Below are positions 1 through 64,000 of a stretch of 64,000 nt of DNA, in pieces (within the stretch, counting starts at the first letter, position 1; each line of letters starts with the position of its first letter). The translations under genes were made by a program, and so were the position numbers. The notes beneath the pieces are model-generated. The model worked only from the letters and a program-made list of their open reading frames with translations. It was not told the origin of the DNA and did not search any database. This stretch comes from Sediminitomix flava (lineage in GTDB: Bacteria > Bacteroidota > Bacteroidia > Cytophagales > Flammeovirgaceae). The stretch covers positions 1 through 64,000 of the forward strand of contig NZ_QGDO01000003.1 in NCBI RefSeq assembly GCF_003149185.1, read 5' to 3'.

Positions 1-1836
1 TTGGAAATCACAGGAATGGATGCGAGCTGTGGGACAAATACCGTAGATATTCCAGTAACACTTTACCGCATTCCAGATCAGTTGAGTTTGACCTCTATAG
101 AGAATTGTATCTTGGATGGCACAACAGACTTGGAAGTGATTACGGCAAATACTGAAGTGATTTCAGGTTATACTTATACCTATACTTTGAGCGCTTTAAG
201 TGGAGGTACATTCAGCTTAGATGCACAAGGTTCAGACGGTTCAGGTTTGGAGTTGGATAATATCAGCTTTGCGACAGGCAGTGCTAGTATTACGGCAAAT
301 ATCAACTTAAGTGTTGGCGGTTTGAATGCGAGTTGTACGACAAGTTCAATAGATATCCCTGTAACACTTTATCGACAAGTCGATCAATTAACTTTAACTG
401 CAATAGAAGAATGTTTGCAAGATGGTTCGACAGGTTTATTAATTGCGACAGAGAATACGAATCCTGTTGATAGTTATACTTATTCATGGAGTCTCACAGG
501 TCTTTCGGGAGGAAGCATTGACTTGAGAACAAGTGGAACAGATGATTCGGGTTTATACTTTGACAATATCAGTTTTACAGGCAGTTCAACAGAGATTACA
601 GCTGATTTGAGCTTGACGGTATCTGGAATGGATGCGAGCTGTGGCACAAATACAGTAACTGTATCTGTAAATATTCACCGCTTACCCGATCAACTCAGTC
701 TGACAGCCCAAGAGTTCTGTACCTTAAATGGTGCAGACAATTTACAGGTTGTTGCAGAGAATGGGACAAGCCTTTCAGGTTATAGCTATAGCTGGACAAT
801 GAATAGCATCAGTGGGGGAACAGTCAGCATGTCTGCTACAGGCACAGATGGTTCGGGGCTTGAATTTGATGCGATTACATTTGGAACAGGAAGTAGTGAA
901 ATTACAGCCAATGTACGTTTGGAAATCACAGGAATGGATGCGAGCTGTGGCACAAATACCGTAGATATTCCAGTAACACTTTACCGCATTCCCGATCAGT
1001 TAAGTTTGACATCCATAGAGAATTGTATCTTGGATGGTACAACAGACTTGGAAGTGGTCACGGCAAATACTGAAGTGATTTCAGGTTATACTTACACCTA
1101 TACCTTGAGTGCTTTGAGTGGAGGTACATTCAGCTTAGATGCACAAGGTTCAGACGGTTCAGGTTTGGAGTTGGATAATATCAGCTTTGCGACAGGCAGT
1201 GCTAGTATTACGGCAAATATCAACTTAAGTGTTGGCGGTTTGAATGCGAGTTGTACGACAAGTTCAATAGATATCCCTGTAACACTTTATCGACAAGTCG
1301 ATCAATTAACTTTAACTGCAATAGAAGAATGTTTGCAAGATGGTTCGACAGGCTTATTAATTGCGACAGAGAATACGAATCCTGTTGATAGTTATACTTA
1401 TTCATGGAGTCTCACAGGTCTTTCGGGAGGAAGTATTGACTTGAGAACAAGTGGAACAGATGACTCGGGTTTATACTTTGACAATATCAGCTTTACAGGC
1501 AGTTCAACAGAGATTACAGCTGATTTGAGCTTGACGGTTTCTGGAATAGATGCGAGTTGTGGCACAAATACAGTAACTGTATCTGTAAATATTCACCGTT
1601 TGCCCGATCAACTTAGCTTGACAGCCCAAGAGTTCTGTACCTTAAATGGCACAGACAATTTACAGGTAGCTGCAGAGAATGGAACAAGCCTTTCAGGTTA
1701 TAGTTATAGCTGGACGATGAATAGCATCAGTGGGGGAACAGTAAATATGTCTGCTACAGGCACAGATGGTTCGGGGCTTGAATTTGATGCGATTACATTT
1801 GGTACAGGAAGTAGTGAAATTACAGCCAATGTACGT
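1..1836 (+). repeat. Two tandem 918-bp higher-order repeat units inside the giant surface protein gene
   Basis: The sequence starting TTGGAAATCACAGGAATGG at 1 recurs at 919 and again at 1837, an exact period of 918 bp (306 codons, three 102-residue modules). The two full copies differ by scattered, mostly synonymous changes. The third copy keeps close identity only to about 1915 and then diverges. The array probably continues upstream of the window. Confidence 0.9.
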
Positions 1837-4800
1837 TTGGAAATCACAGGAATGGATGCGAGTTGTGGGACAAATACCGTAGATATTCCAGTAACACTTT
1901 ACCGCATTCCCGATCAACTTTCACTCACTTCTTTAGAAGAGTGTGCTGCCGATGGAGAGACAAGTTTAAGTATGTTAAGTCCAAACACAGAGAATATTTC
2001 TGGCTATACTTATTCATGGAGTTTGTCGAATTTTACTGGAGGTACTTTTACCTATAGTGCTTACGGAAACAATAATTCAGGGCTTGATTTTGAATCTATT
2101 TCATTTAATGGTACTAGTAATGAAATTACAGCAGATTTGCAGTTGATTGTGGCAGGTATCAGTGCTTCATGTACTTCAAATACAATCACTATTCCAGTTA
2201 CAATACACCGAATTCCTGAACAGTTCGCTCAGAACTCAATAGAAGAATGTGTGCTCAATGGGACTACAAATTTATCAGTAGTTGATGAAGTAGCTAACCC
2301 GATAGATGGTTATACCTATACGTGGTCGATTTCAAATATTGATGGTGGTAGTTTCAATATTAGCCCAACAGGAGCAAATAATTCTGGATTAAACTTTGAC
2401 AACATCGCATTTACAGATGGCCGTACACAGATTACAGCAGATGTGAGCCTTGAGGTGGGTGGCATAAGTAGTACCTGTAATTCAACACATACCATTACAG
2501 TAGAAATCAATAGAATTCCTGATCAATTGACACTGTCATCAATCATAAGCTGTGAGATGGATGGTGCAGGAAATATTCAAGTTGTTGATCCTAATACGGT
2601 TGCATTAACTGATTATACCTATACTTGGTCGTTAGATAATCTTTCAGGTGGGGCAATCAATATTCAAACCCTAGGGGCGGATAACTCGGGTGTAGAATTT
2701 AATGATATAGATTTCTTCGGTGGAGGTTCTAAAATCACAGCTGATCTAAATCTTAGTATTTCAGGTTTAGATGCTTCGTGTACACAGTCTACTGTTAGTA
2801 TACCTGTAGAAATCTACAGACAACCCGACCTTAGTGCCTATATCGCATTTGAGAGCTGTGTGTATAATGAAACGGAAGACTTGGTCTTGTATGAGGAACA
2901 GGCAGAAACCATAGTCGGCTATAATTACACATGGAATATTAGTGGGATAAGTGGAGGAAATGTATCCTATTCATCTTTTGGGAATAACAATTCGGGTTTC
3001 CAACTAGATGAAGTCACGTTCAATGGAGGAAGTAATGAAATCACTGCAACCATTGAATTGGAGCTTGAAGGTTTAGATGGCAGTTGTACCAATACAACTG
3101 TATCTATCCCATTAACCCTGCATCGTTTGCCTGATCAGTTCGATTTAGCTGAAATCTTTATTTTTCTATGTGAAGTAGATGGAACTGTAGTCGTAGAGGC
3201 TGTTGCAGAAAATGAGGTAGAGATCGATGATTATGTTTATGCTTGGACATTATCAACACCTTCAGGAGGAACTTTCAATATGGAAGACTTTGGTGTCAAT
3301 AACTCAGGTGTGAATTTTAAAGATATCTTTTTTGATGCTGGAAGTGAGGTGATCACAGCCAACTTAAATTTGGTGGTCAATGGTCTTAACCCTGTTTGTG
3401 CATCGGCCTCAAAAGATATTCCTGTGACCATCAGTTTAAAAGCAGAAGAAGTAGTGCTACCCGACACCATACCTTGTGTGGTAGATGGCGAAAGTGAAGT
3501 GGTATTTGCTGAGCCAAGGGCAGAATTATTGGTCGGGATTACTTATTCATGGGCGGTGTCTGATCTTTCAGGAGGTACCTTGGAGACGGAGGCTTATGGT
3601 TTAAGTGATACAGGATTGCGTTTTAACAATGTCAATTTTGAGGATGGTGTTGACGAGATTACAGGTACAGTTACCCTAACACAAACAACAGATTGTAGTG
3701 TAACAGAACAGGATACAACTTTTACCCTAAGACGAAAAGCTGATCTCACTCAATTTACCCCACAATCATTGTGTTTAGTGGAAGGTGCTAGTAATGTTGA
3801 ATTATTTGCACCACAAACTGAAACAGTCTCTAGTTTTGCTTATGCATGGCAAATACGCTCGGTAAATGGAGGAAGTTTTAGTCTGTTAGCCACAGGTTCA
3901 GATTCTTCAGGTGTCAATTTGAATGATGTGAATTTTGACGAGGGTGTAAGTCAGATTATTGCAGAGGTAGAAGTGACGGTAACTGGTGGTTGTGAAACCG
4001 TAAGCGAAGTTGTAGATATTGTCATTGAGCGTAGTGCCGACTACTCAAGCTTTACAGATCAAGACTTATGTGTGAGAAATGGGGAAGTGGATGTAGCACT
4101 GTTTTCAGAGCGTACGGAACTGATCTCAGGGTTTACCTATGGATGGACGATTACTTCAATAAGTGGAGGTACATTGAGTCTTGTAGAGTTTGGTAATAAT
4201 AACTCTGGTTTACAACTGACAGATATTCAGTTTGATGATGATGCAACGAATATTGTAGTCAATATAGAAGTAGCTGTAGATGGAAGTTGTGATACAAGTC
4301 CTCATAACGTTGAAGTGACGATTAATCGAAAACCAAGATTGGATGATATAGCTGACATCGTCTTATGTGAGGTCGATGGCGCAGCTAGTGTGTTGGCTAT
4401 GGATGAACTCTCAGATGCGGTCACTTTGTTCAGTTACAATAGTACTTTAGTCGCCAATTCGCTAGATGGAGGAACATTCTCCTTAGCACAATTTGGTGAT
4501 AGTAATTCGGGGATAAATTTCGAGAATATCAATTTTGCAGATGGCAGTAACCAAATCCTAGCTGAAATAGAAATAGAAGTTCAAGGAGGTTGTGAAGTGG
4601 TCAGTGCGATAATTCCTGTAGAGATCAATCGTAAAGCTGATCTTAGTTATTTAGCTGATCTAGAACTTTGTGAATTAAACGGAGCAACAAATGTAGTGGC
4701 TATAGATACATTAGCAGAGTCAGTAGCTGGTTTAAGTTATGTTTGGGCCATTGACAATAGTACCTTAAGCGGAGGAACATTTGAACTTCTTCCTATGGGA

Positions 4801-7800
4801 ACAAATCAAACGGGCTTGAACTTGAATAACATTCAGTTTTTAGCAGATAGCAGTCAGATTACAGCAGATATCATTGTGATTTCTCAAGGAGGCTGTGAAG
4901 ACGTAAGCACTACAATTCGTATCACAATTAATAGAGAATTAGAATTTTCATCATATACAGATGTTGTATTATGTCTTGACGGAAATGAAGATACCGTCTT
5001 GGTCTATGATGAAATGGAAGAAAATATCTCAACTTATAATTTCCAATGGAGTCTGTCGGAAAATTTACAAGGGGGTGTAATGACAGTTACTCCATTTGGA
5101 AATATGAGTTCGGGTTTGAACTTTGAAGATATCGAGTTTGCAGATGGAAGCCTAGAAATTACAGGAGAATTACTGCTGACAGAGGTAGAAGGAGCCTGTG
5201 ATTTTAGTCCTTTAACTATTCCAGTTCAAATCCAGAGAAAACCAAATCTTGATGAGATACCTGATATTTCGCTTTGTGAGGTTGATGGCACCACATCAGT
5301 GGTTGCTTGGGAAGGTATTTCAGAAGCAATCTCAGCTTGGAATTATAAATATACGATAGATGCAGCAAGTCTGAGTGGGGGAAGTTTTACCTTATCAACT
5401 TCAGGAAATAGTAATTCTAGCTTAAGCTTAAATACCATCAGTTTTGCAGAGGGAAGCAACCAAATTACAGCTAAAGTTGACGTAGAGGTGAGTGGAGGTT
5501 GTGAAACGGTAACTAAGGAAATCTTAGTAGAAATTCTGAGAAAAGAAGACTTAAGTACACTAGAAGATGTATCCGTTTGTGAAACAGATAGTAGCACAAA
5601 TGTTGTGCTCTATGATGTGTTTGAAGAAACGATTACGGGTTTTAGTTATTCTTGGAGTTTTGTGACGGGCTCAGTAGATGGTGGTTCTTTCACATTAAGC
5701 CCTCAAGGTTCAAATAACTCTGGTTTGGAAGCAAATGATATTACTTTTGATGTAAATAGTTATGAAATAAATGCTGAGCTCGAACTTACAGTACTAGGAA
5801 GCTGTGAGGATGTGAGTACCATTGTGAGTGTTCAAATTCGACGTTCGGCAACTTTTGACCAACCGCTTATCTATGACTTCTGTGCTGGGGAGAACGGGAG
5901 TCTAGTGGCGGTCTCAAACGATACAGACTTATTCAATTTTACTTGGGCAGTTGATTCCATTTCAGGAGCAAATGCAAGTAGAACCACAAGCTTACGTACG
6001 AGCATTGAAAATACAACAACGGCTACTCTTCAAGATCTTTTTGTGAATAATGAAGATTTCCTCGATGAAGAAGGAATTATAGAAGTAGTTGCCACAATTA
6101 CAAGTACGAACAAACAGAATACCTCGTGTACAACATCGGAAACGTATACCATTCAGTTTGTGAGAATTCCTGAGGTAGAACTACCGTCTAGTAGTGTAGA
6201 GGGCTGTTCTGAAACACCAAATATTCTTTATCCTTTTGGTGCGGATGACTATACCGATGTCTATAATTTTAGTTGGTCATTGGTTGAAAGTTCTTTAACA
6301 GGAACAAGTACAGTCGGTACTACTGAGATCAGATCATTAATTAATAATTCGACTGCGCAGAACCTTGAAGTCCTTATTCTGGATACTTATTTCTTAGATG
6401 CGAGTGTAACGGAAATAAACTTTGATGTAGAACTAGAGGCAACGAATAAAGTGGTAGAAAGCTGTCAATCACCAAGTAGTTCTGCCGTTTATAGCTTTAC
6501 TATCAAGCGATCTCCTTTGGTGGAGCTTACGGAAACAGAAGGATCATGTGAAGATGGTTCTATTCAACTGCAATCAAATTATGCAGAATTGTCATTCTTA
6601 GCGTATTCTTGGACACTAAATGATGTACAAGGTGGTGGATTAACCAGTTCAGATTTGAATACTTTTGCGCTGAATCTTCAAGCCGATTATTTTGATCCGA
6701 CGAGTTATGAGTTGAGTGCTTGGGCTAAGTTGGAAGTTGAAAACACGCTGATCTCTGATGGATGTATCGGGGTAGATTCTACTTGGGTCTATTTCCACAG
6801 AACACCAGATCCATCTTTCACAATGACATCTACCGTAGGTTGTGCCAACCAAGAGACCGTTTTTGATGCCACTTCTTCTGGTGTGCCTTTAGGAGCAAAT
6901 ACCTATGAATGGGATTTCAACTACGATGGAACAACCTTCAATACAGATTTAACAACAACAGATTCTATCGTCTCACATGAATTTAGTGGAGAAGGGACAT
7001 ACACGGTTGCTTTAAGAATAACGACTTCATTAGGGTGTACTTCATCTGATATATATCAAGAGACGTTTACAATACATCCATCACCTGAAGCGGTCTTTAC
7101 AGCACCACTTTCAGTTTGTATAGATGAAATGGTGAATTTCACGAACTCTTCAACAAGTGGAATACCAAATGGAAGCTTGAGCTATTCGTGGTCTTATTTG
7201 GATGAGGATGGGGTAGAGGTCGGAACAGACAGTGTAGCAACTCCATCGTATACCTTTACTACAGCAGGAGTTTATACTGTATCGCTTACGGTAGAAAATG
7301 AATTGGGTTGTTTGGAGACTACAACACAAGATATTGAAGTTTTAGACCTTGCAGATATCAGTTTATCCGATAATGTATTTATCTGTTTTGGTGAGTCTGC
7401 AACACTTAGTGTAACAGGTGGCGCTAGATATGAGTGGAGTACAGGAGAAACTACAAATGAAATCAGTGTTTCACCTGAGTCAGATACTTTATATACGGTT
7501 ACAACTTATAATATTAATGACTGCCCGAGAGTAGATACTGTATTTGTGAGTGTAATCCCTACGGGTACATTATATTCTACACAAGAAGCTTGTGAAGGTG
7601 AGCTCGTAACCTTAGATGCAAGCCTTGAGTATGACGGTTTGGTACAAGAGGTTACTTGGAGTACAGGAGAGCGTGGAACAAGCATTGAGGTAACAGAAGC
7701 TGGACTTTACTACTATGATGCAAAGGTAGTCCATATAGAATCTGGTGTGGAGTGTACGTATAGAAATGAAATTGATTTGACACTTAATCCTTTACCCGCT

Positions 7801-8328
7801 GAAAATTATACAGATGAGGTCTTGTTCTGTTTTGAAAATAATGCCACACTAGAACTTTCGGCTGTAGATGGTGAGCAGTTGACCTACTTGTGGTTAGATA
7901 CAGAAGAAACAAGCCGTAGTATAACAGTTAGTGAAGAAGGCTTGTATAGTGTACTCATTACGGATATGTCGCATGATACAGAATGTACCACATTGGAAGA
8001 AATTTCAGTCCGAGAAGTATGTCCGCCAAACTTTACACCTCCGACTGCATTTACACCAAACGATGATGGCTTGAACGATTACTTCTACATACAAGGGGAG
8101 TATCTACAAAATATTAAACTAGGTATCTATAACCGATGGGGAGAAAATATCTTCTATAAAGAATATGCTGACCACACTGAATTGAAAGATCCTAAAAATG
8201 GATGGGATGGAACATACCGAGGAGAAAAAGTGCCATTAGGGGCTTATGTGTATATTCTGGAGTATGAGAGTGAATTCTATCCAGGTGAGAAGTTTAAAGA
8301 AGAACGTAGTATTACGGTTATATATTAG
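1..8328 (+). CDS. Giant repeat-rich T9SS type B cargo protein (partial, 5' end outside window)
   Basis: The reading frame is open from the first base, so the true start lies upstream; 2775 residues are visible. About 20 modules of roughly 102 residues run to about residue 2260. Each carries a conserved Cys near a DG motif, an SGYTYTWSL-like strand, an SGG turn, an SGL-F-I-F segment, an EITA motif and an ASC motif, ending at an R-PDQL linker. Two PKD-like domains (about 2268-2355 and 2360-2445) and Ig-like stretches follow. The last 100 residues (from PTAFTPNDDGLND, about 2683) form the gliding-motility-type C-terminal domain that directs export by the type IX system. The first six modules are two near-identical 918-bp DNA units (1-918 and 919-1836); a third starts at 1837. 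Likely a very large surface adhesin or fibre; ligand unknown. The export assignment is strong, the adhesin role is inference. Confidence 0.9.
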   Translation: MEITGMDASCGTNTVDIPVTLYRIPDQLSLTSIENCILDGTTDLEVITANTEVISGYTYTYTLSALSGGTFSLDAQGSDGSGLELDNISFATGSASITANINLSVGGLNASCTTSSIDIPVTLYRQVDQLTLTAIEECLQDGSTGLLIATENTNPVDSYTYSWSLTGLSGGSIDLRTSGTDDSGLYFDNISFTGSSTEITADLSLTVSGMDASCGTNTVTVSVNIHRLPDQLSLTAQEFCTLNGADNLQVVAENGTSLSGYSYSWTMNSISGGTVSMSATGTDGSGLEFDAITFGTGSSEITANVRLEITGMDASCGTNTVDIPVTLYRIPDQLSLTSIENCILDGTTDLEVVTANTEVISGYTYTYTLSALSGGTFSLDAQGSDGSGLELDNISFATGSASITANINLSVGGLNASCTTSSIDIPVTLYRQVDQLTLTAIEECLQDGSTGLLIATENTNPVDSYTYSWSLTGLSGGSIDLRTSGTDDSGLYFDNISFTGSSTEITADLSLTVSGIDASCGTNTVTVSVNIHRLPDQLSLTAQEFCTLNGTDNLQVAAENGTSLSGYSYSWTMNSISGGTVNMSATGTDGSGLEFDAITFGTGSSEITANVRLEITGMDASCGTNTVDIPVTLYRIPDQLSLTSLEECAADGETSLSMLSPNTENISGYTYSWSLSNFTGGTFTYSAYGNNNSGLDFESISFNGTSNEITADLQLIVAGISASCTSNTITIPVTIHRIPEQFAQNSIEECVLNGTTNLSVVDEVANPIDGYTYTWSISNIDGGSFNISPTGANNSGLNFDNIAFTDGRTQITADVSLEVGGISSTCNSTHTITVEINRIPDQLTLSSIISCEMDGAGNIQVVDPNTVALTDYTYTWSLDNLSGGAINIQTLGADNSGVEFNDIDFFGGGSKITADLNLSISGLDASCTQSTVSIPVEIYRQPDLSAYIAFESCVYNETEDLVLYEEQAETIVGYNYTWNISGISGGNVSYSSFGNNNSGFQLDEVTFNGGSNEITATIELELEGLDGSCTNTTVSIPLTLHRLPDQFDLAEIFIFLCEVDGTVVVEAVAENEVEIDDYVYAWTLSTPSGGTFNMEDFGVNNSGVNFKDIFFDAGSEVITANLNLVVNGLNPVCASASKDIPVTISLKAEEVVLPDTIPCVVDGESEVVFAEPRAELLVGITYSWAVSDLSGGTLETEAYGLSDTGLRFNNVNFEDGVDEITGTVTLTQTTDCSVTEQDTTFTLRRKADLTQFTPQSLCLVEGASNVELFAPQTETVSSFAYAWQIRSVNGGSFSLLATGSDSSGVNLNDVNFDEGVSQIIAEVEVTVTGGCETVSEVVDIVIERSADYSSFTDQDLCVRNGEVDVALFSERTELISGFTYGWTITSISGGTLSLVEFGNNNSGLQLTDIQFDDDATNIVVNIEVAVDGSCDTSPHNVEVTINRKPRLDDIADIVLCEVDGAASVLAMDELSDAVTLFSYNSTLVANSLDGGTFSLAQFGDSNSGINFENINFADGSNQILAEIEIEVQGGCEVVSAIIPVEINRKADLSYLADLELCELNGATNVVAIDTLAESVAGLSYVWAIDNSTLSGGTFELLPMGTNQTGLNLNNIQFLADSSQITADIIVISQGGCEDVSTTIRITINRELEFSSYTDVVLCLDGNEDTVLVYDEMEENISTYNFQWSLSENLQGGVMTVTPFGNMSSGLNFEDIEFADGSLEITGELLLTEVEGACDFSPLTIPVQIQRKPNLDEIPDISLCEVDGTTSVVAWEGISEAISAWNYKYTIDAASLSGGSFTLSTSGNSNSSLSLNTISFAEGSNQITAKVDVEVSGGCETVTKEILVEILRKEDLSTLEDVSVCETDSSTNVVLYDVFEETITGFSYSWSFVTGSVDGGSFTLSPQGSNNSGLEANDITFDVNSYEINAELELTVLGSCEDVSTIVSVQIRRSATFDQPLIYDFCAGENGSLVAVSNDTDLFNFTWAVDSISGANASRTTSLRTSIENTTTATLQDLFVNNEDFLDEEGIIEVVATITSTNKQNTSCTTSETYTIQFVRIPEVELPSSSVEGCSETPNILYPFGADDYTDVYNFSWSLVESSLTGTSTVGTTEIRSLINNSTAQNLEVLILDTYFLDASVTEINFDVELEATNKVVESCQSPSSSAVYSFTIKRSPLVELTETEGSCEDGSIQLQSNYAELSFLAYSWTLNDVQGGGLTSSDLNTFALNLQADYFDPTSYELSAWAKLEVENTLISDGCIGVDSTWVYFHRTPDPSFTMTSTVGCANQETVFDATSSGVPLGANTYEWDFNYDGTTFNTDLTTTDSIVSHEFSGEGTYTVALRITTSLGCTSSDIYQETFTIHPSPEAVFTAPLSVCIDEMVNFTNSSTSGIPNGSLSYSWSYLDEDGVEVGTDSVATPSYTFTTAGVYTVSLTVENELGCLETTTQDIEVLDLADISLSDNVFICFGESATLSVTGGARYEWSTGETTNEISVSPESDTLYTVTTYNINDCPRVDTVFVSVIPTGTLYSTQEACEGELVTLDASLEYDGLVQEVTWSTGERGTSIEVTEAGLYYYDAKVVHIESGVECTYRNEIDLTLNPLPAENYTDEVLFCFENNATLELSAVDGEQLTYLWLDTEETSRSITVSEEGLYSVLITDMSHDTECTTLEEISVREVCPPNFTPPTAFTPNDDGLNDYFYIQGEYLQNIKLGIYNRWGENIFYKEYADHTELKDPKNGWDGTYRGEKVPLGAYVYILEYESEFYPGEKFKEERSITVIY

Positions 8329-8360
8329 TATTGTATTTTTTCGAATTAAACTTTTATTCA

Positions 8361-9149
8361 ATGTTAAAATCAATTTTTAAGTACTCAATTATCACACTAG
8401 GCTTGTTTTCACTTTTTTCATGTAGTGATGATGAAAATGGAACAGCAAGAGTTGAAGTTAGGCTAACAGATGCGCCAGCAGACTATGAAGAAGTAAACAT
8501 CAATGTGGAGAATGTTCGCCTTAATCTATCTTCAGATGAAAGTGAAGAAGGTTGGAAAGACATGGAAGGTGTTGAAAGTGGAATGTACAATTTGTTGGAG
8601 CTGACAGGTGGTGTAGATGCACTCTTGGCGAACAATGAATTACCTGCTGGATACCTTTCTCAAATCCGATTAGTACTTGGGGATGGTAACAATTTAGTAG
8701 TTGACGGTACAGAGTATGCTCTTAGTACTCCTTCAGCCCAATCTTCAGGTCTGAAAATCAATTTACAGCAAGAATTGCTTGATGGCATCACATATAAAAT
8801 CTTGCTAGACTTTGATGTCGCAAAATCAATCGTTGAGAAAGGCAATGGAGGGTATAGCTTAAAGCCTGTGATCAGAGCAATGGCTGAGGCTCAAACTGGT
8901 GCTGTGCTAGGTCAAGTGAACCCTGTGGTTCAGTCAATGGCATATGCAATTGTAGATGCAGATACGATTGCTAGTGCTGCGACTAGTGAAGAAGGAATTT
9001 TCTTTTTGAGAGGTCTTGAAGCAGCAAATTATAAAGTAGCTGTAGTTCCTGCAACAGATAGTGGTTATGCTACTGTTGAAGAAGAAAATGTTGAAGTGAC
9101 GATTGGTGAGGTAAATGACTTAGGTGTTATTGACTTGTCAGAATTATAA
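8361..9149 (+). CDS. DUF4382 domain lipoprotein
   Basis: The protein has 262 residues from the ATG at 8361. A TTG at 8331 would add ten residues ahead of a good signal sequence and is less likely. The signal sequence ends in a lipobox (LFSLFSC), predicting an outer-membrane or surface lipoprotein. The mature protein opens with the DUF4382 hallmark (VEVRLTDAPADYEEVNI) and ends with a carboxypeptidase-regulatory-like segment of about 70 residues (VLGQVNP to DLGVIDL). It starts 32 bp after the giant repeat protein on the same strand, so the two may be co-transcribed; a perfect hairpin follows. The biochemical role of DUF4382 proteins is unknown; a surface or matrix role with the upstream gene is inference. 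Confidence 0.85.
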   Translation: MLKSIFKYSIITLGLFSLFSCSDDENGTARVEVRLTDAPADYEEVNINVENVRLNLSSDESEEGWKDMEGVESGMYNLLELTGGVDALLANNELPAGYLSQIRLVLGDGNNLVVDGTEYALSTPSAQSSGLKINLQQELLDGITYKILLDFDVAKSIVEKGNGGYSLKPVIRAMAEAQTGAVLGQVNPVVQSMAYAIVDADTIASAATSEEGIFFLRGLEAANYKVAVVPATDSGYATVEEENVEVTIGEVNDLGVIDLSEL

Positions 9150-9160
9150 TAAGAAATACA

Positions 9161-9189
9161 AGAACCGCTTCTAAACTAGAAGCGGTTCT
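9161..9189. terminator. Bidirectional hairpin terminator between convergent genes
   Basis: A perfect 13-bp stem (AGAACCGCTTCTA, 9161-9173, with its complement at 9177-9189) and a 3-nt loop sit between the end of the DUF4382 gene and the end of the minus-strand T9SS gene. T-rich sequence flanks the right side. Confidence 0.8.
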
Positions 9190-9213
9190 ATTCTACAAAC
9201 TTATAACCTATTA

Positions 9214-10527
9214 TTAATTTCTTTTTATCAGACGGAAGCTTTCTGTTTGATTGCCATAGTTCAAATGAACGGAGTAGGCTCCTTGTGGTAATTTTGAAAC
9301 ATCGAGTTGATTACTTTTTTCTAAGATATATGTTTCAAGTACTGGCATTCCTAGTAAATCGTAGACAGTCACTTTTACTCTTTCTAAAGTCTGGAGTCTT
9401 AAGTTTTTGAACTGTACAATGTCTGCTGCAGGGACAGGATAGAGCATCAATTCATATGCACCCGCCTCTTTATTTAATGTAATGGTTTTCGAGTACTCAT
9501 AGCTACCATCTAGGTCAACTTGACGAAGCCTGTAGTAGTTGTAACCTTGTAGAGGTTCTTGATGTGTAAACTTATACTGTTGGAGTACTTCAGTGGTACC
9601 AAAGGCCAATTCTTCTCCAATTTTTTCGAAGTTGATACCATCAATAGAGTGTTGTATTTCAAATACTTTACTATCAATTTCAGAAGCCGTTTCCCACTCA
9701 AGTAGAGTAGTAGTACCAAGATCTTTTACACTGAAACTTGTTAGGCTTACAGGAGTGATACGGTCACAAGATTCAGAAGGAAATGCATCTATAATTTTAC
9801 AGATTGCAGAAGATGAACTGGGGCCAGCTTTAGGAATAATTTCTAATTGGATGTCTGTTGGAGTAGTGGCAGTTAAACTTCTTCTTAGTGTTACACAGAT
9901 TTCAAGGTCTACAAAATCACATTCTTCCTCTTCATCATAGTCAGAATCTTCAGCACAAATACCGTCGTCAGCAAAGTCATTCCCTTCAATTTTAAATCCA
10001 TCTGTTAGGTCATCGACACATATACCAAGGTTTACAATACCATTATTTTCTGTTCCTAATTTGATTCCTCCACCGCCATCACAACTCAAAGCGGTTTCAC
10101 TTGCTTGACCAGTTACAGATGTATAAACATCTCCATCATAGGAGAATTGTATCTGAGAAATCTGAATGTTACTTCCAAGAATTGAGCTACCAAGTTCATC
10201 TAAGAAATTGAAACTCATATTTGATAATGAAGGAGCATTTTCAGCACTGATCGTATAGCATACTTCGAGTTCACAACTAAAGTCATTAGGTAATTCTAAA
10301 TCTACATCAATATCTGTTGTGATGGTATTTCCTCCTACATTCTGGGAGAAAGAACATGCATTTGAGTTTAAGTTGTTTCCATCTATGCCATCTGTTTCAA
10401 TTTTTTCACAGACTGAAAGAAGGTCGTCAGTTGGAACATTTTGAGCGTAGGAAGTTTGTTGTGTAAAGAACATTACACTTAGCATACAGAGGCTAAGGGT
10501 TAGTAGCCTTTGAGTAGAAGTAAACAT
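9214..10527 (-). CDS. T9SS type A sorting domain protein, secreted, function unknown
   Basis: The protein has 437 residues with a cleavable signal peptide ending near TSYAQ. The first 260 residues are Cys-rich and acidic and match no family I recognise. Residues about 260-350 form a fibronectin/Ig-like domain (SLTSFSVKDLGTTTLLEWET, then YNYYRLRQVDLDG) common in secreted Bacteroidota proteins. The last 75 residues (YPVPAAD, GMPVLE, LPQGAYSVHL, SFRLIKRN) are a type A Por-secretion C-terminal domain, so export and cell-surface attachment by the type IX system are predicted. It is convergent with the DUF4382 gene and divergent, across an 860-bp spacer, from the protease gene. Confidence 0.85.
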   Translation of the reverse strand: MFTSTQRLLTLSLCMLSVMFFTQQTSYAQNVPTDDLLSVCEKIETDGIDGNNLNSNACSFSQNVGGNTITTDIDVDLELPNDFSCELEVCYTISAENAPSLSNMSFNFLDELGSSILGSNIQISQIQFSYDGDVYTSVTGQASETALSCDGGGGIKLGTENNGIVNLGICVDDLTDGFKIEGNDFADDGICAEDSDYDEEEECDFVDLEICVTLRRSLTATTPTDIQLEIIPKAGPSSSSAICKIIDAFPSESCDRITPVSLTSFSVKDLGTTTLLEWETASEIDSKVFEIQHSIDGINFEKIGEELAFGTTEVLQQYKFTHQEPLQGYNYYRLRQVDLDGSYEYSKTITLNKEAGAYELMLYPVPAADIVQFKNLRLQTLERVKVTVYDLLGMPVLETYILEKSNQLDVSKLPQGAYSVHLNYGNQTESFRLIKRN

Positions 10528-10750
10528 GGTTTGTTTTTAGTTATAGGTTTTGATAATGATTAGGTTTTTCTTCTGATTTCCTTGAAAAACTCACGGGCGT
10601 GATATTTTTAACTGATCAGAATATTTAATTCAACTAGATTAAGGGAATATCATCTTTAAAGGTTCGGACTAATTTCTTTAAAACAACTTATTCATTAAAT
10701 ATTTAAAAAGTTGAATTGTAAGTAGGAGTTTAAATTAAAGCTATGAGATA

Positions 10751-10784
10751 CAAAAAAATCCCCCTTCAGGAACTGAGGAGGGAT
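10751..10784 (-). terminator. Orphan intrinsic terminator (minus strand)
   Basis: The arms 10758-10769 and 10773-10784 pair over 12 positions (two G-U pairs) around a 3-nt loop. Read on the minus strand the stem is followed by a run of seven T (10751-10757 region). The nearest gene upstream on that strand would have to lie in 10785-11389, where no established gene exists, so it marks an unannotated short transcript. Confidence 0.7.
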
Positions 10785-10891
10785 ACACCTAAAATTAACT
10801 AATTAATCAATTGATGTAGATTTAATTAGGTGAAATAACAAACAACTGAGTTATTCGTGTTCTAATGTAGTACTCTTCAGCATAGATTATT

Positions 10892-10999
10892 TTACGATTC
10901 TAGCTTCAAACTTACAGGTGTTAATTCATTGAAGTATAAAGACCATGTTAGCTGAGTATAAAAGACTGACTCAAGAAAGTCTGTTGCAGCTAGAGTCAT
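10892..10999 (-). CDS. Possible 35-residue small protein
   Basis: An ATG at 10999 opens a 35-codon frame ending at 10892, about 110 bp upstream of an orphan minus-strand terminator. The peptide (begins MTLAATDFLESV, ends SLKLES) matches nothing I recognise and has no clear ribosome-binding site. Its position before a terminator is the only support; chance is quite possible. Confidence 0.2.
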   Translation of the reverse strand: MTLAATDFLESVFYTQLTWSLYFNELTPVSLKLES

Positions 11000-11389
11000 C
11001 GTTTAGCGTGGTTTTACTAATGACTAAAATGGTTTTATGTCTTTCGAAAGATGTGCTTTGTTAAAAGATATAATTAAAGTGTGTAGTTATATAATCATGT
11101 AAAGAGATCTTAAGAATATTTTAAATAATTTGATTACGGAAATCTTAAATATTAGTCTAAGGTTCATTATTTCAGTCTGTTAGAGGGCTTAATTTACTCT
11201 AAGTATTCGGACTGGTTTACAGACCATTTTTGTTTTAAGAACAGCTTTTTACACAGGTTCTGATCATTTGAAAATCTCAAAACTGTTTAGCTTTCCTTAA
11301 GCATCATTAAAATCGATCTCATCACTAACTATACATATTTTTATAACTAATCAATTACTAACTATCCATTACGCTAAAACGACTATTAA

Positions 11390-12589
11390 ATGAAAAATTC
11401 AATTATTAAACTTGGCATCTCGGTACTTATAGGCTTGATTATTTTTTCATGTTCGCCCACTGAAGAAATCAAATTCAACGAAACGGTTGATCCAGATTTA
11501 GCAAGTATTGTTGAGGACAATTATGTTGTGTTTTTAAAGGAAAGTTCAACTTCCAATGCAAGACAATCTCGCCTTTCATATATCGAAAGACAGGAGGTTA
11601 TGACTGAGGATGCTGGTAATTTTGCCTCAGAGTTCAAGCTATCAAAGCTTAATGTGAACAAAGTTTATGGAGGGGTATTGAACGGCTTCTCTGTTAAAAT
11701 TCAAGACAAATCAACTCTAGAGCAAATTACGAATGATCCAAGAGTTTTAAGAGTAATAAAAGATGAAATAATAACGCTTAATAAACCAACAACCAATGAT
11801 GAGGTAAGTGCTTCTTCTACGCAAACCATTCCTTGGGGAATTACAAGAGTAAATGGAGGTGTAAACTACACAGGTAGTAATGTTGCTTATGTGATGGACT
11901 CTGGTATTGATTTAGACCATCCTGATCTTAATGTTGATGAAACTTTGGGTTTCAACGCTTTCACTAGAGGTAGAGACGGACGTTCGTTGGATGACTTAGA
12001 TGGTCATGGAACTCATGTAGCAGGTACGATAGCTGCTATCAATAATGATATTGGTGTAATAGGTGTGGCAGCAGGTGCTACAGTTGTTCCTATAAAAGTG
12101 CTAAATTCTAGAGGTAGTGGTTCTTACTCTGGTATTATTGCAGGTATTGACTTTGTTGCAGCCAATGGTAGTGTTGGCGATGTAGCAAATATGAGCCTTG
12201 GTGGAGGTGGTTATACTCCTCTTGACGATGCCGTAACACTTGCTGCACAATCTTCTGGCGTGAAATTTATCTTAGCAGCAGGAAATGAAGCACAAGATGC
12301 AAGTAATGTTTCACCTGCTCGTGCAGAAGGTACAAATGTTTTTACAATCTCTGCTTCAGATATAAATGATAACTTTGCTTCTTTCTCTAATTACGGAGCT
12401 CCAGTAGATTGGTGTGCACCAGGTGTTAATATTCTATCTACCTTCCCAGGTGGACGTTATGTTTCTTATAATGGGACATCAATGGCTGCGCCACATGCTG
12501 CTGGAATTTACTTATTAGGAGCTGCTAAAGTTTCTGGTACTGTGAATAACGACCCTGATGGTAATCCTGATCCAATAATCAGTAGATAG
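11390..12589 (+). CDS. Subtilisin-like serine protease (S8 family), lipoprotein
   Basis: The protein has 399 residues. The signal sequence ends in a lipobox with Cys21 (IIFSC). Residues about 45-130 resemble an I9 inhibitor propeptide (YVVFLKE to VLRVIKDEI). The catalytic domain follows from about 145 with all three S8 residues: Asp170 (YVMDSGIDLDHPD), His207 (DGHGTHVAGT), Ser364 (NGTSMAAPHAAG), and the oxyanion Asn299 (AAGNE). It belongs to the proteinase K/aqualysin type and ends without a C-terminal secretion domain. Predicted role is extracytoplasmic protein degradation. It is a single gene followed by its own terminator. The stop codon lies within a 20-bp palindrome. Confidence 0.93.
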   Translation: MKNSIIKLGISVLIGLIIFSCSPTEEIKFNETVDPDLASIVEDNYVVFLKESSTSNARQSRLSYIERQEVMTEDAGNFASEFKLSKLNVNKVYGGVLNGFSVKIQDKSTLEQITNDPRVLRVIKDEIITLNKPTTNDEVSASSTQTIPWGITRVNGGVNYTGSNVAYVMDSGIDLDHPDLNVDETLGFNAFTRGRDGRSLDDLDGHGTHVAGTIAAINNDIGVIGVAAGATVVPIKVLNSRGSGSYSGIIAGIDFVAANGSVGDVANMSLGGGGYTPLDDAVTLAAQSSGVKFILAAGNEAQDASNVSPARAEGTNVFTISASDINDNFASFSNYGAPVDWCAPGVNILSTFPGGRYVSYNGTSMAAPHAAGIYLLGAAKVSGTVNNDPDGNPDPIISR

Positions 12590-12600
12590 TACTATCTACT
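12581..12600. repeat. 20-bp perfect palindrome over the protease stop codon
   Basis: AGTAGATAGT followed directly by ACTATCTACT forms an uninterrupted palindrome that includes the TAG stop codon at 12587-12589. It lies 20 bp upstream of the intrinsic terminator. Confidence 0.7.
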
Positions 12601-12620
12601 CGATAGTTAGTCATGAGAGA

Positions 12621-12651
12621 TAAAGGCAGCAAAGCGCTGCCTTTATTTTTT
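12621..12651 (+). terminator. Intrinsic terminator of the protease gene
   Basis: A perfect 10-bp stem (TAAAGGCAGC at 12621-12630, GCTGCCTTTA at 12636-12645) with a 5-nt loop is followed by a T-rich tract, 32 bp after the stop codon. Confidence 0.85.
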
Positions 12652-12820
12652 TATATTCATCGTGAGCAAATGCAAAACACTAGACTTTTCTTATTAGGTT
12701 AGAAATTCTATATCGTTTTGATCGCATTGAGCTTCAAAAAGTAGGAGTGTGTTGAACAATGAAATGCAAAATTTTAGTTTTCTGATTAATCTTATGTGAA
12801 AAGGGCGTGAAAAAGTGGAT

Positions 12821-13408
12821 TTAAGCCACGTGTGGACGGACCTCTCCCAGGTAAGTCAACTTCTTTTTCGACTGTTGAAGCTCTCTGTAAATCTTTTCAA
12901 GTATGACTTTAGGGCTTAAAGCTAAGATTTGACCATAAAGCACATCAACCATAGTAGAAAATTTCCAGCCTTCGTGACGGAAAAGGAGCAAGTAGAGAAA
13001 AGCATCTTTGCGGTAATCAAACTTCTTTAGCTCATTTGGGAAAGATCGCCAAGTAAAAAATGAGTAAACCTTATCTCTAAATGGGATACTGAATGTTGGC
13101 TTCCTTCCAATACTACTATCTGAAAACCATCGGATATCTCTTCTTTTTGCATAAAGTTGATACGGCTTTTTCTTTTGGCTATACGACTTTTGTTTGGGTA
13201 AACTGCCGACTCTTTTCTTTCGAGCAAGGTAGAGCGAGTGTGCATAATCGGGGTCATAGCTACCATCTTTTTTCCTATTGCGTTTCAATTCACGATATAG
13301 GCTAGACGCAGCCACCTCCAAACATTCTGCAATAAAGCTAATGCTTAGTTTCAGTTCTAGCCCTTGAGCTAGAAGTTTTCTTTCGATATGTCGGAGGTTT
13401 TGAGACAT
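12821..13408 (-). CDS. Stand-alone IS30-type HTH protein without DDE transposase domain
   Basis: The protein has 195 residues. Residues 1-70 read like the IS30 family N-terminal helix-turn-helix (HIERKLLAQGLELKLSISFI, then SSLYRELKRN, Y-PDYAHSLYLARKKR). The remainder (basic, aromatic, with WRSFPNELKKFD and RHEGWKFSTMVDVLYG) does not contain the D-D-E catalytic core of about 150 residues expected in IS30 transposases of about 320-380 residues. No continuation was found downstream on the minus strand, and I saw no terminal inverted repeats. It could be a truncated transposase or a domesticated DNA-binding protein. The long intact frame favours a retained gene. Confidence 0.6.
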   Translation of the reverse strand: MSQNLRHIERKLLAQGLELKLSISFIAECLEVAASSLYRELKRNRKKDGSYDPDYAHSLYLARKKRVGSLPKQKSYSQKKKPYQLYAKRRDIRWFSDSSIGRKPTFSIPFRDKVYSFFTWRSFPNELKKFDYRKDAFLYLLLFRHEGWKFSTMVDVLYGQILALSPKVILEKIYRELQQSKKKLTYLGEVRPHVA

Positions 13409-13856
13409 TGGAATTTACACTCTTCTGAAGAGATAGTTTGATAGCAAAAATCATGCTATTCGTGTGAATAGAATCATAAAACACCTAAATCAAGATTTAA
13501 AGAGGTTTCTAAATTAGGTTTCACTTTATATTCATAAATAGATTTAATATGAAGCACAGGGATTTCAGTGAGCTTGATAAGTAAGTGACAAATTTCAAAG
13601 TTATTAATGCTCACGAGGATTAAAAAATCAAATAAATTTAGCCTACTCATAAAGAATGGTTTTTAGTGGGATCGATTTTCAAAAAACTAATATAAATATC
13701 CCCCAAAACAGTAACGTAAAGGGGGATTAGGTATAGTATAATTATATACCAAGAATAAAAAATTAGCTAGTGTTTTTAATTACTAATGCTCTACTTTGAA
13801 CTCAAAATGTGTTACAGCTAAAAGTAGTAAAGTTAAGACCTTAGAACTGAGCTGTA
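13409..13856. other. 448-bp intergenic region, little recognisable content
   Basis: This AT-rich spacer lies between two minus-strand genes. The only feature seen is a hairpin with ATCCCCC/GGGGGAT arms at about 13695-13724, downstream of the HSL-like hydrolase gene. The right part may be its 3' untranslated region and the left part the promoter of the IS30-HTH gene. No gene-like frame was seen. Confidence 0.4.
13695..13724 (-). terminator. Hairpin downstream of the HSL-like hydrolase gene
   Basis: ATCCCCC and GGGGGAT arms enclose a 16-nt loop. On the minus strand it is followed by AT-rich sequence rather than a clean T-run, so it is a weak terminator call about 130 bp after the stop codon. 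Confidence 0.4.
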
Positions 13857-14927
13857 TTAATTTATATACTTCTGAATATACTTTGCCATTTTTTCTACAG
13901 CAACTTTAGTTTCAGTTGATTCAGTAGATTTAATTTGGAATACGTGAGGCATTCCTTCATAAATATCCAAAGTTACATTTTGACCAGCCATATCAATTGC
14001 TTGGTATAAACGGATAAAGTTACTTAGGAAGATTTCTCTAGTACCTCCTTGGATTAATGTAGGTGGGAAACCTTTTGTAAAATCACCATAGACTGGAGAA
14101 ACATAAGGATGCTTTTGATCTTTTGGATCTGCATAAGCATCAGCCGAAGGTCCTAATACTTTTTTATAAACGTAGTTTGATTCGGCATGTTTGAGCGTCA
14201 TATATGTATCTCCTGTTTCAGTGATATCTGCCCAAGGAGACCATAGCACAACCACAGCAGGCATACCAAGACCTTCATCTCTTAATCTCAACACAGATCC
14301 TCCTACAAGACCTCCGCCCGCAGAGTCACCGAAAATACCGATGTTTTCCATAGTGAATCCTTGTGCATTCAAACCTTTGAAAACATTCACTACTTCACCT
14401 GTAATATCTTTCCATTGTGCATTTGGAGCAACTGTATAATCAATCGAGATCACTCTCATTCCTGTAGCATTAGCAGCAAGGGCCGCACTTGTGATTGTGT
14501 TATCAGCACTAAACATTGTGTAGCCACCACCATGAGTATAAATCAAACGTTTTCCGTCTTCCTTCCATCCTTTCGGTGTAATTTCTAAAACTCGAATGCC
14601 TCCAATTTTTTGTTCCTCAACAGTGATTTGATATTTTTCTTTCACATCTGCTTCTCTTCCAAATGCTACTTTAGACATTATGGCATTCAATTGCTTCCAA
14701 CCTTCAATATTATCAGCAGCAGGTGCAGTTGGTCCCGCAGCTGGGTTAGGTGTATTTTTAAAGATATTTTCCCAACTTTCAGAAACGGTTGAAGCAGCAT
14801 AATTTCTTATATCAACATCAGATGGTATAGATTCTTGTGCATAAGATATTGTAGCAACAGAGGCCATAGCAAATAAGGTTAAAACTGATCTTTTAATTTG
14901 TTCTAGTGATTTGAATATTTTTCTCAT
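13857..14927 (-). CDS. Exported alpha/beta hydrolase of the HSL (hydrolase-3) family
   Basis: The protein has 356 residues with a signal peptide ending near ISYAQ. It carries the HSL-family oxyanion motif HGGGY (132-136), the nucleophile elbow GDSAGG with Ser202, a likely acidic residue at Glu298 (GGTREIFLSN) and the catalytic His328 (GMPHVF). Family members hydrolyse short-chain esters; the natural substrate is unknown. It is the last gene of a same-strand series (metallo-beta-lactamase protein, porin, epoxide-hydrolase-like enzyme). The 129-bp gap upstream contains a promoter-like TAAATTTG, so it may also be transcribed on its own. Exported location suggests action in the periplasm or at the surface. 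Confidence 0.88.
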   Translation of the reverse strand: MRKIFKSLEQIKRSVLTLFAMASVATISYAQESIPSDVDIRNYAASTVSESWENIFKNTPNPAAGPTAPAADNIEGWKQLNAIMSKVAFGREADVKEKYQITVEEQKIGGIRVLEITPKGWKEDGKRLIYTHGGGYTMFSADNTITSAALAANATGMRVISIDYTVAPNAQWKDITGEVVNVFKGLNAQGFTMENIGIFGDSAGGGLVGGSVLRLRDEGLGMPAVVVLWSPWADITETGDTYMTLKHAESNYVYKKVLGPSADAYADPKDQKHPYVSPVYGDFTKGFPPTLIQGGTREIFLSNFIRLYQAIDMAGQNVTLDIYEGMPHVFQIKSTESTETKVAVEKMAKYIQKYIN

Positions 14928-14960
14928 GTTCTATTTGTAATTTTTTCGTTGTATTGATAC

Positions 14961-14970
14961 TACAAATTTA
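14961..14970 (-). promoter_or_regulatory. Putative -7 promoter element of the HSL-like hydrolase
   Basis: On the minus strand the sequence TAAATTTGTA matches the Bacteroidota -7 consensus TAnnTTTG, 34 bp upstream of the start codon. The -33 element was not assigned with certainty. Confidence 0.45.
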
Positions 14971-15056
14971 CATACCTATACCCCTTTCTTTACTTCTTAT
15001 TGGTTCATTCAATGATCCAATACGGTCAAATCTATCTCAATAAACATTGGCTCTTA

Positions 15057-15893
15057 TTACCCTTTATACTCTTTGATAAAATCCAAAATAATTGGATTTA
15101 ACTTATCTGAAGCGTCCATGGTAATCCAGTGGCTCACTCCTTCAAATGTATGATACTTAAAGTCGCCGTCAACAAATTCAGCTGTTCCAGCCATTTGTTC
15201 TTCAGCTAATGCCATATCTCCTGTACTCCACACAGCTTGTACAGGGATTGTTGCATTTGGTAATGGTAATTCTCCCGAAAATGCCGCCATAAAATTAGCT
15301 CTATACCAGTTTAGACCTGCTGTCATTCTTCTTGGGCGAGAAAGCGCTGTAATCCACGTTTCTACTTCAGGGTGATTTTCTACAAATGCTCTGAATAAAG
15401 CCCAATCATCTTTCGCTAACATGGTTTCAGCAATTCCTTCAAACTGATAGAATAATGCATACCAACCTAATTGTTTTTGACGGATTCCCGCCTTTGCGTA
15501 AGAGTTTGGATGACCTACAGATAATGGCATATAACACTCAAAACGATCTGCATGAACAGTGGCCAAATACCAACCAACAAATGCTCCGAAATCATGCCCC
15601 ACTAATCTTGCTTTTTGAACCCCTAAATGATCCATCAATGCTAATGCATCAGCGGCAATTTTATCTATTGTATAATGCTCAACACCTTCTAATAACTCAC
15701 TATCACCAAATCCACGTTGATCAGGAGCAATTACTGAAAAACCTGCTTCTACTAATGGACCTATTTGATTTTCCCATAAATCTGCTGAGTCTGGAAATCC
15801 ATGTAATAATAATACCGCTGGACCTTCGCCTTCATAAACATACTTAAGATTAATGCCATTAATAATTTCTGATTTTTTTTGATATTTCATCAT
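15057..15893 (-). CDS. Epoxide-hydrolase-like alpha/beta hydrolase
   Basis: The protein has 278 residues from the Met-Met start at 15893. An upstream ATG at 15959 would overlap the porin gene and adds a non-conserved stretch. The family pattern is clear: HGFPDSADLW oxyanion region (31-40), nucleophile Asp101 in GHDFGA, and catalytic His255 (GVSHW). An Asp rather than Ser nucleophile is typical of soluble epoxide hydrolases and haloalkane dehalogenases; the HGFP motif favours epoxide hydrolase. There is no signal peptide, so it is probably cytoplasmic, unlike its exported neighbours. It starts 31 bp downstream of the porin gene, likely in the same operon. Substrate unknown. Confidence 0.85.
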   Translation of the reverse strand: MMKYQKKSEIINGINLKYVYEGEGPAVLLLHGFPDSADLWENQIGPLVEAGFSVIAPDQRGFGDSELLEGVEHYTIDKIAADALALMDHLGVQKARLVGHDFGAFVGWYLATVHADRFECYMPLSVGHPNSYAKAGIRQKQLGWYALFYQFEGIAETMLAKDDWALFRAFVENHPEVETWITALSRPRRMTAGLNWYRANFMAAFSGELPLPNATIPVQAVWSTGDMALAEEQMAGTAEFVDGDFKYHTFEGVSHWITMDASDKLNPIILDFIKEYKG

Positions 15894-15924
15894 TATATAT
15901 TTTTGGTTTGAAAAAAGTTTTCTG

Positions 15925-17328
15925 TTAAAAGAAGTATCTCGCTTTGATTGTTGGTGCAAATACGAAGTTGTTTGCTGGGTTGAACGATGGGTTCATTACA
16001 AACTGAGCACCTGGTGTTAACCACATATCTGGGAACAGTAGCATTTTCCAATATACTTCTGCTTGCCATTGACCTTCTGTACGTAGTGGCCCCAACAAAG
16101 TACTTAGGAATTTCTCATCCTCTGTAGTCGGGTTATTCAGTTTATCTGCATTTACAGGGTTGATTCTTGAATAGTTTATTGCAAAGTTTAATTCACCTTG
16201 AATATTAAAAGGTTGTAATAGAGCAACACCTGCGGATGCTACGATATCTGATAAAGTTGCGGCACCTGCTGCACCACCAGTAATATTACTCCAAGCACCA
16301 TTGGCAAAACCTACTACATTTCCCCATTGCTTACTACCGTGTACTTTCACTGACCAACCTGGCTCAGAAAAATCTGAATACAATGTTTCTGCAGCTCTAT
16401 CCGTCCACATTACTGTAGCATGTAAGTGGTCAAAATCGTTTGCTCCACGCACCCAGTGCTTACCTACTTCTAAACCAGCAACCACTGTTCCGTGTCTTAA
16501 TCCACCCCAGTCAATGATACCACCAATCTGGTTGTTATCTTGTACAATACCTGAAACATAAAGTTCTGAATCTGCGATTGGTTTCCAGTTAAAGGCAACA
16601 CCTACTGAAGATGCACCCATTGGTAAAACATGCCAAGGCACTGTGTTAGCACTATTCGAAAAGGCTACTCGGTTATCTTTGAATCGGTTAAAGTCTAAAA
16701 CGCCTAGTGGAGAAATATAACCTGCTCTAATCCAAGCACGGTCTTTTTTAAACTTTTGCTCCCAGAATACGAATGGTAAAGTAGCTCCACTCCAAACGTT
16801 GGTCATATCAACACCACCACCTATACCTGTGGATACCAAAATAAACATTGGCGAGATATCACCATATCCATGTCTAACATCCATTACGACATTAAGACTA
16901 CCTTCCCAATCTTTTCCTTTATTAATTGGTGTCCATTTAAAATCCATGGCAAATACACCAGCGCCAGCAGTATTTCCCATCTGAGGGAATTTTAAATGTG
17001 ATTGAGGAACAATAGAAAAAACATTGTGATAACTGGCTCCAATTTGGATACCCGTTCTTTCATACAACCCTTCTTTCCATTTAAAATAAGGCCCAATATT
17101 CATATTGACGATAGCTCCTGGTTCTGGAAAGCTATGATTCAAATCTGTTTTAATATCTCTAGGCTGTTCTGGTGTTAAGCCCTCAAGATTAGGATAATGT
17201 GGTAGCGTATCTGCATCGTATCTTATATCCTTTTGTTTGTTTTGAGCATAAGATTGATTGATAAAAGCTCCCGTGATACATATTAATATCAACAGAGACT
17301 TGCTAATTGGTTTTATAATAGATTTCAC
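15925..17328 (-). CDS. OprB-family carbohydrate-selective-type porin
   Basis: From a GTG at 17328 the protein has 467 residues and begins with a standard signal peptide (KSIIKPISKS, cut near NQSYAQ). ATG codons at 17442 and 17430 would add about 35 residues that mask this signal, so the GTG is preferred. The rest has alternating aromatic and glycine beta-strands with OprB features (GPYFKWKEGLYERTGIQIG, FKWTPI, AELYVSGIVQDN-type strand pairs) and ends in Phe (KARYFF), as expected for an outer-membrane barrel. OprB porins pass sugars and other small solutes. Its place between the alkylsulfatase-like gene and two hydrolases suggests it admits their substrate, which is inference. Confidence 0.82.
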   Translation of the reverse strand: MKSIIKPISKSLLILICITGAFINQSYAQNKQKDIRYDADTLPHYPNLEGLTPEQPRDIKTDLNHSFPEPGAIVNMNIGPYFKWKEGLYERTGIQIGASYHNVFSIVPQSHLKFPQMGNTAGAGVFAMDFKWTPINKGKDWEGSLNVVMDVRHGYGDISPMFILVSTGIGGGVDMTNVWSGATLPFVFWEQKFKKDRAWIRAGYISPLGVLDFNRFKDNRVAFSNSANTVPWHVLPMGASSVGVAFNWKPIADSELYVSGIVQDNNQIGGIIDWGGLRHGTVVAGLEVGKHWVRGANDFDHLHATVMWTDRAAETLYSDFSEPGWSVKVHGSKQWGNVVGFANGAWSNITGGAAGAATLSDIVASAGVALLQPFNIQGELNFAINYSRINPVNADKLNNPTTEDEKFLSTLLGPLRTEGQWQAEVYWKMLLFPDMWLTPGAQFVMNPSFNPANNFVFAPTIKARYFF

Positions 17329-17465
17329 TTTATTGTTGGTTATATCTTTAATTTGATTTTGTAGGAATATTGTATGTAGAAAGCTTTGATTGCTCTTTAC
17401 ATTTTTTGAGTAGATGTATGCGATAGTCATTGGATCGACCATCGCATACTTGAGAAGATCATTTA

Positions 17466-19265
17466 TTAGATCGCATCAAAGTTATTGAATAACGATACTG
17501 CTGTTTGCTCTCCTACTATCTGGATTTTATTTCCTTCAATTAAACCTTCAATTGACTGAGGATTAGTGAAGAAAGCTAGGAATGTTTCCTTATCCATCTT
17601 TAGAGTAGTTTGAACAGCATTCTTATACTCATTGATATTATCTATATATTGACAAACCCCTTTTCTAACGTGGAAACCTGCTAATTGCTGATTACTATCT
17701 GTAATTTCGATGGCAATAACATGATCACAGTTCTCTGTAGCTTCAGGATTGATTCTTACTCTTAAAGCATCAATAAACTTATTTGCATCTTTATCAATCT
17801 CAAATGGTTGAGGAGCAATATTCTTAGGCATTGGACCAACACCTGTCAAGCCTCTACCTTGAGATAATAAGAAACCTCTAGCAATTGATGAAGTTTGAGA
17901 ATAACCAGTTTCGATCATTAATTCTCCTTTCCACTTCAAAAGATCTTGGTTGTTTTCGTCCAATACTAACAAGTGGTTGATCAATTCCATACTCCAAAGC
18001 AACTCTTTATTTTCTTGAGCTTCTTTCGCTAATTCTACTACTTTATCATAACCTCCTAACGCAGGTATTAAACGCTCAGCTCTTGCTTTTGGAGGAAGTG
18101 TCAACATTGTTGAAGCATCTCCGTTCCACCATCCCATTGCAATATTTGCGATATAAGGAGGATACCAAGTTAGTGTTCCGTAGTTTTGAGACAATTCTGG
18201 AGTATTCAACATGTGCTCAGGTAATTTCACGAAGTCACGTAATTCCTCAGGACCCTTACCTTGAAGCATACCTCTTAATGTTTGGTCCATCACCAATCGC
18301 AAGAAGTCACCATATGCACTCAAACGTTTTGCAATCTCTTCTTTACCAACAACTGCTCTCGCATTTACGTTGATCAAGATTTCCGGAGATAACTCCTCTA
18401 AAACATCAATTGATTCTACCCAGAAAGCTGGATCTCTGTAGTCCGCACCTCTTGGCGTATAAAGGTTAGGCATCATTGGAGCAAAATTGTTCGTAAACGC
18501 AATATTTCTCGATGGCACCCAAAGTGTCAAACAATCATCTGTATCACTTCCACCTTTAGTAAAGAACTGAAGATCCAGTCCTGCGATGTTCATCATCTCA
18601 CCGTTTTCCACCTCTTTTGTTACAGGTTGGAATCCACCCGGTTCGTAGTTCAGAGAGAATCCAACTGCACTATCTTCACCTTCTTTTGGAAGATACATTT
18701 GCACTTGCTGGATTAATCTACCCCATTGTAATGGCTGAAGTTCTGGGAAGTTACCACCTGTTCCTCCACTATTCGCCATATTGTAATTTACTTTCGGGTG
18801 ACCGATGATCATCACATCTTCCTCACCTTCAGTAATATATTTTGCACCGTGTACATAGTGAGAGTGACTATAAATTACGGCTTTAATAGGTTTGTCAGTA
18901 ACCTTACGAATTTCCTCTTTATATCTGATACCGTCTTCGCTATTTTCTCCTGCATCGTATACAATAACACCCTCAGGAGCTACGATAAATGAAGCATTAA
19001 GACCTACACCAGTAATAACGTAAAAGTCTTTTGCAATTTCTATAGTCTCTTTCTTTTGATAAAAAACTTCATCTAATTCACTGAATACTTGCTTATGGGC
19101 TTTACCGCCATTGGCTCCCACACCATATTCTACATCTATTCCCATCGCATAATTTAAAGAAGGATCTTTAAATTTACCTTCCTTATCTTGGGCGTTTACA
19201 TTATTCATAAACACAAATGCTGAAAGCACTGTAGCTGCTAATACATTTCTTCTTGTTGATTTCAT
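17466..19265 (-). CDS. Exported alkylsulfatase-like metallo-beta-lactamase fold protein with degenerate metal site
   Basis: The protein has 599 residues with a signal peptide ending near NVNAQ. The layout follows SdsA1/BDS1 alkylsulfatases: metallo-beta-lactamase domain (about 75-330), the family motif NLYTPRGADYRDP, an alpha-helical dimerisation domain (about 340-460) and a C-terminal SCP2-like domain (about 480-599). The metal motif normally HxHxDH reads H134-S-H136-Y-V138-H139, with Val for the Asp. The other acidic and His ligands of SdsA1 also seem absent: the position before NLYTPRG reads TNNFAPMMP, and the later His region reads NVNARAVVG. Classical sulfatase activity is therefore doubtful. 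It is the first gene of the series and divergent from an AraC regulator. Confidence 0.82.
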   Translation of the reverse strand: MKSTRRNVLAATVLSAFVFMNNVNAQDKEGKFKDPSLNYAMGIDVEYGVGANGGKAHKQVFSELDEVFYQKKETIEIAKDFYVITGVGLNASFIVAPEGVIVYDAGENSEDGIRYKEEIRKVTDKPIKAVIYSHSHYVHGAKYITEGEEDVMIIGHPKVNYNMANSGGTGGNFPELQPLQWGRLIQQVQMYLPKEGEDSAVGFSLNYEPGGFQPVTKEVENGEMMNIAGLDLQFFTKGGSDTDDCLTLWVPSRNIAFTNNFAPMMPNLYTPRGADYRDPAFWVESIDVLEELSPEILINVNARAVVGKEEIAKRLSAYGDFLRLVMDQTLRGMLQGKGPEELRDFVKLPEHMLNTPELSQNYGTLTWYPPYIANIAMGWWNGDASTMLTLPPKARAERLIPALGGYDKVVELAKEAQENKELLWSMELINHLLVLDENNQDLLKWKGELMIETGYSQTSSIARGFLLSQGRGLTGVGPMPKNIAPQPFEIDKDANKFIDALRVRINPEATENCDHVIAIEITDSNQQLAGFHVRKGVCQYIDNINEYKNAVQTTLKMDKETFLAFFTNPQSIEGLIEGNKIQIVGEQTAVSLFNNFDAI

Positions 19266-19292
19266 ATTCTCGTTCTATTTGTAATTTGATAA

Positions 19293-19350
19293 TACAAAAG
19301 TACAGCAAGGGAGATCGGTCAGCCACTCTTATAGGTTCAGGTGATAATCC
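19293..19350 (-). promoter_or_regulatory. Promoter and candidate AraC operator (class 2) of the alkylsulfatase-like operon
   Basis: On the minus strand TACTTTTG (19295-19302) fits the -7 consensus TAnnTTTG, 30 bp from the start codon. Upstream of it, the plus-strand word TCCAAAAAG (19338-19346) within GGTGATAATCCAAAAAGTTC matches words upstream of the DUF3604 gene and of the TonB receptor. The adjacent AraC gene at 19470 is the likely regulator. Confidence 0.4.
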
Positions 19351-19411
19351 AAAAAGTTCAAGAGTACTTATTGGTGTAAATTATTGTAGAAAAAGTATCG
19401 ATCCTTCTTTA

Positions 19412-19462
19412 TAAACAATTTGAACTTCATGGATTGTTTATATTGTAGATCTAACCTACAAT
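19412..19462. repeat. Two short inverted repeats upstream of the AraC gene
   Basis: TAAACAAT (19412-19419) pairs with ATTGTTTA (19433-19440), and ATTGTAG (19442-19448) pairs with CTACAAT (19456-19462), ending 7 bp before the AraC start codon. They could be an autoregulatory site or an mRNA leader hairpin. Confidence 0.4.
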
Positions 19463-19469
19463 TCCATTT

Positions 19470-20453
19470 ATGCTTGAATTAATTTATCAGGAAGCGAATA
19501 TTGAACAATTATTTGAGGTATTGACAAAAGAATTGAAAAGAGATGCTAGAGATGGCAATCACTTTCTTTACACTCAAGATGATTCCTTTATCCACTTCTA
19601 TTTTTATAAACTTATTCAGGGGTTTGATGTCTTCTTATCAAACTGTAAATACAAGGAGGACATTCACACACAGAGGTTACCTGATAATGACCCCGATCTT
19701 ATTTTTATTAATATTGTTAGAATCGGAGATGTTTCTCATGAATTAGTAAATGAAGAAGGTCAAAAACATTTAGACGCCGATAGTCAGAAAAGAATATTGA
19801 TTTACAACGGCATGTACCCAATAGAAACGTATTTTAAAGCGAATACACATTTCCAATCATTAGGTTATTATGTTTCTAAAGAAGCTTTCTTTGAATTGAT
19901 GCCTGATCATCAATCGGTTTTCCGTAAGTTATTCCCTGGTACTGAAGGTTTGGCTTACTATACTTTCCTCCCTATCGAATTAAACCCCTTACTGGACGAT
20001 GTATTTCATTTAAGGGAAAAAGTGATAGGTTCCAATCCTCTTATTCTAGCTCGAGCATTAGAGATCTTTGCTTTATTATTTCAATCTATTATTGGGATGT
20101 TGGATAAGGATGACCTGAATGGATTGCATTATGATGATTATCAAAGGCTCTTAAAAATAAGAACTGTATTGAGTGGTAATTTTGATCAGAAAATAGTGAT
20201 AGATGACCTTGCAAAAGAATTTGGTGTAAGTGTTTCAAAGTTGCAGAGAGACTTTAAAATACTCTTCAATTCAACTATTTATCAATATCATCTTAATGAA
20301 AAAATGGAGGAAGCCTATAGAAGATTGAAAAGTGGAACCCAATCGATCACTGAAGTAAGTATGGATATGGGCTATGAAAACCCATCCAAGTTCTCAGCCA
20401 TGTTTAAAAAGATAAAAGGCATGAACCCGAATGAAGTATTAATATCCAAGTAA
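19470..20453 (+). CDS. AraC-family transcriptional regulator (paralogue of the one at 32300)
   Basis: The protein has 327 residues. The N-terminal 210 residues form a sensor domain I do not recognise. The C-terminal 105 residues contain both AraC helix-turn-helix units (LAKEFGVSVSKLQRDFK and ITEVSMDMGYENPSKFSAMF). It is closely related along its whole length to the regulator at 32300, sharing NGLH--DYQRLL, LAKEFGVSVSKL and RRLKSG. It is divergent from the alkylsulfatase-like operon across a 204-bp region with a class 2 operator, so control of that operon is the simplest reading. No effector can be inferred. Confidence 0.9.
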   Translation: MLELIYQEANIEQLFEVLTKELKRDARDGNHFLYTQDDSFIHFYFYKLIQGFDVFLSNCKYKEDIHTQRLPDNDPDLIFINIVRIGDVSHELVNEEGQKHLDADSQKRILIYNGMYPIETYFKANTHFQSLGYYVSKEAFFELMPDHQSVFRKLFPGTEGLAYYTFLPIELNPLLDDVFHLREKVIGSNPLILARALEIFALLFQSIIGMLDKDDLNGLHYDDYQRLLKIRTVLSGNFDQKIVIDDLAKEFGVSVSKLQRDFKILFNSTIYQYHLNEKMEEAYRRLKSGTQSITEVSMDMGYENPSKFSAMFKKIKGMNPNEVLISK

Positions 20454-20593
20454 ATGGAGGTAGAATAGCAAATTAGGAAAAGAAATAGATTTGTGTTTAA
20501 CATATATTACTAATAAAATAAAGTATTTTGATTATCAACTGTTTATGTTATTGGATAATAAGTTATTCGTAAACCAATTATTAACATTGAAGT

Positions 20594-21322
20594 ATGAAGT
20601 TCTCCTTTTTAATCTCTTGTATTTCTTTTTTTCTAATTTCATTACAGTTAAGTGCTCAGGAAACAACGCTACAGTTGGCTAGTCAAAACTATATCGAAGT
20701 GATGGGGGAGTCTAAAATTGAGTTAGAGCCTAATCAGATATTTATTAATATCCGATTCAAAAATTATATGGCAAAAGTCAATAAAGATGTGTCTTTGGAA
20801 AAAGCACTTTTTGAGCAATTGAATGAATTGAAGATAGACCTCACTAAACAATTGGAAATACGTTATGACCCAAATCATTTGAATGCAAATTCAAAGTTGA
20901 TGAGTAGTGAAAACACAGCTAAAGTTGAGCTTACGCAATTAAGAAAGAATTATATCGTTCAGTTGGGGAGTGCCGTAGAAGCAGAACAATTGATCAATTC
21001 TTTGAAGAAAAATAAAGATATCGTATTTGAATTGGAACGTATCGACCACACAAACTTGGAGTCGTTCAAATCGAAAGTGCAGCAAGAGGCGATTAAGGAG
21101 GCTAAGGCGAAAGCAGAAGAACTTACATCGGCGATTGGTCAAAGTATTCGAAAGGCAAGTCTAATCAGAGAAATCGAATCAGCTACATCTTCAGAGCCTT
21201 CCAAAAATGTTTTCATTTCGGCTCAATATCCAAATGGTATAGACCATACTCCAGAAAAATCATTTCAGAAAATTATCCTAGAGGCGAAGTACTTAGTTCG
21301 GTTTGATTTGCACTGGAATTAG
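20594..21322 (+). CDS. SIMPL (DUF541) domain protein, exported
   Basis: The protein has 242 residues with a signal peptide ending near LQLSAQ. It has the SIMPL/DUF541 pattern: an N-terminal IEVMGESKIELEPNQIFINI strand pair and a C-terminal helix with EAIKEAKAKAEELTSAIGQ. Family members are periplasmic or outer-membrane-associated proteins of unclear function (BP26/OMP28 relatives form oligomers). It lies 140 bp downstream of the AraC gene and is convergent with a DUF1254 pair, with a hairpin between. A broken partial second copy is at 25590-25830. Confidence 0.85.
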   Translation: MKFSFLISCISFFLISLQLSAQETTLQLASQNYIEVMGESKIELEPNQIFINIRFKNYMAKVNKDVSLEKALFEQLNELKIDLTKQLEIRYDPNHLNANSKLMSSENTAKVELTQLRKNYIVQLGSAVEAEQLINSLKKNKDIVFELERIDHTNLESFKSKVQQEAIKEAKAKAEELTSAIGQSIRKASLIREIESATSSEPSKNVFISAQYPNGIDHTPEKSFQKIILEAKYLVRFDLHWN

Positions 21323-21382
21323 ACTTATGTTCCTTTTTATGGTCTTAAGACGTATCGTTAGTTGTATGAAAGTGAAGTTAAT

Positions 21383-21416
21383 TACCGCCACCTCCTTTTC
21401 TATGAAGATGGCGGTA
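21383..21416. terminator. Hairpin between convergent SIMPL and DUF1254 genes
   Basis: TACCGCCA (21383-21390) pairs perfectly with TGGCGGTA (21409-21416) between the two convergent stop codons. Flanking sequence is T-rich on both strands, so it can serve both directions. Confidence 0.6.
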
Positions 21417-21437
21417 TAGTTGTATTAGTTTTTAAAA

Positions 21438-22886
21438 CTACTTTACCCTCTCAATGGCAGGTAGTACCCAAGTCTTATCAAAATACTTTTCTGTTGGAGC
21501 ATAGATTCTGAAATAGGTAAACCATCCTTCATCTGGGTTGGAGTAGATAAAGTTATTATCCAACACACCTTCTGGTTTTGATGGACCAATAGTAATGGTC
21601 ACCGAACCATCGCTATTCACTTCAAGTTCTTCACGAGAAGTAACTCCAGGTCTACGATCCTTATTCTGCACAAAACAACGTGTAGCTTGCGAATAGACAA
21701 TAAATGACCAGAATTGCTTCATGGGCACATCGGCAGGAATCGTGATCTGATAAGTGTTCGAACCATCAAGCCATGCACCATCAGCATCTTTGTATGAAGC
21801 TAGGTATTTAGATCCTACGCCAATTAGGTTTTTCATCATTCCTTCCGACATTGAGAAAGCCTCATAGGTGTATGATGCTAGACCATCCAACTCCTTATAG
21901 TTACCCTCTTCATTGTAATGGATTGGGTTAGTGAGTCCGCCTAGGTGGACTGTATATTTAGAGCCCTCACCATAGAATGGCTCAATCAAATGATCACGAC
22001 CGTTAGAAAGTGCTTCAGCCATCGCCTTGCCATATTCAGCCGCTTTGATTAAAATTTCTTTCTGCTTTGCAGTAGGGTTAAATGGTTTTCCTTTTTCAAT
22101 ACCTACACGCTTCAAGAACTGTAGAATATATCTTGTTTCCTCAGGGAAATCTTCGATCTGTACAACTTCATGCAGTCCTTCCCAGAATGCATAACCTTCT
22201 GGCCACCACCCTTCGTAGTAGGTATTCCCAATATTCAATACTTTGGTATCTGGTTCTGCACCCAATGGGTAAAGCTTATGTCCTTCTTGAAGACGTTTTG
22301 TTTCTTCCTCGCCAGCAACAAGAATTCTCGTCCCGATCCAGAACAGATTGGTTCTTACTCTGATCACAAAGTCAGCGTCATGATTAGCTGGCTCTTCCAT
22401 CTTCTCATGTAAGATTAAGTATTTTGCTCCTTTTCCTAGATCTTTGCCAGCCAAACCAAGATCAGCTACCCAACGACTCTCAATATCATTGATTATACCC
22501 CCTGTTTTCCCTTCGGGAATCTCCAGGATTAATGGACCGGACTCCTCCAAGTTTGGAAAAGCTACCATGTAGGGTGTATTCAAGTTTGAGGTAATAATAT
22601 TATACTTCTGCTCAGGGGTGTTGTAAGTAACAAAATCAAGGGGGCCACCAACTTTTAGATTGGCAAGACGCCACATTTGATTTACCATTACTGATGTTCC
22701 CCAAAGATAAGATTGGGTAGCACCATGAAAGGCCATCTCATCATACATTTTCGAGACAGAAGCATCGGTTAGATAGCCCGATTTTTCATATTCGATCGCT
22801 GTTGAGGCTTCACTATTTGAATCGGATTGTACCTGACAGCTAGCAAATGCTAAAGCTATCATCAGGGAAATATATTTTATTTTCAT
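21438..22886 (-). CDS. DUF1254/DUF1214 domain lipoprotein
   Basis: From the ATG at 22886 the protein has 482 residues and begins MKIKYISLMIALAFASC, a clean lipoprotein signal. ATG codons at 22895 and 22919 would extend it without improving the signal. An N-terminal DUF1254-type domain (YLWGTSVMVNQMWRLANL, then NIITSNLNTPYMVAFPNLEE) is followed by a DUF1214-type C-terminal domain (FWSFIVYSQATRCFVQNKD, then ITIGPSKPEG and WFTYFRIYAP). These families are often found together and have no established biochemical activity. It starts about 10 bp after the stop codon of the upstream paralogue, so the two are co-translated or tightly coupled. Confidence 0.85.
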   Translation of the reverse strand: MKIKYISLMIALAFASCQVQSDSNSEASTAIEYEKSGYLTDASVSKMYDEMAFHGATQSYLWGTSVMVNQMWRLANLKVGGPLDFVTYNTPEQKYNIITSNLNTPYMVAFPNLEESGPLILEIPEGKTGGIINDIESRWVADLGLAGKDLGKGAKYLILHEKMEEPANHDADFVIRVRTNLFWIGTRILVAGEEETKRLQEGHKLYPLGAEPDTKVLNIGNTYYEGWWPEGYAFWEGLHEVVQIEDFPEETRYILQFLKRVGIEKGKPFNPTAKQKEILIKAAEYGKAMAEALSNGRDHLIEPFYGEGSKYTVHLGGLTNPIHYNEEGNYKELDGLASYTYEAFSMSEGMMKNLIGVGSKYLASYKDADGAWLDGSNTYQITIPADVPMKQFWSFIVYSQATRCFVQNKDRRPGVTSREELEVNSDGSVTITIGPSKPEGVLDNNFIYSNPDEGWFTYFRIYAPTEKYFDKTWVLPAIERVK

Positions 22887-22896
22887 GCTAATCATT

Positions 22897-24330
22897 TTAC
22901 TTGATTTCAACAATATCATTCAACATCCATGAGTTATCTTGGTAAGCCTTCTCTGGACCATAGAATCTGAACAGCAAAAAGAAATGCTCAATGGCTTCTG
23001 TAGGAATGTAGTTTACACCATTGTTAAGTTCATTTGGACCGAAGTAAATATCACAAGTACCATCCGCATTCATTTGTGGTTCTTCTGTGGAAGCAAGTCC
23101 GATTCGATCTGAGTTTCGGATATATGAAGCCGTAGCAAGGTCATAAGCAAGCACAGACCAGAACTGAGATACAGGTACATTGGGAGGTACTGTCAGCTTA
23201 TAGTTTTTCTTTCCGTCTAATACATTACCTTCTTTGTCATGTGTCAATTTTAGGTAAGCTGTTGCTTTTCCTAATTTCACTGGAGGTGAGATGTACATAT
23301 AGAAAGTAAATGCCTTATCATCTACATAGATCTTGTTTTCATCCTCATAGGTCATTTGAGTCGCAATCATAGAAGGTGCTACAGGAAGTGCCCAATGAGA
23401 ATGATCTCCCCAACGCATCGGCGGAAGATTTAAAATATGATCTTGAAGTTCAAGATGCACTTCGCTCATTATGTTATCAAGAATTACTTTTTGTTCTTCA
23501 GAAGGAGAAAAATTCCCTCCTTTCTCAATTCCGATAGAGCTCAGCATGCCCATCGCGTATTTATCTTCTACTCTGATTTCTTCATAGTTGACAACCTTTT
23601 GAAGCTTCTCGAAGAATGTATGGTCGAAAGGAAATACGGATGCATATTCCATATCGTAGATGTCCATATGAGGCAATCTCTCACTATCGTTGTAATAATA
23701 CTGTGCTGACTTGGTCTTGATATATTCTTCTGCATCAGCTAATGTCTCAGGGGCATTGTTCGGGAGAATAATACGAATTGTTCCATAACCTCGGTAGGTT
23801 CTCAATGGCACCGGATAGTATCCCTCAGGTACTGTAATGCTCTCGTCATCGGCTTGGTATAAGAAATATTTTCCACCTTTTCCTTTATCATCTCCGGCTC
23901 CACCAACATCGACAACAGGTCTTTGCCAAACATCAAGTAAGGAACCAAATACTTTGAATTGCTCTGTTTCGGCAGGGATTTCAATTACTACAGGCGAATC
24001 TTTTACATCATAAATAAGCTGTAGATAGAGCGTGGAGTTATTAGGTGTCGGTTGTTGGAATTTCCAGTTAGGAGGCTGAGAGAAGTAAGCTACTTGATTG
24101 AGTTTTTGTCTTGCTTCAATCGCTCCTTCAATCATTTGATTACCTGCTACCAATGGTTGGCCCCAAATGGCAGATTCGAACGCTCTTCGCTCAAAACGCT
24201 TCTTTTCTATATTGATTTCTGAAGATTCCTCTGAGCTCATATTTTGACTCAATGCACTACTATTTGCACCATAAATTAAAAGTAGGACAGCCAAAATCGT
24301 CTTGAATGTGATATGCTCTATAAATTTCAT
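22897..24330 (-). CDS. DUF1254/DUF1214 domain protein, exported
   Basis: The protein has 477 residues with a signal peptide ending near SALSQN. It is related to its downstream neighbour and shares the same domain order: DUF1254-type region (ESAIWGQPLVAGNQMIEGAI, LYLQLIYDVKDSPVVIEIP) and DUF1214-type end (SQFWSVLAYDLATASYIRNS, CDIYFGPNE). It is divergent from an AraC gene at 24522 across 191 bp. This pair belongs to a different subgroup from the pair at 26036-28855. Function unknown; secretion and pairing suggest the two work together on an extracytoplasmic substrate. Confidence 0.85.
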   Translation of the reverse strand: MKFIEHITFKTILAVLLLIYGANSSALSQNMSSEESSEINIEKKRFERRAFESAIWGQPLVAGNQMIEGAIEARQKLNQVAYFSQPPNWKFQQPTPNNSTLYLQLIYDVKDSPVVIEIPAETEQFKVFGSLLDVWQRPVVDVGGAGDDKGKGGKYFLYQADDESITVPEGYYPVPLRTYRGYGTIRIILPNNAPETLADAEEYIKTKSAQYYYNDSERLPHMDIYDMEYASVFPFDHTFFEKLQKVVNYEEIRVEDKYAMGMLSSIGIEKGGNFSPSEEQKVILDNIMSEVHLELQDHILNLPPMRWGDHSHWALPVAPSMIATQMTYEDENKIYVDDKAFTFYMYISPPVKLGKATAYLKLTHDKEGNVLDGKKNYKLTVPPNVPVSQFWSVLAYDLATASYIRNSDRIGLASTEEPQMNADGTCDIYFGPNELNNGVNYIPTEAIEHFFLLFRFYGPEKAYQDNSWMLNDIVEIK

Positions 24331-24521
24331 GATTGATAAATTAGTGGTAAATGTGAATGCTTTGGAGTGTACTCTGCTTTTTAGGTTATTGATTTATAGT
24401 GTTTGATCAGTTGTATGTGAAAATATTTATTGCAAATTTCGGTAAGAGTCGACAATTCTTTGTTTCATGTTTATACCATCTACATTCACAAAAAAGGCAA
24501 CTTTAAAAAGCTTCAATTTTT

Positions 24522-25502
24522 ATGGACGAAAGTGATCGCTTAAGAATAGAAACAATAGAACATGCTCCAAAACGGTTTTATGAGGGTTTAAGTGAAAAAT
24601 ATGGAGGGAAATGGGATGGTACACGCTTTTCAGGTAAAACAAACTTTGGAGAAGTGAATGCTGTGTTATTAGAATATCCAAATCAAATGCTGGTTTCATT
24701 AGCTGATTATACTCTTCAGCAAGTTGTAGAAGTCGTCAATCAACCACAAGAAGGTGAAAGAATGGTTTCTATTCGAATAGGTTTTCATGGCAGTATGATA
24801 GGGCAATCACAAAAGATGGGCTATTCAGAAGGTATTTTAGTCTACGATGCCAATAGACCTTTTAAAGTGCTGTTTCCAGCCAATAAATTAATTCGATGGA
24901 TGTCTATCCAATTTCCGTTATCTGTTATAGAAAGTTGGATGCCTAAAGAAAATCAAGATGTTAAGTTTTTAAATAGTCTTCATGAAGAAGATAATTGGTT
25001 TTTCTATTATCGTTTGACACCCGAAATTGAAGCTTTGGTGAGAGATGCGTCTATGTATTTAAATAATTCAAAGTTAGTACGTCCTTTGCTCTATGCGAGA
25101 GCTTTTGAAATTATCGCTCGAATTATGTTATTAGTAGAAGAAGATTCGAGTAAAGTAGTAATAAGTAAAAAAATACATCCTGATGACTTTGACCTCATGT
25201 ATCAGATAAAAGAACAATTGTTGAGTGACTTATCTCAATTGCCGAATATTGATGTATTAAGTACACAATTCAATATGAGTAGTTCAAAGCTTCAACGTTC
25301 TTTTAAAGCCGTATTTGAATTGCCTATTATCAAATTTTATAATAGGCACCGTCTTGAAGAGGCTAATCGGTTGCTGAAATACTCCAACAAATCAATCATT
25401 GAAATAAGTGATGAGTTGGGTTTTCATAGTGCATCCCATCTAAGTCGAAAATTTAAGGGACAATTTGGCTATAGTCCCAATTCATTGAGAAATGATTTAT
25501 GA
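24522..25502 (+). CDS. AraC-family transcriptional regulator (singleton type)
   Basis: The protein has 326 residues with an unrecognised N-terminal sensor domain and a C-terminal AraC DNA-binding domain (LSTQFNMSSSKLQRSFKAVF, then IIEISDELGFHSASHLSRKF). It is clearly more distant from the other four AraC proteins in this window than they are within their pairs. It is divergent from the DUF1254 pair at 21438-24330, the likely target. The upstream region contains ATTTCGGTAAGAG (24436-24448), which resembles half of the class 1 operator. Confidence 0.9.
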   Translation: MDESDRLRIETIEHAPKRFYEGLSEKYGGKWDGTRFSGKTNFGEVNAVLLEYPNQMLVSLADYTLQQVVEVVNQPQEGERMVSIRIGFHGSMIGQSQKMGYSEGILVYDANRPFKVLFPANKLIRWMSIQFPLSVIESWMPKENQDVKFLNSLHEEDNWFFYYRLTPEIEALVRDASMYLNNSKLVRPLLYARAFEIIARIMLLVEEDSSKVVISKKIHPDDFDLMYQIKEQLLSDLSQLPNIDVLSTQFNMSSSKLQRSFKAVFELPIIKFYNRHRLEEANRLLKYSNKSIIEISDELGFHSASHLSRKFKGQFGYSPNSLRNDL

Positions 25503-25589
25503 AATAAAGACTATAGAGGTATTATATTCTTTTTTCTTCTTTGTAAGAATAGTGAACTTTTAAAGTCCTAATGATCATTGGAGTAGGTA

Positions 25590-25830
25590 AATTGATCAAT
25601 TCTTTGAAGAAAAATAAAGATATCGTATTTGAATTGGAGGGTATTGATCACATAAACTTAGAGTTGTTCAAATCAGAGAAATCGAATCAGCTTCATCCTC
25701 AGAGTCTTCCAAAAATGTTTTCATTTCGGCTCAATATCCAAATGGTATAGATCATACTCCAGAAAAATCATTTCAGAAAATTATCCTAGAGGCGAAGTAT
25801 TTAGTTCGGTTTGATTTGCATTGGAATTAA
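25590..25830 (+). pseudogene. Decayed partial copy of the SIMPL-domain gene
   Basis: Bases 25590-25672 match 20988-21070 region of the intact SIMPL gene, and 25673-25830 match 21165-21322 to the stop codon, with only scattered substitutions. Relative to the intact gene 94 bp are missing between two AATC words (21069 and 21163), which shifts the frame. Everything 5' of about codon 132 is absent. It occupies the same relative position as the intact gene: after an AraC gene and convergent with a DUF1254 pair. Confidence 0.9.
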
Positions 25831-25975
25831 TTAGTTTACTAATGTGAAATGGGTATAGAATAATTACAGTCTCTTTAGGTTACATTAGTTTGTGGGTACT
25901 TAAGTTTTTGAATTTATAAGATTTCAGCCTAAAAGATATTTTTTCAAAACGACTTATTTTATGTAGTTAATAGTT

Positions 25976-26018
25976 ATATCCATTTGATTAAAACTAATTG
26001 ATTTAATCAAATGGATAT
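25976..26018. terminator. 17-bp perfect inverted repeat, terminator-like
   Basis: ATATCCATTTGATTAAA (25976-25992) and its perfect complement (26002-26018) flank a 9-nt loop, 18 bp downstream of the DUF1254 stop codon on the minus strand. There is no long T-run; the flanks are AT-rich. Confidence 0.6.
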
Positions 26019-26035
26019 ATCCTGAGAGGACTTAA

Positions 26036-27439
26036 TTATTGCTTTTCTACCACCGGAGGAATCCACTCCCCATTTTGTGCATTTTCTTTAGGAGCATACA
26101 CTCTTAGTGTCATCATGAAAGTGCCTTCTGGTGCTGGCAACCAGTTAGCCACTTTATCTTCAGACGGACGCTCGTGCTGGAAGTAGATCTTCAATGAACC
26201 ATCAGCCTCATACTTCAAATCCGTTTTGTTGCTCAATGCATATCTGTCCAATGGGTTCTCTACCAAGTAGGCATCCGCATCATACATCGTTAATGACCAG
26301 AATGCATTTTCAGGAGGCATGTTTCCGTTCTCAAAAGTTAATACGTATTTGTGATCACCATGAAGCTCATCATCATTTTGATCAACACGTGTTAATGGAT
26401 AGAAGGCATCTTCAATCAAGTTTCCGCCAAGACCGAGATAACTCCATCCTGCTCTCAAGTCGTAGTCCGCACCGTAGCGACCCATTTCGTAAGTCACCGT
26501 CCAGCCATTTTTAATCACACCAAGATTTTCTGCAATTTCCATTAGTCGTTTATGACCTTGTGCAAAACCTGCTTTAATGCCTACGGCTACTTCAGCATCG
26601 AAATTGTCAAGAGAGAATTCTTTTCCAGCTTCAAGACCAATCTTTTTCATTTGAGCTAAAATCGGAGCATCTGCTTTGTAAGTTTCGCTTCCTGCCAAAA
26701 TACGGTTGGTATTGTTGAAATAAGTTTCAACGTCCATTGAAAGTACCGCTTGATTTACATCCACTGGAAACTCAATATCGGCTAAGGGCACATTTGCAGG
26801 AGGTGTGAAGTCCGTACCCCAAGCTGAAAGCGGTGTCAGTGTCACTTGATCTTGTAGTGCATTTACAATTGCGTAATCAGCTTCTTCACCCGAACAGTAG
26901 ATACGCCCTCCAATACAAGTGATATTGGTATTGGAACGAATTAGCTCCATCCCTTCAGGAACTTGACCTTCCCAGTTTGGACCTGCGATCAAGAAGTTAC
27001 AAGCTTTTTCTCCATGTGTTCTTGAGCCTGGAGCTTCCGGAACATCATTCCATGCATTAATAATTTGCATGATCCAATAGCGGTCTTCAATAGCAGGCAC
27101 GGAAAGCACGAAAGGCTCTTCCCTCAAGTCCAATCCCGCAAAAGAGTAAAGGACATCTACATTGAAACCTACCACCATTTTATTAGAAGCATCTACAAAT
27201 CGGCGAGCATGCCCGAACTGTCCCATAGGAGCCATCAGCCCTTTTGGTTCCGTAGTATAAGTGATGCGTTGGAATTGCTTCTCCCACAACAATAGTGGTA
27301 AACTAAAAATATAAGCGTCTTCTGCAATCGTTGTTGCTTCTTCTTTACTGATCTGTGCAATCGGCTTAGATGCAAAACTCAATTGAGAAAGCAAAAGCAT
27401 CATTGCCATTAAAAATGGAATAGAATTTCTCTTTTTCAT
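26036..27439 (-). CDS. DUF1254/DUF1214 domain protein, exported
   Basis: The protein has 467 residues with a signal peptide ending near LSFAS. The DUF1254 region includes EDAYIFSLPLLLWEKQ, NVDVLYSFAGLDLREEP and YWIMQIINAWNDVP. The DUF1214 region includes FWSLTMYDADAYLVENPLDR and KIYFQHERPSEDKVANWLP. It is a clear paralogue of the adjacent gene at 27461-28855, separated by 21 bp, so both are probably in one operon. Subfamily differs from the first DUF1254 pair. Related proteins are annotated only by domain; enzymatic activity is not established. Confidence 0.87.
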   Translation of the reverse strand: MKKRNSIPFLMAMMLLLSQLSFASKPIAQISKEEATTIAEDAYIFSLPLLLWEKQFQRITYTTEPKGLMAPMGQFGHARRFVDASNKMVVGFNVDVLYSFAGLDLREEPFVLSVPAIEDRYWIMQIINAWNDVPEAPGSRTHGEKACNFLIAGPNWEGQVPEGMELIRSNTNITCIGGRIYCSGEEADYAIVNALQDQVTLTPLSAWGTDFTPPANVPLADIEFPVDVNQAVLSMDVETYFNNTNRILAGSETYKADAPILAQMKKIGLEAGKEFSLDNFDAEVAVGIKAGFAQGHKRLMEIAENLGVIKNGWTVTYEMGRYGADYDLRAGWSYLGLGGNLIEDAFYPLTRVDQNDDELHGDHKYVLTFENGNMPPENAFWSLTMYDADAYLVENPLDRYALSNKTDLKYEADGSLKIYFQHERPSEDKVANWLPAPEGTFMMTLRVYAPKENAQNGEWIPPVVEKQ

Positions 27440-27460
27440 ATCTATATGTGTTTTATTAGT

Positions 27461-28855
27461 TTAGTTGTTTTTTTGAATTGCTGGAGGCAACCATGATTTG
27501 TTAAATACAGATTCCATTGGCGTATAAATTCTAAGCGCTACACGGAAGCCTCTTTTTGGGGCCGGCAACCAGTTTGAAACTTTATCCTCGCTTGGACGCT
27601 CTGCCTGCATATAAATGGTTACAGATCCGTCTGCATTATAAGTCATATCACTACGATCACCCCTTCTATATCTATCAATTTCATTCGCCACTAGATAACT
27701 TTCGTCGTCATACATGGTCAATGACCAGAAAGTATGTGCAGGTGGCATATTTTCTTTCGTGAAAGTCAATGTATAATTGTGTTTACTTCCATCAAGGATT
27801 TCTCCATCCGCATCAAGGATGGTTGTTGGATAGAAGGCATCTTCGAGCAAGTTTCCACCTACACCAATCATTGTCCATGCGGAACGGTAGGTATAGTCTG
27901 TCCCAAAACGTCCCATGTCATAAGTTAAAATCCAGTTGTTTTTCAACTCTCCCAAATCACGTGCTCTGGCAAAGATGGCTTGCTTAGCTTCTGCTACACC
28001 TTCATCAATCGCCTTGATTTGTGCTTTGCTAAAACCTTCAAATGAAAAGTCTTCTCTGGGAGTAATGCCCAATTTTGCAATGCGCTCCATCATGGGTGTA
28101 TCTACCGTATAAGCAGGGTTTTTGATCAATAGGCGAGAAAGGTCTTTGAAGAATGTTTCATTACTCTTTCCAAAAACAAGCGCATTCACATCTTTTGTAC
28201 CGTCAACCGTTTCATTCAATGCAACATGAGCTGGCACTTGATAATCTTTATTCCATTGAGAATAAGGGATAATTTTAACTTCATCCTGAAGTGCATTAAC
28301 CTCTGCATATTCCTCAACACCACTACAATAGGTTCTCAATACGATCAGCGTAATTTCAGTATCTGTACGAACTAGATCCATTCCAAATGGCACCTCACCA
28401 GACCACTCAGGGCTTACGACAAAGAAAGTACGTGCTTGTCCTCCATGTGTTCTTGAAGTCGGTACTGCAGGAACACCGTTCCAAGTGTTGATAAACTGCA
28501 TCAGCCAAAAGCGGTCGCCCATTTCAGGTAGCGTAATTACTAGAGGCTCGTCTGTTGTATTGATACTTGCAGATGAAATCAATACGTCTGTGTTCGCTCC
28601 GACAAACTCCCTACTTTCAGCATTGGCAAATGCTCTACCATGCGCAAATTGATTGACAGGTGCTTTGGCATTTTGCGCTTCTGTAGCATAGCTGTTTACA
28701 TAATATTGATGCTCTATCCATACTGCAGGAAGTCCGAATAAGTAAGCATCTTTAGCTAGCTCCTTTATTTCATTATTACTGAGTCTGTGATCTGAAGTTT
28801 GAGCGATACTTCCAAAACAGAGGGCTATAAATAGTGTGGTTAAAAATTTACTCAT
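27461..28855 (-). CDS. DUF1254/DUF1214 domain protein, exported
   Basis: The protein has 464 residues with a signal peptide ending near GSIAQ. It aligns with the downstream gene throughout (KDAYLFGLPAVWIEHQYY, NTDVLISSASINTTDEP, FWLMQFINTWNGVP, FWSLTMYDDESYLVANEIDR, ERPSEDKVSNWLPAP). It is the first gene of the pair. A promoter-like TTACTTTGCA lies about 60 bp upstream on the minus strand, preceded by two 21-bp-spaced copies of the class 1 operator beside a divergent AraC gene. This makes AraC control of the pair the most economical hypothesis. Confidence 0.87.
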   Translation of the reverse strand: MSKFLTTLFIALCFGSIAQTSDHRLSNNEIKELAKDAYLFGLPAVWIEHQYYVNSYATEAQNAKAPVNQFAHGRAFANAESREFVGANTDVLISSASINTTDEPLVITLPEMGDRFWLMQFINTWNGVPAVPTSRTHGGQARTFFVVSPEWSGEVPFGMDLVRTDTEITLIVLRTYCSGVEEYAEVNALQDEVKIIPYSQWNKDYQVPAHVALNETVDGTKDVNALVFGKSNETFFKDLSRLLIKNPAYTVDTPMMERIAKLGITPREDFSFEGFSKAQIKAIDEGVAEAKQAIFARARDLGELKNNWILTYDMGRFGTDYTYRSAWTMIGVGGNLLEDAFYPTTILDADGEILDGSKHNYTLTFTKENMPPAHTFWSLTMYDDESYLVANEIDRYRRGDRSDMTYNADGSVTIYMQAERPSEDKVSNWLPAPKRGFRVALRIYTPMESVFNKSWLPPAIQKNN

Positions 28856-28910
28856 TGTTGTATTTTTCTATTTTTGGATCAAATTACTTTATACCGTATG
28901 ATGAATTCTT

Positions 28911-28980
28911 TGCAAAGTAAGGCACTCTAATAGTGTGAATACGTTATAAAAAGGATGGATTTAGGTATAAAAAGAAAAGA
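28911..28980 (-). promoter_or_regulatory. Promoter plus class 1 AraC operator upstream of the DUF1254 pair
   Basis: Minus-strand -7-like TTACTTTGCA lies at 28911-28920. On the plus strand the words TTATAAAAAG (28944) and GTATAAAAAG (28965) are 21 bp apart, and the first begins about 30 bp from the -7 element. The same layout recurs at 41718, 45109 and 47115. The last word ends a few bases before the AraC start codon, so the AraC gene may repress itself. Confidence 0.5.
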
Positions 28981-28982
28981 CA

Positions 28983-29951
28983 ATGGAAAAGTCTTTAAGA
29001 TTTATAAATGGAGCACAAGCAGAAGAGTTAGTCGAAAACCTTAAGAAGGTCGGGAAACATACAATAACAAATAATCACTATAGGGCAGAGGGGGAAATAG
29101 GGTCTTTTGATATCTGGCTTTATGATGAATTAGAAACGCTATTACAGGTCTTCGTCTTTGACATCAGTTTGAATGAGCTATTTGAATTTGAAGATATTCA
29201 GACCAATGAAGATATTTATACAATTCGTTTTGCCTTGGGTGCAAAAGTAGATTATAGCGATACTCAGGTTGGCCATGGCTCACCTGTTGGAGCTGTAATT
29301 TACAATTCGGGGCAGACTATTAAGAATTACATTCAACCCAATCAGAGATTGAGAGGGGTAACATGCCGAGTAGAAAAGGCATTTTTAAAACGTATGTCTA
29401 AAGAAAATTGGAAGAACATTGAAGGATTCCTTAGCTTGAATAAACCTTGGATTTATTATGAATCAATTACTCCAGAGATGGAGCAATGTATACTAGATAT
29501 GCTTCAACTTCAACAAAACGTCAATGGGAGATACGGATTTACAACTGGAAAAATATTTGAATTAGTTACTCTTTTTTTCTTACAGTTTTTCTCGAATAGA
29601 TCCTTGAAAGCTTTCGCCTATATCTCTCCTAGGGACAAAGAAATTCTTTTTGAGATAAAAGATCGATTATTGTTCGACCTAACAAAGTCACTTTCGCTAC
29701 AGGAGTTAAGCAGAGATTATGGAATTAATATCGCTAAACTTAGAAATTTATTTTTTCAAGTATTTGGAAGTACACCGCTCCAGTTTGTGATGAAAGAAAG
29801 ATTATTTGAAGCTAAGCGTCAAATCATTATGACAAATAAATCAATTACTGAGATTGCTGATATTACAGGGTTTACAGATACCTCTCATTTGGGAAAATTA
29901 TATAGACGAGAGTTTGGAGTAGCACCATTAGTACATCGGAAAAGGAAATGA
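28983..29951 (+). CDS. AraC-family transcriptional regulator (paralogue of the one at 45179)
   Basis: The protein has 322 residues: an unrecognised N-terminal sensor domain and a C-terminal AraC domain (LSRDYGINIAKLRNLFFQVF, ITEIADITGFTDTSHLGKLY). It pairs by sequence with the regulator at 45179, sharing YNSGQ/FNSGQ-IK, MEQC and QFVMKERL motifs. It is divergent from the second DUF1254 pair, with a class 1 operator directly upstream of its own start codon. The likely role is activation of the DUF1254 pair in response to an unknown small molecule. Confidence 0.9.
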   Translation: MEKSLRFINGAQAEELVENLKKVGKHTITNNHYRAEGEIGSFDIWLYDELETLLQVFVFDISLNELFEFEDIQTNEDIYTIRFALGAKVDYSDTQVGHGSPVGAVIYNSGQTIKNYIQPNQRLRGVTCRVEKAFLKRMSKENWKNIEGFLSLNKPWIYYESITPEMEQCILDMLQLQQNVNGRYGFTTGKIFELVTLFFLQFFSNRSLKAFAYISPRDKEILFEIKDRLLFDLTKSLSLQELSRDYGINIAKLRNLFFQVFGSTPLQFVMKERLFEAKRQIIMTNKSITEIADITGFTDTSHLGKLYRREFGVAPLVHRKRK

Positions 29952-30088
29952 AATTTAAGAAATTCCACACCTCATAGGAAGAAGTGGTTGAGTAGGAGAA
30001 AAAAGTATTTTAATAGATAAAGTAAGGTCTTACATGTACTTGTATTATAATTTTAAAAGAATCGTGGGCTTTTGAAGTCCTAAGATAA

Positions 30089-30117
30089 AGAGACTACTCT
30101 GAGCAGGAGCAGTCTCT
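30089..30117. terminator. Hairpin between convergent AraC and DUF3604 genes
   Basis: AGAGACTACTC (30089-30099) pairs with GAGCAGTCTCT (30107-30117), one mismatch, between the two convergent stop codons. Confidence 0.6.
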
Positions 30118-30153
30118 CAATACTGTATATTGGAGTGTAAAGGTGTAAGTTAA

Positions 30154-32025
30154 TTACTTTGCGTTGTACCAAATTGGTGATGCATATGCTCTTTCTTGTG
30201 TTTCCAACTTAATACCTTCACCTACTTCAGCACCAAATTGAACTTTGTCATAAAGTGTCCAACGTGGAGTTGGAATTTCTAAAACTCTTACATAGTAGAA
30301 TGCATTTTGTGATGCATCAAACTCTGGATCTTCCCAGTAAGTTGTCAATTCTTCAGCACCAATATCGTTTGTGTAAGTTGCATTATCATAATCGATAGTC
30401 GATCCAACATTCGTCTCACAAACACCTGTATTGTTGATCACACGGTTGTCTGAAACTGCTGCGTCAAATACTTTTTCAAAAGTGTTACCATCAGCATCAA
30501 TCCAACCTTTAATCACTTGAACACGGTCTAAGTTTGCACCGTCAGGGTCTTTTTGAGCTCTGATCATGAAACCTGGCTTTTGGCCATTATTAGCTTCCAA
30601 ATCACCACCCATTGGTACACCTTTAGCGTAACCGTTATCTACCAAATTATCGAGATCGCTTTCTGAGAAATCATATCCACCAAATACACGAACTGACATA
30701 CGAGTACCTGAAGTAGCATACACTTCTTTACGCTCCATTGCGTCAAAGATTGACTCACGAGTGTTCTCCTTAGCCCAAACAGCACAAAGACCACCTGCAC
30801 CGTTTTCACCACGGAAAATAGAAAGTTCTTCTTTGATTCCTTTTACCATGATACCGTCAGCACGTCCTGGACTTGGCTCCATGAAAGCTCCCTTACCGAA
30901 ATAGTTTTCATTTCTTTGAGATGAGATACCACCGTGTGCATCAGTCGAGCCTATCATACCAAATTTGTAAGGGTTAATGCCTAACTTATGCTCAATCTTA
31001 AGACCTTCCAAGTAAGCATAACGTGCGTATTCCTTGTATAGCATTTCTTCTGTTTTTTCTACAGAACCCATCATGTTACCACGCGACATTGTCACGAAAT
31101 CAGCAAACTGATCGTCTGGCGAAATCATTGGGTGAGCTTCTGAGTCACCTTTCATTTGAGAAACTTCAACAATTGTTTCAAAACGGCTTCTTGTTTCTAC
31201 CCACTCTCTTGTTAACTCATGACCTTCGTAAGTTTTGTCATCAAACATTAATCCGTTTGAGAAGTTCGGGTTGTGAGGAATAGCCAATACACGACCTCCA
31301 GTTGTTTCCTCATACTCCTCTAAGAATTTCCACATATCTTCAGGATTTCCAGAATCAAAGGCAGAATAAGGGAAATATTGAAGAGCTTCCTCTGCACCGT
31401 CTCTAAAAATTAAGTTTCTGTGTAAGTTATTTGAGTTTGGTGCTGACGTAAATTCATAACCAATGAATGTAGTAAATTTACCTGGCTCATAGTATTTTTC
31501 AGCATTATCAATTACTTTACCCCAAATATTTTCTACCATTTCTGGAACGTTAATTTGGTCTGTATTGATATTACGTGCCCACTCTAAATAAACATCGTAA
31601 CCTTGGCCGTTTTTCACCATTTCAATCCAACGTCTACCAGTCTCACTCTTTTTAAGAAGTGGATCTTCGTTACGGATAAAATCTGCAAGACCTAGGTTCT
31701 CTGAATGATCTGAAAGTAAAACGAAATCAAGTGGACGAATTAATTTAAATTTATAACCTGATTGAGAAGTAACTTCTTCTCCTCTAGCTGCTCTGTAAGC
31801 AACATCAGGCCCTACATTAATTCCTAACATTCCTGCGTCAGTTGACCAAGAAGTATGGAAGTGAGTATCACCAAATAGCGGCTTGTCATAATTTTCTGGA
31901 AGTGGCCCCGGATCAAAATCTCCGATATATGGAGAGTATTCTCTTACTTCCTCTTGCTTTGCGTCTTGTGCCGTACAAGACAAGAAAGTTCCTGCTGCTA
32001 GTATTAGAGTTAATAAGTTTTTCAT
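30154..32025 (-). CDS. DUF3604 lipoprotein with PHP-like metal site
   Basis: The protein has 623 residues with a lipoprotein signal (Cys17, TFLSC). It has the DUF3604 family pattern. Visible candidate metal ligands resemble those of the PHP phosphoesterase superfamily: H55-F-H57 in FGDTHFHTSWSTD, D106-H107 in LLSDHSE, E191 in GYEF, H202 in NLHRN, H251 in AIPHNP, E287, and D362-x-H364 in GSTDAHGG. This supports a secreted metal-dependent hydrolase, though no substrate is established for the family. It is divergent from the AraC gene at 32300 across a 274-bp region with a class 2 operator. Confidence 0.87.
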   Translation of the reverse strand: MKNLLTLILAAGTFLSCTAQDAKQEEVREYSPYIGDFDPGPLPENYDKPLFGDTHFHTSWSTDAGMLGINVGPDVAYRAARGEEVTSQSGYKFKLIRPLDFVLLSDHSENLGLADFIRNEDPLLKKSETGRRWIEMVKNGQGYDVYLEWARNINTDQINVPEMVENIWGKVIDNAEKYYEPGKFTTFIGYEFTSAPNSNNLHRNLIFRDGAEEALQYFPYSAFDSGNPEDMWKFLEEYEETTGGRVLAIPHNPNFSNGLMFDDKTYEGHELTREWVETRSRFETIVEVSQMKGDSEAHPMISPDDQFADFVTMSRGNMMGSVEKTEEMLYKEYARYAYLEGLKIEHKLGINPYKFGMIGSTDAHGGISSQRNENYFGKGAFMEPSPGRADGIMVKGIKEELSIFRGENGAGGLCAVWAKENTRESIFDAMERKEVYATSGTRMSVRVFGGYDFSESDLDNLVDNGYAKGVPMGGDLEANNGQKPGFMIRAQKDPDGANLDRVQVIKGWIDADGNTFEKVFDAAVSDNRVINNTGVCETNVGSTIDYDNATYTNDIGAEELTTYWEDPEFDASQNAFYYVRVLEIPTPRWTLYDKVQFGAEVGEGIKLETQERAYASPIWYNAK

Positions 32026-32109
32026 TTGTATTTAGAGATTTTATGAATTGATGATCAATAGTTCATTAGGTAGATATTTGAATAATTATCTCCTTTAGTT
32101 ATTATTGAT

Positions 32110-32176
32110 AGTACAAATGTCGCGGTCTGATAAACCATATTCGCTTCCAAAAAGACCACAACTAATCCCCAAAAGC
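32110..32176 (-). promoter_or_regulatory. Promoter and class 2 AraC operator upstream of the DUF3604 gene
   Basis: Plus-strand words TCCAAAAAG (32146-32154) and CCCCAAAAG (32167-32175) lie about 21 bp apart within a region that also has a minus-strand -7-like ACATTTGTA (32112-32120). The word CCAAAAAGAC also occurs upstream of the TonB receptor gene at 39015. Confidence 0.4.
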
Positions 32177-32299
32177 TCATGTTATTTGACAGTTGTATAG
32201 GAAGAAATACTAGTTTGATTGTCTTTCAATAAAAAATCTGTTCTTCAACAAAATTAGCTTGATGTATTATTAAAAATCAGAGCTCAACTAAACAGGTAC

Positions 32300-33283
32300 A
32301 TGGATACATTTAATCTTAACTTTAAGGAAGGTATGACTATAAATTTAGTAGAGGGTCTACTTCGAGAGTTTGGTGGGGAATTTATAGATAATTATCAATA
32401 CAGATATAAGAAAGGGAAATCGAAAATTGAATTTGATATTTATACCTTCTTGGGGCAGTTTGAGATATTATTGATTGAATTTATTTCTGACATTAATTTC
32501 ACAACGTCCAGAACTTCTGATGATGATCCTGAATTAATTCATGTCAACTTGATTAAAAATGGAGAGATCAATCATTTTTTTGAGGATAAAAAAGAGTTCT
32601 TAAAAGCTGATAGCCGGAAGAGAGTATTGCTTCATAATGGATTGTTTGAAATCAATAATTTTGTTCCCGCAAATACAAACGTACAAACCGTCGGGTTTCG
32701 TTTCTCAAAGAAGGTGTTTAAAGAAATAATGCCTGAATATATCAAGGAATTAAATGATCTTTTTCCTGAGAATGAGGGAATAGCCTATCACACAGCTTTA
32801 CCAGCAGAACTGATAAATTTATTGGATGAAATGTTTTATCTAAAAAATGAATCTTTAAAACCTACTCCACTTATTTTAGCAAAGGGGATTGAAATTTTAG
32901 CCAAACTTTTTGATTCAGTAATTAACCTAAGAAAAGAAGACGATTTTAATGGTTTACATATTCATGATTATCAGAGGCTTTTAGAGATTAGAAAAAAACT
33001 AGTTTCGAGTTTAGATCAGAAAATTGTACTGAGCGATTTGGCTAAAGAGTTTGGTGTAAGCGTATCAAAACTTAAAAGAGATTTTAAAACACTATTCAAT
33101 ACTTCTGTCTATCAATATCACCTCCAAGTGAAAATGGATGAAGCAATGCGGAGATTAAAAAGTGGTGCGTATTCAATTTTAGAGATCAGCTTGGATTTGG
33201 GATATGAAACCCCTTCTAAATTTTCACAGATGTTTAAGAAAATCAAAGGGGTGAACCCGAAAGAGATTTTGCCTAAGAAATAA
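32300..33283 (+). CDS. AraC-family transcriptional regulator (paralogue of the one at 19470)
   Basis: The protein has 327 residues. It matches the regulator at 19470 through both the sensor and DNA-binding domains (LAKEFGVSVSKLKRDFK, ILEISLDLGYETPSKFSQMF). It is divergent from the DUF3604 gene and convergent with the xus-like operon. Class 2 operator words occur upstream of the DUF3604 gene and also upstream of the TonB receptor, so it may control both; AraC regulators next to siderophore receptors are common, but this link is inference. Confidence 0.9.
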   Translation: MDTFNLNFKEGMTINLVEGLLREFGGEFIDNYQYRYKKGKSKIEFDIYTFLGQFEILLIEFISDINFTTSRTSDDDPELIHVNLIKNGEINHFFEDKKEFLKADSRKRVLLHNGLFEINNFVPANTNVQTVGFRFSKKVFKEIMPEYIKELNDLFPENEGIAYHTALPAELINLLDEMFYLKNESLKPTPLILAKGIEILAKLFDSVINLRKEDDFNGLHIHDYQRLLEIRKKLVSSLDQKIVLSDLAKEFGVSVSKLKRDFKTLFNTSVYQYHLQVKMDEAMRRLKSGAYSILEISLDLGYETPSKFSQMFKKIKGVNPKEILPKK

Positions 33284-33423
33284 TTGATCATTATTAGTCG
33301 TAGAATTAAGTTATAACTAATTATGATCTGAATTTTATGGTAAAGCAATCAAACTAAATGACTGTATTGAATTCTCTAGGACCTCTTTTTAATCTCGATC
33401 AGTTGTCATTCATGCGCATTGAC

Positions 33424-34614
33424 TTATAGTTTCCTTAGCCATATTAGTAGCCCTGTGATAGGCAATGAACATCCAACCATAGTAACAATGAAATAGAAAA
33501 TGACTCCTGAAAGCCCAAATATTTCACCTGTATGTAAGGGTAGTGAAACAGTCTTAAATTGATCAGCAATTGTAAGGTCAGAGAACAATATAGCCTTTTT
33601 AAATTCTCCTTTTTGATTGTAGATGATTTGATCAGGAACTATAAGATTCATCAACCCCTCTTGCTTGATTTTTGTAATCTCAATTTCTGTTTTATCATTT
33701 ACAGCTAATGCTATAGATGTACTCCCATTGTATGCTAAACGTTGATTGACATCTTTCAGAAGAGGATCAATAGAAATAGATTGTGAGCCTTTTTCTTTAT
33801 GCTGAATATTCATTGATTCCTCTAAAAAAGAAGCAAAGGTGTCTGAAAGTTTATGTTGTACATCTTCCTTATTGGATATATTTAAAACAGGCTGACCACC
33901 CAGTGAAACTAAAATAGTACTTTTTACCCAAGGGTAAGCAATGTATAAGCCCGTGATGGAAATAAAAACTAAAGGAAATAAGAAATAAAACCCAATGACT
34001 TTGTGGAGGTCATAAATAACTCTAGGTAGTTTTGCAGACCATTTCACTTTCAAATTTGTTTTTAGTTGCCTCTTATTCTTGGGAAACCAAAGTACAATTC
34101 CAGAAAACAAAAGAAATACAAAAATGAATACCGAAATACCAACAATCTGTTTCCCTACTTCACCTAAGAACAGGTTTTTATGTAAAGTTTTTACCGTTTG
34201 AAAAAAGTGAGTGGTAGAGACATATTTTTTCCCAATTACCTCTCCGTTTGATGGATGAATGTAAATGCTTTCTTTTTTGTTTGACCCCTTATTTTGATAG
34301 GAAACGAATATATTTCGATTAAAATCAGCAGGGTAGTCAATTGAAATAACTTCAAGTCCGTTCCTTGTGAAATCATTAATAATAGCATCTGGTTTTACCC
34401 ATTCTTTTAGCTCCCTGTCTTTATTAAAGACTACACTATAATTTAATAGTTCAGTGATTTGTTTTTTGAACGCAAACATTGCACCTGAAAAACAGACAAC
34501 GATCAAAACAATACTGGAAAGTAGTCCAAGCCACAAATGTGACATGGACATTATGTACTTTAACCTTGTTTCGTTGTTTCTCTTCTTGCGAAATAGAGAT
34601 TTTGAGACTTTCAT
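33424..34614 (-). CDS. xusC: PepSY-associated transmembrane protein, XusC-like
   Basis: The protein has 396 residues with four predicted membrane helices (about 22-48, 162-182, 210-235, 370-394) and PepSY-type extracytoplasmic regions (for example ITELLNYSVVFNKD and SIYIHPSNGEVIGKKY). PepSY-TM proteins in iron loci are thought to help reduce or release iron from siderophores. The gene is last in a receptor, DUF4374, lipoprotein, PepSY series like xusABC of Bacteroides. Its ATG overlaps the upstream stop codon (TAATG), so translation is coupled. The xus name rests on gene order and domain type. Confidence 0.75.
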   Translation of the reverse strand: MKVSKSLFRKKRNNETRLKYIMSMSHLWLGLLSSIVLIVVCFSGAMFAFKKQITELLNYSVVFNKDRELKEWVKPDAIINDFTRNGLEVISIDYPADFNRNIFVSYQNKGSNKKESIYIHPSNGEVIGKKYVSTTHFFQTVKTLHKNLFLGEVGKQIVGISVFIFVFLLFSGIVLWFPKNKRQLKTNLKVKWSAKLPRVIYDLHKVIGFYFLFPLVFISITGLYIAYPWVKSTILVSLGGQPVLNISNKEDVQHKLSDTFASFLEESMNIQHKEKGSQSISIDPLLKDVNQRLAYNGSTSIALAVNDKTEIEITKIKQEGLMNLIVPDQIIYNQKGEFKKAILFSDLTIADQFKTVSLPLHTGEIFGLSGVIFYFIVTMVGCSLPITGLLIWLRKL

Positions 34615-35231
34615 TACTTGGAACTAAATTGACCTCTATATCCCTCTTTCTTCGTTAGTTCAATGTATTGCTTATATTGTTCCTCAGAAAATAACTTCTT
34701 AAGAGCAGAATTTCTTGATTCGTTGAATTGATTCCAATACATAGATGCAGTTTCTCTGTTGCCATGAAATCTATCATGAGCATCATGGAATGCATTCAGA
34801 AAGGCATAATTAATGGCAGTATATTGCTCTGTCTGATCCGTATCTAGGGCTAGTTTTTCAATTACTTCTGCTTTTAATTCATCAGAATAATCTACAACAC
34901 CTGGCATATATCTTTTGATAAATTCATGAGCAATCACTTTTTGTTGATCATCTAAAATACCTTCTAAAACATGTTCTTGGTATTTGTAGGAGTCTTGTAA
35001 CATCTTGTTTATTTCTTCTTTAGAATTATTTCCATATAATTCTAAATCAGCTAACATGAGATCTCTATCACCTTCAAAAGCGAGGATAATTTCATCATAT
35101 GGTATTTTCTGATCTTCTGTTAGATTTAATTGCTGTTTTAATAAATCGAAATCCATTCTTGATTTCTTTTTTTGTTCCGTACAAGAAAATAAAACAGTGA
35201 TAGTAGCGATTGTAAGAAGTATTTTTTTCAT
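34614..35231 (-). CDS. Small lipoprotein of the iron-uptake operon, Spy/CpxP-like features
   Basis: The protein has 205 residues with lipobox Cys17 (TVLFSC). The mature part is helical and has repeated L-L--DQ type motifs (LNLTEDQKIPYDEI, LALDTDQTEQY, LFSEEQYKQYIEL) reminiscent of the LTxxQ signature of periplasmic Spy/CpxP/ZraP-type proteins, several of which sense or bind metals. It also carries a His/Asp-rich stretch (NAFHDAHDRFHGN). It sits between the DUF4374 and PepSY genes, where the Bacteroides xus operon has none. A metal-binding or chaperone role is inference from position and motif. Confidence 0.65.
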   Translation of the reverse strand: MKKILLTIATITVLFSCTEQKKKSRMDFDLLKQQLNLTEDQKIPYDEIILAFEGDRDLMLADLELYGNNSKEEINKMLQDSYKYQEHVLEGILDDQQKVIAHEFIKRYMPGVVDYSDELKAEVIEKLALDTDQTEQYTAINYAFLNAFHDAHDRFHGNRETASMYWNQFNESRNSALKKLFSEEQYKQYIELTKKEGYRGQFSSK

Positions 35232-35269
35232 TCTGATTGATTTTGAAAAGTTAATTTGAAACTGATATT

Positions 35270-36514
35270 TTATTTATAAATTCCTTGGACGTAAATATTT
35301 CCGCCGTCTAGTTTTGCGCCTTTCCTAGTTTTGTATCCATCAAATTCCCAAATGTAAGCTTCAGCTCCGATAGGGCTTATTGCTATGTGAAATTTACCTT
35401 CATGAACTGCACCCGATTGGTAGAACCACATATCTGATTTGGGTACATCATGAAGTATTTCTATCTCCTGTTTTTCTACATCGATATATGCCATATCATA
35501 GGAATTATTATGATCAATACTGATATCATCTATAGCGATATATCCTCTACCATTGCCTACGTGGTGCCAGTTGATCGTTCCTACTGATTGGCCTAACTGA
35601 TTTGCAATATTGAAGACATAGTTTTGATCATATTCACCTTCTCTATTTAATCTTAAAATCACTGCATCAGAGCCTTCAGTCGTCATGTTAACTTGATAAA
35701 TATGATTGTTATACACATACATCGATTTACCTCTGTAGCCATAGGTATCACCGATTGAAGCATCGGATGTTACGATTTTATAATTCTCTAAACTTGGGTA
35801 ATCTACTACTAGCGTTGCCATTTCATCTGGACGTTCGGTATTTGGTTCACCATTGTTAGGCTGACCTAATAATCGGTATTGTGTGCCATAGAAAAGTTTA
35901 TTGCCCATAATCACTGGAGCATCAACTCTATTGACATAAGCTTCACCAATTTTATAAGTCCCCAAATCATGTTCTACAAAATCCGTAGTGGCATTAAAAT
36001 ACAAACCTGGAATACTGATTTTTACAATTTGTAGTGTAACAGTAACTTCCGTGTTTTCTTCATTAAAAGTTTCGACCACATTATGTGCTAAAAGCATATT
36101 ATCACTTATTTCAGCATACCTTGGGTGAGTACCCACTAAATGACTGATATCGATCTCACTTACTTTATTATAACTTGAGGTTCCATTATGTTCTAATTCA
36201 TAAATTTGACCTGTTCCATAATTCAAATTATAAATTCTTCCTCCTGCTGTTAAGACTCTTGCAGAACGCTCACCATCCATCTCATAACCATTATTGATAA
36301 ACGTTAGGGTAGTGTCTGTAACATTAGTAGTGGGTTGCATAAACACAGAAACATTTTCATCTGGATCTGTTACATCTGTAGCCACATGAAAGACATCTTT
36401 TACCATAGGTCGATCTCCTTCAAAACCTTTATTATCTTCTGAGCAAGAAGTTAAGCATGTTGCGATTGCTAGAATGCCTAAGGCAATCTTTTTTGTTGTA
36501 TTTGTAACTAACAT
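35270..36514 (-). CDS. xusB: DUF4374 surface lipoprotein, XusB-like
   Basis: The protein has 414 residues with lipobox Cys24 (TCLTSCSEDN). The rest has the beta-propeller-like repeats expected of DUF4374. In Bacteroides thetaiotaomicron the DUF4374 protein XusB binds siderophores at the surface and works with the TonB receptor XusA; that is from the literature as I recall it. Here the gene follows the receptor gene by 37 bp and precedes the small lipoprotein by 38 bp, so one operon is likely. Proposed role: capture of ferric siderophore. Confidence 0.8.
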   Translation of the reverse strand: MLVTNTTKKIALGILAIATCLTSCSEDNKGFEGDRPMVKDVFHVATDVTDPDENVSVFMQPTTNVTDTTLTFINNGYEMDGERSARVLTAGGRIYNLNYGTGQIYELEHNGTSSYNKVSEIDISHLVGTHPRYAEISDNMLLAHNVVETFNEENTEVTVTLQIVKISIPGLYFNATTDFVEHDLGTYKIGEAYVNRVDAPVIMGNKLFYGTQYRLLGQPNNGEPNTERPDEMATLVVDYPSLENYKIVTSDASIGDTYGYRGKSMYVYNNHIYQVNMTTEGSDAVILRLNREGEYDQNYVFNIANQLGQSVGTINWHHVGNGRGYIAIDDISIDHNNSYDMAYIDVEKQEIEILHDVPKSDMWFYQSGAVHEGKFHIAISPIGAEAYIWEFDGYKTRKGAKLDGGNIYVQGIYK

Positions 36515-36551
36515 GAAAGTTTTTTTTGATTGTATTTATTTGTTTAGTCTA

Positions 36552-38909
36552 TTAAAAGATGGCGTAATTCACTTTAAAATAGAGGCCTATACCTGGCTGT
36601 TGAATCGCAAAGTTGTCAAAGACCTGTACATTAAATATGTTTTTTAGATCAAGACTCAATGCAAATTTGTTATTAGGTAATCGGTAAGAAACGCCTAAAT
36701 CATTTACCCATTGACTTGGAATAATATCTTTGTTATCACTACCTATATTTTCCCAATGTCTGAAGTAATCATAGACGTAACGCATATTCCAGGACATGGA
36801 CAGTTCTCCTTTTTTGATCCATTTTCTACTAAATTTGTATCGGATGCTGGAGTTAAACTGTAAAAAAGGCTCGTTTTTCAATCTTGAACCGTAGTACATA
36901 TTTTTCCTTCCATAGATATCATAAAGAGACATATATCTCGTATCATTGTAAGCACCAGCTAATGTGGCTTCAAGTTGCCGTTTATAGTCATATTCAATTT
37001 GGAAATCAATACCTTTTGAAATGATTTCTCCAAAGTTCTCATTGACAAAAACATCGATTCCATCCACTACCTGCGTACTTTGTTGAATCATATTTGACAC
37101 AGATCGGTAGAATAAAGTCGTTGAAAACATCATCGAATGTTCATTCCAAAGATAATTCCCGAAACGAAGTCCTAAGTTGATATTTTTACTTAGTTCTGGT
37201 TTTAAGTCTATGGCAGAATGGATATTTTCAGAGAAGTTACCAAATAACTCATCGGGTTCTGGTAATCTTACTGCTTGTTCTGATGATAGCTGTACAGTTA
37301 TGTTTTTAGATATGTCATAACCAATAGCTAAACCATAACCATAATTGTTATCCGTAGTGGAGTGATATACTGGATAATATTCTCCGTTTATAAACTCATG
37401 ATCCAACATATTGACGCTATATTTGTAAAATTTACCAAAGACATTGGTTCTTAATCGATCGTCAAAAGATGAATTAGAATAGGAGAGCCCCATTAAGTTT
37501 TTCGACATCTTGGTGTAATTATTACTTGTGTCTTGTCCGATAGGAGCCTTTCGATTGAATGCTGTTCTCTTATAATCAGTGTGGATAAGGTTGAAGTTGA
37601 TTTTATTCTGTTCGTTGATGTTATAAGAAGCATTGAAACGATTAATCAGGCTTCCTTCATCCGTTGTAGAATGTAAAGGAGTTCCTGCTTCACCACCATT
37701 CGGGTTTTGAGCCCAAATATCCCCATGCCAATTGTATTTATTCGTTGTTGAGTCAACTAAGGTTCTTGAATTGATGGCATAAGAAGTAAATAAATCAAGC
37801 TCAAAGCCTTCTGTTAAGAAATCACTTTTCTTATAATGTACACTAGGAACAATATTACCTTGTGTATAGTATCTTTCTCCGAAAGGGACACTCATTGTAG
37901 CCCCATGTTGAACCTCTTTGTACATATCGGAGTATAGAAAACTGATCATCAATTGATCAGCCCATTTTACATCTGTGAACCCAAAATCTAATTTTGTTCC
38001 CAAGGACTCAAAGGCGTCATTAAAACGTTTAGCTTTTATTGATCTATCAATTCTTCCCGTATTAGGATCTACTACATAAACATCATCTCCCCAAACTGTA
38101 TAATTATTGTCTGAGTAATTGTAAAATACAGCCCCCCTGAATGTTAATCCATTTTTTTGATTTCTGTAATTCCCATTCAATGCGATTTGATGTGTATTAA
38201 AGGAACCGATAGAATAAGAGACGTCTAATGAATTAAATCCCACTTTTTTCGTCTTAATATTTACCGCTCCACCTAAAGCGTCCGCGCCTAAATTTACGGG
38301 TACGACACCTTTGTATACTTGCATTTCTTCTATCAACGATACTGGTATAGAGTTTAATGAATAAGAAGCTCCATAATATTCCATTGGGATTCCATCAATG
38401 AAAAAGCGCACAGAATTTCCTCCTAAACCATTTATACTATACCTACTTCTTGAGCCTAAACCACCCTCGTTTCTCACATTTATACCTGAAGTTTGGTCTA
38501 GGATATCATTTAATTCTACAGACTGTATCTTCAATTTTTCGGTATTAATTGAGGTAGATGAGAAGCCTTCTTTTTCCATCTTTGTAGATTCAGCTTCGCC
38601 ATAAATGGTTACAACATCTAGTTTTTGATCTTCCTCTTCAAGTTTGATCAGAAGGTTTGAAACGCTATTGGGAGATAGCTTTAAAGTTTTATGCACTGTT
38701 TTATGACCTACATGATTTACAATCAACTCAATTACTCCAGATTGAACATTTTGTATTGTGAAACTTCCATCATCTTTTGTATAGACGCCATTGTTCGTCC
38801 CCTTAATTACGATGTGACTAAAAGGAAGTGGATTCCCTTCTGTATTTTTGATCACACCTCTAATTGAAGTATTGTTTTGGGTAAAACGGATACTAGAATG
38901 GTTAAACAT
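36552..38909 (-). CDS. xusA: TonB-dependent siderophore receptor, XusA-like, signal peptide out of frame
   Basis: The in-frame protein has 785 residues: a carboxypeptidase-regulatory-like domain (about 13-95, TSIRGVIKNTEGNPLPFSHI), a TonB plug (about 115-225, LNDILDQTSGINVRNEGG and ALGGAVNIKT) and a 22-strand-type barrel ending in Phe. The start at 38909 (MFNHSSIRF) gives no signal peptide, which a receptor needs. A signal-like sequence (MLLEYLLTICLTILVSV) starts at an ATG at 38935 in another frame. One extra T in the minus-strand T4 run (plus strand A4, 38883-38886) would join it to FTQNNTSIRG. Either an error or a real frameshift. Confidence 0.85.
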   Translation of the reverse strand: MFNHSSIRFTQNNTSIRGVIKNTEGNPLPFSHIVIKGTNNGVYTKDDGSFTIQNVQSGVIELIVNHVGHKTVHKTLKLSPNSVSNLLIKLEEEDQKLDVVTIYGEAESTKMEKEGFSSTSINTEKLKIQSVELNDILDQTSGINVRNEGGLGSRSRYSINGLGGNSVRFFIDGIPMEYYGASYSLNSIPVSLIEEMQVYKGVVPVNLGADALGGAVNIKTKKVGFNSLDVSYSIGSFNTHQIALNGNYRNQKNGLTFRGAVFYNYSDNNYTVWGDDVYVVDPNTGRIDRSIKAKRFNDAFESLGTKLDFGFTDVKWADQLMISFLYSDMYKEVQHGATMSVPFGERYYTQGNIVPSVHYKKSDFLTEGFELDLFTSYAINSRTLVDSTTNKYNWHGDIWAQNPNGGEAGTPLHSTTDEGSLINRFNASYNINEQNKINFNLIHTDYKRTAFNRKAPIGQDTSNNYTKMSKNLMGLSYSNSSFDDRLRTNVFGKFYKYSVNMLDHEFINGEYYPVYHSTTDNNYGYGLAIGYDISKNITVQLSSEQAVRLPEPDELFGNFSENIHSAIDLKPELSKNINLGLRFGNYLWNEHSMMFSTTLFYRSVSNMIQQSTQVVDGIDVFVNENFGEIISKGIDFQIEYDYKRQLEATLAGAYNDTRYMSLYDIYGRKNMYYGSRLKNEPFLQFNSSIRYKFSRKWIKKGELSMSWNMRYVYDYFRHWENIGSDNKDIIPSQWVNDLGVSYRLPNNKFALSLDLKNIFNVQVFDNFAIQQPGIGLYFKVNYAIF

Positions 38910-38957
38910 ATGGTTAGTAAATACTCAAGAAGCATAAGATTGATAGTTTTTATTACA

Positions 38958-39024
38958 CTATAAAAGTAGCATGTAACCTATTTGAATGCTCTCCCTATCA
39001 GTCTAAGCGATATCCCAAAAAGAC
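38958..39024 (-). promoter_or_regulatory. Promoter and class 2 operator upstream of the TonB receptor gene
   Basis: Minus-strand -7-like TACTTTTATAG lies at 38958-38968, about 23 bp before the ATG at 38935. The plus-strand word CCAAAAAGAC (39015-39024) in GCGATATCCCAAAAAGACAT matches the class 2 operator at 32147 over ten bases. The CCAAAAAG word starts 47, 37 and 27 bp from the -7 element at the three loci, steps of about one helical turn. Confidence 0.4.
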
Positions 39025-39027
39025 ATG

Positions 39028-39066
39028 AAAAAAACCGAAGAAAAGATAGATTCTGCTTTTCTTCGG
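39028..39066 (-). terminator. Intrinsic terminator of the barrel protein gene
   Basis: CCGAAGAAAAG (39035-39045) and CTTTTCTTCGG (39056-39066) form a perfect 11-bp stem. On the minus strand it is followed by a run of seven T (39028-39034). It separates the barrel gene from the receptor operon. Confidence 0.85.
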
Positions 39067-39096
39067 AGTGGAATAGACATTTGGATATATAGGTTT

Positions 39097-39834
39097 TTAG
39101 AAAGAATAACCTACCCCCAGTTGAAGATTTAGGTTTCTCATCCAGCTATTCTCAACTGTAGAAGTATTTATGTTGTTTAGCCCAAAAATAGTGCGTCCAC
39201 CAATATGGAAATTAGAATTAGGAATAGCGTATTGTAAACCCAATGCAAAACTCATGTCTATGGTTTTGAATTTTGTCTGATTTACTAAAGCGTTGATGTC
39301 ATCTGTGATATCTATTTCTGTATCTATAGATCCATTATCTAAATATTCTCGATAAATAGCAGAGCCGTTATAATTTATTTTTGTACGGCTTAGAAAGCCA
39401 ACGATCACACCACCTTCTAGTGCCCAGTTTTTATTTTTACCCATAGCATACTGTACGACTAATGGAATAGATAAGTATTCAGTTCTAATATTTAAACGAC
39501 CATCCAATTCAACAGAAAACTTATCATCGTCTAGGTCTGGATCTAGGTCAGAAGCATACATCGATTCGTACATATCTAATAAACCAAATACGCCGTGTTG
39601 CCCATATTGTATTTCGGCTTGAATTGCCCATCTATCATTGATCTTATAATTGCTATAAAGACCTCCGAATCCGCCAAATAGAAAGCCTCCATCGTCAGGG
39701 TTAGCGACTAAAATAGCAGATGTATTCATACCTCCTTTAAGGCCAAATGTAAAAGGTGATTGTTTTTCTTGTGCCATAGATGTTGTCCACATCGTGAAGC
39801 AGAACAATGATAAAATTAGAGTTCGTAAGTTCAT
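39097..39834 (-). CDS. Outer-membrane beta-barrel protein, PorT-like family
   Basis: The protein has 245 residues with a signal peptide ending near TSMAQ. The mature part starts FTFGLKGGMNTSAI, typical of small Bacteroidota barrels (outer membrane beta-barrel/PorT-like), and ends in LGVGYSF with the terminal Phe used for barrel insertion. It follows the ferric-reductase-like gene by 65 bp. No substrate can be read from sequence; a role in the iron locus is suggested only by position. Confidence 0.75.
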   Translation of the reverse strand: MNLRTLILSLFCFTMWTTSMAQEKQSPFTFGLKGGMNTSAILVANPDDGGFLFGGFGGLYSNYKINDRWAIQAEIQYGQHGVFGLLDMYESMYASDLDPDLDDDKFSVELDGRLNIRTEYLSIPLVVQYAMGKNKNWALEGGVIVGFLSRTKINYNGSAIYREYLDNGSIDTEIDITDDINALVNQTKFKTIDMSFALGLQYAIPNSNFHIGGRTIFGLNNINTSTVENSWMRNLNLQLGVGYSF

Positions 39835-39899
39835 TTATTTTAAAGTTTAAGAAATAGGATATAGTTGCTATTATTTCATCTGTTTATAGAGGTGAATAC

Positions 39900-40550
39900 T
39901 CAAGTTTTTCTTCCTACAATATTTATGAAGTAGCTGAAGCTGAAACAAATAATGCCGATAAGGCTAATAGGTGGTAGACCTCCATACCATTTTTCTGGTG
40001 TCATCCATCCGTTTAGGCCCATAAAGAAAAGGTGTATTCCTCCTGTGATCGTGGCTGTAAGGATAAACTTTCGGGAACGGAAGAATGCTATGAATTGGCG
40101 TTCTTCTTTTAATGATGTCTTGAAAACAGAATCATATACCCATAGCAGGATAAAACCAATAATACCTCCAAGTAGACTAATTCCGCCACTAAGAGTTAAA
40201 GTACCATTTTCTAAGAAGAACTGTTTATACACTGTGGGGGTGAATAATAGAACGCTCATGCATACATGGACTAGTGTAAGTAGAAAGACTATAGTACCAA
40301 TGCCTTTTCTTGCATTCATGAATTTCTGAGGAACATTTATACCTAAGTTTTGTATTGGCCCAATTGAAAAATTGATACAAAGAAGTATAAATGCACTGAG
40401 TGCAATTCCTTTATTCAGTATATAGATAGGTAGATCTTTCCATAATATTTCTCCTAGTATATGATATCTAATAATGGCGTATGCTATAGAAATAAAACAG
40501 CTGATTATAATGATCTCTGTTGCTTTTGATTTCTCTTTCCTTGTATTCAT
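39900..40550 (-). CDS. Ferric-reductase-like heme membrane protein
   Basis: The protein has 216 residues with about six membrane helices. His95 (LTLVHVCMS) and His173 (GGIHLFFMG) lie in separate helices as expected for heme ligands of the ferric-reductase-like/MsrQ-type membrane domain; His30 (IRYHIL) is a further candidate. There is no flavin domain, so electrons must come from a partner. Its position next to a siderophore receptor operon suggests iron reduction after uptake. It lies between two barrel-protein genes on the same strand. Confidence 0.7.
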   Translation of the reverse strand: MNTRKEKSKATEIIIISCFISIAYAIIRYHILGEILWKDLPIYILNKGIALSAFILLCINFSIGPIQNLGINVPQKFMNARKGIGTIVFLLTLVHVCMSVLLFTPTVYKQFFLENGTLTLSGGISLLGGIIGFILLWVYDSVFKTSLKEERQFIAFFRSRKFILTATITGGIHLFFMGLNGWMTPEKWYGGLPPISLIGIICFSFSYFINIVGRKT

Positions 40551-40645
40551 ACTATGATATAATTTTCTGTAAAGGTCGAATTTGAAGAACAGTTCATAGT
40601 ACCTTGATGAAGGTAGATAGACTATTGTTTTAGTCTTTGTAAACT

Positions 40646-41323
40646 TTAAAATGTAGCTCCGAATACGAAGTGAAACACATTTGTATCAGGATTGTAAAGT
40701 CCGCCCCAAAACAGTGACAATGATCTGGACTCAGTGTATTTTATCTCTATGTTTTTCACTAAACTTAGGTTGACAATATAAAACTCACCTTCAGAAGTAT
40801 AATCTCTATTTCCAGCTCCAATAACGAATTCAAAACCTTTGTAATTATATCCACTTTCCAAATATAGATGATGGTCTTCATTGAGGTTCATAAAGCATCC
40901 GAAGTAGAAATTTTTAAAGTTTTGAATAAGGCCTAACTCAATAGAGTGCCCATAAAAGGATATATTTTCTTCTCTTGAAAAACCTTTTTTTACCGTATCA
41001 ATAAGAGCAGTCGAATAATAATAGTCTGTTAGTAGAATAGTCATTCCTAATCGCTCAAAAGTATAACCTAGTCTATATTCAAATTCAGTTGTGTTATTCT
41101 TTTTAAATAAAGCATAACTTCCCCATCCTCCGATAAAGAATCCATGATATGAAATTAAGAGGTCAGGTTGTATTGCAGGGCTGTTTCCATAATCAATGCC
41201 TCTCCATACATACCGACTCACAAACTCTACACCTAGTTCTAGTTTGAGTTTGTCTTGTGCATTTAAAGTAGCAGTGCCAATAGTCATTTTTAAGAATAGA
41301 ATATAAATCCAAAGTTTTTTCAC
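40646..41323 (-). CDS. TorF-like putative outer-membrane porin
   Basis: The protein has 225 residues with a signal peptide ending near ATLNAQ. The motif SRYVWRGIDYGNSPAIQPDL is characteristic of the TorF family of putative porins. The rest alternates in beta-strands and ends in FGATF. It is the first gene of the three-gene minus-strand run 41323-39097. A class 1 operator and minus-strand promoter lie 390 bp upstream, which would give a long leader containing a hairpin. Confidence 0.7.
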   Translation of the reverse strand: MKKLWIYILFLKMTIGTATLNAQDKLKLELGVEFVSRYVWRGIDYGNSPAIQPDLLISYHGFFIGGWGSYALFKKNNTTEFEYRLGYTFERLGMTILLTDYYYSTALIDTVKKGFSREENISFYGHSIELGLIQNFKNFYFGCFMNLNEDHHLYLESGYNYKGFEFVIGAGNRDYTSEGEFYIVNLSLVKNIEIKYTESRSLSLFWGGLYNPDTNVFHFVFGATF

Positions 41324-41546
41324 ATCTGTTGGTTTAAAATATTGAGAGGGTAAAATGAAACTGATCAGGTCTCATTTACCCAACTCAAAACATCAAATCA
41401 AAGCAAGTTTAATTCTAATCGCGCTTCACATTCAGCTGTCATAAGCATCCTGAGAAGGAAATCAACTAAAGTCTCAACATCTACTCTGGATTTTCAACAA
41501 ACAAATATTTTAAATTCAATCTTATCGAGTCTTAGTACTTGAAGAG

Positions 41547-41594
41547 CATAAAGGGCTTCTTTAGTCTAATGAAAGACCAAAGAAGTACCCTTTC
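41547..41594. terminator. Long hairpin in the leader of the TorF-like gene
   Basis: AAAGGGCTTCTTTAGTC pairs with GACCAAAGAAGTACCCTTT over about 17 positions with one bulge and one G-U pair. It lies about 125 bp downstream of the minus-strand promoter at 41718, so it may end or attenuate that transcript before the TorF-like gene. Confidence 0.5.
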
Positions 41595-41717
41595 TTACCA
41601 CCTATCAAGTTTAGTGTTTAATAGTGTTGTATTATGGTTAGGCTTAACAAACTAAATTAATAAAACGACTTCGGTACAGTGTAGCTGAAACGACTCATAC
41701 ATTGTACTCCTTATTTG

Positions 41718-41783
41718 ATTACAAAGTAAGTGGGTTTTGCTCTAAGACTTTGGGAAAAAAGAGTGCGATTTCGGTAAAAAAAT
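41718..41783 (-). promoter_or_regulatory. Minus-strand promoter with class 1 AraC operator
   Basis: Plus-strand ACAAAGTA (41721-41728) gives TTACTTTGTA on the minus strand. TTTGGGAAAAAAG (41749) and TTTCGGTAAAAAA (41769) follow at the spacing seen at 45109. The direction points to the TorF-like gene, 390 bp away, not to GH3. Confidence 0.45.
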
Positions 41784-42022
41784 GCTGTTCGAAAGTCAGT
41801 ATGTTAGATTCTTGATAAGAAATTTTTTGAAGGAATAGGAGGGGCGTTTTTTCTGTCAATTTAAAGACACTGGTCAAGTGAAGTTACATACTTGTGGTTT
41901 ATCATATTTGTTTTCAGTGGGTTGTGGGGTTGTCCTTATTTTGTCCATGGCTTATTTTTCTGATTCTTTTTCTTGAACTGTACATTCCAAAAAGTTTTAA
42001 TCAACACATAATTTTTTGAAAC

Positions 42023-44602
42023 ATGGTACAGAAAAATTTGATATACTTTTTAATACTACTCTTGAGTAGTTCAACGGTATATGCTCAAGATTGGAGAAAT
42101 CCGGAAATGCCTCTTGAGAAAAGAGTAGATGACCTCTTGTCAGAGATGACTTTAGAAGAGAAAATTAGTTATTGTGGGTCGGTTATTCCTGCTATCGAAC
42201 GTTTAGGCATCCCTAGGTTTGAGTGGTATGGAGAGGCCTTGCACGGTATCATAGGATGGAATTGTACACAGTTTCCTCAGAATATAGCCATGGGTAGCAC
42301 TTGGAATCCTGATCTGATGTTTGATGTAGCTACTGCAATTTCAAATGAAGCGAGAGCATTAAAAAATCAAGGGAAAAAAGAAGTGATGATGTTTTCACCT
42401 ACGGTAAATATGGCACGTGACCCTCGTTGGGGACGAAATGGCGAATGCTACAGTGAAGACCCATTCTTGATGTCTGAAATGGCTAGAATGTATATCAGAG
42501 GAATGCAAGGGAATGACCCGAAGTATATGAAGACAGTTACGACGGTAAAACATTACATTGCTAATAATGTCGATAAAGGACGTGAATTCATTCATTCTAA
42601 TATCAATAAGAAAGACCTGTACGAATATTATTTTCCAGCTTACAAGACATGTATCGTAGATGAGGAAGCGACAGGAATTATGACAGCCTTAAATGGTTTG
42701 AATGGTATACCTTGTTCGGCACATGATTGGTTGGTGAATGGTGTGTTGAGAGAGGAGTGGGGCTTTGAGGGTTATGTGATAGCCGACTGGGCTGCTGTGG
42801 GAGGTATAGAGAAAAATATGAAATATACCGATACACAGGCCAAAGCTGCTGCTTTAGCTATTCAGGCAGGTGTCGATCAAGAATGTTTTAGAAATAAAAA
42901 AAGGTTTGCACCTATGGTCGTTGCTTTGAAAACGGCTATTGAAGAAAATCATCTGACTGAAGAGGAATTAGATGTATCTGTAAAAAGATTGCTAAGACTA
43001 CGTTTTATGACAGGTGATTTTGATGATCCTTCCCTAAATCCTTATTCACAAATTCCTAATTCAGTACTCGAATGTGATGCGCATAAAAAACTGGCTCTTA
43101 AGGCCGCAGAGCAGAGTATTGTATTACTGAAAAATGATGATATTTTACCTTTATCGAAGGATGTCGAAAACTTGGCCGTAATTGGTCCTTTTGCTGACCG
43201 TTGTTGGATGGGAATTTATTCGGGCTTTCCTAAAAGTAAAATCACGCCTTTAGACGGAATCAAGAATCATGTAAATGCAAAGGTGAGTTATGCCGAAGGC
43301 TGTGCTGTAAATGCCGATGAGAACGATAAAACAAAAATTGCAGAAGCGGTAGCTTTAGCTAAAAAATCGGATTATGTAGTGCTTTTAGTCGGAAATGATG
43401 AAACTACATCTACAGAAAATGTCGATAGGAAATCATTGAAATTGCCGGGTAATCAGCATCAATTGATCAAAGAAGTACAAGCTGTAAATGACAATGTGAT
43501 TTTGGTTTTGGTACCAAGCGGCCCTACGGCTATTTCTTGGGAACAAGAACATGTTTCTGGAATTGTATGTGCTTGGCCAAACGGACAAGAGCAAGGAACA
43601 GCATTGGCAAATGTATTATTTGGAGATGTGAATCCAGGTGGAAAACTCAATGCAACTTGGTATCAGTCGGATGATGATCTTCCAGATTTTCATAATTATT
43701 CCATTCAAAGTGGACGCACGTATATGTATTTTGAAGGAGAACCATTATATCCTTTTGGTTATGGCTTAAGCTATACTGACTTTCAGTTTGATGAATTAGA
43801 ACTGACTAAAAAGAAGCTAGATGTTATGGATGACCTCCAAGTAACAACTAAAGTAAGTAATATTGGAAGTAAAGATGGAGATGAAGTAGTACAAGTCTAC
43901 ATCAGAGACACAAAGGCAACTGAAAGAGTACCTCTAAAAGTACTTAAAGGTTTTGAGCGTGTTCATATACCGGCAGGAGAAAGTAAGTCGGTACAAATAA
44001 GGGTGCCTTATGAAGCGTTTGCTTTCTACGATACCCTACAAAACAAGTACAGAGTAGAAGAAGGAAAATTTGAGATCTTAGTAGGTAATTCAAGTACAAA
44101 TATTACTGCATCTAAAAAAGTATTTGTAACAGGTGGGGATATTCCTGTAAGTAGATTAGGGGAGAAGAAGAGTGCTTACTTTGATGCCAAAGATGAGAAT
44201 CGAATTAAAAAGTGGGATCATTTATACGATGATAATAATGGCATAATTGTAAGCTCAATCAAAGAAGAAGATAATTCTGAATGGGTTGAGTATGAAATCG
44301 TATTTTCTGATCCAGGTTTCTATGTAAATACTTGGGATGCCGAATTGAGTTTTAAATCCGCAGCGAAAGGTTCTGTTATTGAAACTTCAATGGCAGGGGC
44401 AAAAATCAATTCTTATGAAGTGCCTCAAAACTTAACCATTCCAATCAAGATTCCGATTCCACCAGAATATGATAAAGCTGTTCGTTTTAGAATCAAAACT
44501 TTAAAAGGAAATGTAGAACATCAATCCATTAAAATTATCCCTCCCGGAAATGTCAAAGCTTTTAGCATTGATAAAGTGGTGAAGAAGTCGAAACAGATTT
44601 AA
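42023..44602 (+). CDS. Secreted GH3 glycoside hydrolase (beta-glucosidase/beta-xylosidase type)
   Basis: The protein has 859 residues with a signal peptide ending near STVYAQ. The N-terminal GH3 barrel (about 30-330) has the family motifs FSPTVNMARDPRWGRNGE and TVKHYIANN, with the nucleophile Asp255 in GYVIADWAAVG. The alpha/beta sandwich (about 365-580) includes VVLLVGNDETTSTE, and a Fn3-like domain (about 615-695) follows. An added C-terminal domain (about 710-859) looks like a carbohydrate-binding module. Overall it resembles xylosidase/glucosidase GH3 enzymes of Bacteroidota. It is a single gene with its own terminator. Exact sugar specificity cannot be told from sequence. Confidence 0.92.
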   Translation: MVQKNLIYFLILLLSSSTVYAQDWRNPEMPLEKRVDDLLSEMTLEEKISYCGSVIPAIERLGIPRFEWYGEALHGIIGWNCTQFPQNIAMGSTWNPDLMFDVATAISNEARALKNQGKKEVMMFSPTVNMARDPRWGRNGECYSEDPFLMSEMARMYIRGMQGNDPKYMKTVTTVKHYIANNVDKGREFIHSNINKKDLYEYYFPAYKTCIVDEEATGIMTALNGLNGIPCSAHDWLVNGVLREEWGFEGYVIADWAAVGGIEKNMKYTDTQAKAAALAIQAGVDQECFRNKKRFAPMVVALKTAIEENHLTEEELDVSVKRLLRLRFMTGDFDDPSLNPYSQIPNSVLECDAHKKLALKAAEQSIVLLKNDDILPLSKDVENLAVIGPFADRCWMGIYSGFPKSKITPLDGIKNHVNAKVSYAEGCAVNADENDKTKIAEAVALAKKSDYVVLLVGNDETTSTENVDRKSLKLPGNQHQLIKEVQAVNDNVILVLVPSGPTAISWEQEHVSGIVCAWPNGQEQGTALANVLFGDVNPGGKLNATWYQSDDDLPDFHNYSIQSGRTYMYFEGEPLYPFGYGLSYTDFQFDELELTKKKLDVMDDLQVTTKVSNIGSKDGDEVVQVYIRDTKATERVPLKVLKGFERVHIPAGESKSVQIRVPYEAFAFYDTLQNKYRVEEGKFEILVGNSSTNITASKKVFVTGGDIPVSRLGEKKSAYFDAKDENRIKKWDHLYDDNNGIIVSSIKEEDNSEWVEYEIVFSDPGFYVNTWDAELSFKSAAKGSVIETSMAGAKINSYEVPQNLTIPIKIPIPPEYDKAVRFRIKTLKGNVEHQSIKIIPPGNVKAFSIDKVVKKSKQI

Positions 44603-44616
44603 ACCATTAAAGCATG

Positions 44617-44657
44617 TAAAAAGGTAGTAAGACAATCTAAGGCTTACTGCCTTTTTT
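44617..44657 (+). terminator. Intrinsic terminator of the GH3 gene
   Basis: AAAAAGGTAGTAAG (44618-44631) pairs with CTTACTGCCTTTTT (44643-44656) with one G-U pair; a T-tract is included. Confidence 0.8.
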
Positions 44658-44815
44658 ACTAAGCTACCCTAGAACTTGCGAAGTGATTTAAGGGCTAAGA
44701 AATAAAATTAAGTAATGGATGCAGTGTTTTAGATTCGAAGAATGAGTCAGTAAAAGTTGTGTGAAAATTCCGATCAAGAAATTTTTACAAAAAATAGTTG
44801 TCAAAGAATAAAACT

Positions 44816-44848
44816 AAAAAGAGCTCAAAGGTAATTTGAGCTCTTTTT
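44816..44848. terminator. Strong bidirectional terminator without an obvious owner
   Basis: AAAAAGAGCTCAAA (44816-44829) and TTTGAGCTCTTTTT (44835-44848) form a perfect 14-bp stem with a 5-nt loop and A/T tracts on both sides. Confidence 0.85.
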
Positions 44849-45109
44849 ACTAAAGCTTGAATACTTGATTCAAGACAATATCACAAAAGAAAACAAAGTG
44901 GGCTAAGGATATATTTTACACACTTCACTATAATCTAGCCCTATTTTGTTTTCAAGTAAATCTTTATTTTCTGATCATATATATCATTTAGGTTAAACAT
45001 ATATTTTCTCTATGTTGAAGATTGATAGCAAGGAATAATAGGTTCTTAAGTTACTTTTAAGGTACTGTGATTAAGGTCTTCTGTGTATTTTTTGTTCTTA
45101 TTATATGAC
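44816..45109 (-). ncRNA. Candidate short minus-strand transcript (promoter to terminator, no gene)
   Basis: A minus-strand promoter with class 1 operator (45109-45178) points into this stretch, and a 14-bp bidirectional terminator (44816-44848) closes it about 260 bp later. The GH3 gene already has its own terminator, so this one lacks an owner. The only frame of note is 19 codons (ATG at 45000, stop at 44941). This could be an AraC-controlled small RNA, a microprotein mRNA or the relic of a lost target gene. Confidence 0.3.
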
Positions 45110-45178
45110 TACAAAGTACGCCTGTTTTGGCGACAAGTATCGGTATAAAAAAGAAAGATTTCGGTAAAAAAGTATAGA
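45109..45178 (-). promoter_or_regulatory. Minus-strand promoter and class 1 operator directly before the AraC gene
   Basis: Plus-strand ACAAAGTA (45111-45118) gives minus-strand TACTTTGT. CGGTATAAAAAAG (45141) and CGGTAAAAAAG (45162) are exactly 21 bp apart, and the second reaches the AraC start codon at 45179. Confidence 0.5.
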
Positions 45179-46156
45179 ATGAAAAGGTATGGTTTTGATG
45201 ATCGTATTTCTGATTTTCAGATAATGAGGTTACTCAATCAGATAGGAGATGTAAAGGTTGATTGGAATCACTATTGTGCAAAAGGGGATTTGGGTGAATT
45301 CAATTTATGGTTGTACTCAGAGTTAGGGGAGTTACTACAAACATTGATTTTTGATATAAAATTAGAACAAGAATATATATTTGAAGATCATCAGAAAGAG
45401 CAAAACCTTTATATACTTGAGTTTTTTATAGATTCTGAAATCGATTATGGAGATAATATAGTTGGCGCAGGGCATACAATGGGTGCTGCTTTATTTAACT
45501 CGGGACAGATTATAAAAACAAGGGCTAATGCTGGAGAAAATTTAAAAGGAGTGACCTGTTATATTTCAGGTGATTTTATGAAAAAAACAGCAAAAGGCAA
45601 TTGGGATTTATTTCAGTCTGTCATTTCAGATTCAGGGCATTGGGTTGTTTTTGAATCATTGAATCTGGAAATGGAACAATGCTTAAAAGATATTTTTGCT
45701 TTACAAAACCTTTCAGCTTCTGGTAAAAATGGTTTTACACTCGCTAAAATTATAGAATTGATAAGCCATTTTTTTGTAAAATTCTACAATCGGAAGACAG
45801 GTTTAAGTGTATCAAATATTTCTGAAGAAGATAAGGAGATTATGTTTTCCATTAAAAATGATTTGTTACGCGACCTTACTGTACCTCCAACAATCAAGGA
45901 TTTAAGTAGAAAATACGGTATCAATGATGTGAAATTACGAGCTTCATTTATCAGTATCTTTGGGAGTTCTCCTCATCAATTTGTGATGAAAGAGCGTTTA
46001 CAGGAAGCCAGAAGAATGGTGAACCTGACTAATCTAAATATGACTGAAATATCAGATATGTTGGGGTTTACGGACTCTTCTCATTTTGCAAAACAGTACA
46101 GAAAAGAATATGGAATTGCTCCACTGAAAGAGAGAAAACGCAAGAAGCTATTTTAA
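45179..46156 (+). CDS. AraC-family transcriptional regulator (paralogue of the one at 28983)
   Basis: The protein has 325 residues with an unrecognised sensor domain and a C-terminal AraC domain (LSRKYGINDVKLRASF, MTEISDMLGFTDSSHFAKQY). It is paralogous to the regulator at 28983. Class 1 operator copies touch its start codon, so autoregulation is likely. Unlike the others it has no divergent protein gene; a class 1 operator instead precedes the convergent neighbour at 47085 and the TorF-like gene, its likely targets. Confidence 0.9.
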   Translation: MKRYGFDDRISDFQIMRLLNQIGDVKVDWNHYCAKGDLGEFNLWLYSELGELLQTLIFDIKLEQEYIFEDHQKEQNLYILEFFIDSEIDYGDNIVGAGHTMGAALFNSGQIIKTRANAGENLKGVTCYISGDFMKKTAKGNWDLFQSVISDSGHWVVFESLNLEMEQCLKDIFALQNLSASGKNGFTLAKIIELISHFFVKFYNRKTGLSVSNISEEDKEIMFSIKNDLLRDLTVPPTIKDLSRKYGINDVKLRASFISIFGSSPHQFVMKERLQEARRMVNLTNLNMTEISDMLGFTDSSHFAKQYRKEYGIAPLKERKRKKLF

Positions 46157-46166
46157 AGGACAGTTG

Positions 46167-46228
46167 AAAAAAGTTCTCCAAGATTTAGTAATCTTAGAAT
46201 TGGGGAATTCTTACTAAATCAGGAGAAC
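46167..46228. terminator. Long hairpin terminator between convergent genes
   Basis: GTTCTCC-GATTTAGTAA (46173-46191) pairs with TTACTAAATC-GGAGAAC (46211-46228) with a small internal loop, plus an inner GAATT/AATTC stem. Read on the minus strand it is followed by six T (46167-46172). Confidence 0.8.
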
Positions 46229-46278
46229 ATTCTAAAAGTTTGGATTAATTAATGGACGTAACAATGTGTAAAATCTGC

Positions 46279-47085
46279 TTATTTAGCAAAAACAAAAGTA
46301 GTCTGGAATCTCAATTCTCCATTTGCAGCATGATTAGGTTTTACAACATTATGGTAGTATTGTAGTCCTAAATTTAGGGGTAACTTTCCTCCTAAAAACA
46401 CGAGTTTATTGATTCCTCCACCAACTGGTACAGTCCATTTTTCTCCACTTTCAGCATTCCAGTTTGCCGTAATTGTCGGGAATGTGTTCACAACCCATCC
46501 TTTTCCAAGACCATAAGCAATAAGTGTTTGCCCCACAAAAGCATTTACGTCATGTCTATCGCTATTTCCAGCAAAAGAGGCTGTCTGACGAAAAATCATA
46601 TCAAATGTCCATCGTTTTGTCTGATAAACGAAAACAGCTGAAGCACCTGCACTCCATTTTTCTGTCCCCATTGCTGAATGAGAAGCCGTAGGAATATCAA
46701 TAGATGGACCTATACCCCATGCTAAATTTCCTAGTTTTTTCTTTGGCGAGAAGAAAAAGGAATAGTTTAAGTCTGTGACACCGAATTGTGACCCTCTTCC
46801 TTCTGTAGAAGAAGGTAAATGTGACATTCCCCAAACTGCTCTGTGTACGAGATTAAACTTCTCGAATTCGGTACCAATGATAGGCTGAAAGGACATTGTA
46901 TATGAAGCACCTTCATGTCCGGGTTTATTAAGTCCAATGTTTTGTTGGATTGGCAAAGCAATAATGCTAGCAAGCGGATTTTGTAATTTTTGAGCTAATT
47001 CATCCTGTTCGTTTTGTTGTGCATGAATCAGTGAGATTGAAAATAATGTAAGAAGTAAAGTGATGTATACTTTTTTGAAGTTCAT
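46279..47085 (-). CDS. Outer-membrane transporter-like protein, Phenol_MetA_deg-like family
   Basis: The protein has 268 residues with a signal peptide ending near SLIHAQ. Features include IALPIQQN-GLN, LNYSFFFSPKKKLGNLAWGI, GPSIDIPTASH and a terminal barrel strand ending FQTTFVFAK. These fit the Phenol_MetA_deg/transporter group of outer-membrane proteins found near catabolic and sulfatase genes, sometimes labelled only as transporter. It is a single gene, preceded by a class 1 AraC operator, so the AraC regulator at 45179 (convergent) is its likely controller. Cargo unknown. Confidence 0.6.
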   Translation of the reverse strand: MNFKKVYITLLLTLFSISLIHAQQNEQDELAQKLQNPLASIIALPIQQNIGLNKPGHEGASYTMSFQPIIGTEFEKFNLVHRAVWGMSHLPSSTEGRGSQFGVTDLNYSFFFSPKKKLGNLAWGIGPSIDIPTASHSAMGTEKWSAGASAVFVYQTKRWTFDMIFRQTASFAGNSDRHDVNAFVGQTLIAYGLGKGWVVNTFPTITANWNAESGEKWTVPVGGGINKLVFLGGKLPLNLGLQYYHNVVKPNHAANGELRFQTTFVFAK

Positions 47086-47114
47086 AATTGTAAGTTTATT
47101 TCGTTATGATTCGC

Positions 47115-47182
47115 TTACAAAAGTACGGGCTTTGGAGGAGGCTGATTTGTATAAAAAGGAGTCATTTCGGTATAAAAAAGAA
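47115..47182 (-). promoter_or_regulatory. Promoter and class 1 AraC operator of the outer-membrane protein gene
   Basis: Minus-strand TACTTTTG (47118-47125 region) fits TAnnTTTG, about 33 bp from the start codon. GTATAAAAAG (47149) and GTATAAAAAA (47170) are 21 bp apart on the plus strand, with TTTCGG directly before the second, as at 45159. Confidence 0.55.
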
Positions 47183-47228
47183 AGCTTTTGCTGAAGCGCT
47201 GATTGATTTAGGTTTTTGCTTTAGAAAT

Positions 47229-47264
47229 AAAAAAAGCCTTCAAGAGAAAAATCTCATTGAAGGC
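47229..47264 (-). terminator. Intrinsic terminator of the export operon
   Basis: GCCTTCAAGAGA (47236-47247) pairs with TCTCATTGAAGGC (47252-47264) with one bulge. On the minus strand it is followed by seven T, about 80 bp after the TolC stop codon. Confidence 0.85.
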
Positions 47265-47340
47265 GTTAGTTAGGTGGACTCAAACAATTGCCGTTTGGTA
47301 CGTTGACTATATAAACAAATAACTTAGAAGTTCCTTTTCA

Positions 47341-48768
47341 TTATAAAGTGATGCCAAGTCCTGCTGCCCATTTAAGTTCTGCTACTGACTTAGCGAGTTC
47401 AGCTCTTATTTTAAACAGTTTGCTTTGGGCTTCAAGAAGTTTACCTTCACGCACATTGACATAGAATACCGAAGATTCCCCTGCATTAAACTTTTGGAGT
47501 TCTCCAGATAGTAGTTGCTCATAGTTGTTTACCATAGACTCTTGCATGACTAAGACTTCTTTGAAGTTGTTCATGGTATTGTACATCGCACCTACTTTGG
47601 TTACAATTTGCTGTTGGAGGTTTTGTTGTTCCAAACGTACCTTTTCTAGTTTGACTTTCGTCATCCCTAGTTTTCCTCTTTCTTTTCTCAAGAATAAAGG
47701 TACAGAGAAGGAAACTCCTGCTTTGTAGTTCTGTGTAAAGCTGTTGTCAATCATCAGATCGCTCAAACTATTATCTGAAAAGGCAGATTGGTCGAGAAAG
47801 TTATAATTGAAGGTTAGCTCTGGTTTGAGCATTTCAGCATTCAGTTTTCGCTCAATATCTAGCTGTTGGTATTTGGCATTCAATACCCTCAAATCAGGAT
47901 GCTGATTGGCGAGCTTTATGATATCTTCAAATGGCTCGATTTGGAGGTTTTGATTAATGTCTGAAATTGGAATTAGAGTTTCTCCCAATACAACTGCGTT
48001 TCCACTTTCATCCCAAAGATGGTTAGATAGTATAAGTCCCGCATTCTCAAAAGCTAGTTTTGCATTTTTGAGATTAATCTCTCTTTGCTGAATCGTGATT
48101 TTTGCTTCTACAGTATCTAATGCAGCCAAAGCACCCAATCGCATTTGGTCTACAACAGCTTTATACCTAAAGTTAGCAAGTTTATAACCTTCATCAGCCA
48201 ATTGAAATTGGTGATACGTAAAGAACCAATTCCAGTAGTCTTTCGCAATCTGAAGAATAAGTTTGTTGATCAAACTTACCTGTTTAGCTTCAGCCTCAGA
48301 TTGCATGGCTTGTGCCTTACGAAGAGCCGCTCTTCTTTCATCGAACAGCAGGCCTTTCAAAATCGGGATTTCAACGCCAACATAGGCAAGTCCTTTACCT
48401 GAATTGGTATCAGACTGTGGGTTGAGGTTAATTCCTGTATTTCTTTCATAACCTACCTTCAATTGCCCAATCCAAAGAGGGACTTTCAAATGACTATCCC
48501 AAAGTTGGTAGTAATTTTTGTCTTTGAATTCTTTACCATTGAAATTAGAAATGGCTTTGGGGTCAAAATAACCCCTAGCCATACGTATATTCATCTGTGC
48601 ATTTTCCGATAGTAAATTAGCCTGTTTTGCAATAGGATGATTTTGCAAAACGAGCTGGTACATATTTTCCAATGTGAAAACTGTCTCCTGAGTAGCCTGT
48701 GCCTCCGATGGATGAGGACTCCCGATAAGGAGCCAAATCACGAGAAAAAGTAGTGGATATCGTCTCAT
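47341..48768 (-). CDS. TolC-family outer-membrane efflux protein
   Basis: The protein has 475 residues with a signal peptide ending near SEAQA. Two long coiled-coil repeats of the outer-membrane efflux family are visible, with typical segments such as AIAKQANLLSENAQMNIRMA, GALAALDTVEAKITIQQREI and QIVTKVGAMYNTMNNFKEVL, and NAGESSVFYVNVREGKLLEA near the end. It should form the outer-membrane channel of a type I-like export system with the HlyD and ABC proteins encoded 21 bp and further upstream. Exported substrate unknown. Confidence 0.9.
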   Translation of the reverse strand: MRRYPLLFLVIWLLIGSPHPSEAQATQETVFTLENMYQLVLQNHPIAKQANLLSENAQMNIRMARGYFDPKAISNFNGKEFKDKNYYQLWDSHLKVPLWIGQLKVGYERNTGINLNPQSDTNSGKGLAYVGVEIPILKGLLFDERRAALRKAQAMQSEAEAKQVSLINKLILQIAKDYWNWFFTYHQFQLADEGYKLANFRYKAVVDQMRLGALAALDTVEAKITIQQREINLKNAKLAFENAGLILSNHLWDESGNAVVLGETLIPISDINQNLQIEPFEDIIKLANQHPDLRVLNAKYQQLDIERKLNAEMLKPELTFNYNFLDQSAFSDNSLSDLMIDNSFTQNYKAGVSFSVPLFLRKERGKLGMTKVKLEKVRLEQQNLQQQIVTKVGAMYNTMNNFKEVLVMQESMVNNYEQLLSGELQKFNAGESSVFYVNVREGKLLEAQSKLFKIRAELAKSVAELKWAAGLGITL

Positions 48769-48789
48769 TTACTTTTAGTAATTCAGTTT

Positions 48790-50163
48790 TTAGGACTTCA
48801 TTTTAGCCTTTACTTCTTCTCCTCCGTCTTTGTCTTTCAGACTTGGAGGGAAACCATTGATCTGACGCCAAAGCTCGTACCAAATTGGTACTTGATCTAG
48901 AAGTACCCAGCCATAAACTCCAGAGCCCATACGAAGTTGTTCTGGCCATGGATCGTCTTTAGGCATTTGAAAGTCAGGAGTAATCAATACTCGGTATTTT
49001 CCTTTCTTGTTACTGACATAATCAATGACTTCAACTTTACCGCCAAAAGTACCTACTGCTACGCTAGGCCAACCCGAAAATTGAATAGCAGGCCAACCGT
49101 CAAATTGAAGTCTGGCATGTCTCCCTTTTGAAAGTAAAGGAACATCCATTGCTTTTACATCGATCGCTACGGCAAGTTGAGGATTCTTAGGCATTAGGGT
49201 GAGTAGGCCTTGTCCTGTTTTGACGTTTTCACCAATACCACTCGAAAGTGCTTTGACCACATAGCCTTCTTGTGGTGCTCTGATGGTACGCATACCTGTA
49301 CGAATCTCAATATTCGAATACTTGTTGCGGTAGCTTGCCAATTCTCCTACTGATTCCGCAATTTCTCCTAAAGTAGCATTTAGTTCAGATTCGGTCTTTG
49401 CCAATTTACTAAAAGCATCGGCTTGAATACTGTTTGTACTAATCAAGGTATTCTGAAGTTCAGCCTTTGTCATTTCGTACTTATTCAGCTTTGATAATTC
49501 TTTGGCTTTTCCACCTTGGAATTTACTACGTGCCGACTCTAGTTTGACCAAAGGAATTAGACCACTATCATATAGCGCCTGATTCGCTAAGTATTGGCGT
49601 TCGTAGTTTTTAAGGTCTACTTGTGCTGCACGCCATTCGATACTGTCACTGCTAACTTTTAGTTGATATTGGGCTATCTTATTATTGTTTTGAGAAGTTT
49701 TAAACTCAAGGCCGTTTCTCAATGCTTTGAGTTGTTTCTCGTATGCTTTTACCTTTAGACGTTTTGCTTTGATTACTTCTTCTTTCGCATCTATTTGCTC
49801 TTGAAGTCTGACCAATAAGTCAGGGTCAACATACTTTTCTTTGATTTCAGAAATACGAATCAAAACTTCTCCAGAATCTACCAATTGTCCTTCAGCGACT
49901 AACCATTCTTTGATTTGACCATCAATAGGCGATGGAATCTTTTGAGGGCGGTCAGAAGGGTTTAAAGCCGTAAGTTCTCCCTTAGCACGGATGTTTTGTT
50001 GCCATGGGAAAAACAATAATGCAAAGAAACAAATGAAAATTCCTAAGAGCCATCTTGCAAGGGCTCTTGCTTTATCAGGACTATGAAGCGCCTCAACGGT
50101 GTTGAGACGTTCTTCATAGATAGAGTAATCAGTTTTATGTTTGGGTGAAGATATTTTTAGCAT
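48790..50163 (-). CDS. HlyD-family membrane fusion (periplasmic adaptor) protein
   Basis: The protein has 457 residues, with a short cytoplasmic N-terminus, one membrane helix (about 40-62, LLGIFICFFALLFF), a biotinyl-lipoyl motif (PIDGQIKEWLVAEGQLVDSGEVL), a long coiled-coil hairpin (about 125-270) and a second lipoyl half (TIRAPQEGYVVKALSSGIGE). It should link the ABC protein in the inner membrane to the TolC protein. It begins 20 bp after the ABC gene, in the same operon. HlyD assignment is firm; cargo is not known. Confidence 0.9.
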   Translation of the reverse strand: MLKISSPKHKTDYSIYEERLNTVEALHSPDKARALARWLLGIFICFFALLFFPWQQNIRAKGELTALNPSDRPQKIPSPIDGQIKEWLVAEGQLVDSGEVLIRISEIKEKYVDPDLLVRLQEQIDAKEEVIKAKRLKVKAYEKQLKALRNGLEFKTSQNNNKIAQYQLKVSSDSIEWRAAQVDLKNYERQYLANQALYDSGLIPLVKLESARSKFQGGKAKELSKLNKYEMTKAELQNTLISTNSIQADAFSKLAKTESELNATLGEIAESVGELASYRNKYSNIEIRTGMRTIRAPQEGYVVKALSSGIGENVKTGQGLLTLMPKNPQLAVAIDVKAMDVPLLSKGRHARLQFDGWPAIQFSGWPSVAVGTFGGKVEVIDYVSNKKGKYRVLITPDFQMPKDDPWPEQLRMGSGVYGWVLLDQVPIWYELWRQINGFPPSLKDKDGGEEVKAKMKS

Positions 50164-50182
50164 TTTCTTAGTGTTTCAGCTC

Positions 50183-52372
50183 TTAGTTATCATTATTGAT
50201 TTCAGATGATAGAATACTCTCTTTGAACTGTACATCATTAATCAAGTTCTCGTAAGTATCATCTTTAATTACTTGACCGTCATCCATCAAAAGGATACGA
50301 TCACAGACAGAGAGCATGAGCGGATCGTTGGACATACAAAGCAGTGTCCAAGGATTATTTTTATCCGTTAAGAAACTAATGAGTTTAAGTCGCTCAGATC
50401 GATTGATTTGCGTAAGCGATTTATTCAGAATCAAAAGACCTGGTCTTTCAGCGATACACCTAGCTAAAATTAGCTTTGTAGCTGTACTTTTAGAATAGCT
50501 TTTTCCTCCCGAAGTGATTTGTGTTTGAAGTCCATCTTTTTGCATGTTTACGAAGTCCATCAAACCTACACTTTTCAATGCCCAGAGTACATCTTCCAAT
50601 TTTACTTGCGGACGTCCCATCGTAACATTTTCAAGAATACTTCCATCGAAAAGCTCATTTTCAGATACATTTCTAGCAATATTATCTCTTAGACTATTGA
50701 GGTTAATATCTCGGATAGAAATGTCATTGAAAGCTACCATTCCCTCAAAATCATCCAGTAAACCAGAGATGATATTGATAAGCGTTGATTTACCCGAATT
50801 ATTAAAACCTGTAATACAGATGCTTTCTTTTTCTTTCAATTCGAGGTTGATATCATGTAAGACTTTCTTTCCTGTATTTGGGTATACATAAGAAAGTGCT
50901 TTAAGCTTAATGTTAAGTCCTTTTTGGTTGTTATGAATTTGAATTCCATCTTTTCTTTCTAGCGGAATGTCAGTTACGTAACCAATTTTTTCAACAGCAG
51001 TAAGTGATTGGAATACTACATCGATATTCAAAATCAATTTTTCTACTGCTCCAATTACCAATACGATTACAATTTCAGAGGCTACAAACTGTCCTAAGTT
51101 GATTTCTCTGTTGATCACCAACCAAGTACCCATAGTGAGCAAACCACCTGTGACCACTGTTTTAAAGATGACAATGTATGAGTATTGGTTAATCAATACA
51201 TTGAAAAGTTTCTTTCTGTATTTGAGGTAGTTGTTGGTGTAGTAGTCCGTTTTATCAATCGATAAATTTGAGCTACCTGCCATTTTGAATGAATAAAGCG
51301 TTCTTGCGATTTCTTCCAACCAGTGAACTACCTTGTATTTGTATTTCGATTCAATCAAACTGGCTTTCAGTCCTTTTGGTCCTGTCAAATAGAATAACAT
51401 AACCAAAACTGAAATAAGCACTGTACCAAATACGATAAAGAACGGATGGTAGAAAGAAAGGAGTACCAATCCGAATAATATTTGAAGGATAGCCGCAGAG
51501 AGATCAATTAAAATCTTCGGTAAACTCTTTTGAATATTGAGAATATCGAAGAAACGGTTCATGAGTTCTGGTGCGTGTTCTCCAAGAATGGCTTCCAATC
51601 GCATTTTTGGAAGACGATAGGTGTATTCCAAAGCTGCTTTTACAAATAACCTCCGTTGGATAATCTCCACCAATGAAATCTGCATGATCTGAAGCCCACC
51701 TGTGACCAGTGTGGCTATAATGATAATAGCAATAAGTAGGGCAATAGAGTCAAAAACAACTCCACCAGCTACCATCTCAATTACGGCTTGAACACCTACG
51801 GGAAGGATCAGACTGATAATTGAAATAATAATGGCATAGAAGTAAATGTAAACGATCGTTTTCTTCTCAGAAACTAGAAGACTGATTAGTCTTTGAACTG
51901 GGCCATTCTTTTTCTCTGAAGCTCCTTCTTCATCACTTACCAAAGAATTAAGCGGAACTGGTACGATATATTGTACTTCATTCTGCTCGTTAGTTTGTAC
52001 CATCGAAAGTAATTCTTCAGGATAATCTACTTCAATTTCTTCATTGTTTTTGTAGATATATGCCTGTAGCTGTCCACCCTTATCTTTATGGAAAATGACG
52101 GGTGTAGTATCTTCATTGTACTGACAAAAACTCAGTACAGGGTATTTTGCATTTCTTACAAACTCATTGAAAGCAGGTTTTGGGATATGCTGACGGATGA
52201 GTGTTAAACCGATTTTTTGGGCATGTTCGGTGAGGTTGGCAACGAAAGTACCTACCTCATTATGATATAATCTTTCGTTTATATAATATCCTTTGAGTTT
52301 ATTTCGATTAAAATCAAAGGATATTGATGAGGCCAAGCGACCACAAATTGGTGTAAATTGACTGGTATCCAT
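50183..52372 (-). CDS. Type I-like ABC exporter with C39-like domain and degenerate ATPase motifs
   Basis: The protein has 729 residues. An N-terminal domain (about 1-130) looks like the degenerate C39 peptidase domain of type I exporters, six membrane helices span about 165-450, and the ATPase domain covers about 480-729. Walker A is intact (GFNNSGKST, 522-530, Lys528). Other motifs are not: the Q-loop region reads VSENELF, the signature reads TSGGKSYSKS, Walker B reads LLILNKSLT (Asn650, Lys651 in place of Asp-Glu), and the switch His is Asn682 (CMSNDP). The protein may bind ATP but should hydrolyse it poorly as a homodimer. No partner ATPase is in the operon. Confidence 0.85.
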   Translation of the reverse strand: MDTSQFTPICGRLASSISFDFNRNKLKGYYINERLYHNEVGTFVANLTEHAQKIGLTLIRQHIPKPAFNEFVRNAKYPVLSFCQYNEDTTPVIFHKDKGGQLQAYIYKNNEEIEVDYPEELLSMVQTNEQNEVQYIVPVPLNSLVSDEEGASEKKNGPVQRLISLLVSEKKTIVYIYFYAIIISIISLILPVGVQAVIEMVAGGVVFDSIALLIAIIIIATLVTGGLQIMQISLVEIIQRRLFVKAALEYTYRLPKMRLEAILGEHAPELMNRFFDILNIQKSLPKILIDLSAAILQILFGLVLLSFYHPFFIVFGTVLISVLVMLFYLTGPKGLKASLIESKYKYKVVHWLEEIARTLYSFKMAGSSNLSIDKTDYYTNNYLKYRKKLFNVLINQYSYIVIFKTVVTGGLLTMGTWLVINREINLGQFVASEIVIVLVIGAVEKLILNIDVVFQSLTAVEKIGYVTDIPLERKDGIQIHNNQKGLNIKLKALSYVYPNTGKKVLHDINLELKEKESICITGFNNSGKSTLINIISGLLDDFEGMVAFNDISIRDINLNSLRDNIARNVSENELFDGSILENVTMGRPQVKLEDVLWALKSVGLMDFVNMQKDGLQTQITSGGKSYSKSTATKLILARCIAERPGLLILNKSLTQINRSERLKLISFLTDKNNPWTLLCMSNDPLMLSVCDRILLMDDGQVIKDDTYENLINDVQFKESILSSEINNDN

Positions 52373-52642
52373 AGTATATTGAGCACCTAAAGTTTAATGC
52401 ATGAATAGTTAGATTTTGGAATTATAGCAAATATATTGCAGTCGCCTGACATTTAATATCATTATTCAATTAAAAAAGTTTTATGATAGCGAAGTAAAGT
52501 GGCATTCTTATGACCACTTCTAAGTATCCAATAACTAGACTACCTAAAATCAACAATACGTATCGTGAGTTAGATTATGTTTAAGTATCCCAGATAACGA
52601 CGATTGTTGATTTTCACCTTCTTTAAATTGTCCGATAGTTTA
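52373..52642. other. 270-bp intergenic region with inverted and direct repeats
   Basis: AAAATCAACAAT (52546-52557) and ATTGTTGATTTT (52603-52614) form a 12-bp perfect inverted repeat with a 45-nt spacer. TAAGTATCC recurs at 52521 and 52582, each followed by ATAAC-like sequence. The segment lies upstream of the ABC operon and downstream of a small minus-strand gene. Operator or transcript hairpin are both possible. Confidence 0.4.
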
Positions 52643-52936
52643 TTAATATACCTCTTCTTTTTGAACCAGATTAACTGAAACACTAACTTCAAAACCCTCT
52701 TTTGAAGCTTGTTCTAGCATTTCATAGATTTCTTTTTTCTTTTCTTTAAGTACAGCAACCTTTTGGTCATAAGTTTCACGGCTAATAGAGTGGTCTTTTT
52801 CCCAATGTTTTAAAAATTGACTGTTGTAATACTTAATAGGACCATCAATCATTGAAAGTATGACTTCTTTTGCATCTTCTGCTTGTAGGTTATCTTGAAT
52901 AAGTTGTTTGTCAGCAATTTCAATTTGCATTTTCAT
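52643..52936 (-). CDS. Small hypothetical protein, helical
   Basis: The protein has 97 residues, without signal peptide or membrane segment. The middle is rich in Lys/Glu and likely coiled-coil (YDQKVAVLKEKKKEIYEMLE), and the end is a possible beta-strand (FEVSVSVNLVQKEE). I recognise no family. It starts 40 bp after another small gene on the same strand, so the two probably form an operon. Length and sensible composition favour a real gene. Confidence 0.5.
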   Translation of the reverse strand: MKMQIEIADKQLIQDNLQAEDAKEVILSMIDGPIKYYNSQFLKHWEKDHSISRETYDQKVAVLKEKKKEIYEMLEQASKEGFEVSVSVNLVQKEEVY

Positions 52937-52975
52937 AGTTTGATTAAAGATTAAAAGTTGAATAATTCTGATACC

Positions 52976-53212
52976 TCATATTTTATGAGATGATTTATGA
53001 TCAATGTCTTTGATACTTTTCATAAAAAGAAGCATCAAAAAAATCCCATTTGCAGTTAAAACCTCTCTGTAATATGGCGAATCATAATACAGACTTATGA
53101 AGCAGAAAATCCCCAATAAAAACCATCCGAAGATGAGCTGTTTTAGTTTTGAAAGGATGTGAATAATGCCTTTCATTCTTTTTAATTGAGTCTGAGTAAA
53201 TGAGATCAACAT
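52976..53212 (-). CDS. Small membrane protein, unknown
   Basis: The protein has up to 78 residues with two hydrophobic helices (about 28-45, LIFGWFLLGIFCFISLYY; about 53-66, TANGIFLMLLFMKS) and basic ends. A Met at codon 13 (53176) is an equally plausible start. No family recognised. It lies 40 bp upstream of the 97-residue gene, probably in one operon. Confidence 0.45.
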   Translation of the reverse strand: MLISFTQTQLKRMKGIIHILSKLKQLIFGWFLLGIFCFISLYYDSPYYREVLTANGIFLMLLFMKSIKDIDHKSSHKI

Positions 53213-53664
53213 AGTTTGATTTTAGTTAATTATCATTCTGTTGATGACACTGCAAATATGGTTGAATTATTTCATTTATAAATATTTATGTTTTTGATGT
53301 ATTGTATAATAATATTTAAATGAATTTTGGCGCTTGATTACGCTTACAGAAAAAAGTTTAAACAAAATCTTAACTAAATAGTATACCGAAATACAAATTA
53401 TTAAAGGAATAAAAAGGAGATAGAAGTGTATAAAAATTAGAGGATTTTGTGAGAGTATCCTCGATTGTAAATGTTTGTAAATTACCTTTAATCAAGGAGT
53501 AACAATAATTATTTTAAGATTGGATATTCTTAATAGGTGATTTGTGGAATGTACAATGCTAGAAGTGTGTAAAATTCACGTTTGTTTTAACAAGTGAAAA
53601 AATTTCCGATGATTGGACTATTTATTTACATTTATGATTTAAATATGGTACATAAAATGTTTTT
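53213..53664. other. 452-bp intergenic region, nothing specific seen
   Basis: AT-rich spacer between the divergent small membrane protein and LysR genes. One inverted TATTTCGGTATA word (minus strand, near 53382-53394) resembles a class 1 half-site but lacks the second copy and the promoter spacing. No gene or hairpin stands out. Confidence 0.4.
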
Positions 53665-54567
53665 ATGAATTTTACCTTTCATCAGCTTCAAATCTTTTTA
53701 GAAGTCGTAAAAGAGCGAAGTATTACAAAAGCAGCAGAGAAAATGCACATGACTCAGCCTGCTTTATCTATCCAACTGAAGAATTTTCAGATGCAGTTTG
53801 ACATTCCTCTTACTGAAGTAATGGGGAAAAAGCTCTATGTGACAGACTTTGGAAACTCGATAGCTGAAATTGCCGAAAAAATTATTGAACAGGCAGATGA
53901 TATCAGATATAAAAGTAAGGAATATAGTGATCTTCTGGCGGGGAAGTTACGTATTTCTTGTGCGTCAACAGGAAAATATGTGATTCCTTATTTCATGAGT
54001 GGTTTCTTAGAAGATTACCCTGGCGTAGATTTGGTCTTGGATGTTTCTAATAAGTCAACCGTAGTGCAGAGCCTTCAAAAAAATGAGATCGATTTTGCGC
54101 TTGTATCTGTTGTGCCAAACAAAATGGATATCAATGAAGAGATTTTACTAGAAAATAAATTATATCTGGTCGGAAGTCCTTTACATCATGAACAAGGGCA
54201 ACGTTTAATTTATCGTGAAGATGGTTCTGCGACTCGTAAAGCGATGGACGAGTACTTTAAGGGAGAGTCTAAACGCAGAAAAATGATGTTGACCTCCAAT
54301 GAAGCGGTGAAACAAGCAATTATTGCAGGTTTAGGACAGTCTATTCTACCTCTGATAGGGATTAAGAATGAACTATCAAATAAAGAGTTAGAGATTATCC
54401 CAACAGAAGGCTTACCGATGGTTACAAATTGGCGATTGATTTGGCTTAAAAATAAGAAACTGTCTCCTGTGGCAGAGGCTTTCCTTAATTTTATCCACAA
54501 CAAAAAGTACGATATCATTCAAGAGAGCTTTCAGTGGTATTTAAAATTTACGGATAAAAGTCTTTAG
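53665..54567 (+). CDS. LysR-family transcriptional regulator
   Basis: The protein has 300 residues. The N-terminal winged helix-turn-helix (HQLQIFLEVVKERSITKAAE, then MTQPALSIQLKNFQ) and the substrate-binding domain (about 92-295, LRISCASTGKYVIPYFMSGF) are clear. The type is close to CysB/CbbR-like regulators. It ends with its own strong terminator, before the GH127 gene on the same strand. Position suggests, but does not show, a link to the sugar locus. Confidence 0.9.
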   Translation: MNFTFHQLQIFLEVVKERSITKAAEKMHMTQPALSIQLKNFQMQFDIPLTEVMGKKLYVTDFGNSIAEIAEKIIEQADDIRYKSKEYSDLLAGKLRISCASTGKYVIPYFMSGFLEDYPGVDLVLDVSNKSTVVQSLQKNEIDFALVSVVPNKMDINEEILLENKLYLVGSPLHHEQGQRLIYREDGSATRKAMDEYFKGESKRRKMMLTSNEAVKQAIIAGLGQSILPLIGIKNELSNKELEIIPTEGLPMVTNWRLIWLKNKKLSPVAEAFLNFIHNKKYDIIQESFQWYLKFTDKSL

Positions 54568-54870
54568 ATATAGTTAATAAATGGAATAGCTAAAGGTTCA
54601 TTATAAGATACAAGAGTCTTCAGCTTCGAGAATTCAAATAGGTTTTCGAGGCTGAAGACTTTTTTTATCTGTAAGTAAAGAGATTCATCAAGGTAATTTT
54701 GGTACGTAAATAATGCATAAGATAATCTAGTGCATGTATTAGAATATAATGAAGAATTCCTTTCATACTTATTTTCTGAATTTGCCAATGTAATTCTAGA
54801 GTTCAATAGATCTGAAAAAGTGAGCTTATGCGCTGGTTCAGATAGAGAGTTAATAGATAAATCGATGGCA
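54568..54870. other. 303-bp spacer between LysR and GH127 genes
   Basis: It holds the LysR terminator (54615-54666). The remaining 200 bp is the likely promoter and leader region of the GH127 gene. The frame open from 54730 is upstream chance extension, as the signal peptide begins at 54871. Confidence 0.5.
54615..54666 (+). terminator. Intrinsic terminator of the LysR gene
   Basis: AGTCTTCAGCTTCGAGAA (54615-54632) pairs with the complement ending GGCTGAAGACT (54643-54660) with minor mismatches, followed by six T. Confidence 0.88.
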
Positions 54871-56913
54871 ATGAAAAAAGTAATACTGGTAATTTTAGCA
54901 TCTTTTCTTGCCCACTTATCCTGGGGACAAGAAAAGGGGATTCTCAATCACAGCAATAGTGAATATGTAAAACTGAAAAGTATCAATATAGGAGATTGTA
55001 AATGGACAGAAGGTTTTTGGGCAGACAAATTTAAAGTCGCTGAGAAGTCGATGGTTCCATATATGGGCGAATTGCTTTGTGGAGATGTAGGTCATGCTTT
55101 AAATAACTTCAAAATTGCAGCAGGCCTAAAAGAAGGGACGCATAAAGGAATGCACTGGCATGATGGCGATTTTTATAAATGGTTGGAAGCTTGTATGTAT
55201 GTCTATGCACAAAACGGAGATGAGAAGTTGGTTGAGCAGGTAGATGAGTATATTTCTATTATCGCTCAAGCACAAGAAAAAGATGGGTATTTACAGACGC
55301 AAACGCAACTAAGATCGAATGTAGATCGCTATGAGAATCGTAAATTCCATGAGATGTACAATTCGGGGCATTTACTGACTTCGGCTTGTATCCATTATCG
55401 AGTAACAGGAAAACGTAATTTCTTAGATGTTGCAGTAAAACACGCAGATTACCTTTATTCTGTTTTTAGCCCTCAAACCAAGTATTATTCTCGTTTTGGT
55501 TTTAACCAAACTCAAATTATGGGATTGGTAGAACTTTACAGAACAGTAGGCGATAAGCGATACCTAGAATTGGCGGAAATTTTTATCAATAATAGAGGAA
55601 AATCAAAAGTAGAGCATAATTCTACAACTGAAGGTTATCCTATTGGGGATATGGTTCAAGAGCGTACGCCATTTAGAGAATCTGAAGAAGCAGTAGGTCA
55701 TGCCGTTTTAGCATTATACTATTATGCAGGTGCTGCCGATGTTTATGCCGAAACAGGAGAGAAAGCATTGATTGATGCGCTAGATAGACTATGGTCTGAT
55801 GTAGCAGAAAAGAAAATGTACGTGACAGGAGCGGTAGGGCAAGCACATTATGGGGCATCTACCAATAAAGATGCGATACAAGAAGGATTTATAGATGCTT
55901 ATATGATGCCGAATATGACGGCATATAATGAAACTTGTGCGAATATCTGTAATTCTATGTTCAACTACCGAATGTTAGGGCTACATGGAAAATCGAAATA
56001 TGCAGATGTGATGGAGTTGGTACTTTATAATTCAGCACTTTCAGGAATTAGTTTGGAGGGGAAAGATTATTTCTATTCCAATCCTTTAAGAATGATTGAT
56101 GGTTCTAGAGATTACTCAAAACATAATACAGAATTGCCGCACAGAGCACCATATTTAGAGTGTTTCTGTTGTCCTCCGAACCTTGTAAGAACAATTGCAA
56201 AAGTATCTGCTTGGGCGTATAGCTTGTCAGAAAATGGGCTATCTGTAAACTTGTACGGAGGTAACCAATTGGAAACAAAATTATTGGATGGCTCAAAGAT
56301 TAAACTAAAACAAGAAACAGCTTATCCTTGGGATGGTGCAATCAATATTACGATGGAAGCCTGTAAAAAAGCACCATTCGAATTGCTTCTTCGTATTCCA
56401 GAGTGGGCAGAAACGGCAAGTATCAAAGTGAATGGTGTAGATGCAGAAGTAGCAATTGAAAGTGGTTCTTTTGCACGTATTGAGCGTAAATGGAAAAAGG
56501 GTGATGTTGTGACCATTGATTTCCCAATGGATATCACATTGGTAGAAGGGCATTCAAGAATTGAAGAGGTTCGTAATCAAGTAGCCATCAAAAGAGGTCC
56601 TGTAGTTTATTGTGTTGAATCTCCAGACCTACCTGAAAATACAAGTATTGTAAATCTTTATTTGTCAGGAGAGTCTGAGTTGAATGCTGAATATAAAGCA
56701 GACTTCTTGGGTGGAGTAACTACGATTTCTGGTGATATCCTTTTGCGTAAGGATTCTAAAGACACTAAAATGTATAGTACAGTTTCTAAGCCAGATTTTG
56801 AAAGTTATACGACAACTTTTGTTCCTTACTTCTCATGGAGTAATAGAGGAGATAGTGAAATGACTGTTTTTATGCCAATTGTTTGGGGACAGTTAGGAGA
56901 GAAGAAATTATAA
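54871..56913 (+). CDS. Exported GH127 glycoside hydrolase, probable 3,6-anhydrogalactosidase
   Basis: From the ATG at 54871 the protein has 680 residues and starts with a signal peptide ending near LSWGQ; longer starts hide it. GH127 (DUF1680) catalytic residues are all present with a constant offset of 16 from the arabinofuranosidase HypBA1: Glu338 (QEGF), Glu354 and Cys356 (NETCAN), Cys433 and Cys434 (ECFCCPP), the last pair including the cysteine nucleophile and zinc ligands. GH127 members cleave beta-L-arabinofuranosides, and some from marine carrageenan loci cleave alpha-1,3-linked 3,6-anhydro-D-galactose. The downstream genes favour the second activity here. Secreted or periplasmic. Confidence 0.85.
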   Translation: MKKVILVILASFLAHLSWGQEKGILNHSNSEYVKLKSINIGDCKWTEGFWADKFKVAEKSMVPYMGELLCGDVGHALNNFKIAAGLKEGTHKGMHWHDGDFYKWLEACMYVYAQNGDEKLVEQVDEYISIIAQAQEKDGYLQTQTQLRSNVDRYENRKFHEMYNSGHLLTSACIHYRVTGKRNFLDVAVKHADYLYSVFSPQTKYYSRFGFNQTQIMGLVELYRTVGDKRYLELAEIFINNRGKSKVEHNSTTEGYPIGDMVQERTPFRESEEAVGHAVLALYYYAGAADVYAETGEKALIDALDRLWSDVAEKKMYVTGAVGQAHYGASTNKDAIQEGFIDAYMMPNMTAYNETCANICNSMFNYRMLGLHGKSKYADVMELVLYNSALSGISLEGKDYFYSNPLRMIDGSRDYSKHNTELPHRAPYLECFCCPPNLVRTIAKVSAWAYSLSENGLSVNLYGGNQLETKLLDGSKIKLKQETAYPWDGAINITMEACKKAPFELLLRIPEWAETASIKVNGVDAEVAIESGSFARIERKWKKGDVVTIDFPMDITLVEGHSRIEEVRNQVAIKRGPVVYCVESPDLPENTSIVNLYLSGESELNAEYKADFLGGVTTISGDILLRKDSKDTKMYSTVSKPDFESYTTTFVPYFSWSNRGDSEMTVFMPIVWGQLGEKKL

Positions 56914-56938
56914 GAAAGAAAATTAGTGTTGTGTGTAC

Positions 56939-57034
56939 ATCGTTAGTTGAAATTATCTAACGATAGGTTGTTGGCAACTACCACCCGTAAAAGAGAGAAT
57001 AGTGGATAGAATTTGACTTCTTTTATCGGGTGGT
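56939..57034 (+). promoter_or_regulatory. Two hairpins and a palindromic motif between GH127 and the permease gene
   Basis: ATCGTTAG (56939-56946) pairs with CTAACGAT (56957-56964). GGTTGTTGGCAACTACC (56967-56983) is a near-palindrome. ACCACCCGTAAAAGA (56980-56994) pairs with TCTTTTATCGGGTGGT (57019-57034) with one bulge. No long T-run follows. The structure could attenuate read-through, stabilise the mRNA 3' end, or contain an operator for the permease operon. Confidence 0.5.
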
Positions 57035-57098
57035 TATGCTTCTTTTTGAGTCAGTCTTTTTCGGCTCGTATTCTTTCACATTCTAAATTTTTAGCGTT

Positions 57099-58103
57099 AT
57101 GTTTTTAGCATTAACACTTATCTTATTTGCCAGTTTTTTCCAAGGTTCATTTGGACTTGGAATGAAGCATATATCTCCAGTAAAATGGGAGGCTTGGTGG
57201 CTTATTCATGCTTTTATTGCCATGGTTGTTTTTCCTGTTGGTTGGGCTATGTTTGCGGTACCTGATTTTCTTACCATTATTTTTGCAACTGACCTTTCAG
57301 CACTTATGCTTGCAATGCTCTTCGGGTTTTTGTGGGGTATCGGAGGAATTCTTTTTGGGGTCAGTGTAGAATACACAGGAATCTCGATTACTTATGGAAT
57401 TGTAATGGGCTTGGCCGCATCAATGGGTTCTATTATTCCATTATTCCAAATTGAAGGTGCTTTCAGTGATCCTTCTTTCAAATACATTGCATTAGGTATC
57501 GTTTTACTCCTTGTAGGAGTGGTGATTACGGCAGTGGCAGGTGTAAAAAGAGATCGTTTACAAACTGATTCAAAAGAAGATTCGGCTTCTAAATCTATAA
57601 AAGTAGGCGTAATGATTGCGATTACTTCGGGAGTATTATCAGCTTTTCTTAATGTAGGCTTTTCGAATGCGGCACCCGTAGCACAAATGGCAACAAGCCA
57701 ATTTAATATTGATCCGAAAGATGCAAGTTTAGTAGCTTGGGTCGTGGTACTTTTTGGTGCATTTATCATGAATGGAGGTTTTGCACTGTACAAGCTTAGC
57801 GTTAATAATTCTTGGAGTGCATTTAAAACGGTCGGAGCTCAAAAGTCCTTTGTTTGGGCGATTGTTTCAGGACTGTTTTGGTTTGCAGCACTAGGTGTTT
57901 ATGGTCGTGGAGCAGCACTGATGGGTGATTTAGGTCCTGTAGTTGGGTGGCCAATGCTTTTAGGACTAGCCTTAATCATTAGTAATATTTGGGCATACCG
58001 ATCAGGCGAATGGAGCAATGCCAAAAGACCTTTCCAAATTTTACTTCAAGGGCTAGTGATCCTTATTGTGGCTACTTGCGTGTTGGGTTATTCAAATTAT
58101 TAA
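57099..58103 (+). CDS. RhaT-like sugar-proton symporter
   Basis: The protein has 334 residues with about ten hydrophobic helices. The pattern follows the L-rhamnose/proton symporter family (QGSFGLGMKHI, WGIGGILFGVSVEYTGISI, GIVMGLAASMGSIIPL, NAAPVAQMA). It opens a tightly packed operon; the next gene begins 5 bp later. In this setting the transported sugar is more likely 3,6-anhydrogalactose than rhamnose; no rhamnose genes are nearby. That is inference from neighbours. Confidence 0.82.
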   Translation: MFLALTLILFASFFQGSFGLGMKHISPVKWEAWWLIHAFIAMVVFPVGWAMFAVPDFLTIIFATDLSALMLAMLFGFLWGIGGILFGVSVEYTGISITYGIVMGLAASMGSIIPLFQIEGAFSDPSFKYIALGIVLLLVGVVITAVAGVKRDRLQTDSKEDSASKSIKVGVMIAITSGVLSAFLNVGFSNAAPVAQMATSQFNIDPKDASLVAWVVVLFGAFIMNGGFALYKLSVNNSWSAFKTVGAQKSFVWAIVSGLFWFAALGVYGRGAALMGDLGPVVGWPMLLGLALIISNIWAYRSGEWSNAKRPFQILLQGLVILIVATCVLGYSNY

Positions 58104-58108
58104 GGAAA

Positions 58109-59281
58109 ATGAAAGTTGTAGATATAATACCTTATGTAGTCACACAAGAGCTTGATACGCCTTTCTATTTTTCTCAATGGGAATATAGTACGCGTAAAAT
58201 CTGCTTGGTGAAGGTAATCTTGGAAGATGGTACATACGGATGGGGAGAAGGCTATGGTCCTGCCGATGTGATTCGTGCTGGAGTGAACTTCTTTAAACCC
58301 TTTGTACTTGGGAAATCAGCTTTAGAAACAGAGACCATTTGGCAAGAAATGTACAGAAGGTCTCTGGATTATGCGCGAAGTGGCTCGTTTACAGCGGCGA
58401 TAAGTGCCATTGATGTGGCTCTTTGGGATGTGAAAGGAAAGCTGTTGAACTTACCTGTATCTGTACTTCTTGGAGGTGTGAAAAACCCTGTAATTCATCC
58501 TTATGCGACAGGACTCTACTTTACAAGGACAGAAAACCTTGGGGAAGAATTACAGAAAGAAGCGCTGATGTACAAAGAACAGGGTTTCAGAGCTACAAAA
58601 ATGAAGGTCGGCTTAGGGATTGAGCAAGATTTGGAATATATCCGATTGATCAGAGATGCAATAGGTCCAGATATGAAATTGATGATCGATTCCAATCATG
58701 CTTATTCTTATAGAGAAGCTTTGGAGTTGAGTAGAAGATGTGAAGCCTACAACATCGGATGGTTTGAAGAGCCTGTTTCTCCAGAAGATTATGAAGGTTA
58801 TAGCCGTTTGAGAAAACAGTCAAGTATTCCTGTGGCAGGGGGAGAGTGTGAGTATTTAAAACATGGCTTCAAACGTCTTTTTGAAAACGAATGTGTAGAT
58901 ATCGCTCAGCCAGATATTTGTGCAATGGGCGGACTTACGGAAGCGAAAAGAGTGGCTGTATTGGCACAGGCCTATCATAAAGATATTGTACCGCACTCAT
59001 GGGGTACATGGATAGCAATCAGTGCGGCAGTTCATTTTGTAGGAAATCTTGATAGCAATCCTGGACGAATGTACGGAGAAGTGCCAATGATAGAACTTGA
59101 CCGAACTGAAAATCCGCTACGTGATAAGTTAACGAGCAGTAAGATTGAACTCATAGAAGGCGAAATTAAAGTACCTACCGCTCCTGGGCTTGGAGTAGAT
59201 GTAAACCTTGAAATCCTAGAAGAATATGCAGACAACAGCACAAACAACAAATCAGGATCAAAGCTTGAAGTTTGGTCATAA
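58109..59281 (+). CDS. dauB: Enolase-superfamily enzyme, probable 3,6-anhydrogalactonate cycloisomerase
   Basis: From the ATG at 58109 the protein has 390 residues; an upstream frame start at 57989 would overlap the permease. The mandelate racemase/muconate cycloisomerase fold is clear. Visible active-site residues: base Lys164/Lys166 (TKMKVG), metal ligands Asp194 (MIDSNH), Glu220 (WFEEPV), Glu246 (GGECEY), and His296 (VPHSWGT). Anhydrogalactonate cycloisomerases of agar and carrageenan users belong to this superfamily and yield 2-keto-3-deoxygalactonate. The adjacent dehydrogenase, kinase and aldolase genes support that role. A galactonate-type dehydratase is the alternative. It overlaps the next gene by 56 bp. 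Confidence 0.75.
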   Translation: MKVVDIIPYVVTQELDTPFYFSQWEYSTRKICLVKVILEDGTYGWGEGYGPADVIRAGVNFFKPFVLGKSALETETIWQEMYRRSLDYARSGSFTAAISAIDVALWDVKGKLLNLPVSVLLGGVKNPVIHPYATGLYFTRTENLGEELQKEALMYKEQGFRATKMKVGLGIEQDLEYIRLIRDAIGPDMKLMIDSNHAYSYREALELSRRCEAYNIGWFEEPVSPEDYEGYSRLRKQSSIPVAGGECEYLKHGFKRLFENECVDIAQPDICAMGGLTEAKRVAVLAQAYHKDIVPHSWGTWIAISAAVHFVGNLDSNPGRMYGEVPMIELDRTENPLRDKLTSSKIELIEGEIKVPTAPGLGVDVNLEILEEYADNSTNNKSGSKLEVWS

Positions 59282-60698
59282 GAATTTATATATAGGTGGT
59301 GACTTAGTTCCAGCATCAGACAACGGAAGTTTTGATGTGATCTGTCCTGCCGATGAAACCGTAGTAGGGAGTATCAGTTGGGCTACAAAAGCCGATACAC
59401 TCAATGCATTGGATGCCGCAGAAGTTGGTTTTCAATATTGGTCTTCACTTTCTCTTTCAGAACGATTGGAGTGGATTTCAAAATTAAGAATCAAACTGCT
59501 CGAAAATGCAACTTTACTTCGAGAGAGTATCATGTATGAGATGGGTAAAACTTGGGAAGGAACAGAAGAAGACTTGACCAGTATTACCAACTCACTTCAG
59601 TTTTATGCGGAAGCCATACAAGATATTCACCCGATTGATATTCCAGACAAAGAAGGAAGTCATAAGCATACGATTGTTCAACAGCCAGTAGGAGTTGTTG
59701 TGGCATTTTTAGCCTATAATTTTCCCTTGTTGAACTTAGGTTTTAAACTAGGCCCTGCTTTAGCTGCAGGTTGTAGTATCATTTTGAAACCTTCAGAATT
59801 TTCTCCCTTATCCGCTTATATCATTGGTGAGATTTGTGAGCAAATTAATTTTCCGAAAGGCGTCATCAATATCATTTGTGGAGATGTTGAAAATGTAGGG
59901 ATTCCTCTTTGTGAGAGTAAAATCACGAAGCTAGTCACGATGATTGGTTCTACGGAAACAGCTCAAAAACTAATTGCACAAAGTAGCAAAACATCGATCA
60001 AACGATACAGCATGGAGTGTGGAGGCAATGCTCCTTTTGTAGTCTTTGATGATGCCGATATTCCGAAAGCAGTAGCAGATGGAAGTGCCTTAAAGTTTGG
60101 AAATACTGGTCAAATCTGTGTTTCACCTAATCGATATTTTATTCACGAAGAAGTCATTGAAGATTTTACAAGTCAGTTTGTTGCAAAGGCAAAAGCGGTT
60201 AAGATTGGCTTTGGAAAAGAAAATGCTCCGACAATGGGGCCAATGACCAATCGTCAGTCAGTGGAGAAAGTAAAATCTATTGTAGATCAGGCAATTGCTG
60301 AAGGTGGAGAATTGTTGTACGGAGGTTCTCCAATAGAAGGTGCAGGTTATTATTTTGAACCGACTGTCATTGTACTTAAAAATCCAGCTGCTGCGGTACT
60401 TCAGAGAGAGGTTTTTGGGCCAATTGCGATTATTGTTCCGTTCAAATCTGAAGAAGAAGTGATTGCGTATGCCAACAGTACCGATGCAGGTTTGGCTTCT
60501 TATGTTTATGCTCAAGATGAAGAAAAGCTTCAACGTTTGATGGAAGCCTTCGAGTTTGGTGAAGTACATTTGAATGGTTTCAAATTCGATATCTATTTAC
60601 CGCATGGAGGTGTGAAAAATAGTGGTATCAGTGTTGACTGTTCGGTGTATGCCTTGGATGATTACTTGATTAAGAAAAGAGTAACTCAACAACTTTAG
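59226..60698 (+). CDS. dauA: Aldehyde dehydrogenase, probable 3,6-anhydrogalactose dehydrogenase
   Basis: The protein has 490 residues of the NAD(P)-dependent aldehyde dehydrogenase superfamily. The general base Glu264 (SMECGGNAP) and the nucleophile Cys298 (NTGQICVSPNRYF) are present, with the FLAYNFPL and LKPSEFSP cofactor motifs. It is expected to oxidise the anhydrosugar aldehyde to the aldonate used by the preceding cycloisomerase. Succinate-semialdehyde-type dehydrogenases are close relatives, so specificity rests on operon context. The start overlaps the upstream gene by 56 bp, suggesting coupled translation; the kinase gene starts 4 bp after the stop. Confidence 0.78.
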   Translation: MQTTAQTTNQDQSLKFGHKNLYIGGDLVPASDNGSFDVICPADETVVGSISWATKADTLNALDAAEVGFQYWSSLSLSERLEWISKLRIKLLENATLLRESIMYEMGKTWEGTEEDLTSITNSLQFYAEAIQDIHPIDIPDKEGSHKHTIVQQPVGVVVAFLAYNFPLLNLGFKLGPALAAGCSIILKPSEFSPLSAYIIGEICEQINFPKGVINIICGDVENVGIPLCESKITKLVTMIGSTETAQKLIAQSSKTSIKRYSMECGGNAPFVVFDDADIPKAVADGSALKFGNTGQICVSPNRYFIHEEVIEDFTSQFVAKAKAVKIGFGKENAPTMGPMTNRQSVEKVKSIVDQAIAEGGELLYGGSPIEGAGYYFEPTVIVLKNPAAAVLQREVFGPIAIIVPFKSEEEVIAYANSTDAGLASYVYAQDEEKLQRLMEAFEFGEVHLNGFKFDIYLPHGGVKNSGISVDCSVYALDDYLIKKRVTQQL

Positions 60699-60702
60699 TC
60701 TT

Positions 60703-61650
60703 ATGAAAAGTCTTCCTAAACAATTTATCAGTTGTGATTGGGGAACTTCCAATTTTAGATTACGCCTAGTAGATACGGAGTCGTTGGAAGTCCTTCAAGA
60801 ACACAGTACCGATAAAGGAGTAAAAAAGGTCTATCAAGATTTTGTAGAAAGTGAGACAAATTTAAGTCAGAAAGCCTATTTCGGTAAGTATTTAGCTGAG
60901 CAATTGAAGTTTGTAGAACACGCAGAGGTAAATACGGTCATTGCATCTGGAATGCTCAGTTCATCTATCGGTATGCAAGAACTGGAATATGCCAAAATGC
61001 CGATGTCTGCTGAAGGAAGAAGCTTGAATAGCAGCTTTGAGCAACTAGATGAAAAGTATGAATTGCTCTTGATTTCGGGTACAAAAACGGAAGAAAGTGT
61101 GATGAGAGGGGAAGAAATTCAGGCTTTGGGTTTAGCAGAACGACTAAAGTCTTCTGAAGGAGTACTTCTTTTACCCGGAACACATAGTAAGCATATTCAT
61201 TATGCAGGTGGGGTATTCAAAGACTTCAAGACGTTCATGACAGGAGAGTTGTTCGAGATTATTTCAAATCAAAGTATTCTTAATGGCTCAATTCAGAAAT
61301 CAGCATTTTCAGAAACTTATGCTCAGTGTTTTTTGGATGGAGTACAACGAGGTGCAGAAGGAGAACTAACAGAAGCTCTATTTAGCATAAGGGCTTCAAG
61401 TTTATTTGGGAATAGAAGTAAGGAATCGAATTTCTACTTTCTAAGTGGCTTACTGATAGGGAGTGAATTAGGGTATTTGAAAAGAAGTGAGTTGGATGTG
61501 CATATAGCCGCATCGGGTGTACTCTCACAACTTTATCAGAAAGCATTAGCATCACTAAAACCTACTCAGAAGTTATACTTTTATGATGAAGAGGTTTTGG
61601 AGAAAGCATTATTAGCAGGACAGAAAAAAATCTTATCAACATATGTCTAA
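60703..61650 (+). CDS. dgoK: 2-keto-3-deoxygalactonate kinase
   Basis: The protein has 315 residues of the DgoK family. The N-terminal nucleotide-binding signature is visible (SCDWGTSNFRLRLVD), with VIASGMLSSSIGMQE, LLPGTHSKHI and FMTGELFEI characteristic of the family. It phosphorylates 2-keto-3-deoxygalactonate using ATP in the cytoplasm. It overlaps the aldolase gene by 8 bp. In carrageenan users the corresponding gene is called dauC. Confidence 0.88.
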   Translation: MKSLPKQFISCDWGTSNFRLRLVDTESLEVLQEHSTDKGVKKVYQDFVESETNLSQKAYFGKYLAEQLKFVEHAEVNTVIASGMLSSSIGMQELEYAKMPMSAEGRSLNSSFEQLDEKYELLLISGTKTEESVMRGEEIQALGLAERLKSSEGVLLLPGTHSKHIHYAGGVFKDFKTFMTGELFEIISNQSILNGSIQKSAFSETYAQCFLDGVQRGAEGELTEALFSIRASSLFGNRSKESNFYFLSGLLIGSELGYLKRSELDVHIAASGVLSQLYQKALASLKPTQKLYFYDEEVLEKALLAGQKKILSTYV

Positions 61651-62287
61651 TCAAGGATTTTCATGGGAATTGTTTGAGCAAACACCTGTGGTTGGAATTA
61701 TCAGAGGGTTGAGTTTAGCACAGATCAGAAAAATACTACCCCTTTATCAAGAATCAGGTTTTTTTACCGTAGAAATCACGATGAATACGGAAGGGGCAGC
61801 TGAACTTATAGCTACTTTGAGACAAGAATTTCCGAGCTTAAATATAGGAGCGGGTACAGTTTGCACGCTTGATGATTTACAGCTTGCTTTGGCTGCTGGT
61901 GCGCAGTTTATAGTGACTCCGATTATTGCAGAAGAATTGTTTACTCCTTGTAAAGAATTGAATATCCCGATTTTTCCAGGAGCATTTAGTCCAACCGAAA
62001 TTTATAAAGCATGGCAATTGGGCGCTTCTGCAGTGAAAGTTTTTCCATCGACAGCACTTGGAGTAGGTTATATCAAAGATGTATTGGCGCCTTTAGATCA
62101 GATTAAACTTTTGCCTACAGGCGGTGTGACAAAAGAAAATATCTCGGAGTTTTTGGAAGTAGGAGCTTTGGGAGTTGGTATGGGAGGTTCTCTCTTTAAA
62201 AAGGATTTATTAGATGATTTAGAGGGATTAGAAGAGCATTTTATAAGTATAAAGAAACAGTTGAAGAGAGGTTTATTAGTTGGTTAA
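61643..62287 (+). CDS. 2-keto-3-deoxy-6-phosphogalactonate aldolase
   Basis: The protein has 214 residues of the KDPG/KDPGal class I aldolase family. Glu44 (TVEITMNTEGA) and the Schiff-base Lys132 (ASAVKVFPST) are in the expected positions, with GAGTVCTLDDL and LPTGGVTKENI also conserved. It splits the phosphorylated keto-deoxy acid into pyruvate and glyceraldehyde-3-phosphate, the last step of the pathway encoded here. It may also accept the gluconate epimer. Corresponds to dgoA/dauD by context. Confidence 0.88.
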   Translation: MSNQGFSWELFEQTPVVGIIRGLSLAQIRKILPLYQESGFFTVEITMNTEGAAELIATLRQEFPSLNIGAGTVCTLDDLQLALAAGAQFIVTPIIAEELFTPCKELNIPIFPGAFSPTEIYKAWQLGASAVKVFPSTALGVGYIKDVLAPLDQIKLLPTGGVTKENISEFLEVGALGVGMGGSLFKKDLLDDLEGLEEHFISIKKQLKRGLLVG

Positions 62288-62312
62288 CAGGATTAGAAAT
62301 ACAGATGTATGA

Positions 62313-62346
62313 AAAGCTACCTTAGGTTTAGGGTAGTTTTTTTATT
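62313..62346 (+). terminator. Intrinsic terminator of the anhydrosugar operon
   Basis: AAAGCTACCTTA and TAGGGTAGTTT pair around a short GGTT loop, followed by a run of T (62337-62343), about 26 bp after the aldolase stop codon. Confidence 0.75.
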
Positions 62347-62468
62347 TGGTAAATGTGGGTACTGAAAAAGGTATCTAGTCGCTAGAATTTGGTATGATGT
62401 ATTTGAAAAGTGATATATTTACCCAAAGAAACTACGATATCGACTAACAGCATATTTTTCATCATACA

Positions 62469-64000
62469 ATGACATCACTAGAGCGAATGATCAGACACAT
62501 CACTTTTTCTATCGTATTATTTTTTGGCTTGATACTGAATGTTGAAGCTCAAAAACAAGAGACAGAAATTGATATTTCAAAGCATTTGACATCAGAACAT
62601 GGCTTGTCTCATTTTGGCATCACGTCTTTGTTAGAGGATCATTTGGGGCTTGTTTGGGCAGGGACTTTTAAGGGGCTGAATCTCTATGATGGCTATGAAT
62701 TTAAGACATTCTATACTTCTACCGATAGTGGATTAGTGAGCAATCGTATTCAATCCTTGTATCAAGATGAAAATCAGAATATCATTATTGGTACAGAACA
62801 GGGTGTGTCTTTGTACAATTATGAAAAGCAGTCTTTTAAAGTTATTTATTCTCCCCATGATCAATCAAATGCTCATCAAGGTCCATTTGTAAATGAGATT
62901 CTAGAAACAGAGAAGTTTATTATTTGTAATACCAACTTGAATGGGCTTTTTCTTTTTAAGAAAGAGGACTATACTTTTTATAAAAAGATTTTGCCTCCTT
63001 TCAATTCAAGTACTAGTTTTCAGTCATTTCGAGCTTCAAAACTCGATGAAAATCATGTCTTGCTCGCGAGCAATTTAGGTTTGTTTTCACTCCAACTTGA
63101 TACAGAGAAATTTGAAAGGGTTTTACCCACAGCGTTAGATTATTGTTTAGATGTTGCCTATGATGGCCAACAATTTATTTATGCCTTAGGCTTTGAATCT
63201 TTGAAGGTTTTCCGTGTTCATACAAACGAGGACGGACTTACTTTTTCTTTTGTACAAGAAGCATTGATGGGAGAATTTTTCTCAAAACTCCAAATTTCTG
63301 AAGAGGGTAATTTATGGCTACTGAAGAATAACAATGTACTTGCTGAAGTTCAATGTACTGATTCGCTCATAAACATTGATGAGGAGTTCATAAAATACAC
63401 TTTTTCGAATGAGTTTACACGACTCAGTGATATCGTCTTGGATAAAGAAGGTGGTTGGGTAGGTAGCTACAACCAAGGGTTATTTAAATTTAGATCTAAA
63501 AAAAGACCTTTTCTCAACTCAGATTTAAAATCTAAAGGAATCAATGAATCGAGTCAGGTACTAAGTTTACTGACGCTCGATAAGGAAAGTATATTGGTGA
63601 CACTCAATGCCAATGACCTCAAGGTTTTTAATACGGTCACAAAGCAGATTCAAGAGATTAAATCTCCTGCTATCAATAATCAGAATATTTCAAAAGTACT
63701 AAAAGATTCCAATGGAGATATTTGGGGCGGAAGTAGACGATTAGGGATTTTTAGAAAGAAGTCTATCGGTAAAGAGTGGGTGCAAATTAGGTCTGAAAAG
63801 TATCCTTTTTTGGAAAGAGAGGCCGTTCGCTATTTTGCTGAAGATCGTGCTGGAAATATCTGGGTGGCAGGTTTAAATGCCTTGTATCGTTTTCAGTTAG
63901 ACCAAAATCGAAATATTTCATCTGTTGAAATTATAGATAAATTAGGTGAAGAACCTTATACGAATAGTTTAGTCGTTCAAGTGATTTACCCCGATCCATT
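62469..64000 (+). CDS. Two-component-propeller sensor (HTCS/SusR-like), partial, 3' end outside window
   Basis: An ATG at 62469 opens a frame that stays open to the last base (510 residues visible). The signal peptide ends near LNVEAQ. The visible part carries repeats typical of two-component regulator propeller domains (ITSLLEDHLGLVWAGTFKGL, NLYDGYEFKTFY, SLYQDENQNIIIGTEQGVSL, VLKDSNGDIWGGSRR, FAEDRAGNIWVAGLNALYRF). Full-length relatives are hybrid two-component systems that bind glycan fragments in the periplasm and end in kinase, receiver and AraC-type domains, or shorter SusR-like forms. Location beside the anhydrosugar genes suggests it senses a red-algal galactan oligosaccharide. Confidence 0.85.
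   Translation, partial: MTSLERMIRHITFSIVLFFGLILNVEAQKQETEIDISKHLTSEHGLSHFGITSLLEDHLGLVWAGTFKGLNLYDGYEFKTFYTSTDSGLVSNRIQSLYQDENQNIIIGTEQGVSLYNYEKQSFKVIYSPHDQSNAHQGPFVNEILETEKFIICNTNLNGLFLFKKEDYTFYKKILPPFNSSTSFQSFRASKLDENHVLLASNLGLFSLQLDTEKFERVLPTALDYCLDVAYDGQQFIYALGFESLKVFRVHTNEDGLTFSFVQEALMGEFFSKLQISEEGNLWLLKNNNVLAEVQCTDSLINIDEEFIKYTFSNEFTRLSDIVLDKEGGWVGSYNQGLFKFRSKKRPFLNSDLKSKGINESSQVLSLLTLDKESILVTLNANDLKVFNTVTKQIQEIKSPAINNQNISKVLKDSNGDIWGGSRRLGIFRKKSIGKEWVQIRSEKYPFLEREAVRYFAEDRAGNIWVAGLNALYRFQLDQNRNISSVEIIDKLGEEPYTNSLVVQVIYPDP

Follow-up and report, generated by a model that had tools for sequence, protein, structure and literature searches.

Four double words in the window, the whole 64,000-nucleotide stretch of Sediminitomix flava DNA analysed here, are very probably the operators of two adjacent AraC-family regulators which, judging from the sequence, would act as dimers to activate divergent promoters. 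Each site holds two direct half-sites, 11 bp each, of a word resembling nGGTAWAAAAA, and when the words were read and aligned on the plus strand the copies lay 21 bp apart at all four sites. Predicted operator 1 (28942–28973, plus strand; CGTTATAAAAA-N10-AGGTATAAAAA, copies starting at 28942 and 28963) has an AraC gene (28983) on one side and a divergent pair of DUF1254 genes on the other. Predicted operator 2 (41751–41782, plus strand; TGGGAAAAAAG-N10-CGGTAAAAAAA, copies starting at 41751 and 41772) contains the weakest copy of the set, its first (TGGGAAAAAAG). Predicted operator 3 (45141–45172, plus strand; CGGTATAAAAA-N10-CGGTAAAAAAG, copies starting at 45141 and 45162) adjoins the second AraC gene (45179), and predicted operator 4 (47147–47178, plus strand; TTGTATAAAAA-N10-CGGTATAAAAA, copies starting at 47147 and 47168) completes the set. 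In operator 1 the second copy and the AraC gene at 28983 are separated by 9 bp, and in operator 3 the second copy and the AraC gene at 45179 by 6 bp.

An earlier sequence-only reading had reported double words at four promoters, with nearly constant spacing and with two paralogous AraC genes directly beside two of the sites. All four double words are indeed present, and both AraC genes adjoin their sites as described. The constant spacing also stands, at 21 bp throughout; the pair given as 41749/41769, 20 bp apart, was a slight misreading of 41751/41772. Half-site pairs scored 23.5–30.1 at a spacing of 21 and at most 21.7 at the other spacings from 12 to 42, in a comparison that is partly circular, as its matrix was made from five window words.

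A minus-strand -7 element of the TACTTTG type, which had also been claimed for these promoters, was found near each of the four sites, at a fixed distance. TACTTTG (CAAAGTA on the plus strand) occurs at 28913–28919, serving the DUF1254 genes; at 41722–41728, about 390 bp ahead of a TorF-like gene; and at 45112–45118, with no downstream minus-strand gene before 44602. The fourth box, TACTTTTG (CAAAAGTA on the plus strand), lies at 47118–47125 and serves the outer-membrane gene at 46279–47085. From CAAA, the minus-strand TTTG, to the first copy the gap is exactly 25 bp at all four operators. The same gap was found at 20 of 21 sites (four of five window words and 16 of 16 in relatives, the single miss being 53405), while any other listed gap was common to at most three sites. 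These 21 sites had been chosen by eye from repeat scores before distances to the -7 box were counted. The 20 sites with the 25-bp gap have 20 distinct flanks; some of them are orthologous to one another, so they do not represent 20 independent events.

Bacteroides promoters carry TAnnTTTG at -7 and TTTG at about -33, according to PMC7366714. Combined with this layout, the 25-bp gap places the proximal half-site at or just upstream of -33. A half-site next to the -33/-35 region is the place of activators that contact sigma, such as AraC and RhaS. As in class II activation, the proximal half-site lies at a fixed distance, 25 bp, from the predicted core promoter. An AraC dimer would then contact both half-sites from the same side of the double helix, 21 bp being two helical turns. 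With the nearer half-site at -33 or just upstream of it, the bound dimer could make up for a weak -33 element and bring the primary sigma factor to the promoter. We infer that the proteins encoded at 28983 and 45179 bind in this manner and would thereby turn on the DUF1254 pair, the TorF-like porin and the outer-membrane protein at 46279–47085.

Operators 1 and 3 lie inside the presumed leaders of the AraC genes, with only 6–9 bp left to the start codons, and a dimer bound there should lower expression of the regulators as well; autoregulation at these two copies is therefore probable. The proximity of both operators to AraC start codons, within 10 bp, would also suit a circuit in which the AraC proteins chiefly repress the divergent promoters and their own genes through the same operators, and AraC-type proteins are able to repress when no ligand is bound. 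We consider such a circuit unlikely, because the operators lie upstream of the -7 box rather than over it, and the constant 25 bp at 20 of 21 sites is the position that an activator in contact with sigma would take.

In AT-rich DNA laden with A-tracts, four look-alike pairs might arise by chance. The single word gives some reason for this concern: for CGGTATAAAAA with up to two mismatches the window has 35 occurrences where 27.9 would be expected, and 14 of 100 shuffles reach as many, so the enrichment is not significant. The whole case therefore rests on the word pair. With up to three mismatches, the pair pattern matched the 6.6-Mb genome at 44 places, compared with 41 for a reversed control, so such loose matches are noise. 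The close matches behave differently. All three one-mismatch matches in the genome fall in the window, as do five of the eight with up to two mismatches (the five include 53406, rejected below). Among the 30 of the 44 places for which genomic context was taken, the five in the window are all intergenic, compared to six of the 25 elsewhere; the other 19 of these 25 fall within ORFs that are 100 aa or longer.

Stronger evidence comes from a motif built from 12 Flammeovirga sites and no window sequence. These 12 sites had been located with the window-word matrix, which makes the motif independent in its letters but not in site discovery. Genome-wide, the four window sites ranked 1 (41749), 2 (47146), 3 (45142) and 5 (28944) among 64 matches, in a scan that took 150 of 16,475 first-look candidates to full scoring. 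Within the window the four sites reached 27.5, 26.4, 26.3 and 21.5 bits, and the next place only 4.7; the maximum in 60 random windows was 17.0 bits. Together with the fixed distance to the -7 box at 20 of 21 sites, these ranks and scores render a chance origin exceedingly improbable. It is the pair, and not the word by itself, that stands out. The genome scan, which the sequence-only reading had itself named as a way to see whether the double motif lies at random positions, thus spoke against randomness, with the best matches gathered in the window. In the reverse direction, the five window words were run against nine genomes of the genus Flammeovirga, with a weak outcome. The top match (E 0.0025) was a known site, and at least six further known sites were among the matches listed, mixed with matches at chance level.

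This reverse test is weakened by the inclusion of 53405 among its five words, which is probably a false one. The pair at 53405/53426 (plus strand) turned up in the word search and fits the pair pattern with two mismatches. It was ruled out as a fifth site since it lacks CAAA at 25 bp; moreover, with the Flammeovirga motif it scored -11.2 bits (rank 133) and was absent from the 64 genome-wide matches. It was still included in the window-word motif of the reverse test and in the matrix of the spacing scan.

The sites recur with the same genes in the sister genus. A search for relatives of the regulator at 45179 in 38 genomes, its own included, found close relatives (E <1e-86) in the genome studied here and in four of the nine genomes of one sister genus, which named records (Flammeovirga sp. 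OC4, F. aprica and Flammeovirga sp. SJP92) identify as Flammeovirga; the next best genome followed at E 1e-32. An alignment-based search of genome contigs kept 79 loci. The top six, from Flammeovirga without exception, were close relatives, and the remainder matched mainly in the HTH; a single-protein search of the contigs gave no match.

The first DUF1254/DUF1214 protein behind operator 1 (27461–28855, minus strand) is related to VPA0106 (3u07; E 1.5e-33) and shares 59–62% identity with its first-gene counterparts in the Flammeovirga pairs, and the second (26036–27439, minus strand) shares 63–66% with the second-gene counterparts. Such a pair, divergent from an AraC gene and accompanied by a double site, occurs in three Flammeovirga loci (L061, L064 and L065). 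The first half of the site beside the DUF1254 pair is a variant peculiar to that site (GTTATAAAAA, GTTGTAAAAA or GTTGCAAAAA), here as in Flammeovirga, and counterparts of operator 1 with a GTTRTAAAAA first half lie beside the pair in L061 and L064. The presumed target of operator 2, a TorF-like putative porin (40646–41323, minus strand), matches Pfam Gcw_chp with 27.5 bits (cut-off 24) and NCBIfam TorF with 31.4, which is below the cut-off of 47.15. It is 52–54% identical to Flammeovirga barrels that stand behind a double site in four loci (L061, L062, L063 and L067); Pfam detected Gcw_chp in the L062 and L063 barrels but not in the L061 barrel. The putative target of operator 4, a predicted outer-membrane barrel (46279–47085, minus strand), is 63–65% identical to proteins encoded behind a double site in three loci (L061, L062 and L064). 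Its structure model, a low-confidence one (pLDDT 51, from three sequences), consists mostly of strands. Neither Pfam nor NCBIfam gave a match for the protein at E 0.01, which leaves an assignment to Phenol_MetA unsupported. Hence, of the regulon that had been suspected of DUF1254, TorF-like and Phenol_MetA-like genes, the gene set holds in that the same genes lie beside the sites in Flammeovirga, whereas the Phenol_MetA label finds no support. Three Flammeovirga AraC genes (in L062, L063 and L064) have no full site in front. The predicted operator set and its local regulon are conserved, and this conservation, like the non-random genome scan, supports reading the sites as an AraC-linked operator set.

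Both regulators are AraC/XylS-family proteins by their C-terminal double HTH. The protein at 28983–29951 (plus strand, 322 aa) matches Pfam HTH_18 at 4.3e-16 and that at 45179–46156 (plus strand, 325 aa) at 2.7e-16, with bit scores of 59.4 and 60.1, respectively, against a cut-off of 33.6; they are 44% identical to each other. In both, Pfam found the AraC HTH only, with no histidine kinase, receiver or periplasmic sensor domain and no Pfam domain in the N-terminal part. The structure model of the protein at 45179 (pLDDT 83, from 15 sequences) shows predicted strands and helices at the N-terminus and a predicted ToxT/Rns-like fold. Its best Foldseek matches were CsvR (4e-10), Rns (1e-9) and ToxT (2e-9), although these share only 12–17% identity with it, and whole-chain TM is about 0.3, with a different domain placement. 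Weaker matches were to cupins, e.g., oxalate decarboxylase. A small ligand may sit in a putative cupin-like N-terminal domain; that it would be lipophilic is only a guess from the model. In the tree, both regulators group with Flammeovirga regulators (support 100/99), with no firm one-to-one pairing between the window proteins and the Flammeovirga groups. Cross-binding of the four sites by both proteins is plausible because the sites are so alike. Ahead of another AraC gene, at 24522, which adjoins two more DUF1254 genes, no site of this kind was detected.

In Escherichia coli, AraC binds at araI1-I2 to two direct half-sites 21 bp apart by the promoter, and araC is divergent from araBAD. The predicted operators resemble araI1-I2 in their 21-bp direct half-sites and in the regulator gene being divergent from its target. 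They differ in half-site sequence, in the Bacteroidota -7 promoter and in having no identified distant looping site. Comparable operators are known within the phylum. Motifs of the AraC-type HTCS regulators of Bacteroides are direct repeats at an average distance of 21 bp, upstream of adjacent targets (PMC3878776), and on direct repeats AraC-family proteins sit as symmetric dimers (PMC9723621). We therefore place our sites within this known type of operator, sharing with the Bacteroides motifs the phylum, the spacing of about 21 bp and the position near target genes. In contrast, an HTCS combines periplasmic sensor, histidine kinase and receiver in a single polypeptide, and its targets are polysaccharide loci, while the regulators here have 322 and 325 aa with an HTH only, and their presumed targets are DUF1254 proteins and barrels. 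The fixed distance to the -7 box seen here is also not mentioned for the HTCS motifs in the accessible text of PMC3878776. The accessible text of PMC11253607 contained nothing on such operators, and literature searches on DUF1254/DUF1214, on Flammeovirga with AraC and on AraC direct repeats, with subscription journals mostly outside their scope, did not find the regulon described. Operators made of 21-bp direct repeats are thus already known in Bacteroides, and the present regulon is a new instance, an ordinary local control circuit. Its value lies in the clean geometry and in a readable code among paralogues. It also offers a sharply defined candidate regulon for DUF1254/DUF1214 proteins and barrels that are annotated without a function.

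A similar geometry appears in a wider AraC family. We compared 23 long AraC genes of the same genome, obtained from 30 taken out of 61 matches. Eight of them have CAAA, a gap of 25, a period of 21 and at least 9/13 identities, whereas 100 shuffled sets gave a mean of 0.21 and a maximum of 3 by the same criteria; ten attain a score of 8 when the geometry may deviate by one base (shuffles: mean 1.38, maximum 5). At 9/13 identities or more, gap 25 with period 21 is the fullest cell of the grid. At 8/13 or more, the fullest cell is gap 19 (11 of 23, versus 9 at gap 25), and with an 11-base block gaps 24–26 tie; the period stands out more sharply than the gap. In one Flammeovirga genome (G014), the 25/21 cell holds four of 21 genes (shuffles: mean 0.35, maximum 3), and at period 21 gap 25 is tied with or below other gaps. 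Half-site sequences vary between paralogues of similar geometry. This variation bears on the idea that RNA polymerase reads the repeats by itself, without AraC, as extended promoter elements (UP- or -33-like A-tracts). Half-sites that are rich in A and at a fixed distance from the -7 box would fit such elements. The idea is nevertheless very unlikely, given that paralogues differ in half-sites at similar geometry, that in two genera the AraC genes next to the sites belong to one subfamily, and that the best double-motif matches of the 6.6-Mb genome gather in this window.

For the ten geometry-bearing paralogues and the AraC gene at 19470, the divergent neighbours include DUF1254 proteins (at 28983 and three more), two sulfatases, an alkyl sulfatase, a DUF3604 protein and a barrel 24% identical to 46279–47085; none was seen for two of these AraC genes. 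We tentatively suggest, as a conjecture somewhat short of even odds, that an expanded cupin-AraC subfamily of the Flammeovirga group keeps one rigid architecture (TTTG of the -7 box, 25 bp, half-site, 21-bp period) with paralogue-specific half-sites next to the respective genes, and senses lipophilic or sulfated compounds via a ToxT/Rns-like pocket, the latter because an outer-membrane barrel, DUF1254 proteins and sulfatases, as well as an alkyl sulfatase, make up its divergent targets. If so, the genome itself would label its AraC DNA-recognition code. Paralogues that keep the geometry and differ in half-sites would have sites readable from sequence, usable for studies of DNA choice by AraC proteins, and the fixed 25-bp distance suggests a simple candidate rule for finding such operators in other Bacteroidota.

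Two of the promoters, 45112 and 41722, are odd in what follows them, which counts somewhat against the activation model. Downstream of 45112, no minus-strand ORF of at least 20 aa occurs down to 44804 and no gene before 44602; the TorF-like gene starts about 390 bp past the promoter at 41722. Possibly, the two promoters yield short AraC-dependent RNAs instead of mRNAs. No minus-strand ORF of at least 20 aa lies wholly inside 41444–41718 or 44805–45111, a terminator-like hairpin follows promoter 45112 (44849–44815), and the TorF leader has a strong hairpin around 41550–41600 (z -2.06 for 41545–41714). Yet no Rfam element was found in 28000–54000 at gathering thresholds, the stretch behind 45112 gave no conserved fold (44910–45104; z -1.15, with 23 of 200 shuffles folding equally well), and the transcript from 41722 may be just a long leader of the TorF-like gene. 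We regard short RNAs as rather doubtful. In the Flammeovirga locus L061, AraC gene, double site and TorF-like barrel are direct neighbours; an insertion of the GH3 gene and its surroundings between an ancestral AraC gene and its porin might explain the oddities of both promoters. As a separate observation on L061, a double site also precedes the gene of a cupin protein, which is followed by that of an Omp85-like protein.

The half-sites beside the AraC genes 19470 and 32300 (19295-19358 and 32114-32176) carry the words AGGTTC/AAGTTC and CCAAAAAG/CCCAAAAG, unlike the A-rich half-sites of the four operators in the window. They have a period of 21 bp, with a divergent CAAA box (the TTTG of a -7 box) about 25 bp away, and the genes behind them are an alkyl sulfatase gene and a DUF3604 gene. 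Possibly, these half-sites represent a second operator class that shares the geometry of the first.

No 25/21 site was detected between AraC gene 24522 and the two further DUF1254/DUF1214 genes divergent from it (21438-24330, minus strand). The double-word look-alike at 53405-53436, which precedes two small ORFs and an ABC/HlyD/OEP export operon (47341-52372), was ruled out as an operator because it lacks a -7 box at 25 bp and does not match the motif built from 12 Flammeovirga sites.

The leader of the DUF1254 pair behind operator 1 contains a single half-site of reversed orientation (CGGTATAAAGT; 28886-28896, minus strand), which could possibly provide an additional repressor contact.

The predicted transcription from promoter 45112, adjoining operator 3, would yield only a short RNA (45104-44815, minus strand) that stops at a terminator-like hairpin. 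The leader from promoter 41722 to the TorF-like gene (41545-41714, minus strand) also contains a strong hairpin (-40.6 kcal/mol for the entire stretch, z -2.06), and reading by eye suggested a possible 16-codon ORF behind AAGGAG.

In a Flammeovirga genome (L061:7745-8692), a site of the four-operator class faces a gene for a shortened AraC protein of 146 aa, consisting of the HTH only. Hence, one AraC regulator may control another at this locus.
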